From Thioalkalivibrio sulfidiphilus (GTDB lineage: Bacteria > Pseudomonadota > Gammaproteobacteria > Ectothiorhodospirales > Ectothiorhodospiraceae), in contig NZ_KB898921.1 in NCBI RefSeq assembly GCF_000377945.1, positions 62,001 through 126,000 on the forward strand: DNA of 64,000 nt. The letters run 5' to 3'. Below are positions 1 through 64,000 of the stretch, one piece after another. A program made the position numbers and the translations under genes. How positions within the stretch are numbered: position 1 is the stretch's first letter; each line of letters opens with the position of its first letter. The notes under the pieces were generated by a model. It ran no database searches, was not told the DNA's origin, and was given only the letters and a program-made list of their open reading frames with translations.

Positions 1-479
1 AGGCGCAGGCCGCTGGCGTACTGCACGGCACTCACCGACAGCAGCCGGGTATTGGCATCCATGGCCTCGATCAGGGCGGCCTCCGGGTCCGCCGCGCCGG
101 CGAGATCCACCCGCCGGGCCTCGATCCCGAAACGGGGCTCCAGAGACTCCCAGACCATGCGGTTGGACGGAAACTCCTCCCGGGGGAACACCACGTTGTC
201 GCCCCGCACCCAGTCCAGGCCGTAGGCCACCACCGACAGGGCCTCGGAGGTGTTCTTGAGCAAGGCGATGTCGTCAGGGGAGGAGGCGTTGATCAGCCGT
301 GCCAGCAGTCCCCGCAGGCGGGTTTCCTCCCGGGTCCAGGCGGGGTAGTCCCGGGAGCCGTGGGTCATGTTGGCCTCGGCAAAGCGGTGCACCGCCTCCG
401 CCGTGCGCCGGGGCCAGGGGCCCACGGCGGCGTGGTTCAGGTGGATCAGGCCGGGTTCGAGGGGGAATTCGGGGTGCAT
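1..479 (-). CDS. Class V aminotransferase-like protein (3' end outside window)
   Basis: The reading frame starts at an ATG (477-479) and stays open to the window edge, giving 159 codons of N-terminal sequence. It begins MHPEFPLEPGLIHLNHAAVG, the phosphate-contacting opening of class V PLP aminotransferases and cysteine-desulfurase-like proteins. The segments LLKNTSEALSVVAYGL and RGDNVVFPREEFPSN follow and match the early PLP-binding part of that fold. The catalytic lysine lies in the missing part, so substrate and exact reaction cannot be given. It belongs to the fold type I PLP enzymes; desulfurase versus aminotransferase activity is undecided. Confidence 0.8.
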   Translation of the reverse strand, partial: MHPEFPLEPGLIHLNHAAVGPWPRRTAEAVHRFAEANMTHGSRDYPAWTREETRLRGLLARLINASSPDDIALLKNTSEALSVVAYGLDWVRGDNVVFPREEFPSNRMVWESLEPRFGIEARRVDLAGAADPEAALIEAMDANTRLLSVSAVQYASGLR

Positions 480-573
480 AAGGGCCAGGTCGGGTGAGGT
501 GTGAGGGGGGCAGGTGATAGGAGTGTAAACCCTGGGAGCCTGCCGGACTTAGCGTGAAAGTCACGGTGCCTCC

Positions 574-757
574 CTAGCCCGCATATCTCACCACCCTTCT
601 ACTGCGGCCGCCGATCTACTCGCTGTGACGGGGCGTGCTCACTTCAGCCGGCTTGACGTAGTGTCGGCTACGCCGGCGCCGTCTTCCGTTCCGCGCGCCC
701 CGTCACAGCGGCATCTCGACGCCCTCGCTACGAACGCTGGTGAGATATGCGGGCCAA
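574..757 (+). repeat. MITE-like element, family A, copy 1
   Basis: Left terminus 574-593 begins CTAGCCCGCATATCTCACC. The inverted terminus at 738-754 is TGGTGAGATATGCGGGC, with its last CTAG degenerated. The interior also folds back on itself (GTGACGGGGC against GCCCCGTCAC). A copy with only a few substitutions and the same 180-bp spacing sits inside the outer-membrane efflux gene at 20048-20231. It encodes no transposase, so it is a non-autonomous element. Short open frames over it are by-products of the repeat. Confidence 0.85.
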
Positions 758-1005
758 GCCCGATAGAGCGAAGCGGTATCGGGCAGGTAGTGCCGGACAC
801 CGCTGCGCTTTGTCCGGCCTACGATTCACTTAACGGGAATGTCGGCCAGCCGGTTTGCATTATGCAACGCCCCTTTGTTACTTTGGGCGGCTAACCGGGT
901 CGACGGCACAGGATCTCAGTAGCGATCTGCGTTATCTCGTCGGCCTTCCCATGTCCGGTCTTGCACGCCTGCGGGGGCCGGACAGCACACTGGGTCCGAA
1001 GGGGG
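755..1005. other. Gene-free stretch between two MITE-like elements
   Basis: No credible gene is seen. A REP-like inverted repeat is present: GCCGGACA at 792-799 against TGTCCGGC at 811-818. The rest is GC-rich without clear structure. Confidence 0.6.
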
Positions 1006-1175
1006 CTTAACCCGAATGTTTCATGAATTGCGCACGCCCTCGCTTGTCTCTTGTCCGCACAGGAGATTTTCCTCAGTCGGCCGTATAGCCCGATACGGCG
1101 CTCCCTCGGAAAATCCCCTGTGCGGCCAATATCCTGCGCGATCATCGCACGAATTCATGAAACATTCGGGTTAAG
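1006..1175. repeat. MITE-like palindromic element, family B
   Basis: Perfect 24-bp terminal inverted repeats: 1006-1029 begins CTTAACCCGAATGTTTCATG and 1152-1175 is its exact complement. Internal arms (CCGCACAGG near 1056 and CCTGTGCGG near 1119) extend the pairing, so the 170-bp unit could fold almost completely. It encodes nothing and ends 35 bp before the downstream start codon, so it may carry or interrupt that gene's promoter. Confidence 0.85.
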
Positions 1176-1210
1176 TTCCCCGGGCCCCGGCAGCATCGGA
1201 GGCGCACTGC

Positions 1211-2578
1211 ATGAGTTCCGTTCTCAAGTTCTACAGCGATACCGACCTGGGTGCGATCGAGGCCCGCCCCTTCAAGGTCTTCAACGAGCGCAGCCTGGAG
1301 AAGATCCCCCAGCTGGCGAAGCTCACCGAGGCCCAGCGCTTCGAGATGAAGGTGGTGGCCAGCGTGCTGCCGTTCCGGGTCAACGAGTACGTCATCAACG
1401 AGCTGATCGACTGGAGCGACATCCCCGCCGATCCCATCTTCCAGCTCACCTTCCCCCAGAAGGGCATGCTGGCCCCCGAGAGCTACGAGCGCATGGCCGA
1501 GCTGCACCGCCGCGGCGCCGACAAGGCGCAGATCTCGGCCCTGGCCAAGGAACTGCGCGACGGCCTCAACCCCCATCCCGCCGGGCAGCTGGAGATGAAC
1601 CTGCCCCGGGTCAACGGGGAGGTGGTGGAAGGACTGCAGCACAAGTACCGGGAGACGGTGCTGTTCTTCCCCAGCCAGGGCCAGACCTGCCATTCCTACT
1701 GCACCTTCTGCTTCCGCTGGGCCCAGTTCGTGGGCGACAAGGACCTGCGCATCGCCTCCAACCAGAAGGACCAGGTGCTCGGCTACCTGCGCGAACACCC
1801 CCAGGTCACGGACCTGCTGGTCACCGGCGGCGATCCCATGGTCATGAAGACCAAGAACCTGGCCCAGTACCTGGAGCCGCTCATGGAGGATGACAGCCTG
1901 GCCCACGTGCAGACCGTGCGCATCGGCACCAAGGCGCTCACCTTCTGGCCCTACCGCTTCGTCACCGACAACGACGCTGACGAGCTGCTGGGCCTGCTCA
2001 CCCGCCTGGTGAAGTCCGGCCGCCACGTGGCCATCATGGCCCACTACAACCACTGGCGGGAGCTGGAGACGCCCATCGCCCGTGAGGCCATCCGCCGCCT
2101 GCGCGAGACCGGCGTGGAGATCCGCAGCCAGGGTCCGCTGCTGGCCCACATCAACGACGACCCCGCCGTGTGGGCACGCCTGTGGAAGACCCAGGTGCAA
2201 CTGGGGATCATCCCCTACTACATGTTCGTGGAGCGCGACACCGGCGCCCGGCACTACTTCGAGGTGCCGCTGGCGAAAGCAGCGAACATCTACCGGGAGG
2301 CCATGAAGCAGGTCTCCGGCCTGGGCCGCACCGCCCGTGGCCCGTCCATGAGCGCCGGCCCCGGCAAGGTGGAGATCCAGGGCGTGGCCGAGATCCAGGG
2401 CGAGAAGGTGTTCGTGCTGCGCTTCATCCAGGCCCGCAACCCCGACTGGGTGCAGCGCCCGTTCTTCGCCAAATATGATGAACAGGCCACCTGGCTGAAC
2501 CACCTCAAGCCCGCCTTCGGGGAAGAGAAGTTCTTCTTCGAAGACGAGTACGAGGCCATGCAGGCGGGTAGCGGCTGA
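1211..2578 (+). CDS. KamA-family radical SAM amino acid 2,3-aminomutase
   Basis: The 455-residue protein belongs to the lysine 2,3-aminomutase family: SAM plus a 4Fe-4S cluster start a radical 1,2-amino shift assisted by PLP. The cluster motif CHSYCTFC gives C160, C164 and C167. The GGDP motif is present (LLVTGGDPM). The PLP lysine lies in SAGPGK (K386). One lysine-recognition Asp of clostridial LAM seems kept in HINDD, but the second falls on a Ser (S381 in PSMSAGPGK), so the substrate may not be lysine. It is longer than EpmB (about 340 residues), and no acetyl-beta-lysine synthase partner (ablB) is nearby. The start follows MITE family B closely. Family confident, substrate unknown. Confidence 0.85.
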   Translation: MSSVLKFYSDTDLGAIEARPFKVFNERSLEKIPQLAKLTEAQRFEMKVVASVLPFRVNEYVINELIDWSDIPADPIFQLTFPQKGMLAPESYERMAELHRRGADKAQISALAKELRDGLNPHPAGQLEMNLPRVNGEVVEGLQHKYRETVLFFPSQGQTCHSYCTFCFRWAQFVGDKDLRIASNQKDQVLGYLREHPQVTDLLVTGGDPMVMKTKNLAQYLEPLMEDDSLAHVQTVRIGTKALTFWPYRFVTDNDADELLGLLTRLVKSGRHVAIMAHYNHWRELETPIAREAIRRLRETGVEIRSQGPLLAHINDDPAVWARLWKTQVQLGIIPYYMFVERDTGARHYFEVPLAKAANIYREAMKQVSGLGRTARGPSMSAGPGKVEIQGVAEIQGEKVFVLRFIQARNPDWVQRPFFAKYDEQATWLNHLKPAFGEEKFFFEDEYEAMQAGSG

Positions 2579-2587
2579 AAAAAGATT

Positions 2588-2680
2588 GCCGCAGAGACGC
2601 GGAGGCGCAGAGAAACGAGAGGGAGTAAATGAGAAATCCCCCATTCGTTCCTTACCTCTGCGCCTCCGCGTCTCTGCGGC
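2588..2680. repeat. Perfect 25-bp inverted repeat, CGCAGAGACGCGGAGGC type
   Basis: Arms 2588-2612 (GCCGCAGAGACGCGGAGGCG...) and 2656-2680 are exact reverse complements around a 43-nt AT-richer centre. The same motif style recurs as a larger mosaic at 31530-31860. It lies between two co-directional genes and may attenuate or terminate the aminomutase transcript. Confidence 0.8.
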
Positions 2681-2737
2681 AAATCCGTTCTTTGATAGGC
2701 CACACCCGACGCCCAGGCCCCTGATAGAATCCGGGCC

Positions 2738-4090
2738 ATGACGCGCAACGACGAACTTACCCGCCGCGACCTGTCCGTGGTCTGGCATCCCTGCACCCAG
2801 ATGAAGGATCACGAGCGCCTGCCCATGATCCCGATCCGCCGGGGGGAGGGGGTCTGGCTGGAGGACTTCGACGGCAAGCGCTACATCGATGCCGTCAGCT
2901 CCTGGTGGGTCAACCTGTTCGGCCACGCCAACCCCCATATCAACCAGGTTATCCGCGACCAGCTGGATGAGCTGGAGCACGTGATCCTCGCCGGCTTCAC
3001 CCACGAGCCGGTGATCCGCCTCTCCGAGAAGCTGGTCAACATCACCCCGCCGGGACTCACCCGCTGCTTCTACGCCGACAACGGCTCCTCCGCCGTGGAG
3101 GTGGCGCTCAAGATGAGCTTCCACTACTGGCTCAACCGGGGGCAGCGGGACAAGACCCGCTTCATGTGCCTGTCCAACAGCTACCACGGTGAGACCCTGG
3201 GTGCCCTGGCGGTGGGAGATGTTGCTTTATATAAAGAGACTTACAAGCCTCTTTTAATGCAACCTATCACCGTCGAGGCCCCCGACTGCTACCACCGGGA
3301 GCCGGGCGAGACCTGTGAACAGGTGGCCGAACGGCAGTTCCGGCACATGGAGCAGGCCCTGGCCGAGCACGCCCACGAGACCTGCGCGGTGATCGTCGAG
3401 CCCCTGGTGCAATGCGCCGGTTCCATGCGCATGTACCACCCCCGCTACCTCACCCTGCTTCGGGAGGCCTGCGACCGTCATGGGGTGCACCTGATCGCCG
3501 ACGAGATCGCCGTGGGCTTCGGCCGCACCGGCACGATGTTCGCCTGCGAACAGGCGGGCATCAGCCCCGACTTCATGTGCCTCTCCAAGGGCCTGACCGG
3601 CGGCTACCTGCCGCTCTCCGCCGTGCTCACCACCGAGGACGTCTACCAGGCCTTCTACGACGAGTACGAAAAGCTCAGCGCCTTCCTGCATTCCCATTCC
3701 TACACCGGCAATGCCCTGGCCTGCGCCGCCGCCCTGGGCACCCTGGACCTGTTCGAGCGCGAGGACGTGATCGGCAACAACCGGCGCCTTGCCGCCGTCA
3801 TGGCCGAGGCCCTGGCGCCGCTCAAGGACCACCCCCACGTGGCCGACGTGCGCCAGACCGGCATGATCGCCGCCGTGGAGATGGTCAGGGACAAGGGCCG
3901 TCGGGAGCCCTATCCCTGGCAGGAGCGGCGAGGCCTGAAGATCTACCAGCATGCCCTCAAGCGCGGTGCCCTGCTGCGGCCCCTAGGGAACGTCAGTTAC
4001 CTGATGCCGCCCTACGTGATCACCGAAGAGCAGATCCGGTTTCTGGCCCAGGTGATGGGGGAGGGGATTGATCTGGCGACTGCTGAATAG
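2738..4090 (+). CDS. bioA: Adenosylmethionine-8-amino-7-oxononanoate aminotransferase (DAPA synthase)
   Basis: This biotin-pathway enzyme moves the amino group of S-adenosylmethionine to 7-keto-8-aminopelargonate, giving 7,8-diaminopelargonate. The 450-residue class III PLP aminotransferase shows BioA signatures: WHPCTQMKDH near the N-terminus, DAVSSWWVNLFGHANP, CFYADNGSSAVEVALKM, and the PLP lysine K284 in LSKGLTGGYLPL. Length is normal. No other bio gene is in the window, so it stands apart from the rest of the pathway. The protein N-terminus fits the ATG at 2738. Confidence 0.95.
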   Translation: MTRNDELTRRDLSVVWHPCTQMKDHERLPMIPIRRGEGVWLEDFDGKRYIDAVSSWWVNLFGHANPHINQVIRDQLDELEHVILAGFTHEPVIRLSEKLVNITPPGLTRCFYADNGSSAVEVALKMSFHYWLNRGQRDKTRFMCLSNSYHGETLGALAVGDVALYKETYKPLLMQPITVEAPDCYHREPGETCEQVAERQFRHMEQALAEHAHETCAVIVEPLVQCAGSMRMYHPRYLTLLREACDRHGVHLIADEIAVGFGRTGTMFACEQAGISPDFMCLSKGLTGGYLPLSAVLTTEDVYQAFYDEYEKLSAFLHSHSYTGNALACAAALGTLDLFEREDVIGNNRRLAAVMAEALAPLKDHPHVADVRQTGMIAAVEMVRDKGRREPYPWQERRGLKIYQHALKRGALLRPLGNVSYLMPPYVITEEQIRFLAQVMGEGIDLATAE

Positions 4091-4273
4091 GGGAATGGAC
4101 AGGATTCACAGGATTAAGAGCGGATGATCAGGATTGCCCCTTTGTTGGGAAAAGGCGCTCGGGCCACGGTGACGCATATTGGGCGTATCTGGCGCGGGCT
4201 ACATGGCGTTCGTATTGACGTACGTACTTAAAAGCGTACCATGATGGTCAGTTGAGCACTCTGGAGGTGTGTC

Positions 4274-4516
4274 ATGGCCGGCATTACGGCTACCGAGGCG
4301 CGTAGCAATCTTTATCGGCTGATTGATGAAACTGCCGAGTCCCACCAGCCCATCGTCATCATGGGCAAGCGGAACAGGGCCGTGTTGGTTTCCGAAGAGG
4401 ACTGGGCAGCGATCCAGGAGACCTTGTACCTGTTGTCCGTGCCCGGCATGCGGGAGTCCATTCGCGAGGGCATGGAGTGCCCTGTCGATGAATGCGCAGA
4501 GGACCTGGACTGGTGA
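4274..4516 (+). CDS. Phd/YefM-family antitoxin
   Basis: The 80-residue protein has the Phd/YefM fold opening (ITATEARSNLYRLIDE) followed by PIVIMGKRNRAVLVSEEDW, the DNA-binding and dimerisation part. The acidic C-terminus (CAEDLDW) is the usual toxin-wrapping tail. It overlaps the next gene by 3 nt (GTGA), so the two are translationally coupled. By family knowledge it neutralises the toxin and autoregulates the operon. Upstream, 4091-4273 holds only the promoter region. Confidence 0.92.
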   Translation: MAGITATEARSNLYRLIDETAESHQPIVIMGKRNRAVLVSEEDWAAIQETLYLLSVPGMRESIREGMECPVDECAEDLDW

Positions 4517-4776
4517 CCTGGAGGCTGGTCTACACCAGACAGGCACAGAAGGACGCTAAAAAGCTCGCTTCAAGTGGCCTCAAACCGAAGGCCCAGGAAT
4601 TGCTGGCGCTGATTTCAGAAGACCCCTATCGTAAACCGCCCCCGTTCGAAAAGCTGGTCGGCGATCTTGTGGGGGCGTACTCACGCAGGATCAATATCCA
4701 ACATCGTCTGGTCTACCAGGTGCTCGAAGATGAGCGGGTGGTGAAAGTTCTCCGGCTCTGGAGTCACTACGAATAG
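4513..4776 (+). CDS. Txe/YoeB-family mRNA interferase toxin
   Basis: With a GTG start overlapping the antitoxin stop, the protein is 87 residues and begins VTWRLVYTRQAQKDAKKL. An ATG at 4492 would add seven residues inside the antitoxin gene and is less likely. YoeB features are visible: PFEKLVGDLVGAYSRRIN, IQHRLVYQVLED and a C-terminal SHYE resembling the YoeB RYHY end. Known members cut mRNA at the ribosomal A site. Nothing suggests inactivation. Confidence 0.92.
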   Translation: MTWRLVYTRQAQKDAKKLASSGLKPKAQELLALISEDPYRKPPPFEKLVGDLVGAYSRRINIQHRLVYQVLEDERVVKVLRLWSHYE

Positions 4777-4777
4777 T

Positions 4778-4954
4778 CTATTTGGCGTCGACCCCTTTTC
4801 GTTTGTTGATGAGCCACGCTTCCTGGTCATTGGTCGGATCAAGGGGAAGCACTGGTCGGCAGTCATCACGCACAGGCGCAGCCGTATCCGAATCATCTCT
4901 GTTCGTCGGGCCCGGGCCGAAGAGGTAGCCCTTTATGAAAGCGAAGACATTTGA
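4778..4954 (+). pseudogene. brnT: BrnT toxin, C-terminal remnant
   Basis: Downstream of yoeB, the frame ending at the TGA 4952-4954 reads ...DEPRFLVIGRIKGKHWSAV, then RIRIISVRRARAEEVALYES. This is the C-terminal half of BrnT ribonuclease toxins. The N-terminal half is missing: the frame runs upstream into yoeB without a start codon. It overlaps brnA by 20 nt, the usual brnTA arrangement. The junction suggests the YefM/YoeB cassette replaced or deleted the brnT 5' end. Confidence 0.75.
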
Positions 4955-5171
4955 TAGCAAATTTGACAACGGCGAGGACGTCACAGACCACCTGGACGTT
5001 GCAAAGGCCCGCCGCCCACTCCAGAAGCAGCGAAGAGTCAATGTGGACTTCCCGGACTGGATGATCGAATCCCTGGACCGGGAGGCCAGTCGCCTTGGCG
5101 TCACGCGTCAATCGATCATCAAGGTCTGGTTGGCCGAACGCCTTGAGCAGACTGCCGCCAAGCGGACGTGA
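4935..5171 (+). CDS. brnA: BrnA-family antitoxin (ribbon-helix-helix)
   Basis: 78 residues. The C-terminal half RRVNVDFPDWMIESLDREA, then SRLGVTRQSIIKVWLAERL, is a CopG-like ribbon-helix-helix DNA-binding domain typical of BrnA. The N-terminus would contact BrnT. Because the toxin gene just upstream is truncated, this antitoxin is orphaned; it may still repress its promoter or counter BrnT toxins encoded elsewhere. No clear own promoter was identified. Confidence 0.85.
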   Translation: MKAKTFDSKFDNGEDVTDHLDVAKARRPLQKQRRVNVDFPDWMIESLDREASRLGVTRQSIIKVWLAERLEQTAAKRT

Positions 5172-5244
5172 CTCATGAAAGCGGCGTAGCAGCACAGACC
5201 GCTTTTCATTTCATCCCAAAGTATCCAATCGCTCTCTTGTCCCT

Positions 5245-5664
5245 TCAGGGCGTCTCGACCGATTGCCTCTGAAGCGCATCGATCAGCGGACAGTTCACGT
5301 TGCCCTTCTTGCTACGACATCGGGTCACCAGGCGCGAGAGGGCCTGCTCGATGCGCGTGAGATCCTCCAGTCTTTCCCGGATGTCGGTCAGTTTGCCTTC
5401 GGCGAGCGCTCGGGCCTCGCTGCACTGGGCACCATCTTCGAGACGCAACAGTTCGGCCACCTCGTCCAGGGAGAAACCCAGGCGCTGGGCGCTCTTGATG
5501 AATCTCACCCGCGCCACGTCCTTGGCGCCGTAACGGCGAATGCCGCCCAGCGGTCGCGTGGGCTCCGGGAGCAGGCCCCTGCGCTGGTAGAAACGGATGG
5601 TCTCCACGTTCACACCGGCTGCCTTGGCAAAGGCGCCAATGGTCAGATCTTCCTGTTGCCCCAT
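5245..5664 (-). CDS. merR: Mercury-responsive regulator MerR
   Basis: 139 residues, close to Tn501 MerR in length. The N-terminal winged helix reads [20 protein letters not shown]. The three Hg(II)-binding cysteines are at 81, 116 and 125 (AQC, TRCRS, NVNCPL), the spacing of MerR Cys82/117/126. It is divergent from merA across a canonical mer operator, so it should repress merA without Hg(II) and activate it by DNA untwisting when Hg(II) is bound. The start overlaps the operator edge, as in classical mer loci. Confidence 0.95.
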
Positions 5665-5668
5665 GGCC

Positions 5669-5699
5669 TTGACTCCGTACTTGGCTACGGAAGTAAGTT
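5669..5699 (+). promoter_or_regulatory. mer promoter with MerR operator
   Basis: The -35 box TTGACT (5669-5674) and -10 box TAAGTT (5694-5699) are separated by the diagnostic 19-bp spacer. The spacer holds the MerR dyad CCGTAC...TACGG. This overlong spacer is the hallmark of MerR-activated promoters. It drives the short ORF and merA. Confidence 0.92.
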
Positions 5700-5735
5700 T
5701 ACGGCGTCATGGGTCAAGGGCACAGGAGTCTGTCC

Positions 5736-5834
5736 ATGTTTCGCAAGTCACATCTCGACGACCAGTTGACCGACGAACTGGAACTGGCCGCGGCCACCGA
5801 TGCCGTGGGTTTCCCGTCGCGAGTGAAAGACTAG
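5736..5834 (+). CDS. Short ORF in the mer leader, unknown function
   Basis: 32 codons starting MFRKSHLDDQLTDELELAAA, with an AGGAG about 8 nt upstream of its ATG and a stop 9 nt before merA. It lies where merT or merP would normally be. It has no cysteines or membrane segment, so it is not a mercury transporter. It could be a leader peptide coupling translation into merA or a decayed gene end. No family recognised. Confidence 0.4.
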   Translation: MFRKSHLDDQLTDELELAAATDAVGFPSRVKD

Positions 5835-7487
<1,653 letters not shown>

Positions 7488-7659
7488 GGAACGGTCGGCG
7501 ACAAAGGAATCCTCGCCGGCAGCAGGCTGCCTGCGAGCGGGGACGCGGGTGATCCCGCGGGTGCGTACCTTACAGAGCGACCGAGGCTGGAGTACCGGAT
7601 TCCACAACGGTCATCTCCCCGTCAGGGCCTCCCTATCAATCGTACTGCGTCCCTTTTCG

Positions 7660-7678
7660 TATCCCCCCGGGGGGGATA
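7660..7678 (+). promoter_or_regulatory. CsoR/RcnR-type operator overlapping upstream ATGs
   Basis: A 19-bp dyad of six C and seven G flanked by TAT and ATA, the known operator style of the CsoR/RcnR/InrS family. It ends at the A of an ATG (7678) and lies 12 nt before the preferred start of the repressor gene, so autoregulation of repressor and exporter is expected. Confidence 0.8.
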
Positions 7679-7689
7679 TGATGCGCGCC

Positions 7690-7938
7690 ATGGCCAAACA
7701 TCGACACACCACCCATCCCGCCATCGTCAAACGCCTGCGCCGCGCCGAGGGACACCTGCGCCATGTCATCGCAATGATCGAGTCCGAGGAGCCCTGCCTC
7801 GACATCGCCCGACAGTTGCAGGCCGTGGAATCGGCGTTGACCGCGGCCAAGCGCACCCTGATCCACGACCATATCGACCATTGCCTGTCCGAAGGTGATG
7901 CACTCGACGAACTGAAGGCGCTGGCCAAACTCCTGTGA
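7690..7938 (+). CDS. CsoR/InrS-family metal-sensing repressor
   Basis: 82 residues from the ATG at 7690; in-frame ATGs at 7678 and 7681 overlap the operator. The all-helical DUF156 core reads KRLRRAEGHLRHVIAMIE. C36, H61 and C65 form the C-H-C metal site of CsoR and InrS, and an N-terminal H4/H6 resembles the fourth InrS ligand. RcnR would have His in place of C65. The next gene, 9 nt away, is a His-tailed NreB/NrsD-like exporter, the InrS target in cyanobacteria, so nickel sensing is the favoured inference; copper is the alternative. Confidence 0.88.
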   Translation: MAKHRHTTHPAIVKRLRRAEGHLRHVIAMIESEEPCLDIARQLQAVESALTAAKRTLIHDHIDHCLSEGDALDELKALAKLL

Positions 7939-7947
7939 GGACTTCCT

Positions 7948-9264
7948 ATGCTGCGCATCGTGGCCAATCGCACCTTCCGTCACCTGTTCGCCGCGCAAGT
8001 CATCGCGCTGTTGGGCACCGGGCTTCTGACCATCGCGCTGGCCCTGCTGGCCTGGGATCTGGCTGGCCCCGATGCGGGGCAGGTGCTGGGTACGGCACTG
8101 GCCATCAAGATGGTGGCTTACGTGGGACTTGCCCCCGTGGCAGCCGCCTTCGCCCAACGCGCGCCCCGGAAGGCCATGCTGGTCACGCTTGACCTGATCC
8201 GTGCCGGGGTAGCGCTCATGCTGCCCTTCGTCACCGAGGTCTGGCAGATCTATGTTCTGATCTTCCTGTTGCAGGCGGCTTCCGCGGGCTTCACGCCCAC
8301 CTTCCAGGCCACCATCCCCGACGTGCTGCCCGACGAACGGGACTACACACGCGCACTGTCCCTGTCGCGGCTGGCCTACGATCTGGAGAACCTGGTGTCA
8401 CCCATGCTGGCGGCTGCATTGCTGATGTTCGTGACCTATTCGGTGCTGTTCACCGGTACGGTGTTCGGCTTTCTGGCCTCGGCGGTGTTGGTCCTGTCGG
8501 TCGTCCTGCCCAGCCCGCATCCCGGCAGGCCGCGCGGCATCTGGGATCGAACCACTCGCGGCCTTCGCCTCTATGTGGCCTCGCCACGTTTGCGCGGGCT
8601 GCTGGCGCTTAACCTGTCCGTCGCCGCAGCGGGATCGATGGTGATCGTCAACACGGTCGTGATCGTGCAGGCAGGTTTCGGGTTGGCGTCTTCCCACGTG
8701 GCGTTGGCCATGGCGGCCTTCGGGGGCGGTTCGATGATCGCCGCGCTCACTCTACCGCGGCTGCTGGACCGCGTTGCCGACCGCCCCGTGATGCTGGCCG
8801 GGGCCGCGCTGCTGGTCGTCGGCCTGGGTGCCGGGTCGTTTCTTGCGGAGGCAGGCTTCGCAACGCTTCTAGCCCTCTGTGCGGTACTGGGCGTTGGATA
8901 TGCCGTGGTGCAGACACCCAGCGGGCGGCTGCTGCGCCGTTCGTCGATGCCCGAGGATCGCGCGGCGGTCTTTGCCGCGCAGTTCGCCCTCTCCCATCTG
9001 TGCTGGTTGATCACCTATCCGCTGGCCGGTGTGTTGGGCACGCAGATCGGCATGGCTGCAACGTTTGGCACACTTGCTCTACTTGCCGGCGTTTCCGTCA
9101 CACTGGCGGTTACACTATGGCCGAGCGTTGAAGAAGTACCGGTCGCGCACGGGCATCCCGAATTGCCAGCCGACCACCCGCATCTGCGCGAGCATGGGCG
9201 ATACCTTGGACATCGACATCCACCCATGCCGGGTGAAGCCCATTCGGGACGGGCAAGCGCTTGA
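7948..9264 (+). CDS. MFS exporter with His-rich tail (NreB/NrsD-like, probable Ni export)
   Basis: 438 residues, about 10-12 hydrophobic segments spanning residues 10-390, major facilitator type. The cytoplasmic C-terminus is rich in histidine (HGHPELPADHPHLREHG, then YLGHRHPP), as in the NreB and NrsD nickel exporters. It follows the repressor by 9 nt and should be co-transcribed from the operator at 7660. The sequence alone does not separate Ni from Co or another divalent metal. Confidence 0.82.
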   Translation: MLRIVANRTFRHLFAAQVIALLGTGLLTIALALLAWDLAGPDAGQVLGTALAIKMVAYVGLAPVAAAFAQRAPRKAMLVTLDLIRAGVALMLPFVTEVWQIYVLIFLLQAASAGFTPTFQATIPDVLPDERDYTRALSLSRLAYDLENLVSPMLAAALLMFVTYSVLFTGTVFGFLASAVLVLSVVLPSPHPGRPRGIWDRTTRGLRLYVASPRLRGLLALNLSVAAAGSMVIVNTVVIVQAGFGLASSHVALAMAAFGGGSMIAALTLPRLLDRVADRPVMLAGAALLVVGLGAGSFLAEAGFATLLALCAVLGVGYAVVQTPSGRLLRRSSMPEDRAAVFAAQFALSHLCWLITYPLAGVLGTQIGMAATFGTLALLAGVSVTLAVTLWPSVEEVPVAHGHPELPADHPHLREHGRYLGHRHPPMPGEAHSGRASA

Positions 9265-9350
9265 GACCCAATGTCCCGCAAGCACCATGACGCAACTGCC
9301 GCTTGGCGGGGCCACTGACACGAAGTGGCACTGCCAGGCCAACGCATTGC

Positions 9351-10865
9351 TCACGACAGGGTGTTCTTGAAGAGACTCCCGCCCTTCATGATCAACCGCA
9401 GCTTGCCCGCCGGATCCTCAAGCCAGCCAAGATCGGTTACCGGATCGCCATCCACCACCAACAGATCGGCCAGCGCCCCTTCGGTGATGACGCCGAGGCG
9501 GCCGTCGTAGGGGGCACGATCACCGGACAGCGCCAGCAGTCGGCCGGCCGCGCCGGTGGCCATGTGCAGGGCCTCGAGCGGTTTCATGAAGCGCGCGAGC
9601 TTGGCGAGCTGGCGACCCTGGCTGGCGCCGCCCGCGGCGCTGAACAGGATGTCGGTGCCGAAGGCCATGGGCACGCCGTGTTTGCGGCCCAGTTCAAAGG
9701 CCCGCACGGTGCCCTCCGACACCTGGAGCTGCTTGGCCCGGGAGACGGGATCGCTTTTGGGGTTGGCGTCCTCGTCGTCCAGAAAGGGCTGGATGCTCCA
9801 CCACACGCCTTCATCCGCCATCATGCGCACGGTGTCCTCGTCCGCCAGCTGACCGTGCTCGATGGATTTGACCCCGGCGCGGATGGCGCGCTGGATGCCC
9901 GTGGGGGTGTAGACGTGGGCACACACGTAGGTGCCCCAGTCCTCGGCGGCGCGCACGGCGGCACGCATTTCCTCTTCCAGGAACTGGGCCGTATCCAGGG
10001 GATCGTACAGGCTGGAGACGCCCCCGCCGGCCATGATCTTGATCTGGCTGGCGCCCTTCATGAGCTGTTCCCGGGTGCGGCGCAGGACTTCATCAACACC
10101 GTCTGCAATGGCCGCCACGCCGCTAGTCTCGATATGGCTCGCCGGCGTGCCGGGCATGCGCGGCAGCTCGTGCAGGTGCCGGAAATCGCCGTGTCCGGAG
10201 GTCTGGGAGATCATCGCGCCGGAGGGAAAGATGCGCGGGCCGCTGACCATGCCCCGGTCGATGGCCATCTTCAGGCCGAAGGCCGGTCCGCCCACGTCGC
10301 GTACGGTGGTGAAGCCGCGCATCAGGGTCGCGCCCGCCTCGCGGCCCGCCATCAGGTGCAGGAAGCCCACGTCGGCGGTCATGGCCACCATCTGGCTCAC
10401 GCCCGCCAGGGTGGCGTGCCAGTGTGCGTCGATCAGGCCGGGGATCACCGCCCGTCCGCCACAGTCGATCACCTGGGTGTCGACGGGGCGCTGTCCGCGG
10501 CGGGGCAGGGCGGCGATGCGGCCGCCTTCGATCAGGATGTCAACGTCGTCCCGCAGGGAGAGCGTCTCGCCGTCGAACAGGCGCAGATGGGTGAGCAGCA
10601 GTGGCTGGCCCGGCGCCTGGGCCCGGACCTCACGGGGCGCGAGACCGAAGCCCGCGAACATGCCCAGTACGGCGGCGGCACCGCCCAGAAACTGACGACG
10701 TGTCAGATCGGCCTCGATGCGCCTGAAGGCGTTCTGAGTATGGGGCGCGCCACAGTGGCAGGGATTGATGCCGCTCGCGGCGGCATGTGGCGAACAACAC
10801 GAGATACCCATGGCTGAATGCTCTGTCTCGTCGATGGCTTCCGGATGTGCACGGAAGTATTGCAT
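9351..10865 (-). CDS. Tat-exported metal-dependent amidohydrolase
   Basis: 504 residues. After a Cys/His-rich leader (CCSP near 23 and PCHCG near 36) comes a twin-arginine signal TRRQFLGGAAAVLG with RR at 56-57 and a likely cleavage after AQA at about 84. The M38-like amidohydrolase barrel follows, with the metal motif GLIDAHWHATLAG, the carboxylated-lysine region QIKIMAGGG, then ACAH-type and FGTDI motifs. Relatives hydrolyse cyclic amides or Xaa-Pro dipeptides; the substrate is not predictable here. The start may be M19 instead. Folded export with its metal to the periplasm is inferred. Confidence 0.85.
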   Translation of the reverse strand: MQYFRAHPEAIDETEHSAMGISCCSPHAAASGINPCHCGAPHTQNAFRRIEADLTRRQFLGGAAAVLGMFAGFGLAPREVRAQAPGQPLLLTHLRLFDGETLSLRDDVDILIEGGRIAALPRRGQRPVDTQVIDCGGRAVIPGLIDAHWHATLAGVSQMVAMTADVGFLHLMAGREAGATLMRGFTTVRDVGGPAFGLKMAIDRGMVSGPRIFPSGAMISQTSGHGDFRHLHELPRMPGTPASHIETSGVAAIADGVDEVLRRTREQLMKGASQIKIMAGGGVSSLYDPLDTAQFLEEEMRAAVRAAEDWGTYVCAHVYTPTGIQRAIRAGVKSIEHGQLADEDTVRMMADEGVWWSIQPFLDDEDANPKSDPVSRAKQLQVSEGTVRAFELGRKHGVPMAFGTDILFSAAGGASQGRQLAKLARFMKPLEALHMATGAAGRLLALSGDRAPYDGRLGVITEGALADLLVVDGDPVTDLGWLEDPAGKLRLIMKGGSLFKNTLS

Positions 10866-11049
10866 GGGAGCCGACTGTGCGCACCGAATGACCCCTGAGG
10901 CGGATGGGTGCTTGAGTTTTGCCTGGTGTCTTAGGTAGTGCAGACAGAGCTCACAAGGCTTGTCGCTGTCTTGCCGGTTTTCCTCTGTATGGAGTGCCGC
11001 GATCTTCTTCGTGGCAGCTGGACATAGGCTACCCTGACCCCCTGAGTCT

Positions 11050-11077
11050 AGTTCGCATAATGTATATGATCTTCCGC
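11050..11077 (+). other. Left junction: half dif site (XerC arm plus centre)
   Basis: AGTTCGCATAATGTATAT at 11050-11067 is identical to the first 18 bases of the intact dif at 12713. The XerD arm that follows (GATCTTCCGC) has diverged. This is the expected hybrid junction when an attP with a poor XerD arm recombines at dif. Confidence 0.85.
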
Positions 11078-11157
11078 TTCCAAGTGCCTGTGATATAAAG
11101 CAAAAGTGCTGGCTGGAAGGCGGCCTCAGCCGTGCCGCCGCTGCCCGGCTGTGCGGG

Positions 11158-11796
11158 GTGTCCGAGCGCAGCTGGCGGGCCTACGAGGCCGGAGAGCGGC
11201 CGATCCCGCTATCCGTCTGGGCGCTGCTGTGCCTGCACGTGGACGGCGTGCCCCTTGGCCGGGAGTGGGCCGGGTGGCGCATTCAGGGGGATGCGCTGGT
11301 CTCGCCGGACGGGATCGAGTTCAGCGCCAAGCAGGTTCAGGAGCTGCCGTGGGTGCGCCAGGTGCTGCGCGGTCAGCAGAACTCCCAGCCCTACGAGCGT
11401 GCCGCACGGATCGCGCTTGATCCCGAAAACCCCCGCCCGGTGGAACTGATCGCGCAGCTCGAGCTGGTGGGGATGCTCACGGCGATGATCTACACCAGCC
11501 TGCTGACCGATGAATCCCCGGCGGCCAGGCAGCTGGCCGATGGGGTGCAGGCCCTGATGGTGGGGATCGCCCATAGCCAACGCGAAACAGCCAGCTTCGC
11601 TGGGGTTTGGCGTGGCGCGGGCAGCCGGGTAGGGCGCCCGCAGTCTGGTGGCCGCGCCAATGCCCTGCCTCAAGCCCCTGGCACCTCAAAGAGCGCCGTC
11701 CATGGGTCAGCGTCCGTCCGTAGACAGGGCCGCCGTCCTGGCGGCCCGAGCGCGCGTCCTGCGCGCTCTCAAAAGGCACAGGGGGTGAAGCCATGA
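11158..11796 (+). CDS. Filamentous-phage-type protein (DUF3653-like) with HTH-like N-terminus, 5' end uncertain
   Basis: 212 residues from a GTG. The same frame stays open upstream through CWLEGGLSRAAAARLCGVSE, an HTH-like segment, and across the dif half-site without a normal start codon, so the 5' end may have been lost on integration or uses a rare start. The central part AGWRIQGDALVSPDG matches the W-G-W...L..P-G pattern of DUF3653 proteins of Xanthomonas filamentous phages. The C-terminus is low-complexity. It overlaps the next gene by 4 nt (ATGA). A regulatory role is inferred. Confidence 0.65.
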   Translation: MSERSWRAYEAGERPIPLSVWALLCLHVDGVPLGREWAGWRIQGDALVSPDGIEFSAKQVQELPWVRQVLRGQQNSQPYERAARIALDPENPRPVELIAQLELVGMLTAMIYTSLLTDESPAARQLADGVQALMVGIAHSQRETASFAGVWRGAGSRVGRPQSGGRANALPQAPGTSKSAVHGSASVRRQGRRPGGPSARPARSQKAQGVKP

Positions 11797-12086
11797 ACCT
11801 CGATGACCTGATGCACAAGGAACGCGTCGCGTTCCTGCGTGAGCACCTGTACTTCCTGGGCAGCTGGGCCGATGAGTTGCCGGACGGCTGGATGGGCCTT
11901 GGCTACGCCTTCCAGAAGCTGATCGTGGAGATCGGCATGGCCGACACGCCCAGCCAGGCCGAAGAGACGCTGATGGCCATCGATGCCCAGCAGGTAGAAC
12001 ACCGCCTGGCGATGCGCCAGGCAGAGATCGAGGCCCGTCGGGCCCGGTTCCGTGTGATCCACAACGATGAGGAGAAACGCTCATGA
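11793..12086 (+). CDS. Small hypothetical protein of the dif element
   Basis: 97 residues beginning MNLDDLMHKERVAFLREHLY. Predicted mostly helical, with a charged helical C-terminus (HRLAMRQAEIEARRARFRV). No family recognised. ATGA overlap with the gene before and a 4-nt overlap with the gene after make it part of one translational unit, which supports its reality. Confidence 0.65.
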   Translation: MNLDDLMHKERVAFLREHLYFLGSWADELPDGWMGLGYAFQKLIVEIGMADTPSQAEETLMAIDAQQVEHRLAMRQAEIEARRARFRVIHNDEEKRS

Positions 12087-12328
12087 CATCCGAACCCACG
12101 CTTGACCAAGCAGAGCTGCGCCGCCTGTGGGATGCACTTCACGACCCGTGCCACAAATTCTGGGGCCTCGTGGAGGTCCTCGAGTCGGTTCAAAAATCCT
12201 GTGACCACAAGGACTGGAGGGAGCACGTCAACGACGTCATGCAAGCAATGGAACTGCTCGATAGTGACAGCTTCCCTGATGCTTGGTACGACGAAACAGA
12301 CCGAGAGGAGTCCACTCATGAGACTTGA
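12083..12328 (+). CDS. Small acidic hypothetical protein of the dif element
   Basis: 81 residues, acidic and helical (DQAELRRLWDALHDPCHKFW, then LLDSDSFPDAWYDETD). No signal peptide or membrane segment, so not a coat protein. It overlaps the upstream gene by 4 nt. Function unknown. Confidence 0.6.
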   Translation: MTSEPTLDQAELRRLWDALHDPCHKFWGLVEVLESVQKSCDHKDWREHVNDVMQAMELLDSDSFPDAWYDETDREESTHET

Positions 12329-12353
12329 GAGCCGCATTCCCGCTTGGGGTGTG

Positions 12354-12650
12354 AAACCGGCCAGCATGGCCGCTTACAGCGGCCACCTTGGCCGGTTTCC
12401 GGTCCCTGGACGGAGATTCACCCAACCCGCAGGGCGCATTGTGCCGTCCCGGACTGGCCAAAATGGCCAGATCCGGCGATGCTTTGCCGTGATGAGTGGC
12501 CATTCTGACAATCCGGCAGACGTCGTGAGACCCCAAAACAGGGGGGTGACTCCCACCCATGGGAGTAAGTGGCGGTGTTACAAGGACCGCCACCCCAAAT
12601 CCAGCCCGCTGGCGGGCGCAGGCGCTGTCGCTGCCTGTGCGCCCGCCAGC
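12354..12650. other. Hairpin-rich non-coding end of the dif element (candidate phage origin region)
   Basis: Three hairpins occur in under 300 bp. One is two-tiered: AAACCGGCCA 12354-12363 with TGGCCGGTTT 12389-12398, and inside it TGGCCGC/GCGGCCA 12367-12385. The second is CTGGCCA-AAA-TGGCCAG 12454-12470. The third is a long stem 12608-12650 (GCTGGCGGGCGCA against TGCGCCCGCCAGC). Filamentous phages keep their plus/minus origins and attP in such an intergenic region; the origin role is inferred. Confidence 0.5.
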
Positions 12651-12712
12651 CCCCGAGCGGTCCGCAAGGGACCCGAAGCACGGAGGGCCGCCCGGTGAAG
12701 TCCGCCCTGTCT

Positions 12713-12740
12713 AGTTCGCATAATGTATATTATGTTAAAT
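12713..12740 (+). other. dif: dif site (XerCD chromosome dimer resolution site)
   Basis: 28 bp made of AGTTCGCATAA (XerC arm), TGTATA (centre) and TTATGTTAAAT (XerD arm). It agrees with the E. coli dif sequence as I recall it at 26 of 28 positions, differing only in the outer XerC arm. Being intact, it is the copy expected to resolve chromosome dimers at division. It marks the replication terminus. Confidence 0.93.
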
Positions 12741-13059
12741 AAAAGATAAGTGCGGATGGCTTCCATGTGGCAGCAGTCCCTTCCCTGAGTCCCTTCGGCT
12801 GGTTTACTGGCAGGCTGCACGACTAATATTCTGCATAAAGTATGCTGCGTATCTTTATGTTTATAGATAACTAATTTCATTTATTCATCCGCTCTTCGCG
12901 TTCTTCTCTGAGATGACTCACTTGTCACGACTCAATCGCAAGCTTCGCACTCGCCATTTGTGTGCAAATCCCCGCCATCACACATAATCAGGGTACGCGG
13001 TGCGCGGCATGCAGGTGCCGTCCACTTCATTCACGCCAGATACCCGACAAGGCGGCCCC
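12741..13059. other. Gene-free stretch between dif and maeB
   Basis: About 320 bp, AT-richer near 12830-12890. No credible ORF or structured RNA was recognised. An upstream in-frame start for maeB at 13000 exists but lacks family support. Confidence 0.5.
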
Positions 13060-15351
13060 ATGGACAAGACCACCCTCGACCAGGCGGCGCTCGACTACCA
13101 CGCGCTGCCGACCCCGGGAAAACTCGCCGTTGTACCCACCAAGGGGCTGACCAACCAGCGGGACCTGGCCCTCGCCTACTCGCCGGGTGTGGCGGCCGCC
13201 TCCCGAGCCATTGCAGGGGATCCCGCCGAGGCGGCGCGGCTGACGGCCCGAAGCAACCTGGTGGGCGTGGTCACCAACGGCACGGCGGTGCTGGGACTTG
13301 GACAGATCGGCCCCCTGGCCGCCAAGCCGGTGATGGAGGGCAAGGCGGTCCTGTTCAAGAAGTTCGCCAACATCGACGTGTTCGACCTGGAACTGAACGA
13401 GCGCGACCCTGACAAGCTGGTGGAGATGATCGCGGCCTTGGAGCCCACCTTCGGTGGGATCAACCTGGAGGACATCAAGGCCCCGGAGTGCTTCCAGATC
13501 GAGAGCCGGCTGCGGGAGCGCATGAATATCCCGGTATTCCACGACGACCAGCACGGCACGGCCATCGTGGTGGCGGCGGCGGTGCTCAATGCCATGACCC
13601 TGGCCAGCAAGGATCTGAAGCGGGTCAAGCTGGTCACCTCCGGTGCCGGTGCGGCCGCCCTGGCCTGCCTGGACCTGCTGGTGACCCTGGGGCTGCCCGA
13701 GGAGAACATCTGGGTCACCGACATCGAGGGGTTGGTCTACGAGGGGCGGACCGCGGAGATGGACCCCTACAAGGCCCGCTTTGCCAAGCGCACCGAGGCC
13801 CGCGGGCTGGGGGAGGTGATCCAGGACGCCGACGTGTTCCTCGGGCTCTCGGCCGGCGGGGTGCTCAAGCCCGAGATGGTGGCGCGCATGGCCCCCTTCC
13901 CGCTCATCATGGCCCTGGCCAATCCCGATCCGGAGATCCTGCCGGAAGAGGTGGTCAAGGTGCGCCAGGACGCCCTGATCGCCACCGGGCGCTCGGACTA
14001 TCCGAACCAGGTGAACAACGTGCTGTGTTTTCCGTTCATCTTCCGCGGCGCCCTGGACGTGGGGGCGCGCACCATCAGCGACGAGATGAAGGTGGCCGCC
14101 GTGCACGCGCTGGCGGAACTGGCCCGCGCCCAGCCTTCCGACGTGGTGGCCCAGGCCTATGGAGAGACCAACCTGCGTTTCGGTCCCACCTACCTGATCC
14201 CCAAGCCCTTCGATCCACGCCTGATCGTGAAGATCGCGCCCATGGTGGCCAGGGCGGCCATGGACTCGGGCGTGGCCACCACGCCCATCGAGGACCTGGA
14301 GGCCTACCGGGATCACCTGAGCAACTTCGTCTACCAGTCCGGCTTCGTCATGAAGCCGGTGTTCGCGGCGGCCAAGCTCGCGCCCCGGCGCGTGGTGTTC
14401 GCCGAGGGCGAGGACGAGCGGGTGCTGCACGCGGTGCAGACGGTGCTGGAGGAAGGGCTTGCGCACCCCATCCTCATCGGACGGCCCGAGGTGGTGCAGA
14501 TGCGTATCGAGCGCATCGGTCTGCAACTGGAGCCAGGCAAGGACTTCGAGCTGGTCAACCCGGATTCCGACCCGCGCTACCGGCCGCTCTGGACCGACTA
14601 CCACGCGCTGCTGGGACGCAGGGGCGTCACGCCGGACATCGCCAAGAAACTCATGCGCAGCGACACCACCCTGATCGGCTGCATGCTGCTGCGCCACGGC
14701 TATGCGGATGCCCTGATCTGCGGCGTCACCGGGCGGCTTTCCCATCACCTGCGGCATGTCTCCGATGTCATCGGCCGTGCCCCGGGGCGGCATCACTTCG
14801 CCGCCATGAGCGTGCTGCTCCTGCCGGGTCGCACCCTGTTCATCAGCGACACCTACGTCAACGAGAACCCCGACGCCGCCACCATTGCCGAGATCACGCT
14901 CATGGCGGCCGACGCGGTGCGCCGTTTCGGTGTCACCCCCAAGGTGGCCCTGCTCTCCTACTCCAGCTTCGGCAGCGAGCACTACCCCGGAGCGCGCAAG
15001 CTGGCGGAGGCCCGCGCCATGATCGAACGCCTGGACCCGGACCTGGAGGTGGACGGCGAGATGCAGGCCGATGCCGCCCTGCGCGAGGAGGTGCGCGAGC
15101 GCCTCTACCAGGGATGCCGTCTCACGGGCGAGGCGAATCTGCTCATCATGCCCAACGTGGATGCCGCCAACATCGCCTTCAACCTGCTCAAGGCCGCCAG
15201 TGGCGAGGGTGTCAGTGTCGGCCCGATCCTGCTCGGCGCCGCCCGCCCGGTGCACATCCTCACGGAGACGGCCTCGGTGCGTCGCCTGGTCAACATGACC
15301 GCCCTGGCGGTGGTCGAGGCCCAGCAGGAGCACCCGGGCGCCCTGCCCTGA
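13060..15351 (+). CDS. maeB: NADP-dependent malic enzyme with phosphotransacetylase-like domain
   Basis: 763 residues from the ATG at 13060, chosen because [20 protein letters not shown] matches the usual MaeB N-terminus; the ATG at 13000 would add 20 unlike residues. Residues 1-430 are the malic enzyme domain ([32 protein letters not shown], then an NADP-binding fold [13 protein letters not shown]). Residues 430-760 are the PTA-like domain, thought to be regulatory (acetyl-CoA) rather than catalytic in MaeB. It decarboxylates malate to pyruvate with NADPH. It appears monocistronic, lying just right of dif. Confidence 0.95.
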
Positions 15352-15503
15352 TCCCCGTCGCCCACGCCCTCGTCGCGTGGGGCAGTGTTTCCTGCCCCAC
15401 GCCTGGGTGTGCTCTGGCACAATCAGTGAACATCCGCGCAGCCGGTCTGTCGCATTCCTCGTGTGATCTTGTGCCGGGGTCAACCAGACCCGTGGCTGAT
15501 GCG

Positions 15504-15515
15504 TTAGACGTCTAA
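15504..15515. promoter_or_regulatory. Palindrome upstream of the RND operon, candidate operator
   Basis: TTAGACGTCTAA is a perfect 12-bp palindrome within a looser dyad (GCGTT...AATACGC), 40 bp upstream of the efflux adaptor start. It could be a TetR- or MarR-type operator, but no regulator gene is adjacent. The rest of 15352-15555 shows no gene. Confidence 0.45.
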
Positions 15516-15555
15516 TACGCAGTTACGACACCGTCCAACAAACGAAACGAATAAC

Positions 15556-16760
15556 ATGAAAAAACTGATCCTCCCCGCCCTGCTTCTCGTCGCCTTTGCC
15601 GCTGTCCTGTGGTGGCTCAATGCCCCCGAGGCCCCCGACGCCACGGCCCCGGGCGCCGCGCCCGGCGCCGTGCAGGGTTCCTCGCGGGCGGTGGCGGTGA
15701 CGGTGGCGGAGGTGCAGACCCGGGAGATGCGTGAGGTGCTGCGCTTTACCGGCTCCCTGGTCGCCGCCAGCCGGGTGGAGATCACACCCCGGGTGGCGGG
15801 ACGGCTTGACCGTGTGTTCGTGGACATCGGCGACACCGTGCGCCGGGGTGATCTGCTGGCGCGACTGGACACCGATGCCTTCGAGCAGGAATTGCAGCAG
15901 TCCCGGGCTGAACTGGCGGTGGCCCGTGCCGGGCTGGCCGAGGCGGAGGCCTCCCTGGAGGCGGCGCGGCGCGCCCTGGTGCGCACCCGGGAACTGCGTG
16001 CCCAGCGGGTCGCTTCACAGTCGGAACTGGAGGCTGCCGAGACCGAGGTTCAGGCCCAGGCGGCACGTCTGGAGCTGGCCCGTTCCCAGATCCAGCAGCG
16101 GGAGGCGGCCCTGGCCGGGGCGCAAATCCGCTTGTCCTACACGGAGTTGCGTGCCCAGTGGCACGGCGATGACACCGAGCGCCTGGTGGCCGAACGTTAC
16201 GCCGACGAGGGCGTCATTCTCCAGGCCAACAGCCCGGTGCTGGCCCTGGTGGAGCCCAATCCCCTGCGCGCGGTGGTGTTCGTCACCGAGCGTGACTACA
16301 CCCGCCTTGCCCCGGGGCAGGAGGTAATCCTGCGTGCGGAGGCCTTTCCCGGAGAACGATTCACCGGCACGCTCTCCCGGCTTGCGCCGGAGTTCCGTGA
16401 GACCTCGCGACAGGCGCGGGTCGAGATCAGCGTGCCCAATGAAGATTTGCGCCTGCGCCCCGGCATGTTCGTGGAGGCCAGCATCCAGGTGAGCCGCGTT
16501 GAGCATGCCACGGTGGTGCCCCTGGACGCCCTGGTGGAACGGGAAGGTGCGCCAGGTGTATTCCTGCTGGATGAGTCCGGCGAGGCGCCCCTGGCGCGCT
16601 TCGTGCCGGTGGGCACGGGGGTGCGTGAGGGCGACTGGGTGGAGATCCGCAGTCCAGAGTTGCATGGCCGAGTGGTGACCCTGGGCCACCACCTGCTCAG
16701 TGACGGCGGCCGGGTGCGCGTGGTGGACGCCGAGCAGGTGGACGGCCGGGGCGCCCGTCG

Positions 16761-16764
<4 letters not shown>
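15556..16764 (+). CDS. RND efflux periplasmic adaptor (membrane fusion protein)
   Basis: 402 residues. An N-terminal signal anchor (KKLILPALLLVAFAAVLWWL) precedes the lipoyl half-motif VEITPRVAGRLDRVFVDIGD, a long alpha-hairpin of heptad-like repeats (about 110-195), the second lipoyl half and beta-barrel (LAPGQEVILRAEAFPGERF), and a membrane-proximal domain. It bridges pump and outer-membrane channel. Its stop overlaps the permease start by 4 nt, so it is the first gene of a three-gene efflux operon. Cargo not predictable. Confidence 0.92.
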
Positions 16765-19828
<3,064 letters not shown>

Positions 19829-19844
<16 letters not shown>

Positions 19845-21688
19845 TTCCCCTGCTCTGTGCGCTGTGCCTCCCTGCCCTGTCCATGGCGCAGGACACCGGC
19901 AATGCGTCGCGTCCCGGCGATGCCGGGCGCAGCCAGATCGAGACCCGCGCCGTGGACATCAACGCACCGCGGGTGGACGATCAGGAACTGCGCCTGGACA
20001 AGGGCAGTCCAGTGGCCTCCGATGGCGTGCGTGGACAGGGGCTGAGGCTAGCCCGCATATCTCACCACCCTTCTACTGCGGCCGCCGATCTGCTCGCTGT
20101 GACGGGGCGTGCTCACTTCAGCCGGCTTGACGTAGTGTCGGCTACGCCGGCGCCGTCTTGCGCTCCGCGCGCCCCGTCACAGCGGCATCTCGACGCCCTC
20201 GCTACGAACGGTGGTGAGATATGCGGGCTAGATATCCCCGAGGGCTGGTCGCCTGTGACCGGCGATAGCGAGACCCTGTCGCTGTCCGTGGAGAACGCGG
20301 TGTTCCTGGCCCTGCGTCAAAACCGGGCGCTGTCCATCCAGCAGCTTCGGCCGCTGATCACCGGCACCTTCGAGGCCACCGAGCGCGCGGTGTTCGACCC
20401 GGTGCTGTTTGCCGAGGCCAGCCATTCGGGTGATCGGGTGGTCAGGCAGCTGGTGGAGGTCGAGGAAGTCGATCTCGTGACCTCGGATCGGGATCTTCTC
20501 GAGGCCGGCGTGCGTCAGCAGTTTCCCACCGGTACCCAGGTGGAGCTCAGTCTGAGAAGCGTGCGCAGCGGCTCCAGCCGACTCGATGACGACCAGTTCA
20601 GCGCCCGTGCCGGCATCACCCTGACCCAGGCCCTGCTGCGCGGTGCACGGATGGAATCCAACCTGGCCCGTCTGCGCCAGGCAGAGCTGGATACCCTGGC
20701 CTCGGAGTACGAGTTGCGCGGATTCGCCGAGGCCCTGGTGGCGGACGTGGAGCGCGCCTACTGGGACTTCGTACTGGCGAGTCGCCGCACGGAGATCTTC
20801 GCCGAGGCCCTGGCCGTGGCCGAGCAGCAGCTCTCCGATACCCGCAGCCGCATCCGCGTCGGTCAGCGTGCCGAGACCGAGGAGACCGCGGCACTTGCCG
20901 AGGTGGCCCTGCGACGCCAGGGACTCATCAATGCCCGGGCCCAGCAGGCCACCACGCGCATGCGCCTGTTGCAGCTGGTCAACCCCGCCGGTGCCAGTTG
21001 GGATACGCGCATCGAACTGGAGCAGCGTCCGGAGATCTCCACCAGCGTGATGGATCCGGTGGACCTGCATGTGCGGCTGGCCCGGCAGTTGCGACCGGAT
21101 CTCAACGAATCCCGCATCCGCGCCCGGCGGGGTGAGCTGGAGGTCATCCGCACACGACAGGGTCTGTTGCCGCGTCTGGATCTGTTCATCACCCTGGGCG
21201 AGTCAGGCTACGCCGATGCCTTCGGCCGTGCCTGGCGGGATCTGGACGGCCCCGGTTACGACTACAGCCTGGGCCTGCGTTTCGAGATGCCCTTCGGCAA
21301 CAGGGCCGCCCAGGCGGAGACGCGCAGGGCCCGGCTGAGTCGGCAGCAGGCCCTGGAGGCCGTGGCCAACCTGGCGCAGCTTGCGGCACTGGACGTGCAG
21401 ACGGCCTGGCTCGAGGCGGAACGCACCCGTGAACAGATCAATGCCACGAAGGTGACCCGCGAGTTGCAGGAAGAGGTATTGCGCGCGGAGCAGGCGCGTT
21501 TCGCCGTGGGCACCGGCACCGCCTTGGCCCTTGCCCAGGCGCAGCGGGATCTGCTGGAAAGCCAGCTGGAGGAAGTGGAGGCGCTGATCCGCCACCGCCA
21601 GGCCCTCACCGACCTGTATCGTCAGAGCGGAACCCTGCTGATCCGCAGGGGCATCAACGCGGCGGGTGATGAGGAAGTGGTGTTGTGA
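19829..21688 (+). CDS. TolC-family outer membrane efflux protein carrying an in-frame MITE
   Basis: 619 residues with a signal peptide (LIPLLCALCLPALSMAQ). Two outer-membrane-efflux repeats start near SLSVENAVFLALRQNRAL (about residue 150) and end with RHRQALTDLYRQSG. Residues 74-133 are encoded by the 180-bp MITE family A copy: this exact block equals non-coding DNA at 574-754. The block lies between signal peptide and first repeat, in a poorly conserved region, and the frame continues unbroken. The gene overlaps the permease by 16 nt. It should form the exit duct for the RND pump. Confidence 0.9.
20048..20231 (+). repeat. MITE-like element, family A, copy 2, inserted in frame in the tolC-like gene
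   Basis: Perfect 20-bp termini: CTAGCCCGCATATCTCACCA at 20048-20067 and its complement at 20212-20231, with CTAG at both ends. Net insertion is 180 bp, exactly 60 codons. Only one of the six possible frames through the element lacks stops, and that is the frame used here. The target may be CTAG or TA. Confidence 0.92.
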
Positions 21689-21694
21689 GTGTGA

Positions 21695-21760
21695 GGTGTG
21701 AGGCGTCAGGTGTGAGGCGTCAGGTGTGAGGCGTCAGGTGTGAGGCGTCAGGTGTGAGGC
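21695..21760 (+). repeat. 14-bp tandem repeat (VNTR)
   Basis: Four perfect copies of GTGTGAGGCGTCAG (21695-21750) plus a partial fifth, starting 7 bp after the tolC-like stop codon. Copy number probably varies by slippage. The stretch to 21825 holds no gene. Confidence 0.93.
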
Positions 21761-21825
21761 GGCGGCCTGCTGGCCGCCACCTCTGTCTTGAACACGCCTA
21801 TCCCCTCACGCCTATCCCCTCACGC

Positions 21826-22170
21826 TCAGAGCGAATAGGCCACCATGCGACGGATGCCGTCGATGCGGTTGTCCTCCTGGTAGAGCACGAAGACCGCATC
21901 CCTGGCCTCGTCGGAGAGCTTCAGATAGAGCAGATGGGTGCCCAGGAATCGCTCGCTCAGTTCCTGTTCGAACGCGTTCCTGTCCAGACCCGGCGTCAGG
22001 GCGCTGCGGCCGGAGGGCGCAGTGACATCCGAGTGGATCGCCTGGGTCGAGTTGTCCAGAGCGGCAAGTTGCTGGAACTGTTCCGCCTCGCCCTGGCTGG
22101 CATGGACGAAACCGATGATGAAGAAGGCGGCGGTGGTAACAACAGTCCGTGTGATCTTCCGTGTAAACAT
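21826..22170 (-). CDS. Hypothetical exported protein
   Basis: 114 residues from the ATG at 22170, which has GGGAG about 9 nt upstream; an earlier in-frame start at 22200 lacks this. MFTRKITRTVVTTAAFFIIG is a short signal peptide or anchor. The mature part is helical, ending SDEARDAVFVLYQEDNRIDG. No cysteine, no recognised domain. It converges with the RND operon across the tandem repeat. Confidence 0.65.
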   Translation of the reverse strand: MFTRKITRTVVTTAAFFIIGFVHASQGEAEQFQQLAALDNSTQAIHSDVTAPSGRSALTPGLDRNAFEQELSERFLGTHLLYLKLSDEARDAVFVLYQEDNRIDGIRRMVAYSL

Positions 22171-22705
22171 TTTCTTATCTCCCGGGCGGTGCCCAATCAT
22201 CAGGTCAACTTCACTGTCACTCTGGCAGTGATCCGGACCCCTGTGCCGAGATTCTCGTCACAACTGTGAATCCGGTTGCTGCGGTGTCTTCAGTCAGTCG
22301 ATCGTCAGACACTGAGTGGGAGGCTAGCGGGAAGAAATGCATTTGAGGGGGCACTGAGGATGAGGTGGTGCTTTTCGCGGACGGGCTGTGAGCCGGCTTT
22401 CCAATGTGTGACCGGGCTCGCAGGCAAAGTGTGATGGCTATCGTCTGACTTTTTTGCTGGCCGATGAACGTTCCGGGTCAATGGCATACGAACCATCGCT
22501 CAGGGCGATCACTAGTATCTTTCCGGGCGATGAATGTGCGCTCGCCGGCCGGATCCCGCGTCAAGCCATGCGGCTCAGCAAGCCAGCCCCTGGACTGCAT
22601 GTGCCAGGTTGTCCATTCAGGTAAGATAACCCATCCGAAGGACTTAACCTTTCACCTGATGTGGATGAATCAGGCCTGGATCTTGCCGATGAGGGCCGAT
22701 TGATC
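22171..22705. other. Gene-free stretch upstream of a GntR regulator
   Basis: About 535 bp between divergent genes; it must hold both promoters. No structured RNA, repeat or convincing ORF was seen. Confidence 0.5.
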
Positions 22706-23455
22706 ATGAACGAGTCGATCAGCACGCCGGATCTCCACCACGGCCCCCTGTACAAACGGGTCAAGCGCCTGCTGACCCAGGGACTCGCGGCGGGCGAGTG
22801 GAAACCCAACGAGGCCATCCCCAGCGAGTCGAAACTGGCGCAACGCTTCAACGTCAGCATCGGCACGGTGCGCAAGGCCATCGACGAGCTGGCTGCCGAG
22901 AACATCCTGGTGCGCCAGCAGGGCCGTGGCACCTTCGTGGCCACCCACTCCGTGAACCGCTACCTGTATCACTTCTACCATGTGATCAACGAAGACGGGA
23001 CAAAGCACCTGCCCGTCCCGGAGCTGCTGCAATACCGGCGCATCAAGGCCGATGCCCGCCTCGCCACCCGCCTGAACCTGGAGCGGGGTGATCGAGTCAT
23101 CCACGTGCGCAACCTGTTGCGCATGGAAGGCAAGCCGGTGGAGGTCTACGACATCTACCTCGATGCCGCGCGGTTCGATGCCCTGGACAGGGAGAGCTTC
23201 GAGCGGCGCACGGGACCCGTCTACCAGCTCTACCAGGAGCGACTGGGCCTGAACGTGATCCGGACCTCGGAGCAGTTGCGCGCGGTGGGCGTGGGGCCGG
23301 AAGAAGCGCAGTTGCTCGGCGTGGCGGTCAACACGCCGGTGCTGCAGGTCGAACGCATTGCCTACACATACCACGACACCCCCGTGGAATACCGCTGCTC
23401 CCTGGTGAACACCACCGCGCACGTGTACCAGAGCGTTCAGGAAGCCAGGCCTTGA
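22706..23455 (+). CDS. GntR-family regulator, HutC subfamily
   Basis: 249 residues from the ATG at 22706 (an upstream in-frame start at 22661 adds 15 unlike residues). N-terminal winged helix: IPSESKLAQRFNVSIGTVRK, then AENILVRQQGRGTFVA, typical of GntR. The C-terminal UTRA effector domain spans about 90-245. HutC relatives bind small metabolites and repress adjacent catabolic or transport genes. The AEC transporter begins 60 nt downstream in the same direction and is the probable target. Confidence 0.9.
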   Translation: MNESISTPDLHHGPLYKRVKRLLTQGLAAGEWKPNEAIPSESKLAQRFNVSIGTVRKAIDELAAENILVRQQGRGTFVATHSVNRYLYHFYHVINEDGTKHLPVPELLQYRRIKADARLATRLNLERGDRVIHVRNLLRMEGKPVEVYDIYLDAARFDALDRESFERRTGPVYQLYQERLGLNVIRTSEQLRAVGVGPEEAQLLGVAVNTPVLQVERIAYTYHDTPVEYRCSLVNTTAHVYQSVQEARP

Positions 23456-23514
23456 TCGCCGCTCCAGGTCGCGGCGCATGCCCGGCCCTGTCATCGTAGA
23501 GCGGCCATCAATCC

Positions 23515-24408
23515 ATGAATGTCATCGGTCTGCTCCTGCCGACCATTGCCCTGGTCCTGATCGGTTACCTGTTGCGCCGTTACGGGGTGTTCGGCCAGTC
23601 CTTCTGGCCGGACCTGGAACGGCTCACCTACTATATCCTCTTCCCTGCCCTGCTGTTCGGCACCCTGGCCAGCCGGCCGCTGCAACTGGATCAGGCCAGT
23701 CCCATGATCTACACCGGCGTGCTGTTCATGGGCGCGGGCATGATCCTGGGTTACGCCGCCCGCTGGCTGTTCAGGATGCCCACGGTGTCGTTCGGCTCGG
23801 CGTTCCAGTGCAGCTTCCGCTTCAACAGCTACATCGGCTTCGCAATCCTGGGCGCCCTGTATGCCCAGGATGGCATCGCCAGCTTCGGCCTGCTCGCGGG
23901 TTTCATGATCCCCCTGGTGAACGTGGCCTCGGTGTGGGTCCTGGCCCATCACGGCGGCGGCGGGGTGTTCAGGGAAATCCTGGGCAATCCGCTGATCCTC
24001 TCCACCTTCGCGGGCCTGGCCTGGGCGGCATTGGGCATCCCGGTGCCGGAGGTGCTCGACGTCACCCTGGGTTTCCTGGGGGGTGCGGCCCTGCCCCTGG
24101 GCCTGATCGCGGTGGGCGCGGGTTTGCGCCTGGTGATTCCAGGGCGGCAGGTGGGCGTGGTGGTCTATCTCAGCGCGGTGAAGCTGCTCGCCGTGCCGGC
24201 GATGGCCTGGTGGGTGGGAGGCATGTTCGGTCTGCAGGGGGAATACCTGGCCGCGGCGGTGGTGATGGCCGCGCTGCCCACCGCTTCGTCGGCCTACATC
24301 CTCGCCGTGCGCATGGGCGGCGACGGCCCGTTGGTGGCGTCCATCACCGCGGTGAACATGCTGGCGGCGATTGCCACGCTGCCGATCTGGCTGGCACTGC
24401 TGAAATGA
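23515..24408 (+). CDS. AEC-family transporter
   Basis: 297 residues with about ten hydrophobic segments in two inverted five-helix halves, typical of the auxin efflux carrier/MdcF family of bacterial organic-acid transporters. The N-terminus reads NVIGLLLPTIALVLIGYLLR and the conserved helix-break segment is LPTASSAYILA. Co-directional with the GntR/HutC regulator 60 nt upstream, which suggests substrate-controlled expression. Substrate unknown; malate or malonate are family precedents. Confidence 0.88.
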   Translation: MNVIGLLLPTIALVLIGYLLRRYGVFGQSFWPDLERLTYYILFPALLFGTLASRPLQLDQASPMIYTGVLFMGAGMILGYAARWLFRMPTVSFGSAFQCSFRFNSYIGFAILGALYAQDGIASFGLLAGFMIPLVNVASVWVLAHHGGGGVFREILGNPLILSTFAGLAWAALGIPVPEVLDVTLGFLGGAALPLGLIAVGAGLRLVIPGRQVGVVVYLSAVKLLAVPAMAWWVGGMFGLQGEYLAAAVVMAALPTASSAYILAVRMGGDGPLVASITAVNMLAAIATLPIWLALLK

Positions 24409-24483
24409 AGTAGGAAGTGTGAATTGGGAAGTCGGAACTCAAGGCCATTGACTTCGCACTTCCCAATTCACACTTCCTACTTC
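24407..24483. terminator. Perfect 26-bp inverted repeat between convergent genes
   Basis: Arms 24407-24432 (GAAGTAGGAAGTGTGAATTG...) and 24458-24483 are exact complements around a 25-nt loop. It overlaps the stop of the + strand transporter and abuts the stop of the - strand phosphorylase. Placement suggests a bidirectional terminator, but it is not GC-rich and lacks long T tracts, so it could equally be a palindromic repeat element. Confidence 0.65.
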
Positions 24484-25260
<777 letters not shown>

Positions 25261-25334
25261 CTATCGCGATGCGGAAAGGGTCATTCTGTGATCAATCCTG
25301 CGGCATCCTGCCTTGCCTGTCCATGTCGGGAGCG

Positions 25335-25892
25335 TTACATGCCCTTCACGGCGTAGATGCCCGGGGCATTGCGCAGGTACTCCTTGTAGTCCATGCCGTA
25401 ACCGAACACGTAGCGGTCCTCCACTTCCACGCCCACGAAGTCGGCCTTCATGTTCGGGTCGCGGCGGTCGTGGTTCTTGAGCACCAGCATGGCGGTGTGC
25501 ACAGAACTGGCCCCGTGCTGGCGGCAGTAGTCGATGATGCCGGCCAGGGTGTGGCCTTCGTCGAGGATGTCGTCGACCACCAGTACGGCGCGGCCTTCGA
25601 GGGGGGTCTGGGGACGCACCAGCCAGTGCAACTCGGCGGCGCCTTTCACGTCACCGCGGTAGCGGGTGGCGTGCAGGTAATCCACTTGCAGGGGGAAATT
25701 CAGGCGGGTCAGGAGATGACCGGCGGCGACAACGCCGCCGGTCATGACACACAGTACGAGCGGATCACGTCCGCCAAGGCTTGCGGTGATCTCCCGGGCC
25801 ATGCGGTCCAGGGCCTTCTCTACCGAGGCCTGGTCGTGGAGGCAGTCCGCCTCACGCCAGACCTGCTCAGCCTGTTCGGCGCTTACCGCCAT
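25335..25892 (-). CDS. hpt: Hypoxanthine-guanine phosphoribosyltransferase
   Basis: 185 residues. The PRPP-binding loop is VLVVDDILDEGHTLAGI, the N-terminal loop is VLCVMTGGVVAAGHLL, and the C-terminal purine-binding part is VFGYGMDYKEYLRN. It converts hypoxanthine or guanine plus PRPP to IMP or GMP. Position between dsrE-like and mtiP genes, all leftward, forms a purine/methylthio salvage unit. Confidence 0.93.
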   Translation of the reverse strand: MAVSAEQAEQVWREADCLHDQASVEKALDRMAREITASLGGRDPLVLCVMTGGVVAAGHLLTRLNFPLQVDYLHATRYRGDVKGAAELHWLVRPQTPLEGRAVLVVDDILDEGHTLAGIIDYCRQHGASSVHTAMLVLKNHDRRDPNMKADFVGVEVEDRYVFGYGMDYKEYLRNAPGIYAVKGM

Positions 25893-25941
25893 GGTGCCAC
25901 CGCGCCGCGGTCGGTCTGGTTGGCACCATGCTTCACCATCA

Positions 25942-26310
25942 TCAGTAGGTGAAGGTGACGGTGTCGTCGTCCATGGCCTCGCTGATCACGTAGGCGCCAC
26001 CGACGGTCTCTTCGATCTCGGGGATCAGGTCGTCGCCCCACAGGTCCAGGGTCGGGGTGCAGACCTTGAACTTCACGCCGGCTTCGGCGGCGTCCTTGAT
26101 GAACTCGTACACGGACTTGGGGCTGCCTTCCTGCACGAACAGCTTTTCGGCAACACCCTTCTTGGCCAGTTCGCCGGCACGGCCGGTCATGACCACTTCC
26201 ACGTCATATTCCATGGCGGCTGCCACGGTGGCCTGGAAGAACGGGGCACCCAGTTCGGAGGGGTTGGTGGGATCGGTGTTGACCATGACGATCAGCAGCT
26301 TGTCAGCCAT
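25942..26310 (-). CDS. DsrE-family protein
   Basis: 122 residues from the ATG at 26310 with GGAG nine nt upstream; a longer in-frame start (26379) is unsupported. MADKLLIVMVNTDPTNPSEL and VEVVMTGRAGELAKKGVAE are characteristic of the DsrE/DsrF-like alpha/beta fold. A single cysteine (FKVCTPTLDLWG) sits where sulfurtransferase members carry their persulfide cysteine. Sulfur relay is possible, but many DsrE-like proteins are uncharacterised, and no dsr or tus genes are adjacent. Confidence 0.85.
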   Translation of the reverse strand: MADKLLIVMVNTDPTNPSELGAPFFQATVAAAMEYDVEVVMTGRAGELAKKGVAEKLFVQEGSPKSVYEFIKDAAEAGVKFKVCTPTLDLWGDDLIPEIEETVGGAYVISEAMDDDTVTFTY

Positions 26311-26468
26311 TTGAGTAATCTCCAGCAGTGAGTCGTGCTTGAAAGAAAGTGCGGCATTATAGGGACGTGTTCCCCGCAAAGCCAGTCACCTTACAAGGTC
26401 CGTGGGAGCGCAAAATCACCTGATGCGGGCATAAATTATAGCTCTGCTCCGGCGCTTTGCCGGCCGGT

Positions 26469-27512
26469 TCAGACATCCAGTTCCATCAGGGGTGAATCGT
26501 CCAGGGCGCCGATCACCGCCTTGGCCTTCTGCCACTCATCGGAGTCCGTCAGCTCCCCCCAGCTTATGCCCTTGCGTCCGTGCATGCGGGCCAGCCGGGC
26601 GATGGAGACCGGGTCCGGTTCGTCGTCCAGGGCGTCCAGCACCCGGGCAGCCTGTTCCGGATGGTTGCAGACCAGCACCATGTCGCAGCCGGCCTTGAGT
26701 GCCGCGCGGGCCCGGTCCGGGTAATCCCCCATGCACTCGGCACCGGCCATGCTCAGGTCGTCGCTGAAGATCACGCCCTCGAAGCCCAGCCGGTCACGCA
26801 GTTCGCCGCGCAGCCAGTAGCTGGAAAAGCCTGCCGGCAGGAGGTTGCAGCGTTCGTAGACCACGTGGGCGGGCATGATCCCCGCCAGGCCGAAACGCAC
26901 CATGCGTTCGAAGGGCAGGATGTCCGTGTAGAGATCCGCCGGGGTGCGTCGATCCACCGGCAGGGCGAGATGGGAGTCCTCGCGCACCCCGCCATGCCCC
27001 GGAAAGTGCTTGCCCACGGCGGCCATGCCCGCGTGCTGCATGCCGCTCATGTAGTGATGCGCCAGGTCCGCCACCACCTCGGGGTCCCTGTGGAAGGCAC
27101 GGTCGCCGATCACGCCGCTGACCCCGTGGGCCAGGTCCAGCACCGGGGCAAAGCTGAAATCCACACCCACGGCGCGCAGCTCGGCGGCCATCAGCCAGCC
27201 GGCCATCTGCGCCAGTTCCCTGCCACGGGCATGGTTGCGGTCGTACTGCTCGCCGAAGCGGGCTGCGGCCGGCAGGCGCGTGAAGCCCTCGCGAAAGCGC
27301 TGCACCCGCCCACCCTCGTGGTCCACGGCCACCAGCAGTCGGGGCGTGCGCAGGGCATGGATCTCGCGCACCAGTTCCGTGAGTTGTCCCAGGGACTCGA
27401 AGTTGCGGGTGAACAGGATCACCCCGCCGGCCCGGGGATGGGTCAGCAGGCGGCGTTCCGTCTCGGTGAGCGCGGTGCCCTCCAGGTCCAGCATGACGGG
27501 GCCCAGTGACAT
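26469..27512 (-). CDS. nagZ: Beta-N-acetylhexosaminidase (cell-wall recycling)
   Basis: 347 residues, glycoside hydrolase family 3. The signature KHFPGHGGVREDSHLALP carries the flexible-loop His/Asp of NagZ, and FSDDLSMAG holds the nucleophile Asp. It cleaves GlcNAc from anhydromuropeptides in the cytoplasm. The nagZ-hpt-mtiP neighbourhood resembles the P. aeruginosa nagZ-PA3004 order, here with a DsrE gene inserted. First gene of the leftward cluster, with a MITE just upstream at 27545. Confidence 0.95.
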   Translation of the reverse strand: MSLGPVMLDLEGTALTETERRLLTHPRAGGVILFTRNFESLGQLTELVREIHALRTPRLLVAVDHEGGRVQRFREGFTRLPAAARFGEQYDRNHARGRELAQMAGWLMAAELRAVGVDFSFAPVLDLAHGVSGVIGDRAFHRDPEVVADLAHHYMSGMQHAGMAAVGKHFPGHGGVREDSHLALPVDRRTPADLYTDILPFERMVRFGLAGIMPAHVVYERCNLLPAGFSSYWLRGELRDRLGFEGVIFSDDLSMAGAECMGDYPDRARAALKAGCDMVLVCNHPEQAARVLDALDDEPDPVSIARLARMHGRKGISWGELTDSDEWQKAKAVIGALDDSPLMELDV

Positions 27513-27544
27513 GGATGGTTCCTTTCAGTTGGGTGGGGTCGTGA

Positions 27545-27806
27545 CTAGCTCGCATATCTCACCGGTCGGACACCGGCTGGCGCGCAACAGGTTGACACAT
27601 TAGTCAAACACATCGAAATGGTTGCCGACCTCAGCATGACAGTCTGTTCCCGCCGGAGTCCTATCGCGGTTCAGGCTCGTCTTCGCGCCCGTAGGCTTGC
27701 TCTTCACTCAACCCATAGCGATTGCTATGGGTTTCGCTCCAGAGCGGCGCCTACAGACACGAATCCTTCGCCTGCTCCCGCGATCCCGGTGAGATATGCG
27801 AGCTAG
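27545..27806. repeat. MITE-like element, family A termini with a different interior
   Basis: Perfect 21-bp inverted termini: 27545-27565 begins CTAGCTCGCATATCTCACCG and 27786-27806 is its complement. The ends match family A almost exactly, but the 220-bp interior is unrelated and has stops in the corresponding frame. It is bounded by CTAG. This points to several non-autonomous elements mobilised by one transposase absent from the window. It lies between nagZ and the next rightward gene. Confidence 0.88.
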
Positions 27807-28015
27807 CCGGTCAGGATCGTGGGCCGATTGTAGCGGAAGCAGCGGCGCCGGCGGCGCTTGCTCAAATGCACGATTCCGTGCAGGCGCGCACCACTATGGT
27901 GCGTGGACTTGGCCGGGCAAGCCATTCAGGGCTGTAGAGCGCGGTGTTCGGACTGGCCCGAAGGGTGCATGGCGCCCTGTGAATGCCCAGATCCTGCACG
28001 GGAGCACCCGCAAGC

Positions 28016-28849
28016 ATGTCCGAAAACCTCGAACGCGCCGTCTCTGTCCACGACCTCGGCCCGCGCACCCAGCGCCCCCGCGTTGCGCTGGTCAATGCCG
28101 GCGGGCACAACATCAATGCCCGCTTTGTGCTGGCCCGGCTGGCCGCCTACCTGCGCGGCCTGGAACAGGGAGATCCGTCGGTCCCGGGCAGACTGCGCCA
28201 ACGGGTTCTGGTGGTGCCTTCCGGGCAGCCGGAGGTGCTCCCGGACGAGGTGCTGGTCCAGGCGGGTCAGGCCTGGCACCGGGTGGTGCTGGACACCGGC
28301 TGCCGGGGCATGGACGCCCTGCCCCAGGTTCGCCTGGGCGCACGTCCCTCCGATGACGAGCGCGCCTCGGCCTGCCTGTTCGGCCTGCCCTCGGTGTGCG
28401 AGGCCGATGACACCCATACGGATGGCCATGGCGTGCCTTGGCTGGAGCACCTGGACGGCGCCTCCGGGGAGCGCTACATGGTCATTGCCGGCCATGGCGA
28501 GGATCTGCAGCCGGCCCTGTGTGAACGTCTGTTCCGGGCACTGATCGCCTTCCTGCTGCGGGTGGAGGCCATCCAGGGCATCGAACTGGCGGACGAGGAG
28601 GACGACCTGCACTACTTCGGCAGCGACCAGGTGTTTCGCTTCACCAGCCAGCAGCCGGGCCTGTTCGTGTTTCGCCAGGTGCCCGGCCAATGGCTGCAGG
28701 CTGGAGACCTGCTGGGCTACCTCTACGACGAGCACGACGGAACCCTGCTGGAGGAATTGCGCGCGCCGGTCGCGGGCCTGCTGGCAAGCCTTCGGCGCAG
28801 TCCCCTGGTGAGTGAGGGTGCCGTGCTGGCGCTGATACACCGGCGTTGA
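28016..28849 (+). CDS. AstE/AspA-like (succinylglutamate desuccinylase family) protein with altered metal site
   Basis: 277 residues from the ATG at 28016 (an in-frame start at 27983 adds 11 residues). The C-terminal domain (GLFVFRQVPGQWLQAGDLLG, then EELRAPVAGLLASLRRSPLV) is the barrel-sandwich typical of AstE/AspA zinc hydrolases. In the N-terminal motif where family members have HGNEING, this protein reads GGHNINA, so the first two zinc ligands (His, Glu) seem replaced by Gly and Asn. It may be a non-zinc or non-catalytic member. Alignment should test this. Confidence 0.65.
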   Translation: MSENLERAVSVHDLGPRTQRPRVALVNAGGHNINARFVLARLAAYLRGLEQGDPSVPGRLRQRVLVVPSGQPEVLPDEVLVQAGQAWHRVVLDTGCRGMDALPQVRLGARPSDDERASACLFGLPSVCEADDTHTDGHGVPWLEHLDGASGERYMVIAGHGEDLQPALCERLFRALIAFLLRVEAIQGIELADEEDDLHYFGSDQVFRFTSQQPGLFVFRQVPGQWLQAGDLLGYLYDEHDGTLLEELRAPVAGLLASLRRSPLVSEGAVLALIHRR

Positions 28850-28926
28850 TGAAGGGGGGTGTTTCAGTCAATGACGCCCAGGTGGCCGCAGCAATTGTTC
28901 AGGTCCACTGGGGTATAGGAAGGATC

Positions 28927-28998
28927 CGTAGGTCGGGCTTCAGCCCGACTGCCGGTGCCCACCGAAGCCGTGTTTGTCGGGCTGAAGCCCGACCTACG
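28927..28998. repeat. REP-type inverted repeat pair
   Basis: CGTAGGTCGGGCTTCAGCCC... at 28927-28949 and its exact complement at 28976-28998 (23 bp). Each arm also contains its own small hairpin (GTCGGGCTTCAGCCCGAC), the structure of a REP doublet mobilised by RAYT transposases. It is in a convergent intergenic region. Confidence 0.88.
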
Positions 28999-29026
28999 AC
29001 ACGAGCAGTGATTATGCAAAAGCGCC

Positions 29027-29560
29027 CTAGAGCGCACTCCTGAGGCGCTGATACTCCGGATCCGCGTTCGAGCCGAACAGGGGGTCCGTGGCCTGTTCCT
29101 CGGCCAAATCCATGTCATCCCAGTCCTTGGTGCTGATGTGGGTCCGGGCCATGGGAAAGATGGTGGTTTCCTCGAAATCCAGGTGCCGGCGCTGGTGCAG
29201 CAGGTAGTCCTGCGCCACCTCCAGGAAGCTGCGTCGTTCCATGGCGGCTTCGCTCTCCACGTCCCGCACCGCGTCGCGGAAGGCCTTGCCCTTGGCATAG
29301 AGGGCCTCGTGCTCCTCCCGAAGCCGGTTGACCGCCTCGCGGGTGGAAGGATTGACTTCCTCCAGTCGGGCGAAGACCCGGTCCTCTAGGGGATGATGAC
29401 AGCGATCCCCGTGCTGGGTCAGGTAATGCAGACCGTCATAGATGAGCGACAGGTCCGCCGGCAGGTTGCCGTTGAAGCGCTTGAGTTCGCGCTCGATCAG
29501 GTCGAGCACGCGGGCCATGTGGACATGGTCCTGGTGAAGGTGTTCGAGTATCTGGCTCAC
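29027..29560 (-). CDS. Hemerythrin HHE-domain protein
   Basis: 177 residues from a GTG at 29560 that has GGGAG 8 nt upstream; the longer frame upstream is overlap with the next gene. The HHE cation-binding pattern is visible: HQDHVHMARVLDLIE, HYLTQHGDRCHHPLEDRVF, REEHEALYAKG and LLHQRRHLDFEETTIFP, giving the paired His/Glu ligands of a di-iron centre. Roles known for the family include O2, NO or iron-stress handling. It follows a membrane sensor gene by about 100 nt in the same direction, so the two may act together. Confidence 0.88.
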   Translation of the reverse strand: MSQILEHLHQDHVHMARVLDLIERELKRFNGNLPADLSLIYDGLHYLTQHGDRCHHPLEDRVFARLEEVNPSTREAVNRLREEHEALYAKGKAFRDAVRDVESEAAMERRSFLEVAQDYLLHQRRHLDFEETTIFPMARTHISTKDWDDMDLAEEQATDPLFGSNADPEYQRLRSAL

Positions 29561-29664
29561 GACCTGACTCCCGGAGTATCCGCATTCCAGCCCGAGCGGG
29601 ATGAAACACGCAATGTGGCACCTGTCTGGAGTATCAGACCCGCCCCTGGGGGCGTCAAGGTGGC

Positions 29665-30654
29665 TCATTGGGATCTGTGCTGCTCCCCCTCTTTGCCGGG
29701 CCATCCCCTGCGGTGACTCAGCAGAATGGATTCGGCGCGCGCACCCAGATAGACGTAGATGCCCAGACCGATCAACAGGCCCACGGCGGCAAACATCATC
29801 CACACTGCTTCGAGCATCAGGTCTGTGTCCGACAGGGCCGACTTGAACATCAGCAGCAGGGCCTCGATGGACACCGCGATCAGGATGGCGGCGATGAAGC
29901 GTGTGATGGTGCGCCGGGTGGAGCTGTGCCGGAAGATGTCCTTGTGCAGCAGCACCTCTTCCTCCAGCACGGTCTTGCCCAGGTCGAAAACTGCCAGCGC
30001 CAGGGTCAGGAAGATGATCACCCCAAAGGGCAGCAGATGACGCTCGGTCGTTCTGCCATCGCTGCCCAGCAGGCTTGAGAGTTCCGCGAAGGCGGTGAAC
30101 AACAGCACGCCGACCACCAGCAAGAGACCGATGACAATCAGGCTGTAGACGCCGCGAAACAGCGGCTGAAACCGCCGCCGCACGCGGTCGCCCATGATGA
30201 ACTCGATCAGTGTGCTCAGGCCGGCGTCGAGGACCACGTAGCCGATGATGCGGCCTTCCCGGTCGCGGCAGGCCATGGTTGCGCTCAGGCACAGGTCGCG
30301 GCTGGCGCTGGAGAGATAGGGATCGGTGACGATGGCCGCCCCGCCCGAGTTCACCGCCAGGCGGTAGTAGGGTCGCTGGCTGCGGTCCACGCCCTGTCCC
30401 TCGCCCAGCAAGTTGGCACATCGGCCACGCCCCAGGTTCTCGCCCACCTGGATGCCGTCCGGGTCCAGGGCGTAGAGCAATTCAACGAAGGGATAGCGTT
30501 CACCGAGGCAGCGGATGACCTTGTGTCGCGCCTCGGCATCGGTTACCAGCGCGGCACTGGCCACACCCTGGATGATGGAGGCGAGCAGGTCGCGGATGGC
30601 CTCGCGGTGCTCGTGGTAACGCTCCAGGGTACTGAGAAAGCTTGCCGTCCCCAT
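29665..30654 (-). CDS. Membrane protein with PDC/Cache-like sensor domain
   Basis: 329 residues from the ATG at 30654 with GGAG 9 nt upstream. Residues 1-150 resemble a PDC sensor (ERYPFVELLYALDPDGIQVG, RPYYRLAVNSGG, GYVVLDAGLSTLIEFI). Four membrane helices follow (about 172-196, 212-234, 261-283, 291-313). There is no output domain such as GGDEF or kinase. No signal peptide is seen before the PDC part, so its side of the membrane is unclear. Upstream of a hemerythrin-like gene. Confidence 0.75.
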   Translation of the reverse strand: MGTASFLSTLERYHEHREAIRDLLASIIQGVASAALVTDAEARHKVIRCLGERYPFVELLYALDPDGIQVGENLGRGRCANLLGEGQGVDRSQRPYYRLAVNSGGAAIVTDPYLSSASRDLCLSATMACRDREGRIIGYVVLDAGLSTLIEFIMGDRVRRRFQPLFRGVYSLIVIGLLLVVGVLLFTAFAELSSLLGSDGRTTERHLLPFGVIIFLTLALAVFDLGKTVLEEEVLLHKDIFRHSSTRRTITRFIAAILIAVSIEALLLMFKSALSDTDLMLEAVWMMFAAVGLLIGLGIYVYLGARAESILLSHRRGWPGKEGEQHRSQ

Positions 30655-31053
30655 GGATGCACTCTCCAAAAAAATGGGGTGCGTGATGCACCCCAAAGCA
30701 GGAGGAGTTGAGACATGGCCAACAAGAGCGGAAGGTCCGTCAAGTTAGTCACGACTGGAGTAATGCATTCGGCGTGCCAACTATGAATTTATCGATAAAA
30801 CATGGGCTTGAGAAATATGCTCCAGATCGGGGTGCGCCAGGGATGCACAAGGAGCGATAAAACTGCGCCGGCTTGGTGCATTGCGCAAAAGAGCAATGTG
30901 CTTTCGTGCCGAATGCAAACTGGGACGCGGGTCGTGTAAGCCTGCCAGAAGCCTGCTAAGATCACCGCAAGTCAGGGATTTACCGCATTTTATCGGCGGC
31001 CAGGTGGCCGCGTCTTCAACCCACCCATTGTTCATCAGTCCAGGGAGAGTTCG
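30655..31053. other. Gene-free stretch between divergent genes
   Basis: About 400 bp, presumably with the promoters of the sensor gene and the lipoprotein gene. No ORF, RNA or repeat was recognised. Confidence 0.5.
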
Positions 31054-31365
31054 ATGTCCACTAAGCTGATCCGTTTGAGTGTTCTGTCCGGCCTGGTCCT
31101 GTCCGCCGCCCTGCTGGGTGGTTGTGCCACCACCTCGGATCTGGCCGAGGTTCGCGCCACGGCCGACGAGGCCAAGGCCGCAGCCGCCCGTGCCCAGAGC
31201 GATGCCGCCCAGGCACGCACCGCTGCCGACGCCGCCACCCGCACCGCCAACGAGGCCCGCAACCTGGCCGTCGAGGCCAACCGTAAGGCGGACGCGGCCC
31301 TGGAAGAGTATGCCCGTCTCAAGGAAAGCATGGAGCGCATGTACCAGCGCAGCCCTGCCAAGTAA
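31054..31365 (+). CDS. Lpp/OprI-like major outer membrane lipoprotein
   Basis: 103 residues. Lipoprotein signal SVLSGLVLSAALLGGC with the lipobox LGGC (Cys24). The remainder is a continuous alanine-rich heptad coiled coil (about 30-95), as in Braun lipoprotein and Pseudomonas OprI. It ends SPAK with a C-terminal lysine, the residue that L,D-transpeptidases couple to peptidoglycan in Lpp. An L,D-transpeptidase is encoded about 500 bp away (31882-33153), so outer-membrane tethering by that pair is plausible. A hairpin terminator follows. Confidence 0.85.
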   Translation: MSTKLIRLSVLSGLVLSAALLGGCATTSDLAEVRATADEAKAAAARAQSDAAQARTAADAATRTANEARNLAVEANRKADAALEEYARLKESMERMYQRSPAK

Positions 31366-31382
31366 CTCGGATTGAAGTCATC

Positions 31383-31415
31383 GGACCGGCGAGCCACGGC
31401 GAGCCGGTCCGGTTT
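31383..31415 (+). terminator. Hairpin terminator after the lipoprotein gene
   Basis: GGACCGGC (31383-31390) pairs with GCCGGTCC (31403-31410) and is followed by GGTTTCTC. A strong stem 18 nt after the stop codon; the T run is short. Confidence 0.7.
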
Positions 31416-31529
31416 CTCATCGGCCTGCGTATGATCGCCCGGAGGGCTTCATGCTTAGGCGACCCTGATTGCGCCCGATTTCGGGCGTTTTTTGTGGGTG
31501 GGCATATAGCTTGAAAGGCTTAAACGGCC

Positions 31530-31860
31530 TGATCTCTCGCTAAGACGCGAAGGCGCGAAGAAATCTCTTTGGAGAGTTCTCCCCGTGGCTCCGTGTCTCC
31601 GTGAGAGAACATGGTCTTGGTGTAAGTCCGCAAAAACCAATGTTCTCGCGGAGACGCTGAGTCGCAGAGAAAATCTTTTCAATATGATGAGTTGCTTTTC
31701 TTGGCGCCTTCGCGTCTTGGCGAGAGGTCTAGGTCTTTTGGGTTTTGTCCGCGCCACAGCTCAAAACCGGCCCTCTCACGGAGACACGGGGCCACGGGGA
31801 TCAAGCGATTGAAGAATTTGTTTCCCCCGCGCCTCCGCGCCTCCGCGAGAGAATGATCTT
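31530..31860. repeat. Mosaic of nested inverted repeats, GAGACGC/GAAGGCGC type
   Basis: Two interleaved inverted pairs. CTCGCTAAGACGCGAAGGCG near 31536 pairs with a complement near 31708-31735. CCCCGTGGCTCCGTGTCTCC near 31581 pairs with one near 31772-31800. More related pieces lie at 31640-31670 and 31828-31852. The motif style matches the repeat at 2588-2680. No gene is credible here; the ORFs are repeat artefacts. Confidence 0.8.
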
Positions 31861-31881
31861 TCGCTATTCAGTAGACCGAGA

Positions 31882-33149
31882 TTACTCGCCGGCCCCCCGC
31901 AGATTCAGCAGGTGTCCCTTGAGGCCCACGGCCTCCTCCAGCAGGGTGACCAGTGCCTTGGCGTCGTTGGCATTCTGCTCCGGTCCGACCAGCACACGGG
32001 TCATGGCCCGCTCGCCGGGGGTGTGGTCCTGCAGGTGAGCACTGAAGCCCGCCTCTTCCAGGCGCAGGGCCAGGCGTCGGGCATTGCCCGCATCGCCGAA
32101 ACTGCCCAGCTGCACATACCAGCCCCCTTCGATCCCCACACCTTCAGTCACCCGGGCGCTCGGCGCCGGCGCGGGCGCCATGGCGGTTTGGATCTCCACC
32201 GGGACCGGGGCGCGTTCCTCGTCCGCCAAGGCCCTGGCGATGCCCACCGCCTCCGGTATGCCGGTGCGCGCGTTGGCGATGCGGGTCACGGCGGCCCAGT
32301 CCACCTCGGCCGGGCGAGCGCCGGTGGCCCGAACCACGGCACGCACCGCGGGGGTGAGGTTGTTGGGCTCCTGGAGCTCTTCCAGCACCGGGTGTGCCTC
32401 CAGGTAGAGGGTGTCGCCGTCCCAGCCCGCCTTCACCGGTTCGTTGACGATGTGCACCGGTGTGCCCACCGGGATGCGCGAGAACAGGTGCTCGATGTCC
32501 GAGGGGGCCAGGCGGATGCAGCCGTGGGTGGCGCGCATGCCGATGCCCTCGGGCCAGTTGGTGCCGTGGATCAGGTAGCTGGGGTTGCTCAGGCGCATGG
32601 CGAATTCGCCCAGCGGGTTGTCCGGCCCCGGCGGCACCACCGCCGGCAGGGACTCGCCCCGGGCGGCATAGGCCTGCCGGATGGAGGCCGGCGGGGTCCA
32701 GGTGGGCTGCTCGGTCTTCTGGATGACCCTGAGCGTGCCGAGCGGCGTGGACCAGTCCATGCGCCCGATGCTGATGGCATAGGTCATGATGTGGTCCTGG
32801 CCGGCGGTGTAGTCGTAGAGACGCATCTCCGGCAGGTTGATGACGATGCCCGAGCGGTGCTGCCGGGGCAGGATGTGCCGGCGGGGCAGGATCACCTCGG
32901 TGCCCTCCCCCGGGATCCAGGCGTCCACCCCGGGGTTGGCGTTGCGGATCGCGTGGTAGCCCAGGCCGTGGGCGCGGGCGATGTCGATCAGGGTGTCCTC
33001 GTAGCGGGAACGCACCGTCTCCACGCTGCCCACCAGCTCAGAATCCGGGTTCAGGGCGCGCAGGGCCTGTTCGGCCGGGTCCGCAGCCAGGGTGCCGCCC
33101 CAGGTGACGGCCAGCAGTGCCGCCGTGATCAGCAGGGTTCTCATGATCC

Positions 33150-33153
<4 letters not shown>
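31882..33153 (-). CDS. L,D-transpeptidase with LysM-like and SPOR domains
   Basis: 423 residues with a signal peptide (residues 1-23). A LysM-like region (about 45-92) precedes the YkuD catalytic domain (about 99-235) with IHGTNWPEG and the active-site motif ATHGCIRL (Cys212). A SPOR domain closes the protein (about 345-420, [20 protein letters not shown]). YkuD enzymes make 3-3 crosslinks or attach Lpp to peptidoglycan; SPOR binds denuded septal glycans. Its start overlaps the uvrB stop by 4 nt, so it may be co-transcribed with that repair gene. The Lpp-like gene nearby is a candidate substrate. Confidence 0.92.
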
Positions 33154-35174
<2,021 letters not shown>

Positions 35175-35296
35175 TGGGCTTATTTTAACCGACGTGATTG
35201 CGTATCATGTAAGGTGTTTTGCGCAGTCGCCCGGCGCCGGTCCCTGCGGCCCCGCCTGCGCCCGTTTTCAACCAACCAGACTCACCGGACACGACC

Positions 35297-36478
35297 TTGG
35301 ACATCAAGCTTTCCGCCCGCGTTCAGCGCATCAAGCCCTCCCCCACCCTGGCGGTGACCGCCCTGGCCGCCCAGCTCAAGGCCCAGGGACGCGATATCAT
35401 CGGCCTCGGCGCCGGCGAGCCGGACTTCGATACCCCGGAGCACATCAAGGAGGCGGCCATCGCCGCCCTGCATGCGGGCAAGACCAAGTACACCGCCGTG
35501 GACGGTACCCCGGGCCTGAAGCTGGCCATCATCGACAAGTTCGTGCGCGACAACGGCCACAGCTACGAGCCGGACCAGATCCTGGTCTCCTGCGGTGGCA
35601 AGCACAGCATCTTCAACCTGTTCGAGGCCCTGCTGGACGAGGGTGACGAGGTCATCATCCCCGCCCCCTACTGGGTCTCCTACCCGGACATGACCCTGCT
35701 GGCCGACGGCAAGCCGGTGATCGTGCAGACCGACCAGGCCCAGGGTTTCAAGATGAGCCCCGAGCAGCTGGAGGCCGCCATCACGCCGCGCACCCGGCTG
35801 CTGATGCTCAACAGTCCCTCCAACCCCACCGGCGTGGCCTACACCCGTGACGAACTGCGCGCCCTGGCCGAGGTGCTGCTGCGCCACCCCCACGTGCTGG
35901 TGGCCACCGACGACATGTACGAGCACATCATGTTCCGGGGCCAGGCCTTCTGTAACATCCTGATGGCCTGCCCGGACCTCTACGAGCGCACCATCGTGCT
36001 CAACGGTGTCTCCAAGGCCTACTCCATGACCGGCTGGCGCATCGGCTATGCCGGCGGCCCGAAGAAGCTCATCGGCGCCATGAAGAAGATCCAGTCCCAG
36101 AGCACCTCCAACCCCACCTCCATCGCCCAGGCGGCGGCCGAGGCGGCGCTCAAGGGCGACCAGAGCTGCGTGGTATCCATGCGCAACGCCTTCGAGCAGC
36201 GCCACGAGTACCTGGTGGAGGCCCTGAACGCCATCCCCGGCGTCAACTGCCTGCCCTCCGATGGCACCTTCTACTGCCTGCCCAGCGTCAAGGGCGCCAT
36301 GGAAAAGCTGGGTCTGGACACCGACGCCGCCTTCTCCGAGCGCCTGCTGGATCACGGCGTCGCCCTGGTGCCCGGCTCCGCCTTCGGCGCCGACGGCCAC
36401 GTGCGCATCTCGTTTGCCACCAGCATGGACAACCTCAAGCAGGCCGTCGCCCGCATCCGCCAGGCGGTGGAAGGCTGA
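35297..36478 (+). CDS. Class I aspartate/aromatic aminotransferase
   Basis: 393 residues from a TTG at 35297. This start gives LDIKLSARVQRIKPSPTLAV, which matches the N-terminus of AspC/AatA-like enzymes; the longer frame from 35219 adds a Pro-rich, unlike segment. GLGAGEPDFDTPEHI, YTAVDGTPGL, NSPSNPTG and the PLP lysine in GVSKAYSMTGWRIGYA are visible. It transaminates aspartate and oxaloacetate and, in relatives, aromatic or prephenate substrates. A monocistronic unit just before tRNA-Asn. Confidence 0.92.
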   Translation: MDIKLSARVQRIKPSPTLAVTALAAQLKAQGRDIIGLGAGEPDFDTPEHIKEAAIAALHAGKTKYTAVDGTPGLKLAIIDKFVRDNGHSYEPDQILVSCGGKHSIFNLFEALLDEGDEVIIPAPYWVSYPDMTLLADGKPVIVQTDQAQGFKMSPEQLEAAITPRTRLLMLNSPSNPTGVAYTRDELRALAEVLLRHPHVLVATDDMYEHIMFRGQAFCNILMACPDLYERTIVLNGVSKAYSMTGWRIGYAGGPKKLIGAMKKIQSQSTSNPTSIAQAAAEAALKGDQSCVVSMRNAFEQRHEYLVEALNAIPGVNCLPSDGTFYCLPSVKGAMEKLGLDTDAAFSERLLDHGVALVPGSAFGADGHVRISFATSMDNLKQAVARIRQAVEG

Positions 36479-36556
36479 GACCCCCGGGCCGGTCCGGTCC
36501 GGGCTCTGCCTTGACCCTGCCCGGCCGCTTCCTATAAGATGCGCGGCTTCACCGAT

Positions 36557-36632
36557 TCCCCGGTAGCTCAGTCGGTAGAGCGGGTGACTGTTAATCACTA
36601 GGTCGGCGGTTCGAGCCCGTCCCGGGGAGCCA
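36557..36632 (+). tRNA. tRNA-Asn (GTT)
   Basis: 76 nt including an encoded CCA. Acceptor TCCCCGG pairs with CCGGGGA, the T-loop GTTCGAGCC is standard, and the anticodon loop CTGTTAA places GTT at 36590-36592. The 3' part from 36586 is the attachment site of a 15-kb element; the gene itself stays intact. Confidence 0.97.
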
Positions 36633-36634
36633 AA
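36586..36634 (+). other. attL-type core in tRNA-Asn (49 bp)
   Basis: The 49 bases from the anticodon stem to 2 nt past CCA are repeated without mismatch at 51804-51852. This restores the tRNA 3' end after integration and marks one border of the element. Confidence 0.95.
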
Positions 36635-36652
36635 TAAAACAAGGGCTTACGA

Positions 36653-36675
36653 AACCCGCCTCAAGGCGGGTTTTT
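36653..36675 (+). terminator. Hairpin terminator after tRNA-Asn
   Basis: AACCCGCC-TCAA-GGCGGGTT followed by TTTCG. It lies inside the element and now ends the tRNA transcript. A near-copy stands at 52027-52049. Confidence 0.85.
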
Positions 36676-36679
36676 CGTT

Positions 36680-36699
36680 GGGTCACAGAATAGTCACAG
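36680..36699 (+). repeat. Candidate integrase arm-type site, left
   Basis: GGGTCACAGAATAGTCACAG. The identical 20-mer is at 51652-51671 beside the integrase gene, and a one-mismatch copy is at 52053-52072. The position inside both ends of the element fits arm-type integrase binding sites. Confidence 0.65.
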
Positions 36700-36823
36700 C
36701 AGTGGTCAGGGTCTGCCCGCAGTCTGCTTACTAGCCTTCTACACTTCCCAACGGGCCGCCTTCGCCAACCACAAGTCGCGATGCACCGATCAGGGAAGTC
36801 AGCGCACCGCGTTGGCGGCCCTC

Positions 36824-37085
36824 TCACCCCAGCACCCGGCGGCGGTTGAATACGCCCCAATCCCTGACCTGGTAACGTCCTGTCGTCGGGCTGGATGTTT
36901 CGCGGGACCACTCGATGCCGCACCCCGTAGTCCTCGCGCATGGCGTTGAAGGAGCGCCTCAGCGTTGCCCGGCTCACGCCCAGCTGCAAGGCCAGCTCGT
37001 CGGCGGTCGCCCATGGGTCGGCGTGGATCAATCTAAGCAGGGCCAGCACAAGCGGCCCCGACGTGCCCTTGGTCCTGTAAGTCAC
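36824..37085 (-). pseudogene. Frameshifted helix-turn-helix regulator
   Basis: A GTG at 37085 with GGAGGGG about 10 nt upstream starts VTYRTKGTSGPLVLALLRLI, followed by an HTH segment DELALQLGVSRATLRRSF. After ...REDYGVR the frame drifts into junk running back through the tRNA complement. Shifting by one base at about 36921 restores IEWSRETSSPTTGRYQVRDW, then GVFNRRRVLG and a stop at 36824. One extra G explains this. It could be a genuine mutation or a sequencing error. Confidence 0.65.
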
Positions 37086-37590
37086 CGCGCAACCCCTCCA
37101 GTCGGTTCGTGCCCGAGGATAGCGCAGGGGGTGGCTCACCGCATGAGCCCGCACAATCCCGCCGACCATCCCGACCCGCACCACCAGGGCGTGGCAGTCC
37201 CGGCGCGGGCTGCGGGCTGATTCAGGGGGGGTCGGCAATGGTGGGAACGTTTATTGCTTGGTGGAACGGTAATTGCATTAATGCACAAATTATTCCATCA
37301 AGCATAATTCGGGCCAAACAAGCCTGAACGGCACCCGGGGTCAGGGGGTCGGCGTTGCGCTCGAGCAGACCCGCAGCCCAGGCGCGGCGAGGCCTTCACG
37401 CAGGGCCGTGGCAACCGCCGGCAGTCGGGGTCGGTGAGACCTCCCCAGCTGGCTGGCAAATGCTGCCCAAGAGCAGCATTTGGCAACGGCCGACAGTTGG
37501 GGGGGGTGAGTCTCCCTGGTGATTAACTGCTAACCGAACCAGAATTGGCAGCTCCCAAGAAAAACCCCGGCACATTGGCCGGGGTCTGGT
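37086..37590. other. Gene-poor end of the element
   Basis: Contains the upstream region of the HTH gene and an AT-rich stretch near 37250-37320 with imperfect dyads (ATTGCATTAATGCAC) that could be a regulator binding site. Candidate ORFs here are Pro/Arg-rich and unconvincing. Confidence 0.45.
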
Positions 37591-37782
37591 CTACTCCAGC
37601 CCATGCGGGCCAGGCGGATCAAGGTCTCGAGGGACCAGTAGTGCCAAATCCTTGACCAAGATCCGAACGCCCGGGCCGGTGATGCGCCAGAAGTTCCGAA
37701 GCCGCTCCAACCGTAGAGCCTTGCGCCTCTTGATGCTGGCAATGATCGCCTCGCGGCGACGCTCGGCGGTGGCAGGCTTCAT
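37591..37782 (-). CDS. Small basic hypothetical phage protein
   Basis: 63 residues, MKPATAERRREAIIASIKRR, strongly basic and helical at the start. Its ATG overlaps the upstream gene's stop (ATGA), supporting real translation. No family recognised. Confidence 0.55.
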   Translation of the reverse strand: MKPATAERRREAIIASIKRRKALRLERLRNFWRITGPGVRILVKDLALLVPRDLDPPGPHGLE

Positions 37783-38075
37783 GCGTTACTCCATCTGAGG
37801 CATAACGCCTTCCCAATGCGGCGGCATAGCTTTTTGGGGTGCTCCGCGACGATCAGCCGGTGCCAGTGGGGCAGGAGCGTGATTTTCGACCACACCAACT
37901 CACCACAACGATGATACCGGACCACCGGATAAACAAGCTCAGGCTGGATCCGGATGCTTTGTCCAGAGGGGCCCTTGACTGTGATGGGCGGCACGATGCG
38001 GCGCCTCTGAATTCGCTGACCGAAGGCGTCTGGCGTGGACAGCGTCACAGGTGGGCGGGTTTTAGGGTCGGCCAT
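37779..38075 (-). CDS. Hypothetical phage protein
   Basis: 98 residues from the ATG at 38075 (MADPKTRPPVTLSTPDAFGQ). It overlaps the gene before by 14 nt and the gene after by 4 nt. Beta-rich in appearance with PELVYPVVRYHRCGELVWSK; possibly a small tail or morphogenesis protein by position downstream of the tape measure. Not recognised. Confidence 0.55.
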   Translation of the reverse strand: MADPKTRPPVTLSTPDAFGQRIQRRRIVPPITVKGPSGQSIRIQPELVYPVVRYHRCGELVWSKITLLPHWHRLIVAEHPKKLCRRIGKALCLRWSNA

Positions 38076-38340
38076 TCTCGTTCTCTTGGGCAACCCAACG
38101 GCGATATGACCTGAGCGGATCATCCACCGCGTGCCGTCGCATTTCGCGGTTAATAGAATCGAGCGATCCGTACACATCTTCGGGTGTAAGCGACGAAATG
38201 ACCACAAGCTCAGCTATTGCGTGTGCGAACGCCACCATGGCTTGGCTAGGTGACACCTTTTTCTGCACGTAAAGTTCAGCGACTTCTGACAAAAAATCCT
38301 GCACCTCAGAGTCGTAGGGCTTGCGTGTAGACGCACTCAT
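38062..38340 (-). CDS. Hypothetical phage protein downstream of the tape measure
   Basis: 92 residues from the ATG at 38340, which overlaps the tape-measure stop (ATGA). Helical and acidic (DSEVQDFLSEVAELYVQKKV). No domain recognised. Tight coupling to the tape measure suggests a tail-assembly role, which is inference. Confidence 0.6.
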   Translation of the reverse strand: MSASTRKPYDSEVQDFLSEVAELYVQKKVSPSQAMVAFAHAIAELVVISSLTPEDVYGSLDSINREMRRHAVDDPLRSYRRWVAQENENGRP

Positions 38341-40499
38341 CACCGCCTCCCGTGCTTGAGCGATGCCAACGCCAGAACCCTCTGCACGTGGTCGATCTGG
38401 TCGTTAGTGCCCGAGAGGGTGAAGGAGTCACCGCTCGGCAGGTGGATGTGTACTGGCGTGCCGCCACCGCCAGCGCCCATCACCGGACTCGGCACGGACG
38501 GCACGCGCAGGTTGTTCACCAGGCCGCCGTTGGCGAACTTCGGCAGGCGCATCATGCGCAGGCGCTCCAGGTATTCCAGCCCGTAGTAGCGCACCGCGTT
38601 GGCCGGCAGTACGTACTCACCATTGGACAGCCGCGCCAGGATCGAATCTGAGCGCGAGCTGCCGGGGCCGCGGATGAAACCGCCCGAAGCATAGCCGGGG
38701 GTGCGGTTGCCGCCGCTCTCCAGGGCCTGCACCACCACCGGCACCTGCACCGGCTTGAGCGCGAATTGCTGCTGGAGCAGCTCCCGCAGGGCGTCGGCGT
38801 TCTCCACCGCGCCGGCCTCGTCGAAGGAGATCTCAAGGTTGGAGAGTTCGGCGGCCTGCTCGGTGAGTTCGCGGATCTTGTCCTGGATGGCCTCCAGCCG
38901 GGCGGCGGCCTCGGCCTCGCGGCCTGCGCCGATGCCTTCCCACACCCGGGCCACCTCGCCAACCAGGCGCTTCATTTCGAGGCTGGAGAGGCTGCCCTCT
39001 TCCTTGGCCCTGCGCAGGCGCTCCTCGAGACGCTCGGCGCCCTTGGCGGCGGTATCCCAGTCGCCGGACTCCAGCGCCCGCAGCAGCTCGGGGAATTCCC
39101 GGTATAGGGCCACTACGTTGGCCGCGGCGCTTTCCTCTGCACTGGCCCCGGCAAACTCCTGGCGCAGATCGGCGGCCCGCTGTTCCAATTGCAGGCGTTC
39201 GCGCTGGGCCTGCTCGAAAGCACGGTTGGCTTCGCGGTAGGCGTCTACCTGCTGGCCCAGGGCGCGCTTGATGTCGTTGGTCTCTTGCAGCTTGATCTCA
39301 GTCAAGGCGCTGGCACTCTGCCTTTCTTCGCGGTCGCGCTCAGCCCGATCACTGATCATCAACCAATAGATGTCGGCGAGCTCGCTCCTCTCCATGCGCA
39401 AGGCATCGATGCGCGCCTGAATCGCCTCATCGCTGGCCCAACCGCCGATCAGGTTGGGGTCGGTAGTCAGGCGCATGGCCCGGGGCCGGCGCAACAGCGA
39501 CTCCAGCTTGTTCAGCTGGCCGTCGATCTTGCGGATTTCATCATCCAACCGCAGGAGACCATCGGAGGGGCCGAACAGCACCAGGTTCAGCCCGGTGACG
39601 ATCTGCGCGGCCTTGCCGAATCCTGAAATCAAGGCGCTGGTGATGTTGTTGATGGCATCCACCACCATGGGATCCTGCAGCAGGCGGGTGAGCTCCTCCA
39701 CGGAATCCTTGGCATCATCGAGACCGCTCTTGGCTTCCAGAAGATCGCCGAATGCGTTGCGCAGCCCCGTCAAAGCGCCGCCGAACGTGTCACGTAGGCG
39801 CCTCGCTGCGCCGCCATATCGCGTCGCCAGTTCATCGAGGATTACCCGCTGCGCGCCGGCCAGGTCGCCCATCTGTATCAGGGTGCGTATGGTGTTCCTC
39901 TGCTCATTGGTGAACTGCACGCCAGCGCGGGAGAGAGCCGAAAGGCCTGCGATGGGATCATTCAATGCGCGGCCCACCTGCTGCGCGGCGCTGCGCAGGT
40001 CCATGTTCATGGCGGCAGCCAGGTCGGTGACAGCCTGGGTCGCCTCTCGAAACATGTCGGCGCCCTGGATTCTGGTGAAGCTCAGGAGCACGGATTGCGC
40101 GTCAAGAATGGCCTCGTCGCCAAAGGTGGTGATGTTCTGAAACTCGCCGGCCATCTTCGCCAGTTGGTCCGCAGTGACGCCAGCGGCACCGCCTGTGGAC
40201 TTGATGCGGGCCTCAATGTTCGCCATGGCCCGCTCCTGGGCAATCGTGGCATCGAGAATACCCTTGATGGAGACTCCGATGCCGATGGCGGCCAGCACGT
40301 TGCGGAAGGTTCTCCCGGCACGGGAAATTCCCTGCATGCGGCGCTCGACTTCTTGCAGGCTGCGCTGCAGGTCAACCATGTTTCGGGCGGACTCCTGGCC
40401 GGCGCGGCCCACGCCGCCGATCTCGCGCCGTGCATTGCGCATCTCGCGCACAGCTTGTGCGATGTCGGCGCGCAGCTGAATGGCTATGGATTGATCCAT
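38340..40499 (-). CDS. Phage tail tape measure protein
   Basis: 719 residues, start supported by GGGAGG about 8 nt upstream. Long helical N-terminus (ADIAQAVREMRNARREIGGV), a short hydrophobic segment (VLAAIGIGVSIKGIL), a lambda-type central domain (AGEFQNITTFGDEAILDAQS), extended coiled coil from 370 to 560, and a glycine-rich end with the GYASGGFIRGPG and LSNGEYVLPANAV motifs typical of siphovirus tape measures. It sets tail length and aids DNA ejection. No tail tube, chaperone or tip genes accompany it, which is unusual. Confidence 0.9.
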   Translation of the reverse strand: MDQSIAIQLRADIAQAVREMRNARREIGGVGRAGQESARNMVDLQRSLQEVERRMQGISRAGRTFRNVLAAIGIGVSIKGILDATIAQERAMANIEARIKSTGGAAGVTADQLAKMAGEFQNITTFGDEAILDAQSVLLSFTRIQGADMFREATQAVTDLAAAMNMDLRSAAQQVGRALNDPIAGLSALSRAGVQFTNEQRNTIRTLIQMGDLAGAQRVILDELATRYGGAARRLRDTFGGALTGLRNAFGDLLEAKSGLDDAKDSVEELTRLLQDPMVVDAINNITSALISGFGKAAQIVTGLNLVLFGPSDGLLRLDDEIRKIDGQLNKLESLLRRPRAMRLTTDPNLIGGWASDEAIQARIDALRMERSELADIYWLMISDRAERDREERQSASALTEIKLQETNDIKRALGQQVDAYREANRAFEQAQRERLQLEQRAADLRQEFAGASAEESAAANVVALYREFPELLRALESGDWDTAAKGAERLEERLRRAKEEGSLSSLEMKRLVGEVARVWEGIGAGREAEAAARLEAIQDKIRELTEQAAELSNLEISFDEAGAVENADALRELLQQQFALKPVQVPVVVQALESGGNRTPGYASGGFIRGPGSSRSDSILARLSNGEYVLPANAVRYYGLEYLERLRMMRLPKFANGGLVNNLRVPSVPSPVMGAGGGGTPVHIHLPSGDSFTLSGTNDQIDHVQRVLALASLKHGRR

Positions 40500-40747
40500 T
40501 GAGTTCTACCTCCCAAACCGTCCAAGACTTCAATAAACTGCGCCCCGATTAATCCGGGGCCGTCGATGGTTCGTCGGACGCACCAACGCCTGCCATGCCC
40601 TCCGAGCTAAAGTGCCTACCGCGTGGGGTCAGGTCTTCCACCGCAGGCGGTCGGTTTGCAGAGGCCGGGGACCGACGACCCCGGGGTTGGTAGGTAGGTC
40701 GCCGAGGGCCAATCCGTGACCCGGGCACACCACCTGACGGCCCAGCA

Positions 40748-41389
40748 TCAACAAGCGCGTGCCTCTCGCAGGTGATGCGCCATGGCAGAATCGCAACACC
40801 CGCGTTGGTCGATCTCCGATGCGACCCGCATCACCCAATCCCATGTTTCGTCATGCGTCAGCATCCAAAGGGTGTGTCTCCACGCGAGCCACAAGGGCCC
40901 GCCATGATGCTCCGGCCAGCCGAACGCCAGAAAGCGAGACGCGTTCTGAAGGTCCGGATAGTCCTCGAGATGGGGCCATCCAACTACCTCATCCACGCAG
41001 TCATGGAACAGTACCTCCGCAGCGAGTCCGGCCATGTACACGGCGGCTCGATTGAGCGCCGCCGGTCTCCAGAACTCCGGGTCCGGCAAAACAGGCGGGT
41101 GATCGATCATCCCGCCCGCAGCGCTGACTCGCTTGCCGCTGCGCCATGTCTCCACTGCGCCCGAACCAGTGGGGGAAACCCTCGCCACGTACTGCGTGTC
41201 CCGCGAGTCCCTATCCACCTTGAGTGCCAGCACGAGGTGCGCGGCCTCATGCACGGCAACCGTCATGCTGTTCCGGGGATAGACCGGCCAGGAGGGTTGC
41301 CTGGGAATCGCAGCCGTGGCGAGTTCCATCGTTGGAGCAGTGAACCGCCATCTCGACGCGCGTCGCGCTGCATGACTTGGCGCTTCCAT
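40748..41389 (-). CDS. Phage-encoded HEAxH putative metallopeptidase
   Basis: 213 residues from the ATG at 41389, 2 nt after the upstream stop. The core is VAVHEAAHLVLALKVDRDSR (H47, E48, H51), a zinc-protease motif in the style of the FtsH peptidase domain or M41-like phage proteins. A later acidic stretch (EDYPDLQNASRFLAF) could give the third ligand. It lies between a coiled-coil protein and the tape measure. Processing of morphogenesis proteins is possible but not shown. The next 250 bp to the tape measure have no gene. Confidence 0.7.
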   Translation of the reverse strand: MEAPSHAARRASRWRFTAPTMELATAAIPRQPSWPVYPRNSMTVAVHEAAHLVLALKVDRDSRDTQYVARVSPTGSGAVETWRSGKRVSAAGGMIDHPPVLPDPEFWRPAALNRAAVYMAGLAAEVLFHDCVDEVVGWPHLEDYPDLQNASRFLAFGWPEHHGGPLWLAWRHTLWMLTHDETWDWVMRVASEIDQRGCCDSAMAHHLREARAC

Positions 41390-41390
41390 T

Positions 41391-41975
41391 TCAAAAATCA
41401 ATGCCCGCTTCCCGGGCCTCATTGACGAGGGCCGCGATCTTCGCGCTTAGGCCCCGGATCTGATCGTCCAGTTCCTGCAATCGTGCGGACCTCTCCGCCA
41501 TCGGCAGACCCACCTGGTCAGGGTAAGGCATGCTCTCCATGATCTCGCGCAGACGCTGCTTGATCACGGTCGGGCCCAGCAGGCCCATGAGCGAATGGAT
41601 TTTCGCCCCTTCCATGTAAAGGCGTTCGCCAACGAACGGGGCTTGATTTCTCAGCACGCCCCCTCGGATGTCTTCGTCTCCGCTGATCGAGAGCGGGTTG
41701 ATGACGACGTTAGGTGAGTCATACAAACGCCCAGGATCTGACAGACTGAGCAGGGCGAGTCTGACCCGTTCTTCGTAGGGCTCCTGCCAGTGGTCAATCA
41801 GCGCTTCCATCCGCCGGATCGCATCTTCCCGGGGGATCGGCAGGTGCCTGACTTCCTCTCGTTCCCGCATCAGGGTTTCGCGTTGGGACTCCAGGCTATC
41901 GATCTCTGCCTCGATGTCATTGCGAAATTTTCGGATGGATTCGAATGCTTTAGCCAATGTGCTCATGATCTGCAT
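41391..41975 (-). CDS. Coiled-coil hypothetical phage protein
   Basis: 194 residues with coiled coils at both ends (FESIRKFRNDIEAEIDSLES; LQELDDQIRGLSAKIAALVN) and a central PNVVINPLSISGDEDIRGGV. A second Met at residue 4 is an alternative start. Nothing else in the window resembles it. Position between terminase and tail genes suggests a structural or packaging accessory. Confidence 0.65.
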   Translation of the reverse strand: MQIMSTLAKAFESIRKFRNDIEAEIDSLESQRETLMREREEVRHLPIPREDAIRRMEALIDHWQEPYEERVRLALLSLSDPGRLYDSPNVVINPLSISGDEDIRGGVLRNQAPFVGERLYMEGAKIHSLMGLLGPTVIKQRLREIMESMPYPDQVGLPMAERSARLQELDDQIRGLSAKIAALVNEAREAGIDF

Positions 41976-42079
41976 GCCTCATCTCTCTGGCTTGTGGTTC
42001 GTGGAATTCTTGTGCTCCTGACTGCATTAAGCGGAGGCCCGCCGCTGAAGTACTCACGAATGACGCAGGGGAGTGATCC

Positions 42080-42580
42080 TCACTTTTTGGCGAAAGTGAG
42101 CAATTCACTTTTCTGACCTACATCTTGGTTGGTTTCCTGCAAAATCTGAACAGGCTGGATTTCCATGCCTTTGAGAATGTTTCGAAGCTGCTCGGGTGTG
42201 GATGGGAGAGGGCCAAGGCGCCGAGCATTGAACAGGCATGACCTGAGTTCAGATGCGTCTTCTGGTGCGGCCACCAATGTGCGCCACCCCACCCAGATGA
42301 TGGCCTCGAAGCGGTTGATCTCCTGACTCAACGCCTTACAGCGGGCCCACGGCGTGTTGCCTTCCACCTGGCGCATGGCTCGGCAAAGCCAAAAGTTGCG
42401 GGCAGCCTCTCTCGCGCGCCGCCCCTCGGTGCCGGCCAGACCGATGGCTTCTCGCGGATCATCGCCACATAGGAGTGCCGAGACGCTGCGCTCCAGGACT
42501 GCACGCACGTCCCGGTCGGGTATTCGGTCCACGTAGCGGGCGAAACGCTCAAGCGCCGATATGGGATCGGGTAGGCTCAC
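42080..42580 (-). CDS. Hypothetical phage protein after the Mor-like gene
   Basis: 166 residues from a GTG at 42580 overlapping the Mor-like stop (GTGA). Helical, starting VSLPDPISALERFARYVDRI, with CLFNARRLGPLPSTPEQLRN near the end. No domain recognised. Translational coupling supports it. Confidence 0.6.
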   Translation of the reverse strand: MSLPDPISALERFARYVDRIPDRDVRAVLERSVSALLCGDDPREAIGLAGTEGRRAREAARNFWLCRAMRQVEGNTPWARCKALSQEINRFEAIIWVGWRTLVAAPEDASELRSCLFNARRLGPLPSTPEQLRNILKGMEIQPVQILQETNQDVGQKSELLTFAKK

Positions 42581-42918
42581 AGCACCCAATCCTCCTTACC
42601 CAAGCCGGCGCCGTGCTTTCGGGGCCGCCCCTTGTTCTCCTGGCGGCGCCAGCGATAGGTCGTGCTTGGATGTACTCCGACCGCCTTTGCAGCAGATTCG
42701 GGGCTCGCGCCTTTTCGTATCATGTCGAGCGCCTGGCGGCGGCGATGGTTGGCTAGGCAGGGTATGTAGGGCCGTTCGCCGCCAAAGTCGGTGCGCACCC
42801 GCAGGTCAACGCGGCGCGCGATCTCATCGGAGATTTCATTCGGAACACCAAGCGCGACGCACGCCGCACGGATCTCCTCGGTGATGGTACTGAGGATAGT
42901 CGGGTCGTCGGCGCTCAC
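42577..42918 (-). CDS. Mor-family transcriptional activator-like protein
   Basis: 113 residues from a GTG at 42918 that overlaps the terL stop (GTGA). EISDEIARRVDLRVRTDFGG, then ERPYIP, matches the Mu Mor/C activator dimerisation region, and PESAAKAVGVHPSTTYRWRR is a C-terminal HTH. Mor activates middle or late genes in Mu. Location just after terL is unusual. Its tail GLGKEDWVL closely resembles the terL tail GLGREDWTL. Confidence 0.8.
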   Translation of the reverse strand: MSADDPTILSTITEEIRAACVALGVPNEISDEIARRVDLRVRTDFGGERPYIPCLANHRRRQALDMIRKGASPESAAKAVGVHPSTTYRWRRQENKGRPRKHGAGLGKEDWVL

Positions 42919-44996
42919 AGCGTCCAGTCCTCGCGCCCCAGGCCGACCCACGATCGGCGCTTTCTCTTCCGGGGTGCGACAGGCTTTTCCTGCGTCACCT
43001 TCGGATCAGGATCACGGGAGGGCCTGTTCTCCTGCGTTGGGCATCTGGAGAAAAGATCTGATTGCAGGGTCTGGCGCTCCAGTCGCTCCCACTGCCCAGG
43101 CGTCCATGTATGCACCTTCAGGGCACGTGCGGCATGCAGGGCATAGATCTCGCAATCCAGGAACTCATTGGGTCGTCCAGCCTTCTTCTGCCAGACCAGG
43201 CGATTCCTATGCCGCCTGGAAGGCGCCTTGACTTCGGCGGACAGGTGGTCCCAGTAATCGGCCCGAACGTCGCGGTACACATGGAAACGCCCAGGGCCAT
43301 TACCCGAGAGGCGCAGCCGGCCGGCACGCTCATCGCCGCCCAGCAGCAGATCCTTGGCTTTGTTGACCCCGACTATGAACACCCTCAGGCCCCATCGATC
43401 GGCCTTGGTGGGCGTGCGGTGATCCACGGTCCTCGGCAGGCTGAAGATCTCGCGCTCCATATTCCGGTCGCTGGAGCCCTTCACGGGCATGATGGTCACG
43501 CCCGGGTACCGGCGCTTCATGTCTCGCACCCAACTGTATACCAGGTCGCTGGTGACGCCATCGCCGGCATCGATGGACACGGCCTTGGCGCGGGCCTCCT
43601 GGCCACTCGCGCGCTGGAACGCACCAAAGACTGTCTGCTCCAACTCCTGCCATACGGGATCGGTCTTATCTGTCACCGTGCCAAACAACTCGGCAGCGTA
43701 CACAAGCCAGGACTCTTCCCCACGCCCCCACGCGCGCACCACCAACGCGAAGCGGTTATGCTGTACGTCCACGCCCACTGTCAGCACCAAGCCGCCATTG
43801 GGTACCGTGCGCTCGGGGTAGTCCAGAGCAAGGGCCTCGAGCTCTTCGCGCGGTAGCTGGCCCTCCCCGAATTCATACGGGAGCCCCAAGACTGAATTCC
43901 AGAAGGCAACCAGCTCGCCGGAGTCGCCCTGCGCCGCCTTATGCTTCGCCTGCAGGTATCGACGCACCAAGTTCGACATGCGGGAGGCGTCCCAGCTGAC
44001 ATAGAGCTCCGAGAGGTAGTATCCGGCTACGCCCTCAAAGGGCTGCGTAGCTCGCCATCTGCGTTCCCGAACGGCGCGCCGAACCGCCTCGTTCTTTTGG
44101 TGATCGTCCCAAGTGGCGCCGCAGTGCGGACAGACATAGAAGGCCGTCTCCGGTAGGGCGTGACCATAGACCTCGTGGTTATGGTCAGGATCCTCCCGCC
44201 AGCGTACGTTGCCCCAGTCAAGCACGTGCTCCTCGCCGCAGTGCGGGCACGGGACGAACAGCTTGCGCTGGTCGGAGTTGAGATAGGCCCATTCGATGGA
44301 GCTCAGGCCCTTGAGGGTCGGCGTGCCGCCATAGACAATCTTGGCGCTCGGGTGCGTCTTGGCGCGATCCTCCAGCAGGCGGATGGAATCGCCCTGGCCC
44401 TTGAGATCCCGGCTTGCATCGTCGGGCTCTTCAACGATCAGGACAGGTGCCGAGGATGACTTCACGCTGCGAGGTGAATTCGACCCGACGAACTTGAGAA
44501 ACCCTCCCGCGAATTTCTTGAAGCTCCAGCGATTGCCGCTTCGCCGCGTGGTCGAGACATCGATCTTGCCATGCAGGCGTGGGGTCACGTCGACCGTCGG
44601 GATAAACTTCTCGACGTTGAACTCCTTGGCGGCTTCCATCGTCGGGAACATTACCACGATGGGTGATGGGTCCAGGTCGATACGGCGCAGGATGTAGGGC
44701 ATCACGACCCCTGCGGTCCAGCCGATCTGCGCCGACTTCATGACCACCAGCTTCTTGATGCGCGGATCGTCTACCGCCTCCTGGATCTCGCGCAGCCAGG
44801 GCGTCACCTGGCTGCGGTACTTGCCGTGCCGCGCAGCGCCGGAGTCCGCGGACAGGTACATGAACTGGTCGGCCCACTCCCGGGTGGTCATGCGCGGTGG
44901 TGGCGCCCAGCAGCGCCAGACCCGGGCCAGCAGTCTCCGGGCCACTTTTCGGGTGTCCAGGAACTCCGGGACCTGTGCCATGGGGTTGCCGCTCAT
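42915..44996 (-). CDS. Phage terminase large subunit (GpA family)
   Basis: 693 residues of the lambda GpA type. An N-terminal segment REWADQFMYLSADSGAARHG precedes the ATPase region (KKLVVMKSAQIGWTAGVVMP, Walker A-like) and Walker B LIVEEPDDA. Zinc-knuckle pairs CPHCG occur twice (near 250 and 290). The RNase H-like nuclease part starts LVLTVGVDVQHNRFALVVRA. It cuts and translocates DNA into heads, yet no head genes are encoded beside it. Overlaps terS by 4 nt. Confidence 0.93.
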   Translation of the reverse strand: MSGNPMAQVPEFLDTRKVARRLLARVWRCWAPPPRMTTREWADQFMYLSADSGAARHGKYRSQVTPWLREIQEAVDDPRIKKLVVMKSAQIGWTAGVVMPYILRRIDLDPSPIVVMFPTMEAAKEFNVEKFIPTVDVTPRLHGKIDVSTTRRSGNRWSFKKFAGGFLKFVGSNSPRSVKSSSAPVLIVEEPDDASRDLKGQGDSIRLLEDRAKTHPSAKIVYGGTPTLKGLSSIEWAYLNSDQRKLFVPCPHCGEEHVLDWGNVRWREDPDHNHEVYGHALPETAFYVCPHCGATWDDHQKNEAVRRAVRERRWRATQPFEGVAGYYLSELYVSWDASRMSNLVRRYLQAKHKAAQGDSGELVAFWNSVLGLPYEFGEGQLPREELEALALDYPERTVPNGGLVLTVGVDVQHNRFALVVRAWGRGEESWLVYAAELFGTVTDKTDPVWQELEQTVFGAFQRASGQEARAKAVSIDAGDGVTSDLVYSWVRDMKRRYPGVTIMPVKGSSDRNMEREIFSLPRTVDHRTPTKADRWGLRVFIVGVNKAKDLLLGGDERAGRLRLSGNGPGRFHVYRDVRADYWDHLSAEVKAPSRRHRNRLVWQKKAGRPNEFLDCEIYALHAARALKVHTWTPGQWERLERQTLQSDLFSRCPTQENRPSRDPDPKVTQEKPVAPRKRKRRSWVGLGREDWTL

Positions 44997-45499
44997 TCGT
45001 CGCCCGCCTCTTCTTCAAGGTCCGCCAGATCAAGCGTCTCATCCGAGTCGTCATTCTCCGGAGGCTGCTCGGAAAGCTTGCTCAGGGTGGCATCCACGGC
45101 GGCCGCATAGATCTCGGCATCCGTCTCCAGGCCGTAGCGGCTGTCGATCTCCGCTCGCAGCCGATCCGCCCAGGCTCGGAACTCTGCACGTGCAGCCAGG
45201 ATGGCTCCGGACCAAACCGGTTCAATGTCGGCAACGGCAACCAGGTTGCCCGCGTCCTTGGCAAGCTTGATCTCCAGCAGATCCCCCTCGAGACGATCGC
45301 GCCGCTCGCGCGCGGTCTCTCGCTTCTCGCCAGCCAGGGCGCGCTGGATCTGCCACTCGATCACCTGCGCGGTGTCGTACTGGTTCGATCCGCCGCGGCC
45401 GGCGTTGAGGACCATCGGCAGGCCTTCGCGCTGCCAGTCGGTGAGCGTCCGCTCACTCACGCCTAGGATGTCAGAGAGCTGCTTCTTGTTGACGATCAC
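44993..45499 (-). CDS. Phage terminase small subunit (Nu1-like)
   Basis: 168 residues. The N-terminal winged HTH MIVNKKQLSDILGVSERTLT, then DWQREGLPMV, is typical of Nu1/gpNu1-type small terminases. The middle RRDRLEGDLLEIKLAKDAGN is the assembly helix and the C-terminus is acidic. It recognises the cos site and delivers it to TerL; cos should lie close by, probably within 45500-45928. Confidence 0.88.
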   Translation of the reverse strand: MIVNKKQLSDILGVSERTLTDWQREGLPMVLNAGRGGSNQYDTAQVIEWQIQRALAGEKRETARERRDRLEGDLLEIKLAKDAGNLVAVADIEPVWSGAILAARAEFRAWADRLRAEIDSRYGLETDAEIYAAAVDATLSKLSEQPPENDDSDETLDLADLEEEAGDE

Positions 45500-45724
45500 T
45501 TCAGTGCCTCAGAACAAGAATGGAAAAGTTCATGTAACCTACTGAATCTACTAGAAAGGAAGCCTATAGAGACCTTGGCGGTGGGCGGAAAACGCGGTTT
45601 GGATTACCCGCGTGCGCGACTCGTCGGAAGGACCCGCAACACTCCAGTGACTGGGGCTGCCTGCACACGGTGGCCCTGGCAGACCGCGCGGCGCTTCATG
45701 GCAATAGCGCGCAACCGCACCATC

Positions 45725-45752
45725 GCAAATCCGGCCCATGGGCCGGATTTGC
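45725..45752. repeat. Perfect 28-bp palindrome upstream of terS
   Basis: GCAAATCCGGCCCA at 45725-45738 and its exact complement at 45739-45752, with no loop. It is about 225 bp upstream of terS in otherwise gene-free DNA. Options: cruciform-type terminator, protein-binding site, or part of a cos/pac recognition region. Confidence 0.8.
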
Positions 45753-45801
45753 CAGCCTCCTGGCGCACCCTCTACGAACTCACGCGGTGTGACATCCGGG
45801 A

Positions 45802-45912
45802 GGGGTGATGGGGGCGATGGGGGGACGATTCCCCGCTCATCTATTTTTTTTGTCACTGACATTTTTTCGCGCGTATATATAAACATCACCCCTATTACCC
45901 CCCATCACCCCC
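45802..45912. other. Candidate replication origin of the element (iteron-like repeats around an AT-rich core)
   Basis: GGGGTGATGGGGGCGATGGG (45802-45824) faces inverted copies of the same G-rich unit (45884-45912, CATCACCCC and CCATCACCCCC). Between them lies an AT-rich stretch (45841-45883) with T runs and TATATATA. It directly follows the 3' end of the helicase gene, as the P4 origin follows its alpha primase/helicase gene. Confidence 0.5.
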
Positions 45913-45928
45913 AAGAGAGGGAAAGGCA

Positions 45929-47593
45929 TCACACAGTAACGACACGCCACCCGGCCACCTTGGCGGGGCCGTAGCGGGCCTCGCTCTGCAACTGCAGCCC
46001 GTCTGCTATCCGACCCCGGTACCGACGTAGCGCGTAGCCTAGCCGCCTGGCGTCTACTCGATCCCCGCAAACCTGGCGGACGGCATCATGGAGAGCCGGG
46101 TGATCGTAGGCATAGCCGTCGCCTGCATATCGGGGGGCGCCCCGAGCTGCATCGTCGATGATGTCGGCCGCCGTCACAGTACGGTCGCCATAGGTTTCTG
46201 CCATCGCGGTGAGCAGCGCCACCATTGCGGCGCGGTCCGGATCATCGTTCCTGATGTCGGCCGTAGGCCCTAGCGGATCGTCAAGGCCGGCCCACACCAA
46301 CGGACGGCGTACGAGGCGATCCCAGTCGTGGAATCCACCCAGCGGGGACACGGGGACGACGGGACAGCCTGCACGGTGGTAGGCGACGGTCACGGTTATC
46401 GCTGCGGCTATGAGCTCCGACCGGCTGTGCAGGAGATCGGCCAGAATGTCACCCTCGTACTCGCGGGTCTCGGGGCGCTCCAGCTTCGCGTCAATGCGGA
46501 TCATCATGACCCGCCGAGTCAAGTCGCCGCGAATCACCAGGTTGTTGCCGGTTGCTGCCAGCGCCGTGCGTGAGGGCACTCGTACAGGTGTAGACGTGCC
46601 GAGGGGCCGTATCGACAGCCACGGCTGCGTGATCGCCTGGCATAGCAGCTCATCCCCGAGAGGGGTCTCTACATTGTCCGCGACCAGCGGGCTATCCCCC
46701 GCGAGCAAGCCCGCGGCTAGGCGCTTGCCGGCCTCGGTTGGGTCCCGGCCCAGGGATACCACCGCCGCACGGCGCCCGGTCGCAATGATCGACCCAGCAT
46801 CAACGAGGAGTGACTTGCCGGTTCCCGGTGTCGGGGCGGTCACACAGGCCATGGGGACGGCATCGACCGACCGTGCATACAACATCGTCATGATCATCGC
46901 CACGGCTGCAGAGAGGTCACCGCTATCCACATACGGCCACGAACTAACAGCAGCAGCCAGCGCGCGCGCAGATTCCACGGCATTTTCATGGGTGGGTGTT
47001 GAGATGAGCTCAACCTGCGGAGAACCAGGCACCAGGTAGAGCCCAGTCGCCTCGTCGTAACCCGGGGCAGTGATGGGGGTGCCGTCCGCGCGCACGGTCG
47101 GTGCTTCGATGTAGCCTATAAGCTCGCGAAGTGACCACCGCCCGCGATCGATCAGGGCGGCGGCCACGGCCACGGGACAGTCCACTGGGCGCATTGCCTG
47201 AGCTCGGGCATCATATCGCAGCCACTGCGCGGCACGGGTCAGGACTTCCCGGAGGTGGATCGGTGTCACGGGCACCAAGCGCGGCGCACCTTCGATGCGT
47301 CTTACAGAGCTGCGGCGTCGCGATGGATCCGTGTGACCGATCGCCACCAGGCGGCCACCCGACTGATAGATGTCGCAGCCCTCTGCGAGGAGCGCATCTT
47401 CTGCAGCATCCACAATGGCCGGGAGCTCTCCGGACTTGATCTCGATGACAGGGCGTTTGCGCTCTCCCGGATCTTTGCCGCGGGGCACGTCGAGGTCCAC
47501 CGTCTGGCCGATGATTTCCGGTTGGTCACGGTAATCGTTCACGTCCTTCTGGCCTTCTGGGCCTTTCGGTAACTGAACACGGCGGACGGTCAT
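45929..47593 (-). CDS. Phage-type P-loop ATPase/helicase
   Basis: 554 residues from the ATG at 47593, which overlaps the primase stop (ATGA); a much longer frame upstream is the shadow of the primase gene. Walker A is APTPGTGKSLLVDAG near residue 250, Walker B-like is SPLVADNVETPLGD, and an arginine-rich segment GDLTRRVMMIRID may contain the arginine finger. The C-terminus has a winged-helix look (DARRLGYALRRYRGRIADGL). With the upstream toprim primase it forms a two-gene replication module, comparable to the single P4 alpha protein. Helicase activity is inferred. Confidence 0.8.
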   Translation of the reverse strand: MTVRRVQLPKGPEGQKDVNDYRDQPEIIGQTVDLDVPRGKDPGERKRPVIEIKSGELPAIVDAAEDALLAEGCDIYQSGGRLVAIGHTDPSRRRSSVRRIEGAPRLVPVTPIHLREVLTRAAQWLRYDARAQAMRPVDCPVAVAAALIDRGRWSLRELIGYIEAPTVRADGTPITAPGYDEATGLYLVPGSPQVELISTPTHENAVESARALAAAVSSWPYVDSGDLSAAVAMIMTMLYARSVDAVPMACVTAPTPGTGKSLLVDAGSIIATGRRAAVVSLGRDPTEAGKRLAAGLLAGDSPLVADNVETPLGDELLCQAITQPWLSIRPLGTSTPVRVPSRTALAATGNNLVIRGDLTRRVMMIRIDAKLERPETREYEGDILADLLHSRSELIAAAITVTVAYHRAGCPVVPVSPLGGFHDWDRLVRRPLVWAGLDDPLGPTADIRNDDPDRAAMVALLTAMAETYGDRTVTAADIIDDAARGAPRYAGDGYAYDHPALHDAVRQVCGDRVDARRLGYALRRYRGRIADGLQLQSEARYGPAKVAGWRVVTV

Positions 47594-48396
47594 GCGGCAT
47601 CCTCGATGATCAGGATCTCGCACGGACAGAAGTACACGTCCACGGCGTGAGCCACGGGCTCCATGCGGCCCTTGCCGAACGCGGCAGCGGCAACGGCGTT
47701 GCCGCGGTGCCACCCGAAAACAAAGGTGACCGCGTCTGCCCAGCCCTCCACCACGGCCCACGGGATGTTCGGGTCCTTGGTGTTGCCAAGGATCAGGCAG
47801 CCCTGACTCTTTGAACCAAAGGACTGCTTGGCGCCGGCGGTGTTGATGCACTCCACGCCAACCAGTACGCCGGAGAGGGTTCGCACGGGGATCACCAGGC
47901 AATCCGCATCGCGTCCAACCAGGCGCCCGGTGACCCGACCACGCCCAGCGCCTGCGGCATGGGTGATGCCCTTCTTTTGGGCATAGGGGTGTGAGGCCAC
48001 AGCACGGTCGTCCCGGTTCACGCTCGCCCACAGCTCATGAGCGTATGCCTGCGTCGGTGACGGCTCGGCTGATATCGGTGTCGGTATTTTGGGTGTTGTG
48101 GGGCGCCGGTTAAGGGTGAGCGGCCGGTCAGGCTGCCAGCCGTTTTCCCGGGCCATGTGGACCAGAGTGCCAATGGTGATGGGGCCGTCCTTGATGCTGC
48201 GCCACACGTCCCTGGCGGCCCTGGCGTCGTAGTTATCGGCGGTCTGGCTCCAGCTATCCCAGATCCCAAAGCCATCGTTGCCCAGCTCAGCCTTGACGGC
48301 CATGGCCATGCGGACCCAGGTCTCGCGGTCATGCGCGTCCACGAAACTCAGCATGGCCCGGATCTCGTCTGCCTGGAGATGTTGTGCCGAGCTCAT
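47590..48396 (-). CDS. Toprim-domain primase with PriCT-2-like N-terminus
   Basis: 268 residues. The N-terminal MLSFVDAHDRETWVRMAMAV, then DSWSQTADNY, resembles PriCT-2, which is found in phage primases. The C-terminal half holds the toprim-like parts VVEGWADAVTFVFG (catalytic Glu) and CEILIIEDAA at the very end. The toprim domain normally continues past the second acidic motif, so either the domain is completed by the next gene or the end is short. It overlaps the ATPase gene by 4 nt. Confidence 0.78.
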   Translation of the reverse strand: MSSAQHLQADEIRAMLSFVDAHDRETWVRMAMAVKAELGNDGFGIWDSWSQTADNYDARAARDVWRSIKDGPITIGTLVHMARENGWQPDRPLTLNRRPTTPKIPTPISAEPSPTQAYAHELWASVNRDDRAVASHPYAQKKGITHAAGAGRGRVTGRLVGRDADCLVIPVRTLSGVLVGVECINTAGAKQSFGSKSQGCLILGNTKDPNIPWAVVEGWADAVTFVFGWHRGNAVAAAAFGKGRMEPVAHAVDVYFCPCEILIIEDAA

Positions 48397-48539
48397 TTCT
48401 GCCGTCTGTTCGGCCTGGGCGGCTGGAGCCCGGTCTCGTCGCAGAGGATCTCCATCGCAGCGGCCATCACCACGTTCGTGAGGGTGGCGGCGAGGCGGTT
48501 CACGGCGTCGCTATGATGGCCCCAATAATCTACACTCAT
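48393..48539 (-). CDS. Small hypothetical protein between AlpA-like and primase genes
   Basis: 48 residues, MSVDYWGHHSDAVNRLAATL... with stop and start overlapping both neighbours (ATGA on each side). Too short for family assignment, but the double overlap supports translation. Confidence 0.55.
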   Translation of the reverse strand: MSVDYWGHHSDAVNRLAATLTNVVMAAAMEILCDETGLQPPRPNRRQK

Positions 48540-48751
48540 CAGGCCGCCTCCTGTTCACGCACAGGGATGACCTTACGGCCCTCAAGCCAAGCGTCCACGT
48601 CTCGCTTGCGGTAGAGCACGCGATGGCCAGCTTTGATATATGGGGGGCCCTTGCCCTCGTTTCGCCAGCGGATCAGGGTGCGGGGGGAAGTGTGGATATA
48701 TTCCGACGTCTCGTCAGTTTCGGCCAGGTAGTCTCGCGGCTTGTCGTGCAT
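48539..48751 (-). CDS. AlpA/excisionase-like helix-turn-helix protein
   Basis: 70 residues from the ATG at 48751 with GGAGG 8 nt upstream. TDETSEYIHTSPRTLIRWRN, then GHRVLYRKRDVDAWLEGRKV, is the MerR-like winged HTH used by AlpA regulators and excisionases. In P4-like islands AlpA activates int or acts as the directionality factor. First gene before the replication genes. Confidence 0.82.
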   Translation of the reverse strand: MHDKPRDYLAETDETSEYIHTSPRTLIRWRNEGKGPPYIKAGHRVLYRKRDVDAWLEGRKVIPVREQEAA

Positions 48752-48857
48752 GTGATCGCCTCCTATGTCACCTGGAGGCACAATGCCACAACAATAGCGG
48801 CGCACCTTGGATAATGGCGGATAATTTTATGGGGCGGTCAGATCCGCCATAATTTGA

Positions 48858-49526
48858 TTAGCGCCGAAGCGTGTCGGCCACCTCCTGAGGCGATATGTCG
48901 GCGCACAAGAGGATCGATGCGATGCGGGCGACAATCTTGTTGTTTCCATAGCCGGTCCGTATGTCGTCCGTACTCTCGCGGGGCACCCATTCTGAAGGCA
49001 AGCGCTTGCGGATATCCTCGTCATCCCAGATCCATTCAGCCCGCTGGTTCACGATGTAGTGAACTCGTCGGATGATGAAGCGCTTCAGATTTCGCGACTC
49101 GCGGCCAGCTGGTACGGCATCACCCACCATCCAAGATAGATCATCCTGTTCGGCGTCCCGAATTCCCGCTACCAATGCGCGCAGATGGCTCTCAAGGGTG
49201 CATTCGACGGGTGATTCCTGATCTTCGGGCAACTCCAGGACGCGGTATGCGTCAGAGAGTCCCGAGTCTTTCAAGGCGTCGGCAAGCTTTTCGGCAGCGG
49301 CTGCGATCTTTGCCTTGCGTTTCTGAAATTCTGGCCAATTCACAAGGCGAAGCCAGTACTCAATGAGCGAAAAAGCGGCGTCGCTTCCCAATCCTGGGGG
49401 CACGCCGGCCGCATCGAGACGTCGCTCGGCCTCATCCATGAAAAGCCACCACTCGCGCCGGGCGCCAGCCTCCCTTGAGCGCGCGAGTAGCCCATTGAGG
49501 CGGTCTCGATATTCCGTATCGTTCAT
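48858..49526 (-). CDS. Hypothetical protein of the early region
   Basis: 222 residues from the ATG at 49526 with GGAGGTG 7 nt upstream. Helical, with ARREWWLFMDEAERRLDAAG and a central KRKAKIAAAAEKLADALKDS. No catalytic motif or domain recognised. It starts 4 nt after the RadC-like gene. Confidence 0.65.
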   Translation of the reverse strand: MNDTEYRDRLNGLLARSREAGARREWWLFMDEAERRLDAAGVPPGLGSDAAFSLIEYWLRLVNWPEFQKRKAKIAAAAEKLADALKDSGLSDAYRVLELPEDQESPVECTLESHLRALVAGIRDAEQDDLSWMVGDAVPAGRESRNLKRFIIRRVHYIVNQRAEWIWDDEDIRKRLPSEWVPRESTDDIRTGYGNNKIVARIASILLCADISPQEVADTLRR

Positions 49527-49530
49527 CTGC

Positions 49531-50274
49531 CTACACCTCCCTGCAGCCGAATAGTTCGGCCTCTGCAAGCCCAAGGGCAGCACAGACCCGCTCTCTCTGC
49601 TTGCGCTGTGTCGGCATGCTCCGGCCGCTCAGGTAATGCTCGGCGGTCTCTTTGCCGCAGACCCCCATCTCGACCAGGTATTGCACCTGGTGCTGGTGCT
49701 CCCTGTGGCCGCGCGCGATCAGGAGCGCAATCAGCCGGCCCATGAAGGCGTGGCGGGCGGTCCGCCTGGCATCCTCGGGGTCCGGGCGCCAGGGCTCTAG
49801 GCCCAGCCTCTTCATGGAGACGAACCCCTCCTCCCCAAGCACCAGGTGATCGAGCAGTCGCACCTCGATCAACTCCAGAACGTCCCGGATCTTCGCAGTA
49901 ATCCACTCATCAGCCCGGCTCGGTTGCGGATCTCCCGAGGGGTGATTGTGGGCGAGCAGCATGGCGGCGGCGTTGTGGCGCAGCGCAGCCCGGGCCACCT
50001 CGCGCGGGTGAACGGTGGCGGTGTTGATGGTGCCGAGGCTCAGGGTCTCAGGGGCGATCAGTCGGTGCTTGTTGTCCAGGAACAAGCAGACGAACACTTC
50101 CCGTTCTTCAGCCCCGATGTGCAGCCGGGCCAGGGTGGCGGCATCCTCAGGGCAGGTGATCGCCTGTCCCGGGTGCCTGAGTCGTCGCTTGAGGATCGCC
50201 AGGGCCTCATCGATGGTGGCCCTTTCCTGGTGCGTCTCGCGGCGCCGGGCTTTGGTAGAATGGGCAACAGCCAT
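49531..50274 (-). CDS. RadC-like JAB-domain protein with C-terminal HTH-like extension
   Basis: 247 residues. Residues 30-155 are the RadC/JAB fold with the metal motif AHNHPSGDPQPSRADEWITA. Unlike chromosomal RadC it lacks the N-terminal HhH part, and it adds about 80 residues: YLVEMGVCGKETAEHYLSGR, then QRERVCAALGLAEAELFG, resembling an XRE-type HTH. RadC-like proteins are common on islands with unclear biochemical role. It lies between integrase and the early region. Confidence 0.82.
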   Translation of the reverse strand: MAVAHSTKARRRETHQERATIDEALAILKRRLRHPGQAITCPEDAATLARLHIGAEEREVFVCLFLDNKHRLIAPETLSLGTINTATVHPREVARAALRHNAAAMLLAHNHPSGDPQPSRADEWITAKIRDVLELIEVRLLDHLVLGEEGFVSMKRLGLEPWRPDPEDARRTARHAFMGRLIALLIARGHREHQHQVQYLVEMGVCGKETAEHYLSGRSMPTQRKQRERVCAALGLAEAELFGCREV

Positions 50275-50336
50275 GATTGATCTCCTATGCAGATCGGTTG
50301 TGGTTTGCGCAGGATTTGCCAGCCAGCTGGCGCACC

Positions 50337-51599
50337 CTACGCCTGCCGCAATGGCACGACGTTGTCATCCACCGTCCTGCCCTCAATGATGCGATGCAGG
50401 CGGCGCTCCCAGGCCTCCAGGGCGGTGCGTTTCTCCAGGTCGTAGCGGTGCAGATCGTAGACGGCGGCAATGCCTTTGCGGGTGTGCCCGATGGTGGCTT
50501 CTGCGACAGTCTCGGAGACCCCAAGAGCGGCCAATCCGGTGCGGCAGGTGCGACGCAGGTCATGGGGTGTCCAGTGCCCACCCTCAGGCTTGTTCTGGTT
50601 GCCCAGGGCCTCGACAAAGCGCCCCACAGCCCGACCCAGGGCGGCAGTGGTCACCGGGGTCCCGGGTCTTGCTTCGAAGACAAATCCAGCGGCCCGCTTG
50701 CGGCGTTTGGCAAGCCGCTGCCCCTCTGCCCTCGCCTGCTTCAATATCTCAAGTGCGGTGGTAGTCAGCGGGACGGTATGTGACGTGTCGGTTTTGCCGC
50801 GCCTGCTGGCTGGGATGGTCCAGAGGTTCCCATCCACCTCGCTCCAGCTCATGCCGGCCACCTCGCCAGGGCGTTGACCGGTGATCAGAATCAGCTTAAG
50901 CGCCAGGGCGGTCAGGCGGTGCAGTCCGCAGGTTTCGGCATGGGTCCAGAAGTCCAGAATTTCCTGATTGCTCAGCACCCGGGCGCGGGACTTGGGTGTC
51001 ATGGCCTTTGCCACCTTGCGGGGCTTGATGGTGGCGACGGGGTTGGCCTCGATAATCTCCCGATCCTCGGCCCAAGCGAATAACCCCTTCGTGTAAGTCA
51101 GCAGGAGAGCGGCCTGGCGGGGATACTTGTGAGCCAGCGTCTCGAGTACCTCAATCACGTCTCTGCGGCGAACGTCTTTCAGCTTCATTTTCCCCAGCGG
51201 GGGGACAAGGTAGCGCTCCAGGGTGGCGCGGATCGCCGGGCCGGACTTGAGCTTGTCCACGTGGGCAGCGAAGTATCGCGACAGGGCATCTGATAGCGTC
51301 GGCTCATCCCGGTCGGCGCGGCGCTCCTCGAGTATGTCGTGCCCGGCGTCAATCTGTTTCCGGAAGTCATGGGCCTGCTTCCGGGCTGCGGCCAGACTCC
51401 AGGGCTTGGGCCACTGGCCAATTGTCAGCAGCCGGTCGCGTCCGTTCACGTTGTAGCGCAGAAGGAAGGTCACGGTCCCGGCAGAGGTGATACGGACCCC
51501 AAAGCCTCGGGGCGCATCGCGGTGATCGTCAAAGATGATGCGCTTGCCCTTCGCTGGCGGCTCCAGGCGCCTCAGCAATGTATCTGTCAGGGTCGGCAT
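50337..51599 (-). CDS. int: Tyrosine integrase, P4/DUF4102 type
   Basis: 420 residues. N-terminal DUF4102 arm-binding domain (GFGVRITSAGTVTFLLRYNV). The catalytic domain shows LITGQRPGEVAGMSW (first Arg), HDLRRTCRTGL (His-x-x-Arg), IGHTRKGIAAVYD (second His) and the nucleophile tyrosine in DLHRYDLEKR or the adjacent VYD; the alignment decides. It integrates the element into tRNA-Asn. It sits about 200 bp from attR with an arm-type repeat between, as expected for this family. Confidence 0.94.
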   Translation of the reverse strand: MPTLTDTLLRRLEPPAKGKRIIFDDHRDAPRGFGVRITSAGTVTFLLRYNVNGRDRLLTIGQWPKPWSLAAARKQAHDFRKQIDAGHDILEERRADRDEPTLSDALSRYFAAHVDKLKSGPAIRATLERYLVPPLGKMKLKDVRRRDVIEVLETLAHKYPRQAALLLTYTKGLFAWAEDREIIEANPVATIKPRKVAKAMTPKSRARVLSNQEILDFWTHAETCGLHRLTALALKLILITGQRPGEVAGMSWSEVDGNLWTIPASRRGKTDTSHTVPLTTTALEILKQARAEGQRLAKRRKRAAGFVFEARPGTPVTTAALGRAVGRFVEALGNQNKPEGGHWTPHDLRRTCRTGLAALGVSETVAEATIGHTRKGIAAVYDLHRYDLEKRTALEAWERRLHRIIEGRTVDDNVVPLRQA

Positions 51600-51651
51600 G
51601 GGTCAGTCCTCGGTAAATGACCTTCTGTCATTCGGTCTCCGGTTTGATTCC

Positions 51652-51671
51652 GGGTCACAGAATAGTCACAG
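51652..51671 (+). repeat. Candidate integrase arm-type site, right
   Basis: Identical to 36680-36699 (GGGTCACAGAATAGTCACAG), located between int and attR. Confidence 0.65.
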
Positions 51672-51803
51672 TATAGGACTGTATTTCATGGCATACAATG
51701 TCACTTTACGTCACCGAAAAAGTGGACGTAACTACCTGACTCAAAATCGTTATTTCTGAGAACAGCCAGATGTGACAAGGATTCCGGGGTCACACCCTGA
51801 CGC

Positions 51804-51852
51804 GACTGTTAATCACTAGGTCGGCGGTTCGAGCCCGTCCCGGGGAGCCAAA
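51804..51852 (+). other. attR-type core (49-bp copy of the tRNA-Asn 3' end)
   Basis: Exact repeat of 36586-36634, starting in the anticodon stem, so not a functional tRNA gene. Confidence 0.95.
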
Positions 51853-51860
51853 CATGAGAA

Positions 51861-51891
51861 GGCCTCGACAAGATCCTGTCGGGGCCTTTTT
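51861..51891 (+). terminator. Hairpin terminator copy 1
   Basis: GGCCTCGACA pairs with TGTCGGGGCC, followed by TTTTTG. A near-identical terminator follows a degenerate att at 54099-54128, suggesting that both derive from the terminator once behind tRNA-Asn. Confidence 0.85.
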
Positions 51892-52002
51892 GTTTATACG
51901 GCTCCGATGGACTCACACCGCCTTCGGCGGCTGATCCGCGCCATCCCTGGCGCGGCCCCTTCGGGCGCGCTGCACGCGTCCAAATCTGCTCCCGGCAGAT
52001 TT

Positions 52003-52072
52003 GTCGAACCCGTCCCGGGGAGCCAAAACCTGCCGCAAGGCGGGTTTTCGTTGGGTCACAGAATAGCCACAG
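52003..52072 (+). other. Third att-like site with terminator and arm-type repeat
   Basis: TCGAACCCGTCCCGGGGAGC then CAAA (52003-52026) equals the tRNA 3' end with one mismatch. It is followed by the tRNA-type hairpin (52027-52049) and GGGTCACAGAATAGCCACAG (52053-52072). This order copies the left end of the 15-kb element (36605-36699). Confidence 0.8.
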
Positions 52073-52256
52073 CCGTGGGTAAGGGTTATGCCCGCTAGCC
52101 TCTGGCAGGCCTGCTACACTCTCCAGCGGGCCGCCTTCGCCCCGTTAAGTGGCACCATTCCGCGATAGCCGGCCATGAAATTATTGCTTCTCAACTTGCC
52201 CCATCCCCATAATTGTCTAGACGTTTTTGGTCAGTGAACTAATCGAGGCTCGTGAC

Positions 52257-52496
52257 ATGTCAGCTATTCGCGTCAATGCCCTGTGGGATCCGGAAGCAAA
52301 GGTGTGGACCGCAGAAAGTGATGACGTGCCCGGTCTCGTGACTGAAGCACACACTGTTGAAGCCCTGACTGAGAAGTTGCGCATTCTCATCCCTGAACTG
52401 TTAGAAGCCAATGGGATTACCCCGCAAACCGACGACCATGAATTGCCGTTTGACGTGGTCGCGCAACGGCACGAAAGCGTTCGATTGGTGTCATGA
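52257..52496 (+). CDS. hicB: HicB-like antitoxin (DUF1902 type)
   Basis: 79 residues from the ATG at 52257. IRVNALWDPEAKVWTAESDD, then VPGLVTEAHT, is the partial RNase H-like fold of HicB/DUF1902 antitoxins. Start of hicA follows the stop directly. Gene order antitoxin first is one of the two orders known for hic loci. Located in the remnant beyond attR. Confidence 0.85.
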   Translation: MSAIRVNALWDPEAKVWTAESDDVPGLVTEAHTVEALTEKLRILIPELLEANGITPQTDDHELPFDVVAQRHESVRLVS

Positions 52497-52694
52497 ATGG
52501 GCGGCAGCCTCACGCCCGACCTCAAGCGGATACTGCGTGACGCCGGATGTGTATTTGTCCGGCAGGGGAAAGGGGATCACGAAATTTGGTACAGCCCTAA
52601 AACGAACCGTAATTTCCCGATCGATTCTAAAATTCTATCTCGCAACACTGCCAACGCGGTATTGAAGCAAGCGGGTCTCCCCAAGCAGTTCTAA
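52497..52694 (+). CDS. hicA: HicA-like mRNA interferase toxin
   Basis: 65 residues. TPDLKRILRDAGCVFVRQGK, then GDHEIWYSP, is the double-stranded RNA-binding-like HicA fold; the catalytic His is in GDHEIW. Length and end (LKQAGLPKQF) are normal, so the pair appears intact. Confidence 0.88.
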   Translation: MGGSLTPDLKRILRDAGCVFVRQGKGDHEIWYSPKTNRNFPIDSKILSRNTANAVLKQAGLPKQF

Positions 52695-52793
52695 GTGGTT
52701 CGTGCTCTTACCTTTCGCACAGGCAGAAGAAGCCCGGCGCTTGACCGGGTAACCGCGAGGATGATCCCTTAAATATCGCTTTCGGAGAATTAT

Positions 52794-54043
52794 GGGAACC
52801 TCTAAAAATCACAATTTTCCCGGCGCACGGTGACAGATGATAGCGATCAGACAATAAGGCGCATTTGGCTCAGAGATTCGATGCATCATGATGATGGCCA
52901 CCTCATCGATTCAACGCTCGCTTCATGGCATCTTGCTTGGCCCCACCAGCCGTTCATGCCGCTCCCGTCGCTTCCAGCCATGCCCATCGTCGCAGGTTGT
53001 AGGTCATATTCGTCATCGCAATCTTCACCCGTGCTCGCGCAAGCCCGATCGTTCGCACCAGTTTGCCGCCCATCGCCGCCTGTGCGCCAAAGACATGTTC
53101 AACCCGAGCGCGCACCTGCGCCCGTCTCCGGTTCGCCGCCTTTTGCCGTCCGGTCAGCGGCTTTTGCGACGTCCCCTTCGTTTGGATGTGGCTGCGATGC
53201 CCCGGCTCCCGAAGGTGGATTTCTCGCTCTGCCGATCGATAGGCCGAGTCGGCCCAGATGTCGCCGCTCGTATTGGTATCGTCCAGCAGCACGTCGAAGA
53301 CCTGGCTGTCGTGGGTGGCCGCATCCGTCACTTCGAAGTGCCGCACCAGCTTGTGCTTGCGGTCGATACTGATGTGGTTCTTGTAGCCGTAGTAGCTCTT
53401 GCCGTGCTTCTTCGTCCAGCGGGCCTCGACATCCTTCTGGCGCAACATGGCGGGTTTGTCCTTCCAACCTTCAGGAACCTCGCCGCGCCTGATCGCCTCG
53501 TTCTCCTCCCGGCTGTTGCGTTGGCGGGGCGCCGCAACAATGCTGGCATCCACGATCTGGCCCTGCTTCGGAATGAAGCCCGCCGCTTCGATCTGGGCCA
53601 TCAGCTCGGCGAATAGTTCGTCCATCAGGTCCAGTTCCTTCAGATGCTCCCGGAACAGCCAGACGGTGCGGGCATCAGGAACCTTGCCCTCGGGCGTCAG
53701 CCCCAGAAAGCGGCAGAAGGAGTAGCGATCGCGAATCTGGTACTCCACCTGTTCGTCTGCCAGGTTGTAAAAGTGCTGCAGAACCAGGACCTTGAACATC
53801 AGGACCACGTCGTAACCCTTGCGTCCGGCATTGCTTTTGCGCTCCTTCTCGCGGACGCGCTGCAGGATCGGCCGAAAGCCCTCCCAGTCGGCCACCGCAT
53901 TGAGCTTCGGAAGCGGATCGCCCAGCTTCTCCAGGAGTTGGTAGCGGTCATCGAGATCGAAAAAGCCGGGTTGCATCGTTCTCTCCAGGGGCGTCACGGG
54001 TTGCTACTAATGATGCCAGACGAGCCGATTTTTAGAAGTGCCC
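52794..54043 (-). mobile_element. Complete IS5-family insertion sequence
   Basis: 1250 bp with 17-bp imperfect termini (GGGAACCTCTAAAAATC and, inverted, GGGCACTTCTAAAAATC; 15 of 17 match). A 4-bp direct repeat TTAT flanks it at 52790-52793 and 54044-54047, the target duplication size of IS5. Inserted in the remnant between HicBA and the degenerate att. Confidence 0.95.
52954..53997 (-). CDS. IS5-family DDE transposase
   Basis: 347 residues (or 340 from the Met at 53976, MQPGFFDLDDRYQLLEKLGD). The DUF772-like N-terminus DVVLMFKVLVLQHFYNLADE precedes the catalytic core with QIVDASIVAAPRQ (first Asp), GDIWADSAYRSAE (second Asp) and RARVEHVFGAQ (Glu). It has no frameshift, so the IS is potentially active. 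Confidence 0.95.
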   Translation of the reverse strand: MTPLERTMQPGFFDLDDRYQLLEKLGDPLPKLNAVADWEGFRPILQRVREKERKSNAGRKGYDVVLMFKVLVLQHFYNLADEQVEYQIRDRYSFCRFLGLTPEGKVPDARTVWLFREHLKELDLMDELFAELMAQIEAAGFIPKQGQIVDASIVAAPRQRNSREENEAIRRGEVPEGWKDKPAMLRQKDVEARWTKKHGKSYYGYKNHISIDRKHKLVRHFEVTDAATHDSQVFDVLLDDTNTSGDIWADSAYRSAEREIHLREPGHRSHIQTKGTSQKPLTGRQKAANRRRAQVRARVEHVFGAQAAMGGKLVRTIGLARARVKIAMTNMTYNLRRWAWLEATGAA

Positions 54044-54066
54044 TTATTTGTCTCCGAGCCCTATTG

Positions 54067-54128
54067 TCGAGTCCGTCCCGGTGAACCACACAAGAGAAGG
54101 CCTCGACAGATCCTGTCGGGGCCTTTTT
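54067..54128 (+). other. Degenerate att-like site with tRNA-type terminator (distal end of the hot spot)
   Basis: TCGAGTCCGTCCCGGTGAAC then CACA (54067-54090) matches the tRNA-Asn 3' end at about 20 of 24 positions. The hairpin GGCCTCGACA/TGTCGGGGCC (54099-54122) followed by eight T repeats the terminator at 51861. This is the likely outer border of all integrations. Confidence 0.7.
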
Positions 54129-54238
54129 TTTGCAGTCTCTCCAGCGCTACTCCGGGGACCTGCTGCCTCTGCAGCCGGGTCAGAGGAATCCCGGCTTGTC
54201 CCTCGGCACCGCATCCCCGGCCTGCTATGGTCATGCTC

Positions 54239-54907
54239 ATGTGCGGGCGTTTTGCTTCCAGAACCGATGCGGCCATCGAGCACGCCTTTGGCGTGACCGA
54301 GAGCCACTGGGCCGACTGGTCCAGCTTCAACGTCGCCCCCTCCATGGCCGTGCCCGTGGTGCGCGAGCATGAGGGCGTGCGGCAAGGCGTGATGCTGCGC
54401 TGGGGCCTGATCCCCTTCTGGGCCAGGGGCGAGCCGCCCAAATACAGCACCATCAACGCCCGGGCCGAGGGTATCGATACGGCGGCCAGCTACCGGGGTC
54501 CCTGGCGGCGCGGCCAGCGCTGCGTCATCCCTGCCCTCGGCTTCTATGAATGGAAGGGCGAAGGCAAGGGCAAGCAGCCTTTCTACATCCGCTTGGCGGG
54601 CGGCGAGCCCTTCGGGTTATTGGGGCTCTGGGACTGCTCCGTCGGGCCGGATGGTAAGGTGGTGGAGTCGGTCACCATCATCACCGTGCCGGCCAATCCC
54701 CTGGTGGCCGACATCCATGCCAAGGGTCGGATGCCGGCCATGGCGCTGGCTTCCCGATGCCCGGCCTGGCTGCAAGCCGGCCCCGAGGATGCCCGGGCCA
54801 TGCTGCTACCCTTCCCCGCGGATCAGATGGATGCCTATCCGGTGAGCACACGGGTCAATTCGCCCAGGAACGATGGGCCTGATCTGGTCGAACCGATCGT
54901 CCCCTGA
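54239..54907 (+). CDS. SRAP/YedK-family abasic-site crosslink protein
   Basis: 222 residues with the start placed at the ATG before Cys2 (MCGRFASRTD), because after Met removal Cys2 is the residue that crosslinks abasic sites in HMCES/YedK. NVAPSMAVPVVRE, RWGLIPFWARG, INARAEG and CVIPALGFYEWKG are further family signatures. It shields abasic sites in single-stranded DNA. Upstream in-frame starts are unlikely for this reason. First chromosomal gene after the hot spot. Confidence 0.93.
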   Translation: MCGRFASRTDAAIEHAFGVTESHWADWSSFNVAPSMAVPVVREHEGVRQGVMLRWGLIPFWARGEPPKYSTINARAEGIDTAASYRGPWRRGQRCVIPALGFYEWKGEGKGKQPFYIRLAGGEPFGLLGLWDCSVGPDGKVVESVTIITVPANPLVADIHAKGRMPAMALASRCPAWLQAGPEDARAMLLPFPADQMDAYPVSTRVNSPRNDGPDLVEPIVP

Positions 54908-55016
54908 GCAGGCGGCCTCTGCGCGTCGCCTCATCGGGTCTTTACGCATCGACTATATTCATCAGTGAAATCCTGCCACGCAGTTTGCCACTGCCAACCA
55001 GGAGGCACGGAGCCCC

Positions 55017-55319
55017 ATGAATGTCATGCCATCCCGCCGCCCCTTGAGGCTGGCTTCCCTGCTGATCTGCCTGTCACTGACGTCCCTGCAGGCGGGTGGT
55101 CAGGATTTCGACCCCGGCCGGGCCCTGTACGAAAACCACTGTCAGCAATGCCATGCCGGCTGGGTGCACACCCGGGAGGGTCGCAAGGTCACCCGCCTGG
55201 ATGACCTGCACGCCCGCGTGGGGGCCTGGAGCGTTCATGCCGGCCTGCACTGGACCAGCGAGGAGATCGACGCGGTCACCCGGTATGTGAACCGGCGTTT
55301 CTACCAGCTCACGGAGTAA
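55017..55319 (+). CDS. Small periplasmic c-type cytochrome
   Basis: 100 residues with a signal peptide ending near LQAGG (residue 28). One haem-binding motif HCQQCHAGW (C42, C45, H46). A distal Met ligand is not obvious, which leaves bis-His or a displaced ligand possible. It resembles monohaem cytochromes of the cytochrome_C_Cbb3 or green-domain class. Redox partner unknown. It stands about 100 bp before the hsp20 gene. Confidence 0.85.
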   Translation: MNVMPSRRPLRLASLLICLSLTSLQAGGQDFDPGRALYENHCQQCHAGWVHTREGRKVTRLDDLHARVGAWSVHAGLHWTSEEIDAVTRYVNRRFYQLTE

Positions 55320-55424
55320 GACCCACCGGGCCGCTCGTGCCGGCGTCCATCCGTGCGGCAGTGGCGGCAGGGGTGCTTGTGGATCGATCAACAACGTGAA
55401 ATCTGCATAGAGGAGGCAACATCA

Positions 55425-55913
55425 ATGGCCAAAGACAGCAACAAAAAGAAGGAGATGGAAACGGTCACCCCGTCTCGCTCTCTGAGTCCTTTCCAGGACA
55501 TGGAACGGTGGTTTGAGGAATCCTTCCCCAGGGCCTGGATGCAGCGCTGGGGATGGCCCATGGGAGAACGGATGTCGCGCGTGTTCGAGGGTCTGTCACC
55601 CAGGGTCAACGTGATCGATCGTGATGAGGAAATCGTCGTCCGTGCCGAGGTCCCCGGTGTCAAGAAGGAGGATCTGGATATCAGCGTGACCGAGAATGCG
55701 GTCACCATTAAGGGCAGCACGAAGCGAGAGGAAGAAGAGGAGAAAGGCGACTACTATCGCCGCGAGATCGAAACGGGGGCCTTTGCGCGAACGGTGGGAC
55801 TGCCGGGGATGGTGGACATCGAAAAGACGAAGGCCACGTTCGAGAACGGCGTGTTGCAACTCACCTTGCCCAAGGTGAGCAAGGCCAAGCGCAGGCAGAT
55901 CAAGGTGGAGTGA
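55425..55913 (+). CDS. Hsp20/alpha-crystallin small heat shock protein
   Basis: 162 residues. Start fixed by a perfect AGGAGG (55411-55416) 8 nt before the ATG at 55425. The alpha-crystallin domain covers about 60-155 (SPRVNVIDRDEEIVVRAEVP; GVKKEDLDISVTENAVTIKG; the closing FENGVLQLTLPK with the GVL motif). It is a holdase chaperone. No heat-shock promoter recognised by eye. Confidence 0.94.
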   Translation: MAKDSNKKKEMETVTPSRSLSPFQDMERWFEESFPRAWMQRWGWPMGERMSRVFEGLSPRVNVIDRDEEIVVRAEVPGVKKEDLDISVTENAVTIKGSTKREEEEEKGDYYRREIETGAFARTVGLPGMVDIEKTKATFENGVLQLTLPKVSKAKRRQIKVE

Positions 55914-56037
55914 GCAACAGCTCCCCGGTTGCGGATGCCCGGCAATCGGGGAGTAGTCTTTAATACCGGTGACACGACCAGCGCCCCGATTTCGGGCCGT
56001 TGCATCCCATCACGGCCCGGGCGTCCGGGAGGTGTGT

Positions 56038-56385
56038 GTGAAAAAACGAGAGGGTGCACGCAGACCTGTAGACATCCACGCCATGATCGAACCGCTCACC
56101 GAGCGGCTCTCCGATCCTGTGCAAGGCCGGATCAGGGATATCAGCCTGAGCGGTGTGTACGTGGAGATGCCGACCGAGGCTGTGGCTAAGTACACCAGGC
56201 TGCGGCTCAGTCTCGGTTCCGGGAGCGAAAGCCCCGGCCCGACACGCAACTGGCAATGCTACGTGGTCCGAACCACGGGTGACGGCGTCGGCTGCATGTT
56301 CGATGATTCCGATCCCGGCAACATCGACGGCCTGCTGGAGATCCTGCGCGACCTGTCTGCGGGCAGGTCCCTGGACCCCGGCTGA
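56038..56385 (+). CDS. PilZ-domain c-di-GMP receptor
   Basis: 115 residues from the GTG at 56038 with GGGAGG 5 nt upstream. The c-di-GMP motifs are REGAR (R4...R8) and DISLSG (D34, S36, G39), followed by the beta-barrel. A single-domain PilZ of about 12 kDa. It neighbours CheR and a chemoreceptor, and a GGDEF-EAL protein lies 4 kb away, suggesting local c-di-GMP/chemotaxis signalling. Confidence 0.88.
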   Translation: MKKREGARRPVDIHAMIEPLTERLSDPVQGRIRDISLSGVYVEMPTEAVAKYTRLRLSLGSGSESPGPTRNWQCYVVRTTGDGVGCMFDDSDPGNIDGLLEILRDLSAGRSLDPG

Positions 56386-56420
56386 CCGGACAGCACCACA
56401 GGGCGCGGCCTGGCCGTCGT

Positions 56421-57236
56421 TCAGGCCTTTCGATACAGGCCCAGGCGTTGCGAGATGACCTGAAACGGCGGCCCGCCCTCCGGCAGGCATTCATGCACTC
56501 CCAGCAGCAGGACACCGCCGGGAACGAGCCGATCATGGAGCGCCCCCGCCACGTGCTTTTGCAGTGCCTGATCGAAATAGGTGAAGGCCAGGTTCCGGCA
56601 GCAGACCAGGTCGAAGCCGCCCTCCTCCAGCGGCTCGCGCAGGTCATGGAGTCGGAAGCGAACCGCCTCCCTGTATGCGGGCCTGAGACAGTAGCCTTCG
56701 TCGCGGCGAACAAAGGCCTCGGAAAGCCAGTGGGGTGGCAGGTTCTTCACGACGCTCCAGTCGTAGCAGGCGCGATCCGCCCGCGACAGCAGGTCGGGAT
56801 CGGCGTCCGTGGCCAGGATGTCCACGCCGAGACCCGGGAAGCGCTCAGCCAGCGCGATTCGCCAGCCCATGGCCAGGCTGAAGGGTTCCTCTCCCGAGGC
56901 GCAGCCGGCGCACCAGATGCGCAGCCTCGTGGCATGGCGTTGCAGGGCCGCCCGGGCAAGCGCTGGCAGCACCTCCTCCATGAGGGTGTGAAAGACCTGC
57001 CGGTCACGGTAGAAGCGGGTGATGGTGATGCGGCACAGCGCGTCCAGCTGTGCCCATTCTCTCGGGTGGGCTTCCAGATAAGCCTGGTAGACCTGCACGC
57101 CCGGGCACGAGAGTGCCGCCATGCGTCGCTGGATGCGCTTGCAGGCCTGCTTGCGCACGCGTCGAAAGCCCGCCCAGCGCAGCTTCAAACGAGGCAGTGC
57201 CCACTGAAGGAAGGCAACACACTCCGCGTCTTCCAA
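56421..57236 (-). CDS. CheR-family protein-glutamate O-methyltransferase
   Basis: 271 residues. An N-terminal helical domain with TITRFYRDRQVFHTLMEEVL is followed by the SAM-binding domain with IWCAGCASGEEPFSLAM, ILATDADPDLLSRA and FDLVCCRNLAFTYFDQALQK. The last motif reads CRNLAFTYF where classical CheR has CRNVLIYF. It methylates chemoreceptor glutamates; the receptor at 57879 is an obvious candidate. No cheB or cheA nearby. Confidence 0.87.
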   Translation of the reverse strand: MEDAECVAFLQWALPRLKLRWAGFRRVRKQACKRIQRRMAALSCPGVQVYQAYLEAHPREWAQLDALCRITITRFYRDRQVFHTLMEEVLPALARAALQRHATRLRIWCAGCASGEEPFSLAMGWRIALAERFPGLGVDILATDADPDLLSRADRACYDWSVVKNLPPHWLSEAFVRRDEGYCLRPAYREAVRFRLHDLREPLEEGGFDLVCCRNLAFTYFDQALQKHVAGALHDRLVPGGVLLLGVHECLPEGGPPFQVISQRLGLYRKA

Positions 57237-57508
57237 GCAAAGCCTCCTGCATTGCGATCAGATGCCCGGCAAGTCGTGTCAGGCAGGTTGGCGCCGGTGA
57301 GGGCTTCCAGACACCATCAGTGTAGCTGCACTTCCACTGCATGGCCCCGCTGAGGCACGACAGGGTACATCGCTTCGCGTGGTCTATCTGTTTGCCCTAT
57401 GCTGTCCCGACATGCCCATTACCCGCCTTCGGGTTGGCTCGGGGGAAGACCGGTGGGTCCTTTCATTTCCACAGATCACTCAGAAGCTCACAGGAGTGCA
57501 TTCCCGTC

Positions 57509-57829
57509 ATGTCCAAGACATCGGAGCAATCCGAAATGCACGATGCCGAATTGCAGCCGGAATTACTCGATACGCCCGGCGGTGATTCGGTGCGGCTTCG
57601 CTTCGAGGGACCGTTCGAGGGGCGTTGGGTGCGCTGGGACGCGTGCTTTCTAGCCCTGGGGCGCGGTGCGGCGGGGGGCAATTACATCGAGGCGGGAGAA
57701 GATGCGCCCGATGGCATCCGGCTCAGGGTCGGGCTCGCGGTGGATTGCATCGACATGCCCAGCCTGCGCAATGCCATCATCATGATCCGACAGTACAAGC
57801 GCCTGCGGCGCGGGCGACACGAGTGGTAG
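57509..57829 (+). CDS. Hypothetical protein, possibly PilZ-like
   Basis: 106 residues from the ATG at 57509 (an in-frame Met at residue 10 is an alternative). GDSVRLRFEGPFEGRWVRWD, then AVDCIDMPSLRNAIIMIRQY. No R-x-x-x-R or D-x-S-x-x-G motif, so c-di-GMP binding is not supported. Convergent with the receptor gene. The 270 bp upstream, back to cheR, hold no other gene. Confidence 0.6.
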   Translation: MSKTSEQSEMHDAELQPELLDTPGGDSVRLRFEGPFEGRWVRWDACFLALGRGAAGGNYIEAGEDAPDGIRLRVGLAVDCIDMPSLRNAIIMIRQYKRLRRGRHEW

Positions 57830-57878
57830 TGTAATTGCTGTCCGAGTGCACGGATCGAACCTAAGCAGCGCATGGTGC

Positions 57879-59510
57879 TTAATTCTTTGCTTTGTAACCC
57901 AGGCGGAAACCACCCCAGTGCTTGCCATTGATATAGATGGGCGCTGACAGGTCGTGCATGACCTCTCCGGTGTCCCGTTTGTAGGTCTGTAGCAGGAAGG
58001 GCTTGGTGTTAGACCCACAACGGGAGCCGGTCCGGTCGCTGAAGATGCGCTTGGTTCGGTTGTTCACCAGGTCTGTCTGGTAATCCCCGGTCAGCGGCTT
58101 GGAATACTTCTTGTTGTGAGTGGGGAAGTAACCCTTGTCGTCCACGGCACCCGCATAGGCGACCTCCGGGAACCTCTCCAGTATCGGCTCCTGGATGGCC
58201 GGCAGCACCTGGTCGGTGAATTTGTCGAAGCGGGTCGAGACCTTCTGGGGATTGGTGTTGGGAATGGGTTGATAATTTCGGTCGAACAGGTCCGATTCGC
58301 TGATACGCCCCTCTCGGATACTGCGCTCGAACAGCTCCCCCACATCCCTTGCTGCATTGAGCACGATCCCGCGCATGCGACCATGCACCCCCTCCAGGGG
58401 AAAATCCGACAGGGCCTCGTGGACCGATTCGGCCATCTCAGCGAGCTTCAATGAGCGCTCGGAGATGTTCTGAACCTCCTGTTCCGTGGCCTTGAGATGG
58501 CTGCTTACGTTCTGTACCGCAGCGGTGATCTGGCTCACCTCATGGGTATTGCCCCGGGCGGCGCTTGCGATATGACCGATATGCGCCCCCACGGTGTCGG
58601 TCTCGTTGACAATGCGTTCAAGCACGTCATCCACGGACTCGATTCGTGCCCGTCCATTGTCGACCAGGGACAGGAGACTGTTCATGGTGGAAACCGCGTT
58701 GCCGACGTCACCGCTGATCTCCTCGGTGGTCGCGCGGATCTGCTGGGTGGCCTCCGCCGTGCGTTTCGCCAAGGTACGAACCTCATCGGCGACCACGGCA
58801 AACCCCCGGCCCTGCTCGCCGGCGCGGGCGGCTTCAATGGCCGCATTCAGGGCCAGCAGATTGGTTTGTTCCGCGATCCCGGAGATCACGGAGGAGATGC
58901 TCTGCACCTGCCGCGACTTGGTCTCCAGTTCGCCGATGATCCGGGCCGTGTTGTCGGCCTGGTCACTGGTGTGTCGCATCTGCGCCACTGCCCCTTCCAC
59001 CGCCTTGCGCCCTTCCTGGGTGATGTCACGGGTCTTGTCGGCCAGTTCATTGGCCTGAGAGGAGAGTTGAGCCACTTCATCCACTGTGCGCGTGATGCGC
59101 TCACTGGCTTCGGCGATACGGTTGGCCTCTTCCGTCTGGGATTTGACCTTGTTCTTGAGTTGGTCTGCGGCGAAGGAGACTTCTGCGGCAGCGATGGCGA
59201 TCTGGCTGCCGTTGTCCGACATGCGACGTGCCAGTTCGGCGCGGCCGCGGAGGGCCTTTACGATGGGCTCGAGTTCGGTACTGGGGATGGCTGTGGACGG
59301 ATTGTCGATAGACTTTTCCAGGTCCAACAGGGTCTTGCGTAATGGAGACACACCCATCCAGTACAGGGATCCGATACCAACCAGGGCAGCCAGACCTGCC
59401 GCCAGAAAGACCGACAGGGTGCTGGGGAAGAGGACGTTGAGCAGGGCGGCCAGCAGCATGGCGGCCACCAGCGCGACGGCGGTGGCTATAAGGACGAAGT
59501 GTGTTTTCAT
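57879..59510 (-). CDS. Methyl-accepting chemotaxis protein with C-terminal sensor-like domain
   Basis: 543 residues. Two adjacent N-terminal membrane helices (about 5-28 and 33-55) with hardly any periplasmic loop, then the signalling coiled coil with the hairpin tip EQTNLLALNAAIEAARAGEQ, then GRGFAVVADEVRTLA. After the coil, about 150 residues (RFDKFTDQVLPAIQEPILER; AGAVDDKGYFPTHNKKYS; DLSAPIYINGKHWGGFRLGY) resemble a PDC/Cache-like sensor placed in the cytoplasm. This suggests sensing of an internal signal. Likely a CheR substrate. Confidence 0.9.
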   Translation of the reverse strand: MKTHFVLIATAVALVAAMLLAALLNVLFPSTLSVFLAAGLAALVGIGSLYWMGVSPLRKTLLDLEKSIDNPSTAIPSTELEPIVKALRGRAELARRMSDNGSQIAIAAAEVSFAADQLKNKVKSQTEEANRIAEASERITRTVDEVAQLSSQANELADKTRDITQEGRKAVEGAVAQMRHTSDQADNTARIIGELETKSRQVQSISSVISGIAEQTNLLALNAAIEAARAGEQGRGFAVVADEVRTLAKRTAEATQQIRATTEEISGDVGNAVSTMNSLLSLVDNGRARIESVDDVLERIVNETDTVGAHIGHIASAARGNTHEVSQITAAVQNVSSHLKATEQEVQNISERSLKLAEMAESVHEALSDFPLEGVHGRMRGIVLNAARDVGELFERSIREGRISESDLFDRNYQPIPNTNPQKVSTRFDKFTDQVLPAIQEPILERFPEVAYAGAVDDKGYFPTHNKKYSKPLTGDYQTDLVNNRTKRIFSDRTGSRCGSNTKPFLLQTYKRDTGEVMHDLSAPIYINGKHWGGFRLGYKAKN

Positions 59511-59544
59511 CTGGTGTTCTACAAATTATTGATGAAATGGCCAT

Positions 59545-60325
59545 TGCTGGCCCATGGCTTTTGCAGAGCGATATATCGGCAGCACCGCTTAAATCCTTAA
59601 GAATATCCCGTGATTTCCGGTCCGGAACCGAATGCAGCCGCTATCGGGTGTGGAACGGGCTATTGGGGCGGCGATCGGGATAACGGATCGAGCAAAAAAA
59701 TAGTGTAAGAACAGAATTGTGTCAGTCAGATGACAAATTCTGGACGAGACGACAGGCGCGCTCCTCTTCTGGATGAACAGCGTCCAGTGCTATAGGCCAG
59801 CACACTCCTCAAGAGCCAGACTGGCGGTCGCAGTGGTAAGGGTGGCGAGATTTCCGGGCAGGCACCCCTGCCGGGGGTGGTTCAGCATACTGGAGCGTAC
59901 AGGGCCAGGAGACGCTTAAGTATCGCCTGCGCATGCTCGATGGGCACAGAGAAATGCCCTCCCCCCTCCACAATGCCATGGGAATCCCCCACCAGATCGA
60001 AGGCGATCCGTCGTCCACCGGGGCGCGAAGGATCTGTGGCCCTTGCCATGAACCGCCGGCTCGTGTTTGATCGATATTACCCATGGACGAAGTGTTCGGA
60101 TCCCGGGATGTCTAGTGGACTCTCCGTTGGTCGGGGGGCTTGGGACGGGCGGACAACGCGGAACAGCCCAAGAAACGATCATTGCACGCAACAGGCCAAG
60201 CCAACGTTACCAGGCCTGAAAGCACGGCACAGCAGACAGTGGCCTGAGTCGCGGGGCCGACCGTCATGATAATGACTATAGTTAAGTAAAAGACTCAGGC
60301 ATATTGGGCATACCGGAATCACGAG
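59545..60325. other. Mostly gene-free stretch with a possible gene remnant
   Basis: 780 bp upstream of the GGDEF-EAL gene. On the minus strand a 55-codon frame (59882-60049) reads FDLVGDSHGIVEGGGHFSVP, then IEHAQAILKRLLALYAPVC, which looks protein-like and might be the end of a lost alpha/beta-hydrolase gene. Nothing else was recognised. Confidence 0.4.
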
Positions 60326-63300
60326 ATGCAATCAATCGACATCTTTCCGTGGCATCCGAGTCTCGAGACCGGGATCGACGCCATTGACGCCCAACAACGT
60401 CGTTTTGTCGAGTTGCTCAACAGGCTGGCGGGTGAGATCGCGATATCGCCCAGCAAGGCTACCCTGGTCCAGAATCTGGATGAACTCATCGATTACGCAG
60501 TTGGCCACTTCAAGACCGAAGAGGCATTGTGGCATGAGCACATCGCGGATGAATCTGCAGAACTCGCCCATCGCGACACCCATCGAGCCTTTCTGTCGGA
60601 TCTGGCCCGTCTGCGAATCTCCCTTGAGGCCCCAGATACCGAGCGGGTGGCTGATGACCTACTGGAATACCTGGCGCGCTGGCTGGCATCCCACCGACTG
60701 ACATCAGACCTTTACATGACCACACGCGTGCGGGCGCGGGAAGAAGGTCTATCGGCATCTGAAGCCCATGCCAGGGCAAATGAGCAACTGACCGGTGTCG
60801 ACCGACGACTGATCAATGCCATCCAGGACTTATCTGTTAGTCGCGCGAGGAGCACCGTACTGCTTCGGCGTGAACGCGAGTCCCGTCACAAGCTTGATGA
60901 GGCACTCAAGCGCCAGCAGACCTATCGGGAATTCATCATTCGGCTGGCGGTTTCATTCGTTAACCTGCCGCTGGAGCGGCTCGACAGCGCGATCGAGGAA
61001 GCCCTTGCACAGATGTCGTCCTTCTTCGCAGCCGATCGCGCCTATGTCTTCCACTACGACTTCACGACACAAACCTCCAGCAATACCCATGAGTGGTGCG
61101 CCCCTGGCGTGCAACCCATGATCGATGAGCTGCAGGACTTGCCGATGACGCTTTCCCCTGAATGGATGAATGCACATCTTCAGGGCAAACCCATGATCAT
61201 TCCGTCAGTGAGCGAGATGCCGGTGGGGCCAGTCAAGGAGCTTCTGAACTCCCAGGGAGTCCACAGCCTCCTCACCATCCCTCTGATGGATGGTGATCGC
61301 TGCCTGGGTTTCGTGGGCTTCGATTCGGTCCAGGAATGGCAAGACTTCGGACGCGACGAACGAGAAGTTCTTGAGCTGTTTGCCAATCTGATGGTCAGCC
61401 TCACCCAGAGGAAAGTGATGTCCGCGGCGCTACGCGACAAAACCGATGAACTGGCACTCGCCCATAATCGCTTGATGAGCATCCTGGACGGTGCCAATGC
61501 TGGTGTCTATGTGGCCGACATGCAGACCCATGAGGTTTTGTTCGTGAATGACCTGACTCGTCGGCTGTTGGGCAATGTGGTCGGCGAGACCTGTTGGAAG
61601 GTGATACAGGGAAAGACGAAAGGTCCTTGTGACTTCTGCACCAATCCCCGTCTGCTTGATACTGATGGACGCCCTACTCCACCGGTGGTCTGGGAACATT
61701 TCAATCCACAGCTGAATCGCTGGTTCCAGCTCCATGATCAGGCCATACCCTGGGACGATGGCCGCTACGTTCGTCTGGAGATCGCGCTCGATATCACCGA
61801 TCAAAAGGTACTGGAACAATCATTACGAGACAGTGAGGAACGCTATAGGGTGCTGTTCGAGCAGTCTCGTGATGCATTGATGATCGTCGCGCCCCCAGAC
61901 TGGCGTTTCCAGGCGGGTAATCGAGCCATGATCGAACTTTTCGGTGCGCGAGACCTGGACGAGTTGCTTTCCCTCACACCGATCGATCTGTCTCCCCCCT
62001 CCCAGCCCGATGGACGCCGGTCCGCTGAGCATGCCCTAGAACTGCTCGAGACCGCGATGCGAGAAGGCTCATGGCTCGGCGAGTGGGTACACCGTCGGCG
62101 GGATGGTCGAGACATCACCTGTACGGTGCTTCTTACGCGTACAGAAATCGGTGGGCATACCGTCATCCAGGGCACGGTCAGGGACATCACGCTTCAGAAG
62201 GAACAGCAGCGACAGCTTGAGCGCATTGCTCACTATGACACCTTGACGGGTCTTCCAAATCGCACATTACTGGCAGACCGAATGCAACAGGCCATGGTGA
62301 ATGCCAAGAGGCATGATTCGATGATGGCAATTGCCTACCTTGATCTGGATGGATTCAAGGCCATCAATGATCGATATGGGCATGATGTCGGTGATCGTCT
62401 ATTGGTCAAGGCCGCAACGCGTATGCGTCTCGCACTGCGCGAAACTGACACGCTGGCCCGCTTGGGCGGAGATGAGTTTGTGGCGGTGCTGGTCGATCTC
62501 ACCGGACAGGATGACTGCGTACCAATGCTCAACCGTCTGCTGGATGCCGCCGCTGACGAGGTCACGGATAATGATTACTTGCTGCGGGTCTCAGCCAGCC
62601 TCGGAGTGACCTTCTATCCGCAGATGCAGCCCATCGATGCCGATCAGTTGTTGCGCCAGGCGGATCAGGCCATGTACCAGGCCAAACTCTCCGGAAAGAA
62701 CTGTTATCACATCTTCGATGTCCTGCGCGACCAGGCAGTGCGCGGACATCATGAAAACATTGTGCGCATGGGTCTTGCAATCGAGGCGCAGGAGTTCTTG
62801 CTTCACTACCAGCCCAAGGTCAATATGCGCAGCGGCGAAGTGGTGGGTGTAGAAGCGCTGGTTCGATGGCAGCACCCGCAGCGCCAGCTGCTTCCACCGG
62901 CCGAGTTCCTGCCCGTGATTGAGGGGCATCCGCTAGAGATCACCCTGGGAAGCTGGGTTATCGAAACAGCTCTGAAGCAAATTGAGGCCTGGCGCAAGAT
63001 CGGACTGGATCTTCCGGTGAGTGTAAACGTGAGTGCGCATCTGCTTCAGCATCCAGATTTTGTACTCACACTTGGCGAGATGCTTAGCAAACGCCCGGAC
63101 ATTCCTCCGCAGAAACTGGAGCTGGAGATTCTCGAGTCGTGCGCGTTGCAGGATCTTGAGCTGGTGACGCAGATCATCACTGACTGCCTATCGCTTGGTG
63201 TCGGTTTCGCGCTGGATGATTTCGGCACCGGGTATTCATCGCTTACCTATCTCAAGCGCCTTCCGGCACGCACCCTGAAGATCGATCGCAGTTTTGTGAA

Positions 63301-63538
63301 TGACATGCTGAACGATCCGGAGGGCCTTGCCATGTTGGAAGGTGTACTCGGCCTTGCCCGGGCCTTTCAGCGACTTCCGGTCGCTGAGGGCGTCGAGAGC
63401 TTTGCACAGGGTGAAACGCTGCTGGATCTCGGCTGCGAACTGGCTCAAGGCTTCTGCATTGCTCGTCCTATGCCGGCAGCGGATGTTCCCTCATGGATTG
63501 CACGATGGCGCGCACCTGACGTCTGGCGAGACCGCTAA
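60326..63538 (+). CDS. Hemerythrin-GAF-PAS-GGDEF-EAL c-di-GMP signalling protein
   Basis: 1070 residues, soluble. Bacteriohemerythrin at 1-135 (FPWHPSLETGIDAIDAQQRR; HFKTEEALWHEH; HRDTHRAFL), a GAF domain (about 200-360), two PAS domains (about 385-500 and 510-640), GGDEF (about 650-805) with intact GGDEF and the inhibitory RETD site five residues before it, and EAL (about 825-1065) with VGVEALVRW, DDFGTGYSS, KIDRSF, AEGVES. Both catalytic halves look intact. Oxygen or redox sensing by the di-iron domain is inferred. Confidence 0.93.
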   Translation: MQSIDIFPWHPSLETGIDAIDAQQRRFVELLNRLAGEIAISPSKATLVQNLDELIDYAVGHFKTEEALWHEHIADESAELAHRDTHRAFLSDLARLRISLEAPDTERVADDLLEYLARWLASHRLTSDLYMTTRVRAREEGLSASEAHARANEQLTGVDRRLINAIQDLSVSRARSTVLLRRERESRHKLDEALKRQQTYREFIIRLAVSFVNLPLERLDSAIEEALAQMSSFFAADRAYVFHYDFTTQTSSNTHEWCAPGVQPMIDELQDLPMTLSPEWMNAHLQGKPMIIPSVSEMPVGPVKELLNSQGVHSLLTIPLMDGDRCLGFVGFDSVQEWQDFGRDEREVLELFANLMVSLTQRKVMSAALRDKTDELALAHNRLMSILDGANAGVYVADMQTHEVLFVNDLTRRLLGNVVGETCWKVIQGKTKGPCDFCTNPRLLDTDGRPTPPVVWEHFNPQLNRWFQLHDQAIPWDDGRYVRLEIALDITDQKVLEQSLRDSEERYRVLFEQSRDALMIVAPPDWRFQAGNRAMIELFGARDLDELLSLTPIDLSPPSQPDGRRSAEHALELLETAMREGSWLGEWVHRRRDGRDITCTVLLTRTEIGGHTVIQGTVRDITLQKEQQRQLERIAHYDTLTGLPNRTLLADRMQQAMVNAKRHDSMMAIAYLDLDGFKAINDRYGHDVGDRLLVKAATRMRLALRETDTLARLGGDEFVAVLVDLTGQDDCVPMLNRLLDAAADEVTDNDYLLRVSASLGVTFYPQMQPIDADQLLRQADQAMYQAKLSGKNCYHIFDVLRDQAVRGHHENIVRMGLAIEAQEFLLHYQPKVNMRSGEVVGVEALVRWQHPQRQLLPPAEFLPVIEGHPLEITLGSWVIETALKQIEAWRKIGLDLPVSVNVSAHLLQHPDFVLTLGEMLSKRPDIPPQKLELEILESCALQDLELVTQIITDCLSLGVGFALDDFGTGYSSLTYLKRLPARTLKIDRSFVNDMLNDPEGLAMLEGVLGLARAFQRLPVAEGVESFAQGETLLDLGCELAQGFCIARPMPAADVPSWIARWRAPDVWRDR

Positions 63539-63560
63539 CCGCATGTACTGACCGGCATCC

Positions 63561-64000
63561 ATGCGCAGACTTCTACTGATCATCCTCCTGTTCCCGGTCT
63601 TCTTCTATGTCTTGTGCGTGGCAGCACTAGGTGATCTCCGCTTCCTTCCGCCCCCAATCACTGGGATTCAAGTCCAGCGGGTGGTTGAGCAGACCTTCAG
63701 CGAGGACCCGGTGGTATGGGAATACCGCTGGCGGCGCGCCGAGCAGATCTCCCCTCACCTCCCCCGGGCCGTGGTGGCGGCCGAGGACGCGCGCTTCTTC
63801 CTGCACCGGGGTTTCGACTGGGAGGAGTTTCACAAGGCCCGGGAAACGGCCCGGGAAACGGCCAGGGACGAAGGGCAGTCCATGCGCGGCGCCTCCACCC
63901 TCACCAAGCAGCTGATCAAGAATCTGTTATTCACCACCCACCGAAATCCGGTGCGCAAGGTCTACGAGTGGGCGCTGACCCCGGCTGCTGAGTTCATCCT
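63561..64000 (+). CDS. mtgA: Monofunctional peptidoglycan transglycosylase (3' end outside window)
   Basis: 146 codons visible. Signal anchor LLLIILLFPVFFYVLCVAAL, then the GT51 motif AVVAAEDARFFLHRGFDWEE with the catalytic Glu, and GASTLTKQLIKNLLF. It polymerises lipid II into glycan strands on the outer face of the inner membrane. Starts 22 nt after the GGDEF-EAL stop. Confidence 0.93.
   Translation, partial: MRRLLLIILLFPVFFYVLCVAALGDLRFLPPPITGIQVQRVVEQTFSEDPVVWEYRWRRAEQISPHLPRAVVAAEDARFFLHRGFDWEEFHKARETARETARDEGQSMRGASTLTKQLIKNLLFTTHRNPVRKVYEWALTPAAEFI

Follow-up and report, generated by a model that had tools for sequence, protein, structure and literature searches.

A repeat-bounded element at a tRNA-Asn gene

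The window analyzed here is a 64,000-nucleotide stretch of the Thioalkalivibrio sulfidiphilus genome (contig NZ_KB898921.1, positions 62,001 to 126,000), and all coordinates below are positions within it. It carries an element of about 15.2 kb (36586-51852) bounded at both ends by perfect 49-bp direct repeats. The left att copy (36586..36634) coincides with the 3' end of a forward-strand tRNA-Asn(gtt) gene identified by ARAGORN (36557..36632), which is the integration target, and the distal copy (51804..51852) is 100% identical to it. All of the protein-coding genes discussed below are on the reverse strand. As the preliminary description of this DNA had stated, they are tightly packed; most junctions overlap by 1 to 53 bp and the element is 83% coding, and the 1.43 kb adjoining the tRNA-Asn gene contains no recognised gene and is seemingly non-coding. 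The absence of portal, capsid and lysis genes, claimed there as well, is borne out by PHROGs and Pfam scans of the element's called ORFs, which gave no matches to portal, capsid, connector, tail tube, baseplate or lysis families. With an integrase, att direct repeats and no complete set of virion genes, the element has the features by which phage satellites in general are recognised.

The tyrosine integrase gene (50337..51599; phrog_1, 2e-60) is accompanied by genes for a RadC-like JAB protein (49531..50274; PF04002, 9.1e-43), a protein without assigned function or PHROG match (g241, 48858..49583) and an excisionase-like HTH_17 protein (48539..48805; phrog_66, 3.5e-10; HTH_17, 8.8e-12), which is HTH_17/MerR-like and has no match to the AlpA family. 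A PriCT-2/toprim primase follows (47590..48396; PriCT_2, 5e-20). Its toprim end looks shortened, in that a part present in the primase of prophage L005 is missing; the notion that it is a frameshifted, broken gene was rejected, since its two ORFs share an ATGA overlap and the gene is split in the same way in L005. The replication ATPase gene (45929..47593) starts at this ATGA overlap. Its sole family match is phrog_29234 (9.9e-110), to which no function is assigned; the earlier reading of a primase plus an ATPase stands for the primase by its PriCT-2 domain and for the ATPase by 45% identity over 508 amino acids to the ATPase of satellite L069. That protein and the integrase of satellite L064 (59% identical) are the nearest ATPase found and the nearest integrase, and both are in satellites of other families. 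Because the toprim end is short and 1.4 kb beside the tRNA gene is seemingly non-coding, the element may be partly decayed.

Packaging genes, the tape measure protein and the genes between them

The element encodes both terminase subunits, as had been proposed: a small subunit of the Nu1 type (TerS, 44993..45499; Phage_Nu1, 2.9e-14; phrog_57) and a large subunit of the lambda gpA type (TerL, 42915..44996) with gpA ATPase (2e-71) and nuclease (6e-71) domains and a phrog_15 match of 1.6e-200. TerL is 48% identical to that of Marinobacter phage PS3, and the nearest TerLs belong to complete phages; in PS3 and in an Atopomonas prophage portal and head genes directly follow terL. A scan of genome contigs with TerL gave one complete prophage. 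The tape measure assignment likewise holds. This 719-amino-acid protein (TMP, 38340..40499) matches TMP_2 (1.1e-7, above the cut-off) and phrog_27166 (1.4e-39), resembles the tape measure structures 8zdo (2e-15) and 8iyk (7.5e-5), retains its N- and C-terminal regions, and shares 45% identity with its counterpart in a complete congeneric prophage. It is followed, with an ATGA overlap, by a small protein (g93, 38062..38343) that has no family matches and no assigned function.

Four genes separate terL from the TMP gene. The first (42577..42951) had been called a Mor-like activator; it does encode an HTH protein (HTH_23, 8.8e-9), but the Mor label is weak, with Pfam Mor at 1.8e-4, below the cut-off, and a phrog late activator at 1.3e-4. 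Its counterparts lie after TerS in satellite L026 and after terL in complete prophage L027. The second, g169 (42080..42589), encodes an uncharacterised marker protein of the satellite family, and its profile (A2) detects it in 7 of 47 genomes of the order and 9 of 369 of the class, the genome of the window being counted in each figure. After a gap of 104 bp comes g194 (41391..41975), a coiled-coil-rich satellite protein with homologues in L022, L023, L041, L066 and L067. The last, g224 (40748..41422), adjoins the TMP gene in satellites and has homologues in L024, L025 and L030. It carries the HEAxH motif noted previously, but its likeness to M41/FtsH is one of motif only (the family profile against FtsH chains gives E=0.05, and one homologue matches Peptidase_M41 at 1.6e-4), and its single-sequence fold is poor (pLDDT 47). 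The g224 profile is rare, with a match in 1 of 368 other genomes of the class and in none of 398 other genomes sampled from the phylum. None of g169, g194 and g224 has a match in 50,697 phage records (INPHARED), and searches of the called ORFs against PHROGs, Pfam and phage records revealed no phage-type remnants in the terL-TMP interval.

These observations bear on whether the element is the ruin of a complete temperate phage, which would have lost its head, tail and lysis genes through a deletion between terL and the TMP gene and a second one after the latter. The affinity of TerL to complete phages with portal and head genes after terL, the presence of the HTH gene after terL in L027 as well, and the 45% identity of the TMP to that of a complete congeneric prophage would all fit such a history. 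We nevertheless regard it as very unlikely, because the genes between terL and the TMP gene are satellite genes: three of the four (g169, g194 and g224) are of this kind rather than genes of the phages that share the terL, so the single deletion in this interval that had been suggested is disfavoured, these genes not being leftovers of a head and tail cluster, even though PS3 and the Atopomonas prophage do have portal and head genes after terL. In addition, the best matches of the integrase and ATPase are in satellites, the genes are open and overlapping, and L030, an independent satellite of another family, also has g224 followed by a TMP gene, with TMPs encoded by L065 and L066 too.

Related elements in other genomes

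The preliminary description had proposed a search for the same gene set in other genomes, and the set, without portal or full head and tail cluster, does recur, which supports the satellite reading. Genes g169, g194 and g224 are found in att-bounded elements in genomes of the same taxonomic order (L022-L026 and L041), and further members of the class, from other families, have them as well (L030, L064-L067 and L069-L071). The repeat-bounded relatives are 9-16 kb long, are inserted at other tRNA genes except for one at the same tRNA-Asn, and have g169 and/or g224 in common; their gene order is kept as modules, with no single fixed list. Their virion parts vary, and may be a capsid protein, a gpD decoration protein, a TMP, a tail-tip J protein or TerL. 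The relatives have no recognised portal (among the 25 commonest families listed for 74 satellite proteins), and portal-sized unassigned ORFs are absent from them except for two in L070. In L064 and L069 a capsid gene is present and portal and terL were not recognised. Viral contigs, including IMG/VR, queried with TerL, the HEAxH protein, the ATPase, the TMP and the satellite capsid protein yielded one distant TerL match only, and no copy of the element was found in virus particles. These results weigh against the satellite reading, as does the lack of a helper of matching type in the same genome, where neither a lambda-type portal nor another gpA TerL was found, and no close relative of the element usable for a purifying-selection test was found.

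A lone major capsid protein (MCP) gene lies directly after g169 in L024, L025, L026, L064, L069 and L071, where the window element has its 104-bp gap. Together with the short toprim end and the non-coding stretch by the tRNA gene, this raises the possibility, which we consider doubtful but not negligible, that a true satellite has since partly decayed and lost its mobility, having once had a capsid gene between g169 and g194 and a primase that was intact. On the other hand, L022, L023 and L041 also have no MCP, yet keep the g169-coil-g194 arrangement and TerS; L069 apparently has no separate primase gene beside its homologous ATPase; and the TerL, TMP, integrase and ATPase genes of the window element are all open.

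Four relatives have a TMP of their own: a satellite in the same genus, which occupies the same tRNA-Asn, is flanked by the same genes and encodes g224 followed by a 713-amino-acid TMP, and L030 (705 amino acids), L065 (807) and L066 (831). The near-equal lengths of 719, 713 and 705 amino acids were considered as a constraint, which L065 and L066 break. The satellite TMPs are phage-like in their ends and length (705-831 amino acids, versus 660 in complete prophage L054). Might such a protein instead interfere with the helper, competing with its TMP so that helper tails fail, and be absent from the satellite's own virions? Satellites and hosts do target tail assembly, which Tai attacks (PMC11364771), and Rta acts against the TMP of ICP1 (PMC12987554). 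Such a role seems improbable here; phage-like ends and length with both termini kept exceed the needs of a poison fragment, a satellite without other tail genes still requires tails, and the precedent in the PLE satellites is one of incorporation.

A probable satellite with its own motor and ruler

Gram-negative PICIs are small, helper-dependent islands with an att site, int, a small HTH gene, a primase-type rep gene and terS. The window element shares their int, primase-type rep, terS and att site, and differs in having terL and a TMP gene and in that its HTH gene is HTH_17 and not AlpA; its relatives differ from them in carrying MCP, gpD or J. Complete siphophages with a gpA-type TerL (PS3, and L027 from the same order) have the TerS-TerL pair and broadly the same TMP families, and L027 also has the Mor-like HTH gene after terL, but in phages of this type terL is followed by a cluster of portal, protease, capsid and tail genes, and g169, g194 and g224 were not found there. 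The cf-PICIs encode their own terminase, and their defining trait is a complete head gene set: MCP, protease, portal, connectors, terminase and HNH (PMC10690885). They are like the window element in having TerS, TerL and some phage structural genes and in needing a helper for tails; the element has none of their MCP, head protease, portal and connectors, and its relatives have no recognised portal.

Vibrio cholerae PLE satellites were demonstrated in 2026 to build their own TMP into chimeric tails, which for PLE11 were documented by mass spectrometry, western blot and electron microscopy; the same study lists putative tmp genes for PLE-like elements and also for a number of cf-PICIs (PMC12987554; its Extended Data Fig. 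10 for the latter). As compared through the published description of PLE, not by sequence, the window element is like PLE an integrated satellite with its own TMP and without a full tail. PLE11 additionally provides a chaperone for the tail and a hub for the baseplate, and it uses a lytic phage with a contractile tail; the window element has TerS and TerL and no recognised chaperone (TAC) or hub, and a terL is not noted for PLE11 in the available text of that report. A satellite TMP is thus already known, since these chimeric tails have been demonstrated, and the earlier suggestion of a new strategy was too strong in view of the PLE TMPs and cf-PICI terminases. The combination of TerS, TerL and TMP without a head is apparently new, and this satellite family too appears to be undescribed.

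The window element is probably an integrated phage satellite, one of a family that targets tRNA genes, with its own TerS/TerL and TMP, and would take its head and other parts from a siphophage helper. Most likely its own terminase packages it into heads of the helper, and chimeric tails form on its own TMP as in the PLE satellites. The integrase and excisionase-like HTH protein would move it into and out of tRNA-Asn, the primase and ATPase would replicate it upon helper phage activity, and the HTH/Mor-like protein would probably make its late genes dependent on the helper. From the helper would also come the head, portal, tail tube, baseplate and lysis functions. TerS and TerL would select the element's DNA and attach to the portal of the helper, whose tail-tube and tip proteins would assemble on the element's TMP.

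We would give roughly even chances to a broader idea, that widespread, undescribed tRNA satellites marked by g169, g194 and g224 combine a helper-dependent backbone with a single virion part, or a handful, of their own, never a portal, and make hybrid particles around the helper portal, the member in the window replacing the motor and the ruler. Not until 2026 was it demonstrated that a satellite can control tail assembly, and then in one Vibrio system; the present elements suggest that other bacterial lineages either evolved the same device or acquired it by spread. They also suggest that coat, decoration, ruler, tip and motor proteins are exchanged by satellites independently of one another, and g169 is a marker with which such satellites can be located in genomes. 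If this swapping is real, it would become testable which virion interfaces accept foreign parts, why a portal was found in none of these satellites, and whether a borrowed tail with the satellite's own ruler or tip widens or restricts the range of the particle.

Ends and gene content of the element

The element spans positions 36586-51852 and has perfect 49-bp repeats at both ends, the left one being the 3' end of a tRNA-Asn gene. Every gene recognised in it is encoded on the minus strand, in an order that begins with the integrase (50337-51599) and heads towards the tRNA. The integrase is followed by a RadC-like protein, g241, an excisionase-like HTH protein, a PriCT primase and an ATPase, and then by TerS, TerL, an HTH protein with a weak Mor match, g169 (a satellite marker), the coil-rich g194, g224 (with an HEAxH motif), a tape measure protein (TMP) and g93. 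Both the tight gene overlap and the absence of portal, capsid and lysis genes remarked on in the preliminary description are borne out: most junctions overlap by 1 to 53 bp (83% of the element is coding), and none of its called ORFs was matched by Pfam or PHROGs to a portal, capsid, connector, tail tube, baseplate or lysis gene. The TMP is identified by TMP_2, by numerous tape-measure PHROGs that match its N- and C-terminal regions and by solved tape measures (PDB).

Three copies of the motif TTTGCCAGCC-n-CTGGCG (window positions 37443, 45748 and 50315) all fall between genes of the element, each in or next to a short palindrome, and no other copy was found in the 64 kb with two substitutions allowed; they are possible regulator, cos or replication sites. 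Behind the distal att, sequence from the element's tRNA-proximal end (36611-36766) occurs again at 52004-52141; it reads as what remains of an earlier element that sat in tandem at this tRNA. Beyond the distal att there are also a small gene pair that is HicB/HicA-like by eye (52227-52694) and, after it, an IS5-type transposase (52954-53997).

Affinities of the genes between terL and the TMP gene

The element's TerL is 48% identical to that of Marinobacter phage PS3 and 49% to that of an Atopomonas prophage; in PS3 the portal and head genes directly follow terL, and the prophage has large ORFs in the same layout. If the element were a ruin of such a phage, with a single deletion between terL and the TMP gene, phage genes would be expected where the deletion closed. 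This is not what is there: g169, g194, g224 and the HTH protein have no match in 50,697 phage records (tblastn, E 0.01), and they recur in the integrated elements L022-L026. The idea that relatives carry the head and tail cluster at terL is right in part, for PS3 with its portal and head genes there, but the element's own genes at that place are not of phage type. The proposed search for recurrence came out in favour of a satellite. A joined query (g169, g194, g224, HTH, g93 and g241) matched the element's own genome and six others among 47 genomes of the order; five of the six loci outside its own genome are integrated elements of 9-12 kb (L022-L026), and at the sixth, L027, lies a complete prophage matched only through the HTH gene behind its terL.

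Other parts of the element also have their counterparts in satellites. Its integrase shares 59% identity with the one in satellite L064, its ATPase is 45% identical over 508 amino acids to that of satellite L069, and its g224-TMP neighbourhood matches those of L025 and of L030, an element from another family of the class. The TMP is 45% identical to that of a complete Mu-like siphoprophage in a genome of the same genus, G044 (in its loci L052/L053 the TMP lies near 17706-19647, and the tmp frame is broken or misassembled). Only TerL and TMP point to phages, as would be expected if these were helper-derived parts, and the simplest history suggested by these comparisons is a satellite backbone that acquired terL and tmp. 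There are signs of partial decay: the primase lacks part of the toprim domain at its end in a comparison with prophage L005, no gene was recognised in the 1.43 kb adjoining the tRNA, and the place behind g169 that a capsid gene takes in relatives is vacant.

Proposed working as a satellite

Read from its genes, the element would be switched on by helper entry or induction, excise, and then replicate by means of its primase and ATPase. Its TerS and TerL would cut its DNA and load it, by way of the helper's portal, into heads of the helper; helper tail proteins would polymerise around its TMP into a tail of the element's own length. PLE11 is a direct precedent for the tail step: with a TMP, tail chaperone and baseplate hub of its own it makes chimeric tails, which are about 10 nm shorter than the helper's, and PLE mutants without tmp transduce more weakly, more so when Rta blocks the helper TMP (PMC12987554). 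An own TMP might help the element to evade defences that target tails (Rta; Tai, PMC11364771); alternatively it may be a ruler matched to the element's partners, or may deny tails to the helper. The g224 gene precedes the TMP gene in the element, L025 and L030, and its HEAxH motif prompts the guess that it might be a protease acting on the TMP or the coat. A lambda-type portal and a second gpA-type TerL were sought in the element's own genome and neither was found; known satellites include some that lack a resident helper (PMC11389934).

The preliminary description went too far in suggesting a new strategy: the TMP-carrying satellite has been a known kind since March 2026, and a terminase is also found in cf-PICIs (PMC10690885). 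VEIMEs and tycheposons aside, we found no description in the openly accessible literature of the element's gene set, of a satellite that combines terminase and tape measure and lacks a head, or of satellites that have a single capsid, decoration or tail-tip gene but no portal.

Related elements within and outside the order

The ends of the relatives were set at direct repeats, in most cases of a tRNA; L022 and L024 have repeats of just 14 bp, which makes their ends less certain. Genes in the relatives were called from codon usage, so that some small ones may have been overlooked or given a wrong start. L025 (10.2 kb) is in the same genus, at the same tRNA-Asn and with the same neighbours (aspartate transaminase and uvrB) as the window element; it carries Int, Xis, a D5 primase, g169, a major capsid protein (MCP), a coiled-coil protein (coil), g224, an 89-aa protein, a TMP of 713 aa and an 86-aa protein. 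L024 (tRNA-Ser) has RepA, HTH, g169, MCP, coil and g224, and L026 (tRNA-Gln) has RepA, TerS, HTH, g169, MCP and coil; in L024-L026 the match of the MCP to protease-MCP fusion proteins is confined to the coat half of these. L022 (tRNA-Ser) and L023 (tRNA-Asn) both have g169, coil, g194 and TerS, and L041 (tRNA-Met) has RepA, TerS, g169, coil, g194 and a gpD decoration protein. Pieces of a type I restriction-modification system are satellite cargo in L022 (12053-14546).

Outside the order, L030 (tRNA-Glu, 15.9 kb) has a toprim-helicase, coil, g224, a TMP of 705 aa and, as cargo of this TMP-carrying satellite, the Gabija defence pair GajA/GajB (12224-15986). L064 (tRNA-Pro) has TerS, g169 and MCP; L065 (a 25-bp repeat, no tRNA) has g169, MCP, coil and a TMP of 807 aa; L069 (tRNA-Leu) has g169 and a protease-MCP fusion besides its ATPase; and L071 (tRNA-Pro) has a primase-helicase, SSB, g169 and MCP. 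L066 (tRNA-Met) has DnaB, g169, coil and g194, together with a lambda-type MCP, protease, gpD decoration protein and TMP of 831 aa (2815-8819), with no portal recognised there. L070 (tRNA-Val), which is an element of a different helper type, has g169, TerL, a scaffold-like protein and two large unassigned proteins (3423-9294). The 5.6-kb contig of L068 was uninformative and was set aside. No portal was recognised among the matches listed for L022-L026, L030, L041, L064-L067 and L069-L071, and unassigned ORFs of portal size occur only in L070. Finally, L067 (tRNA-Leu) has RepA, g194 and its own lambda J-like tail-tip protein (5301-7823), which would bear on host range.
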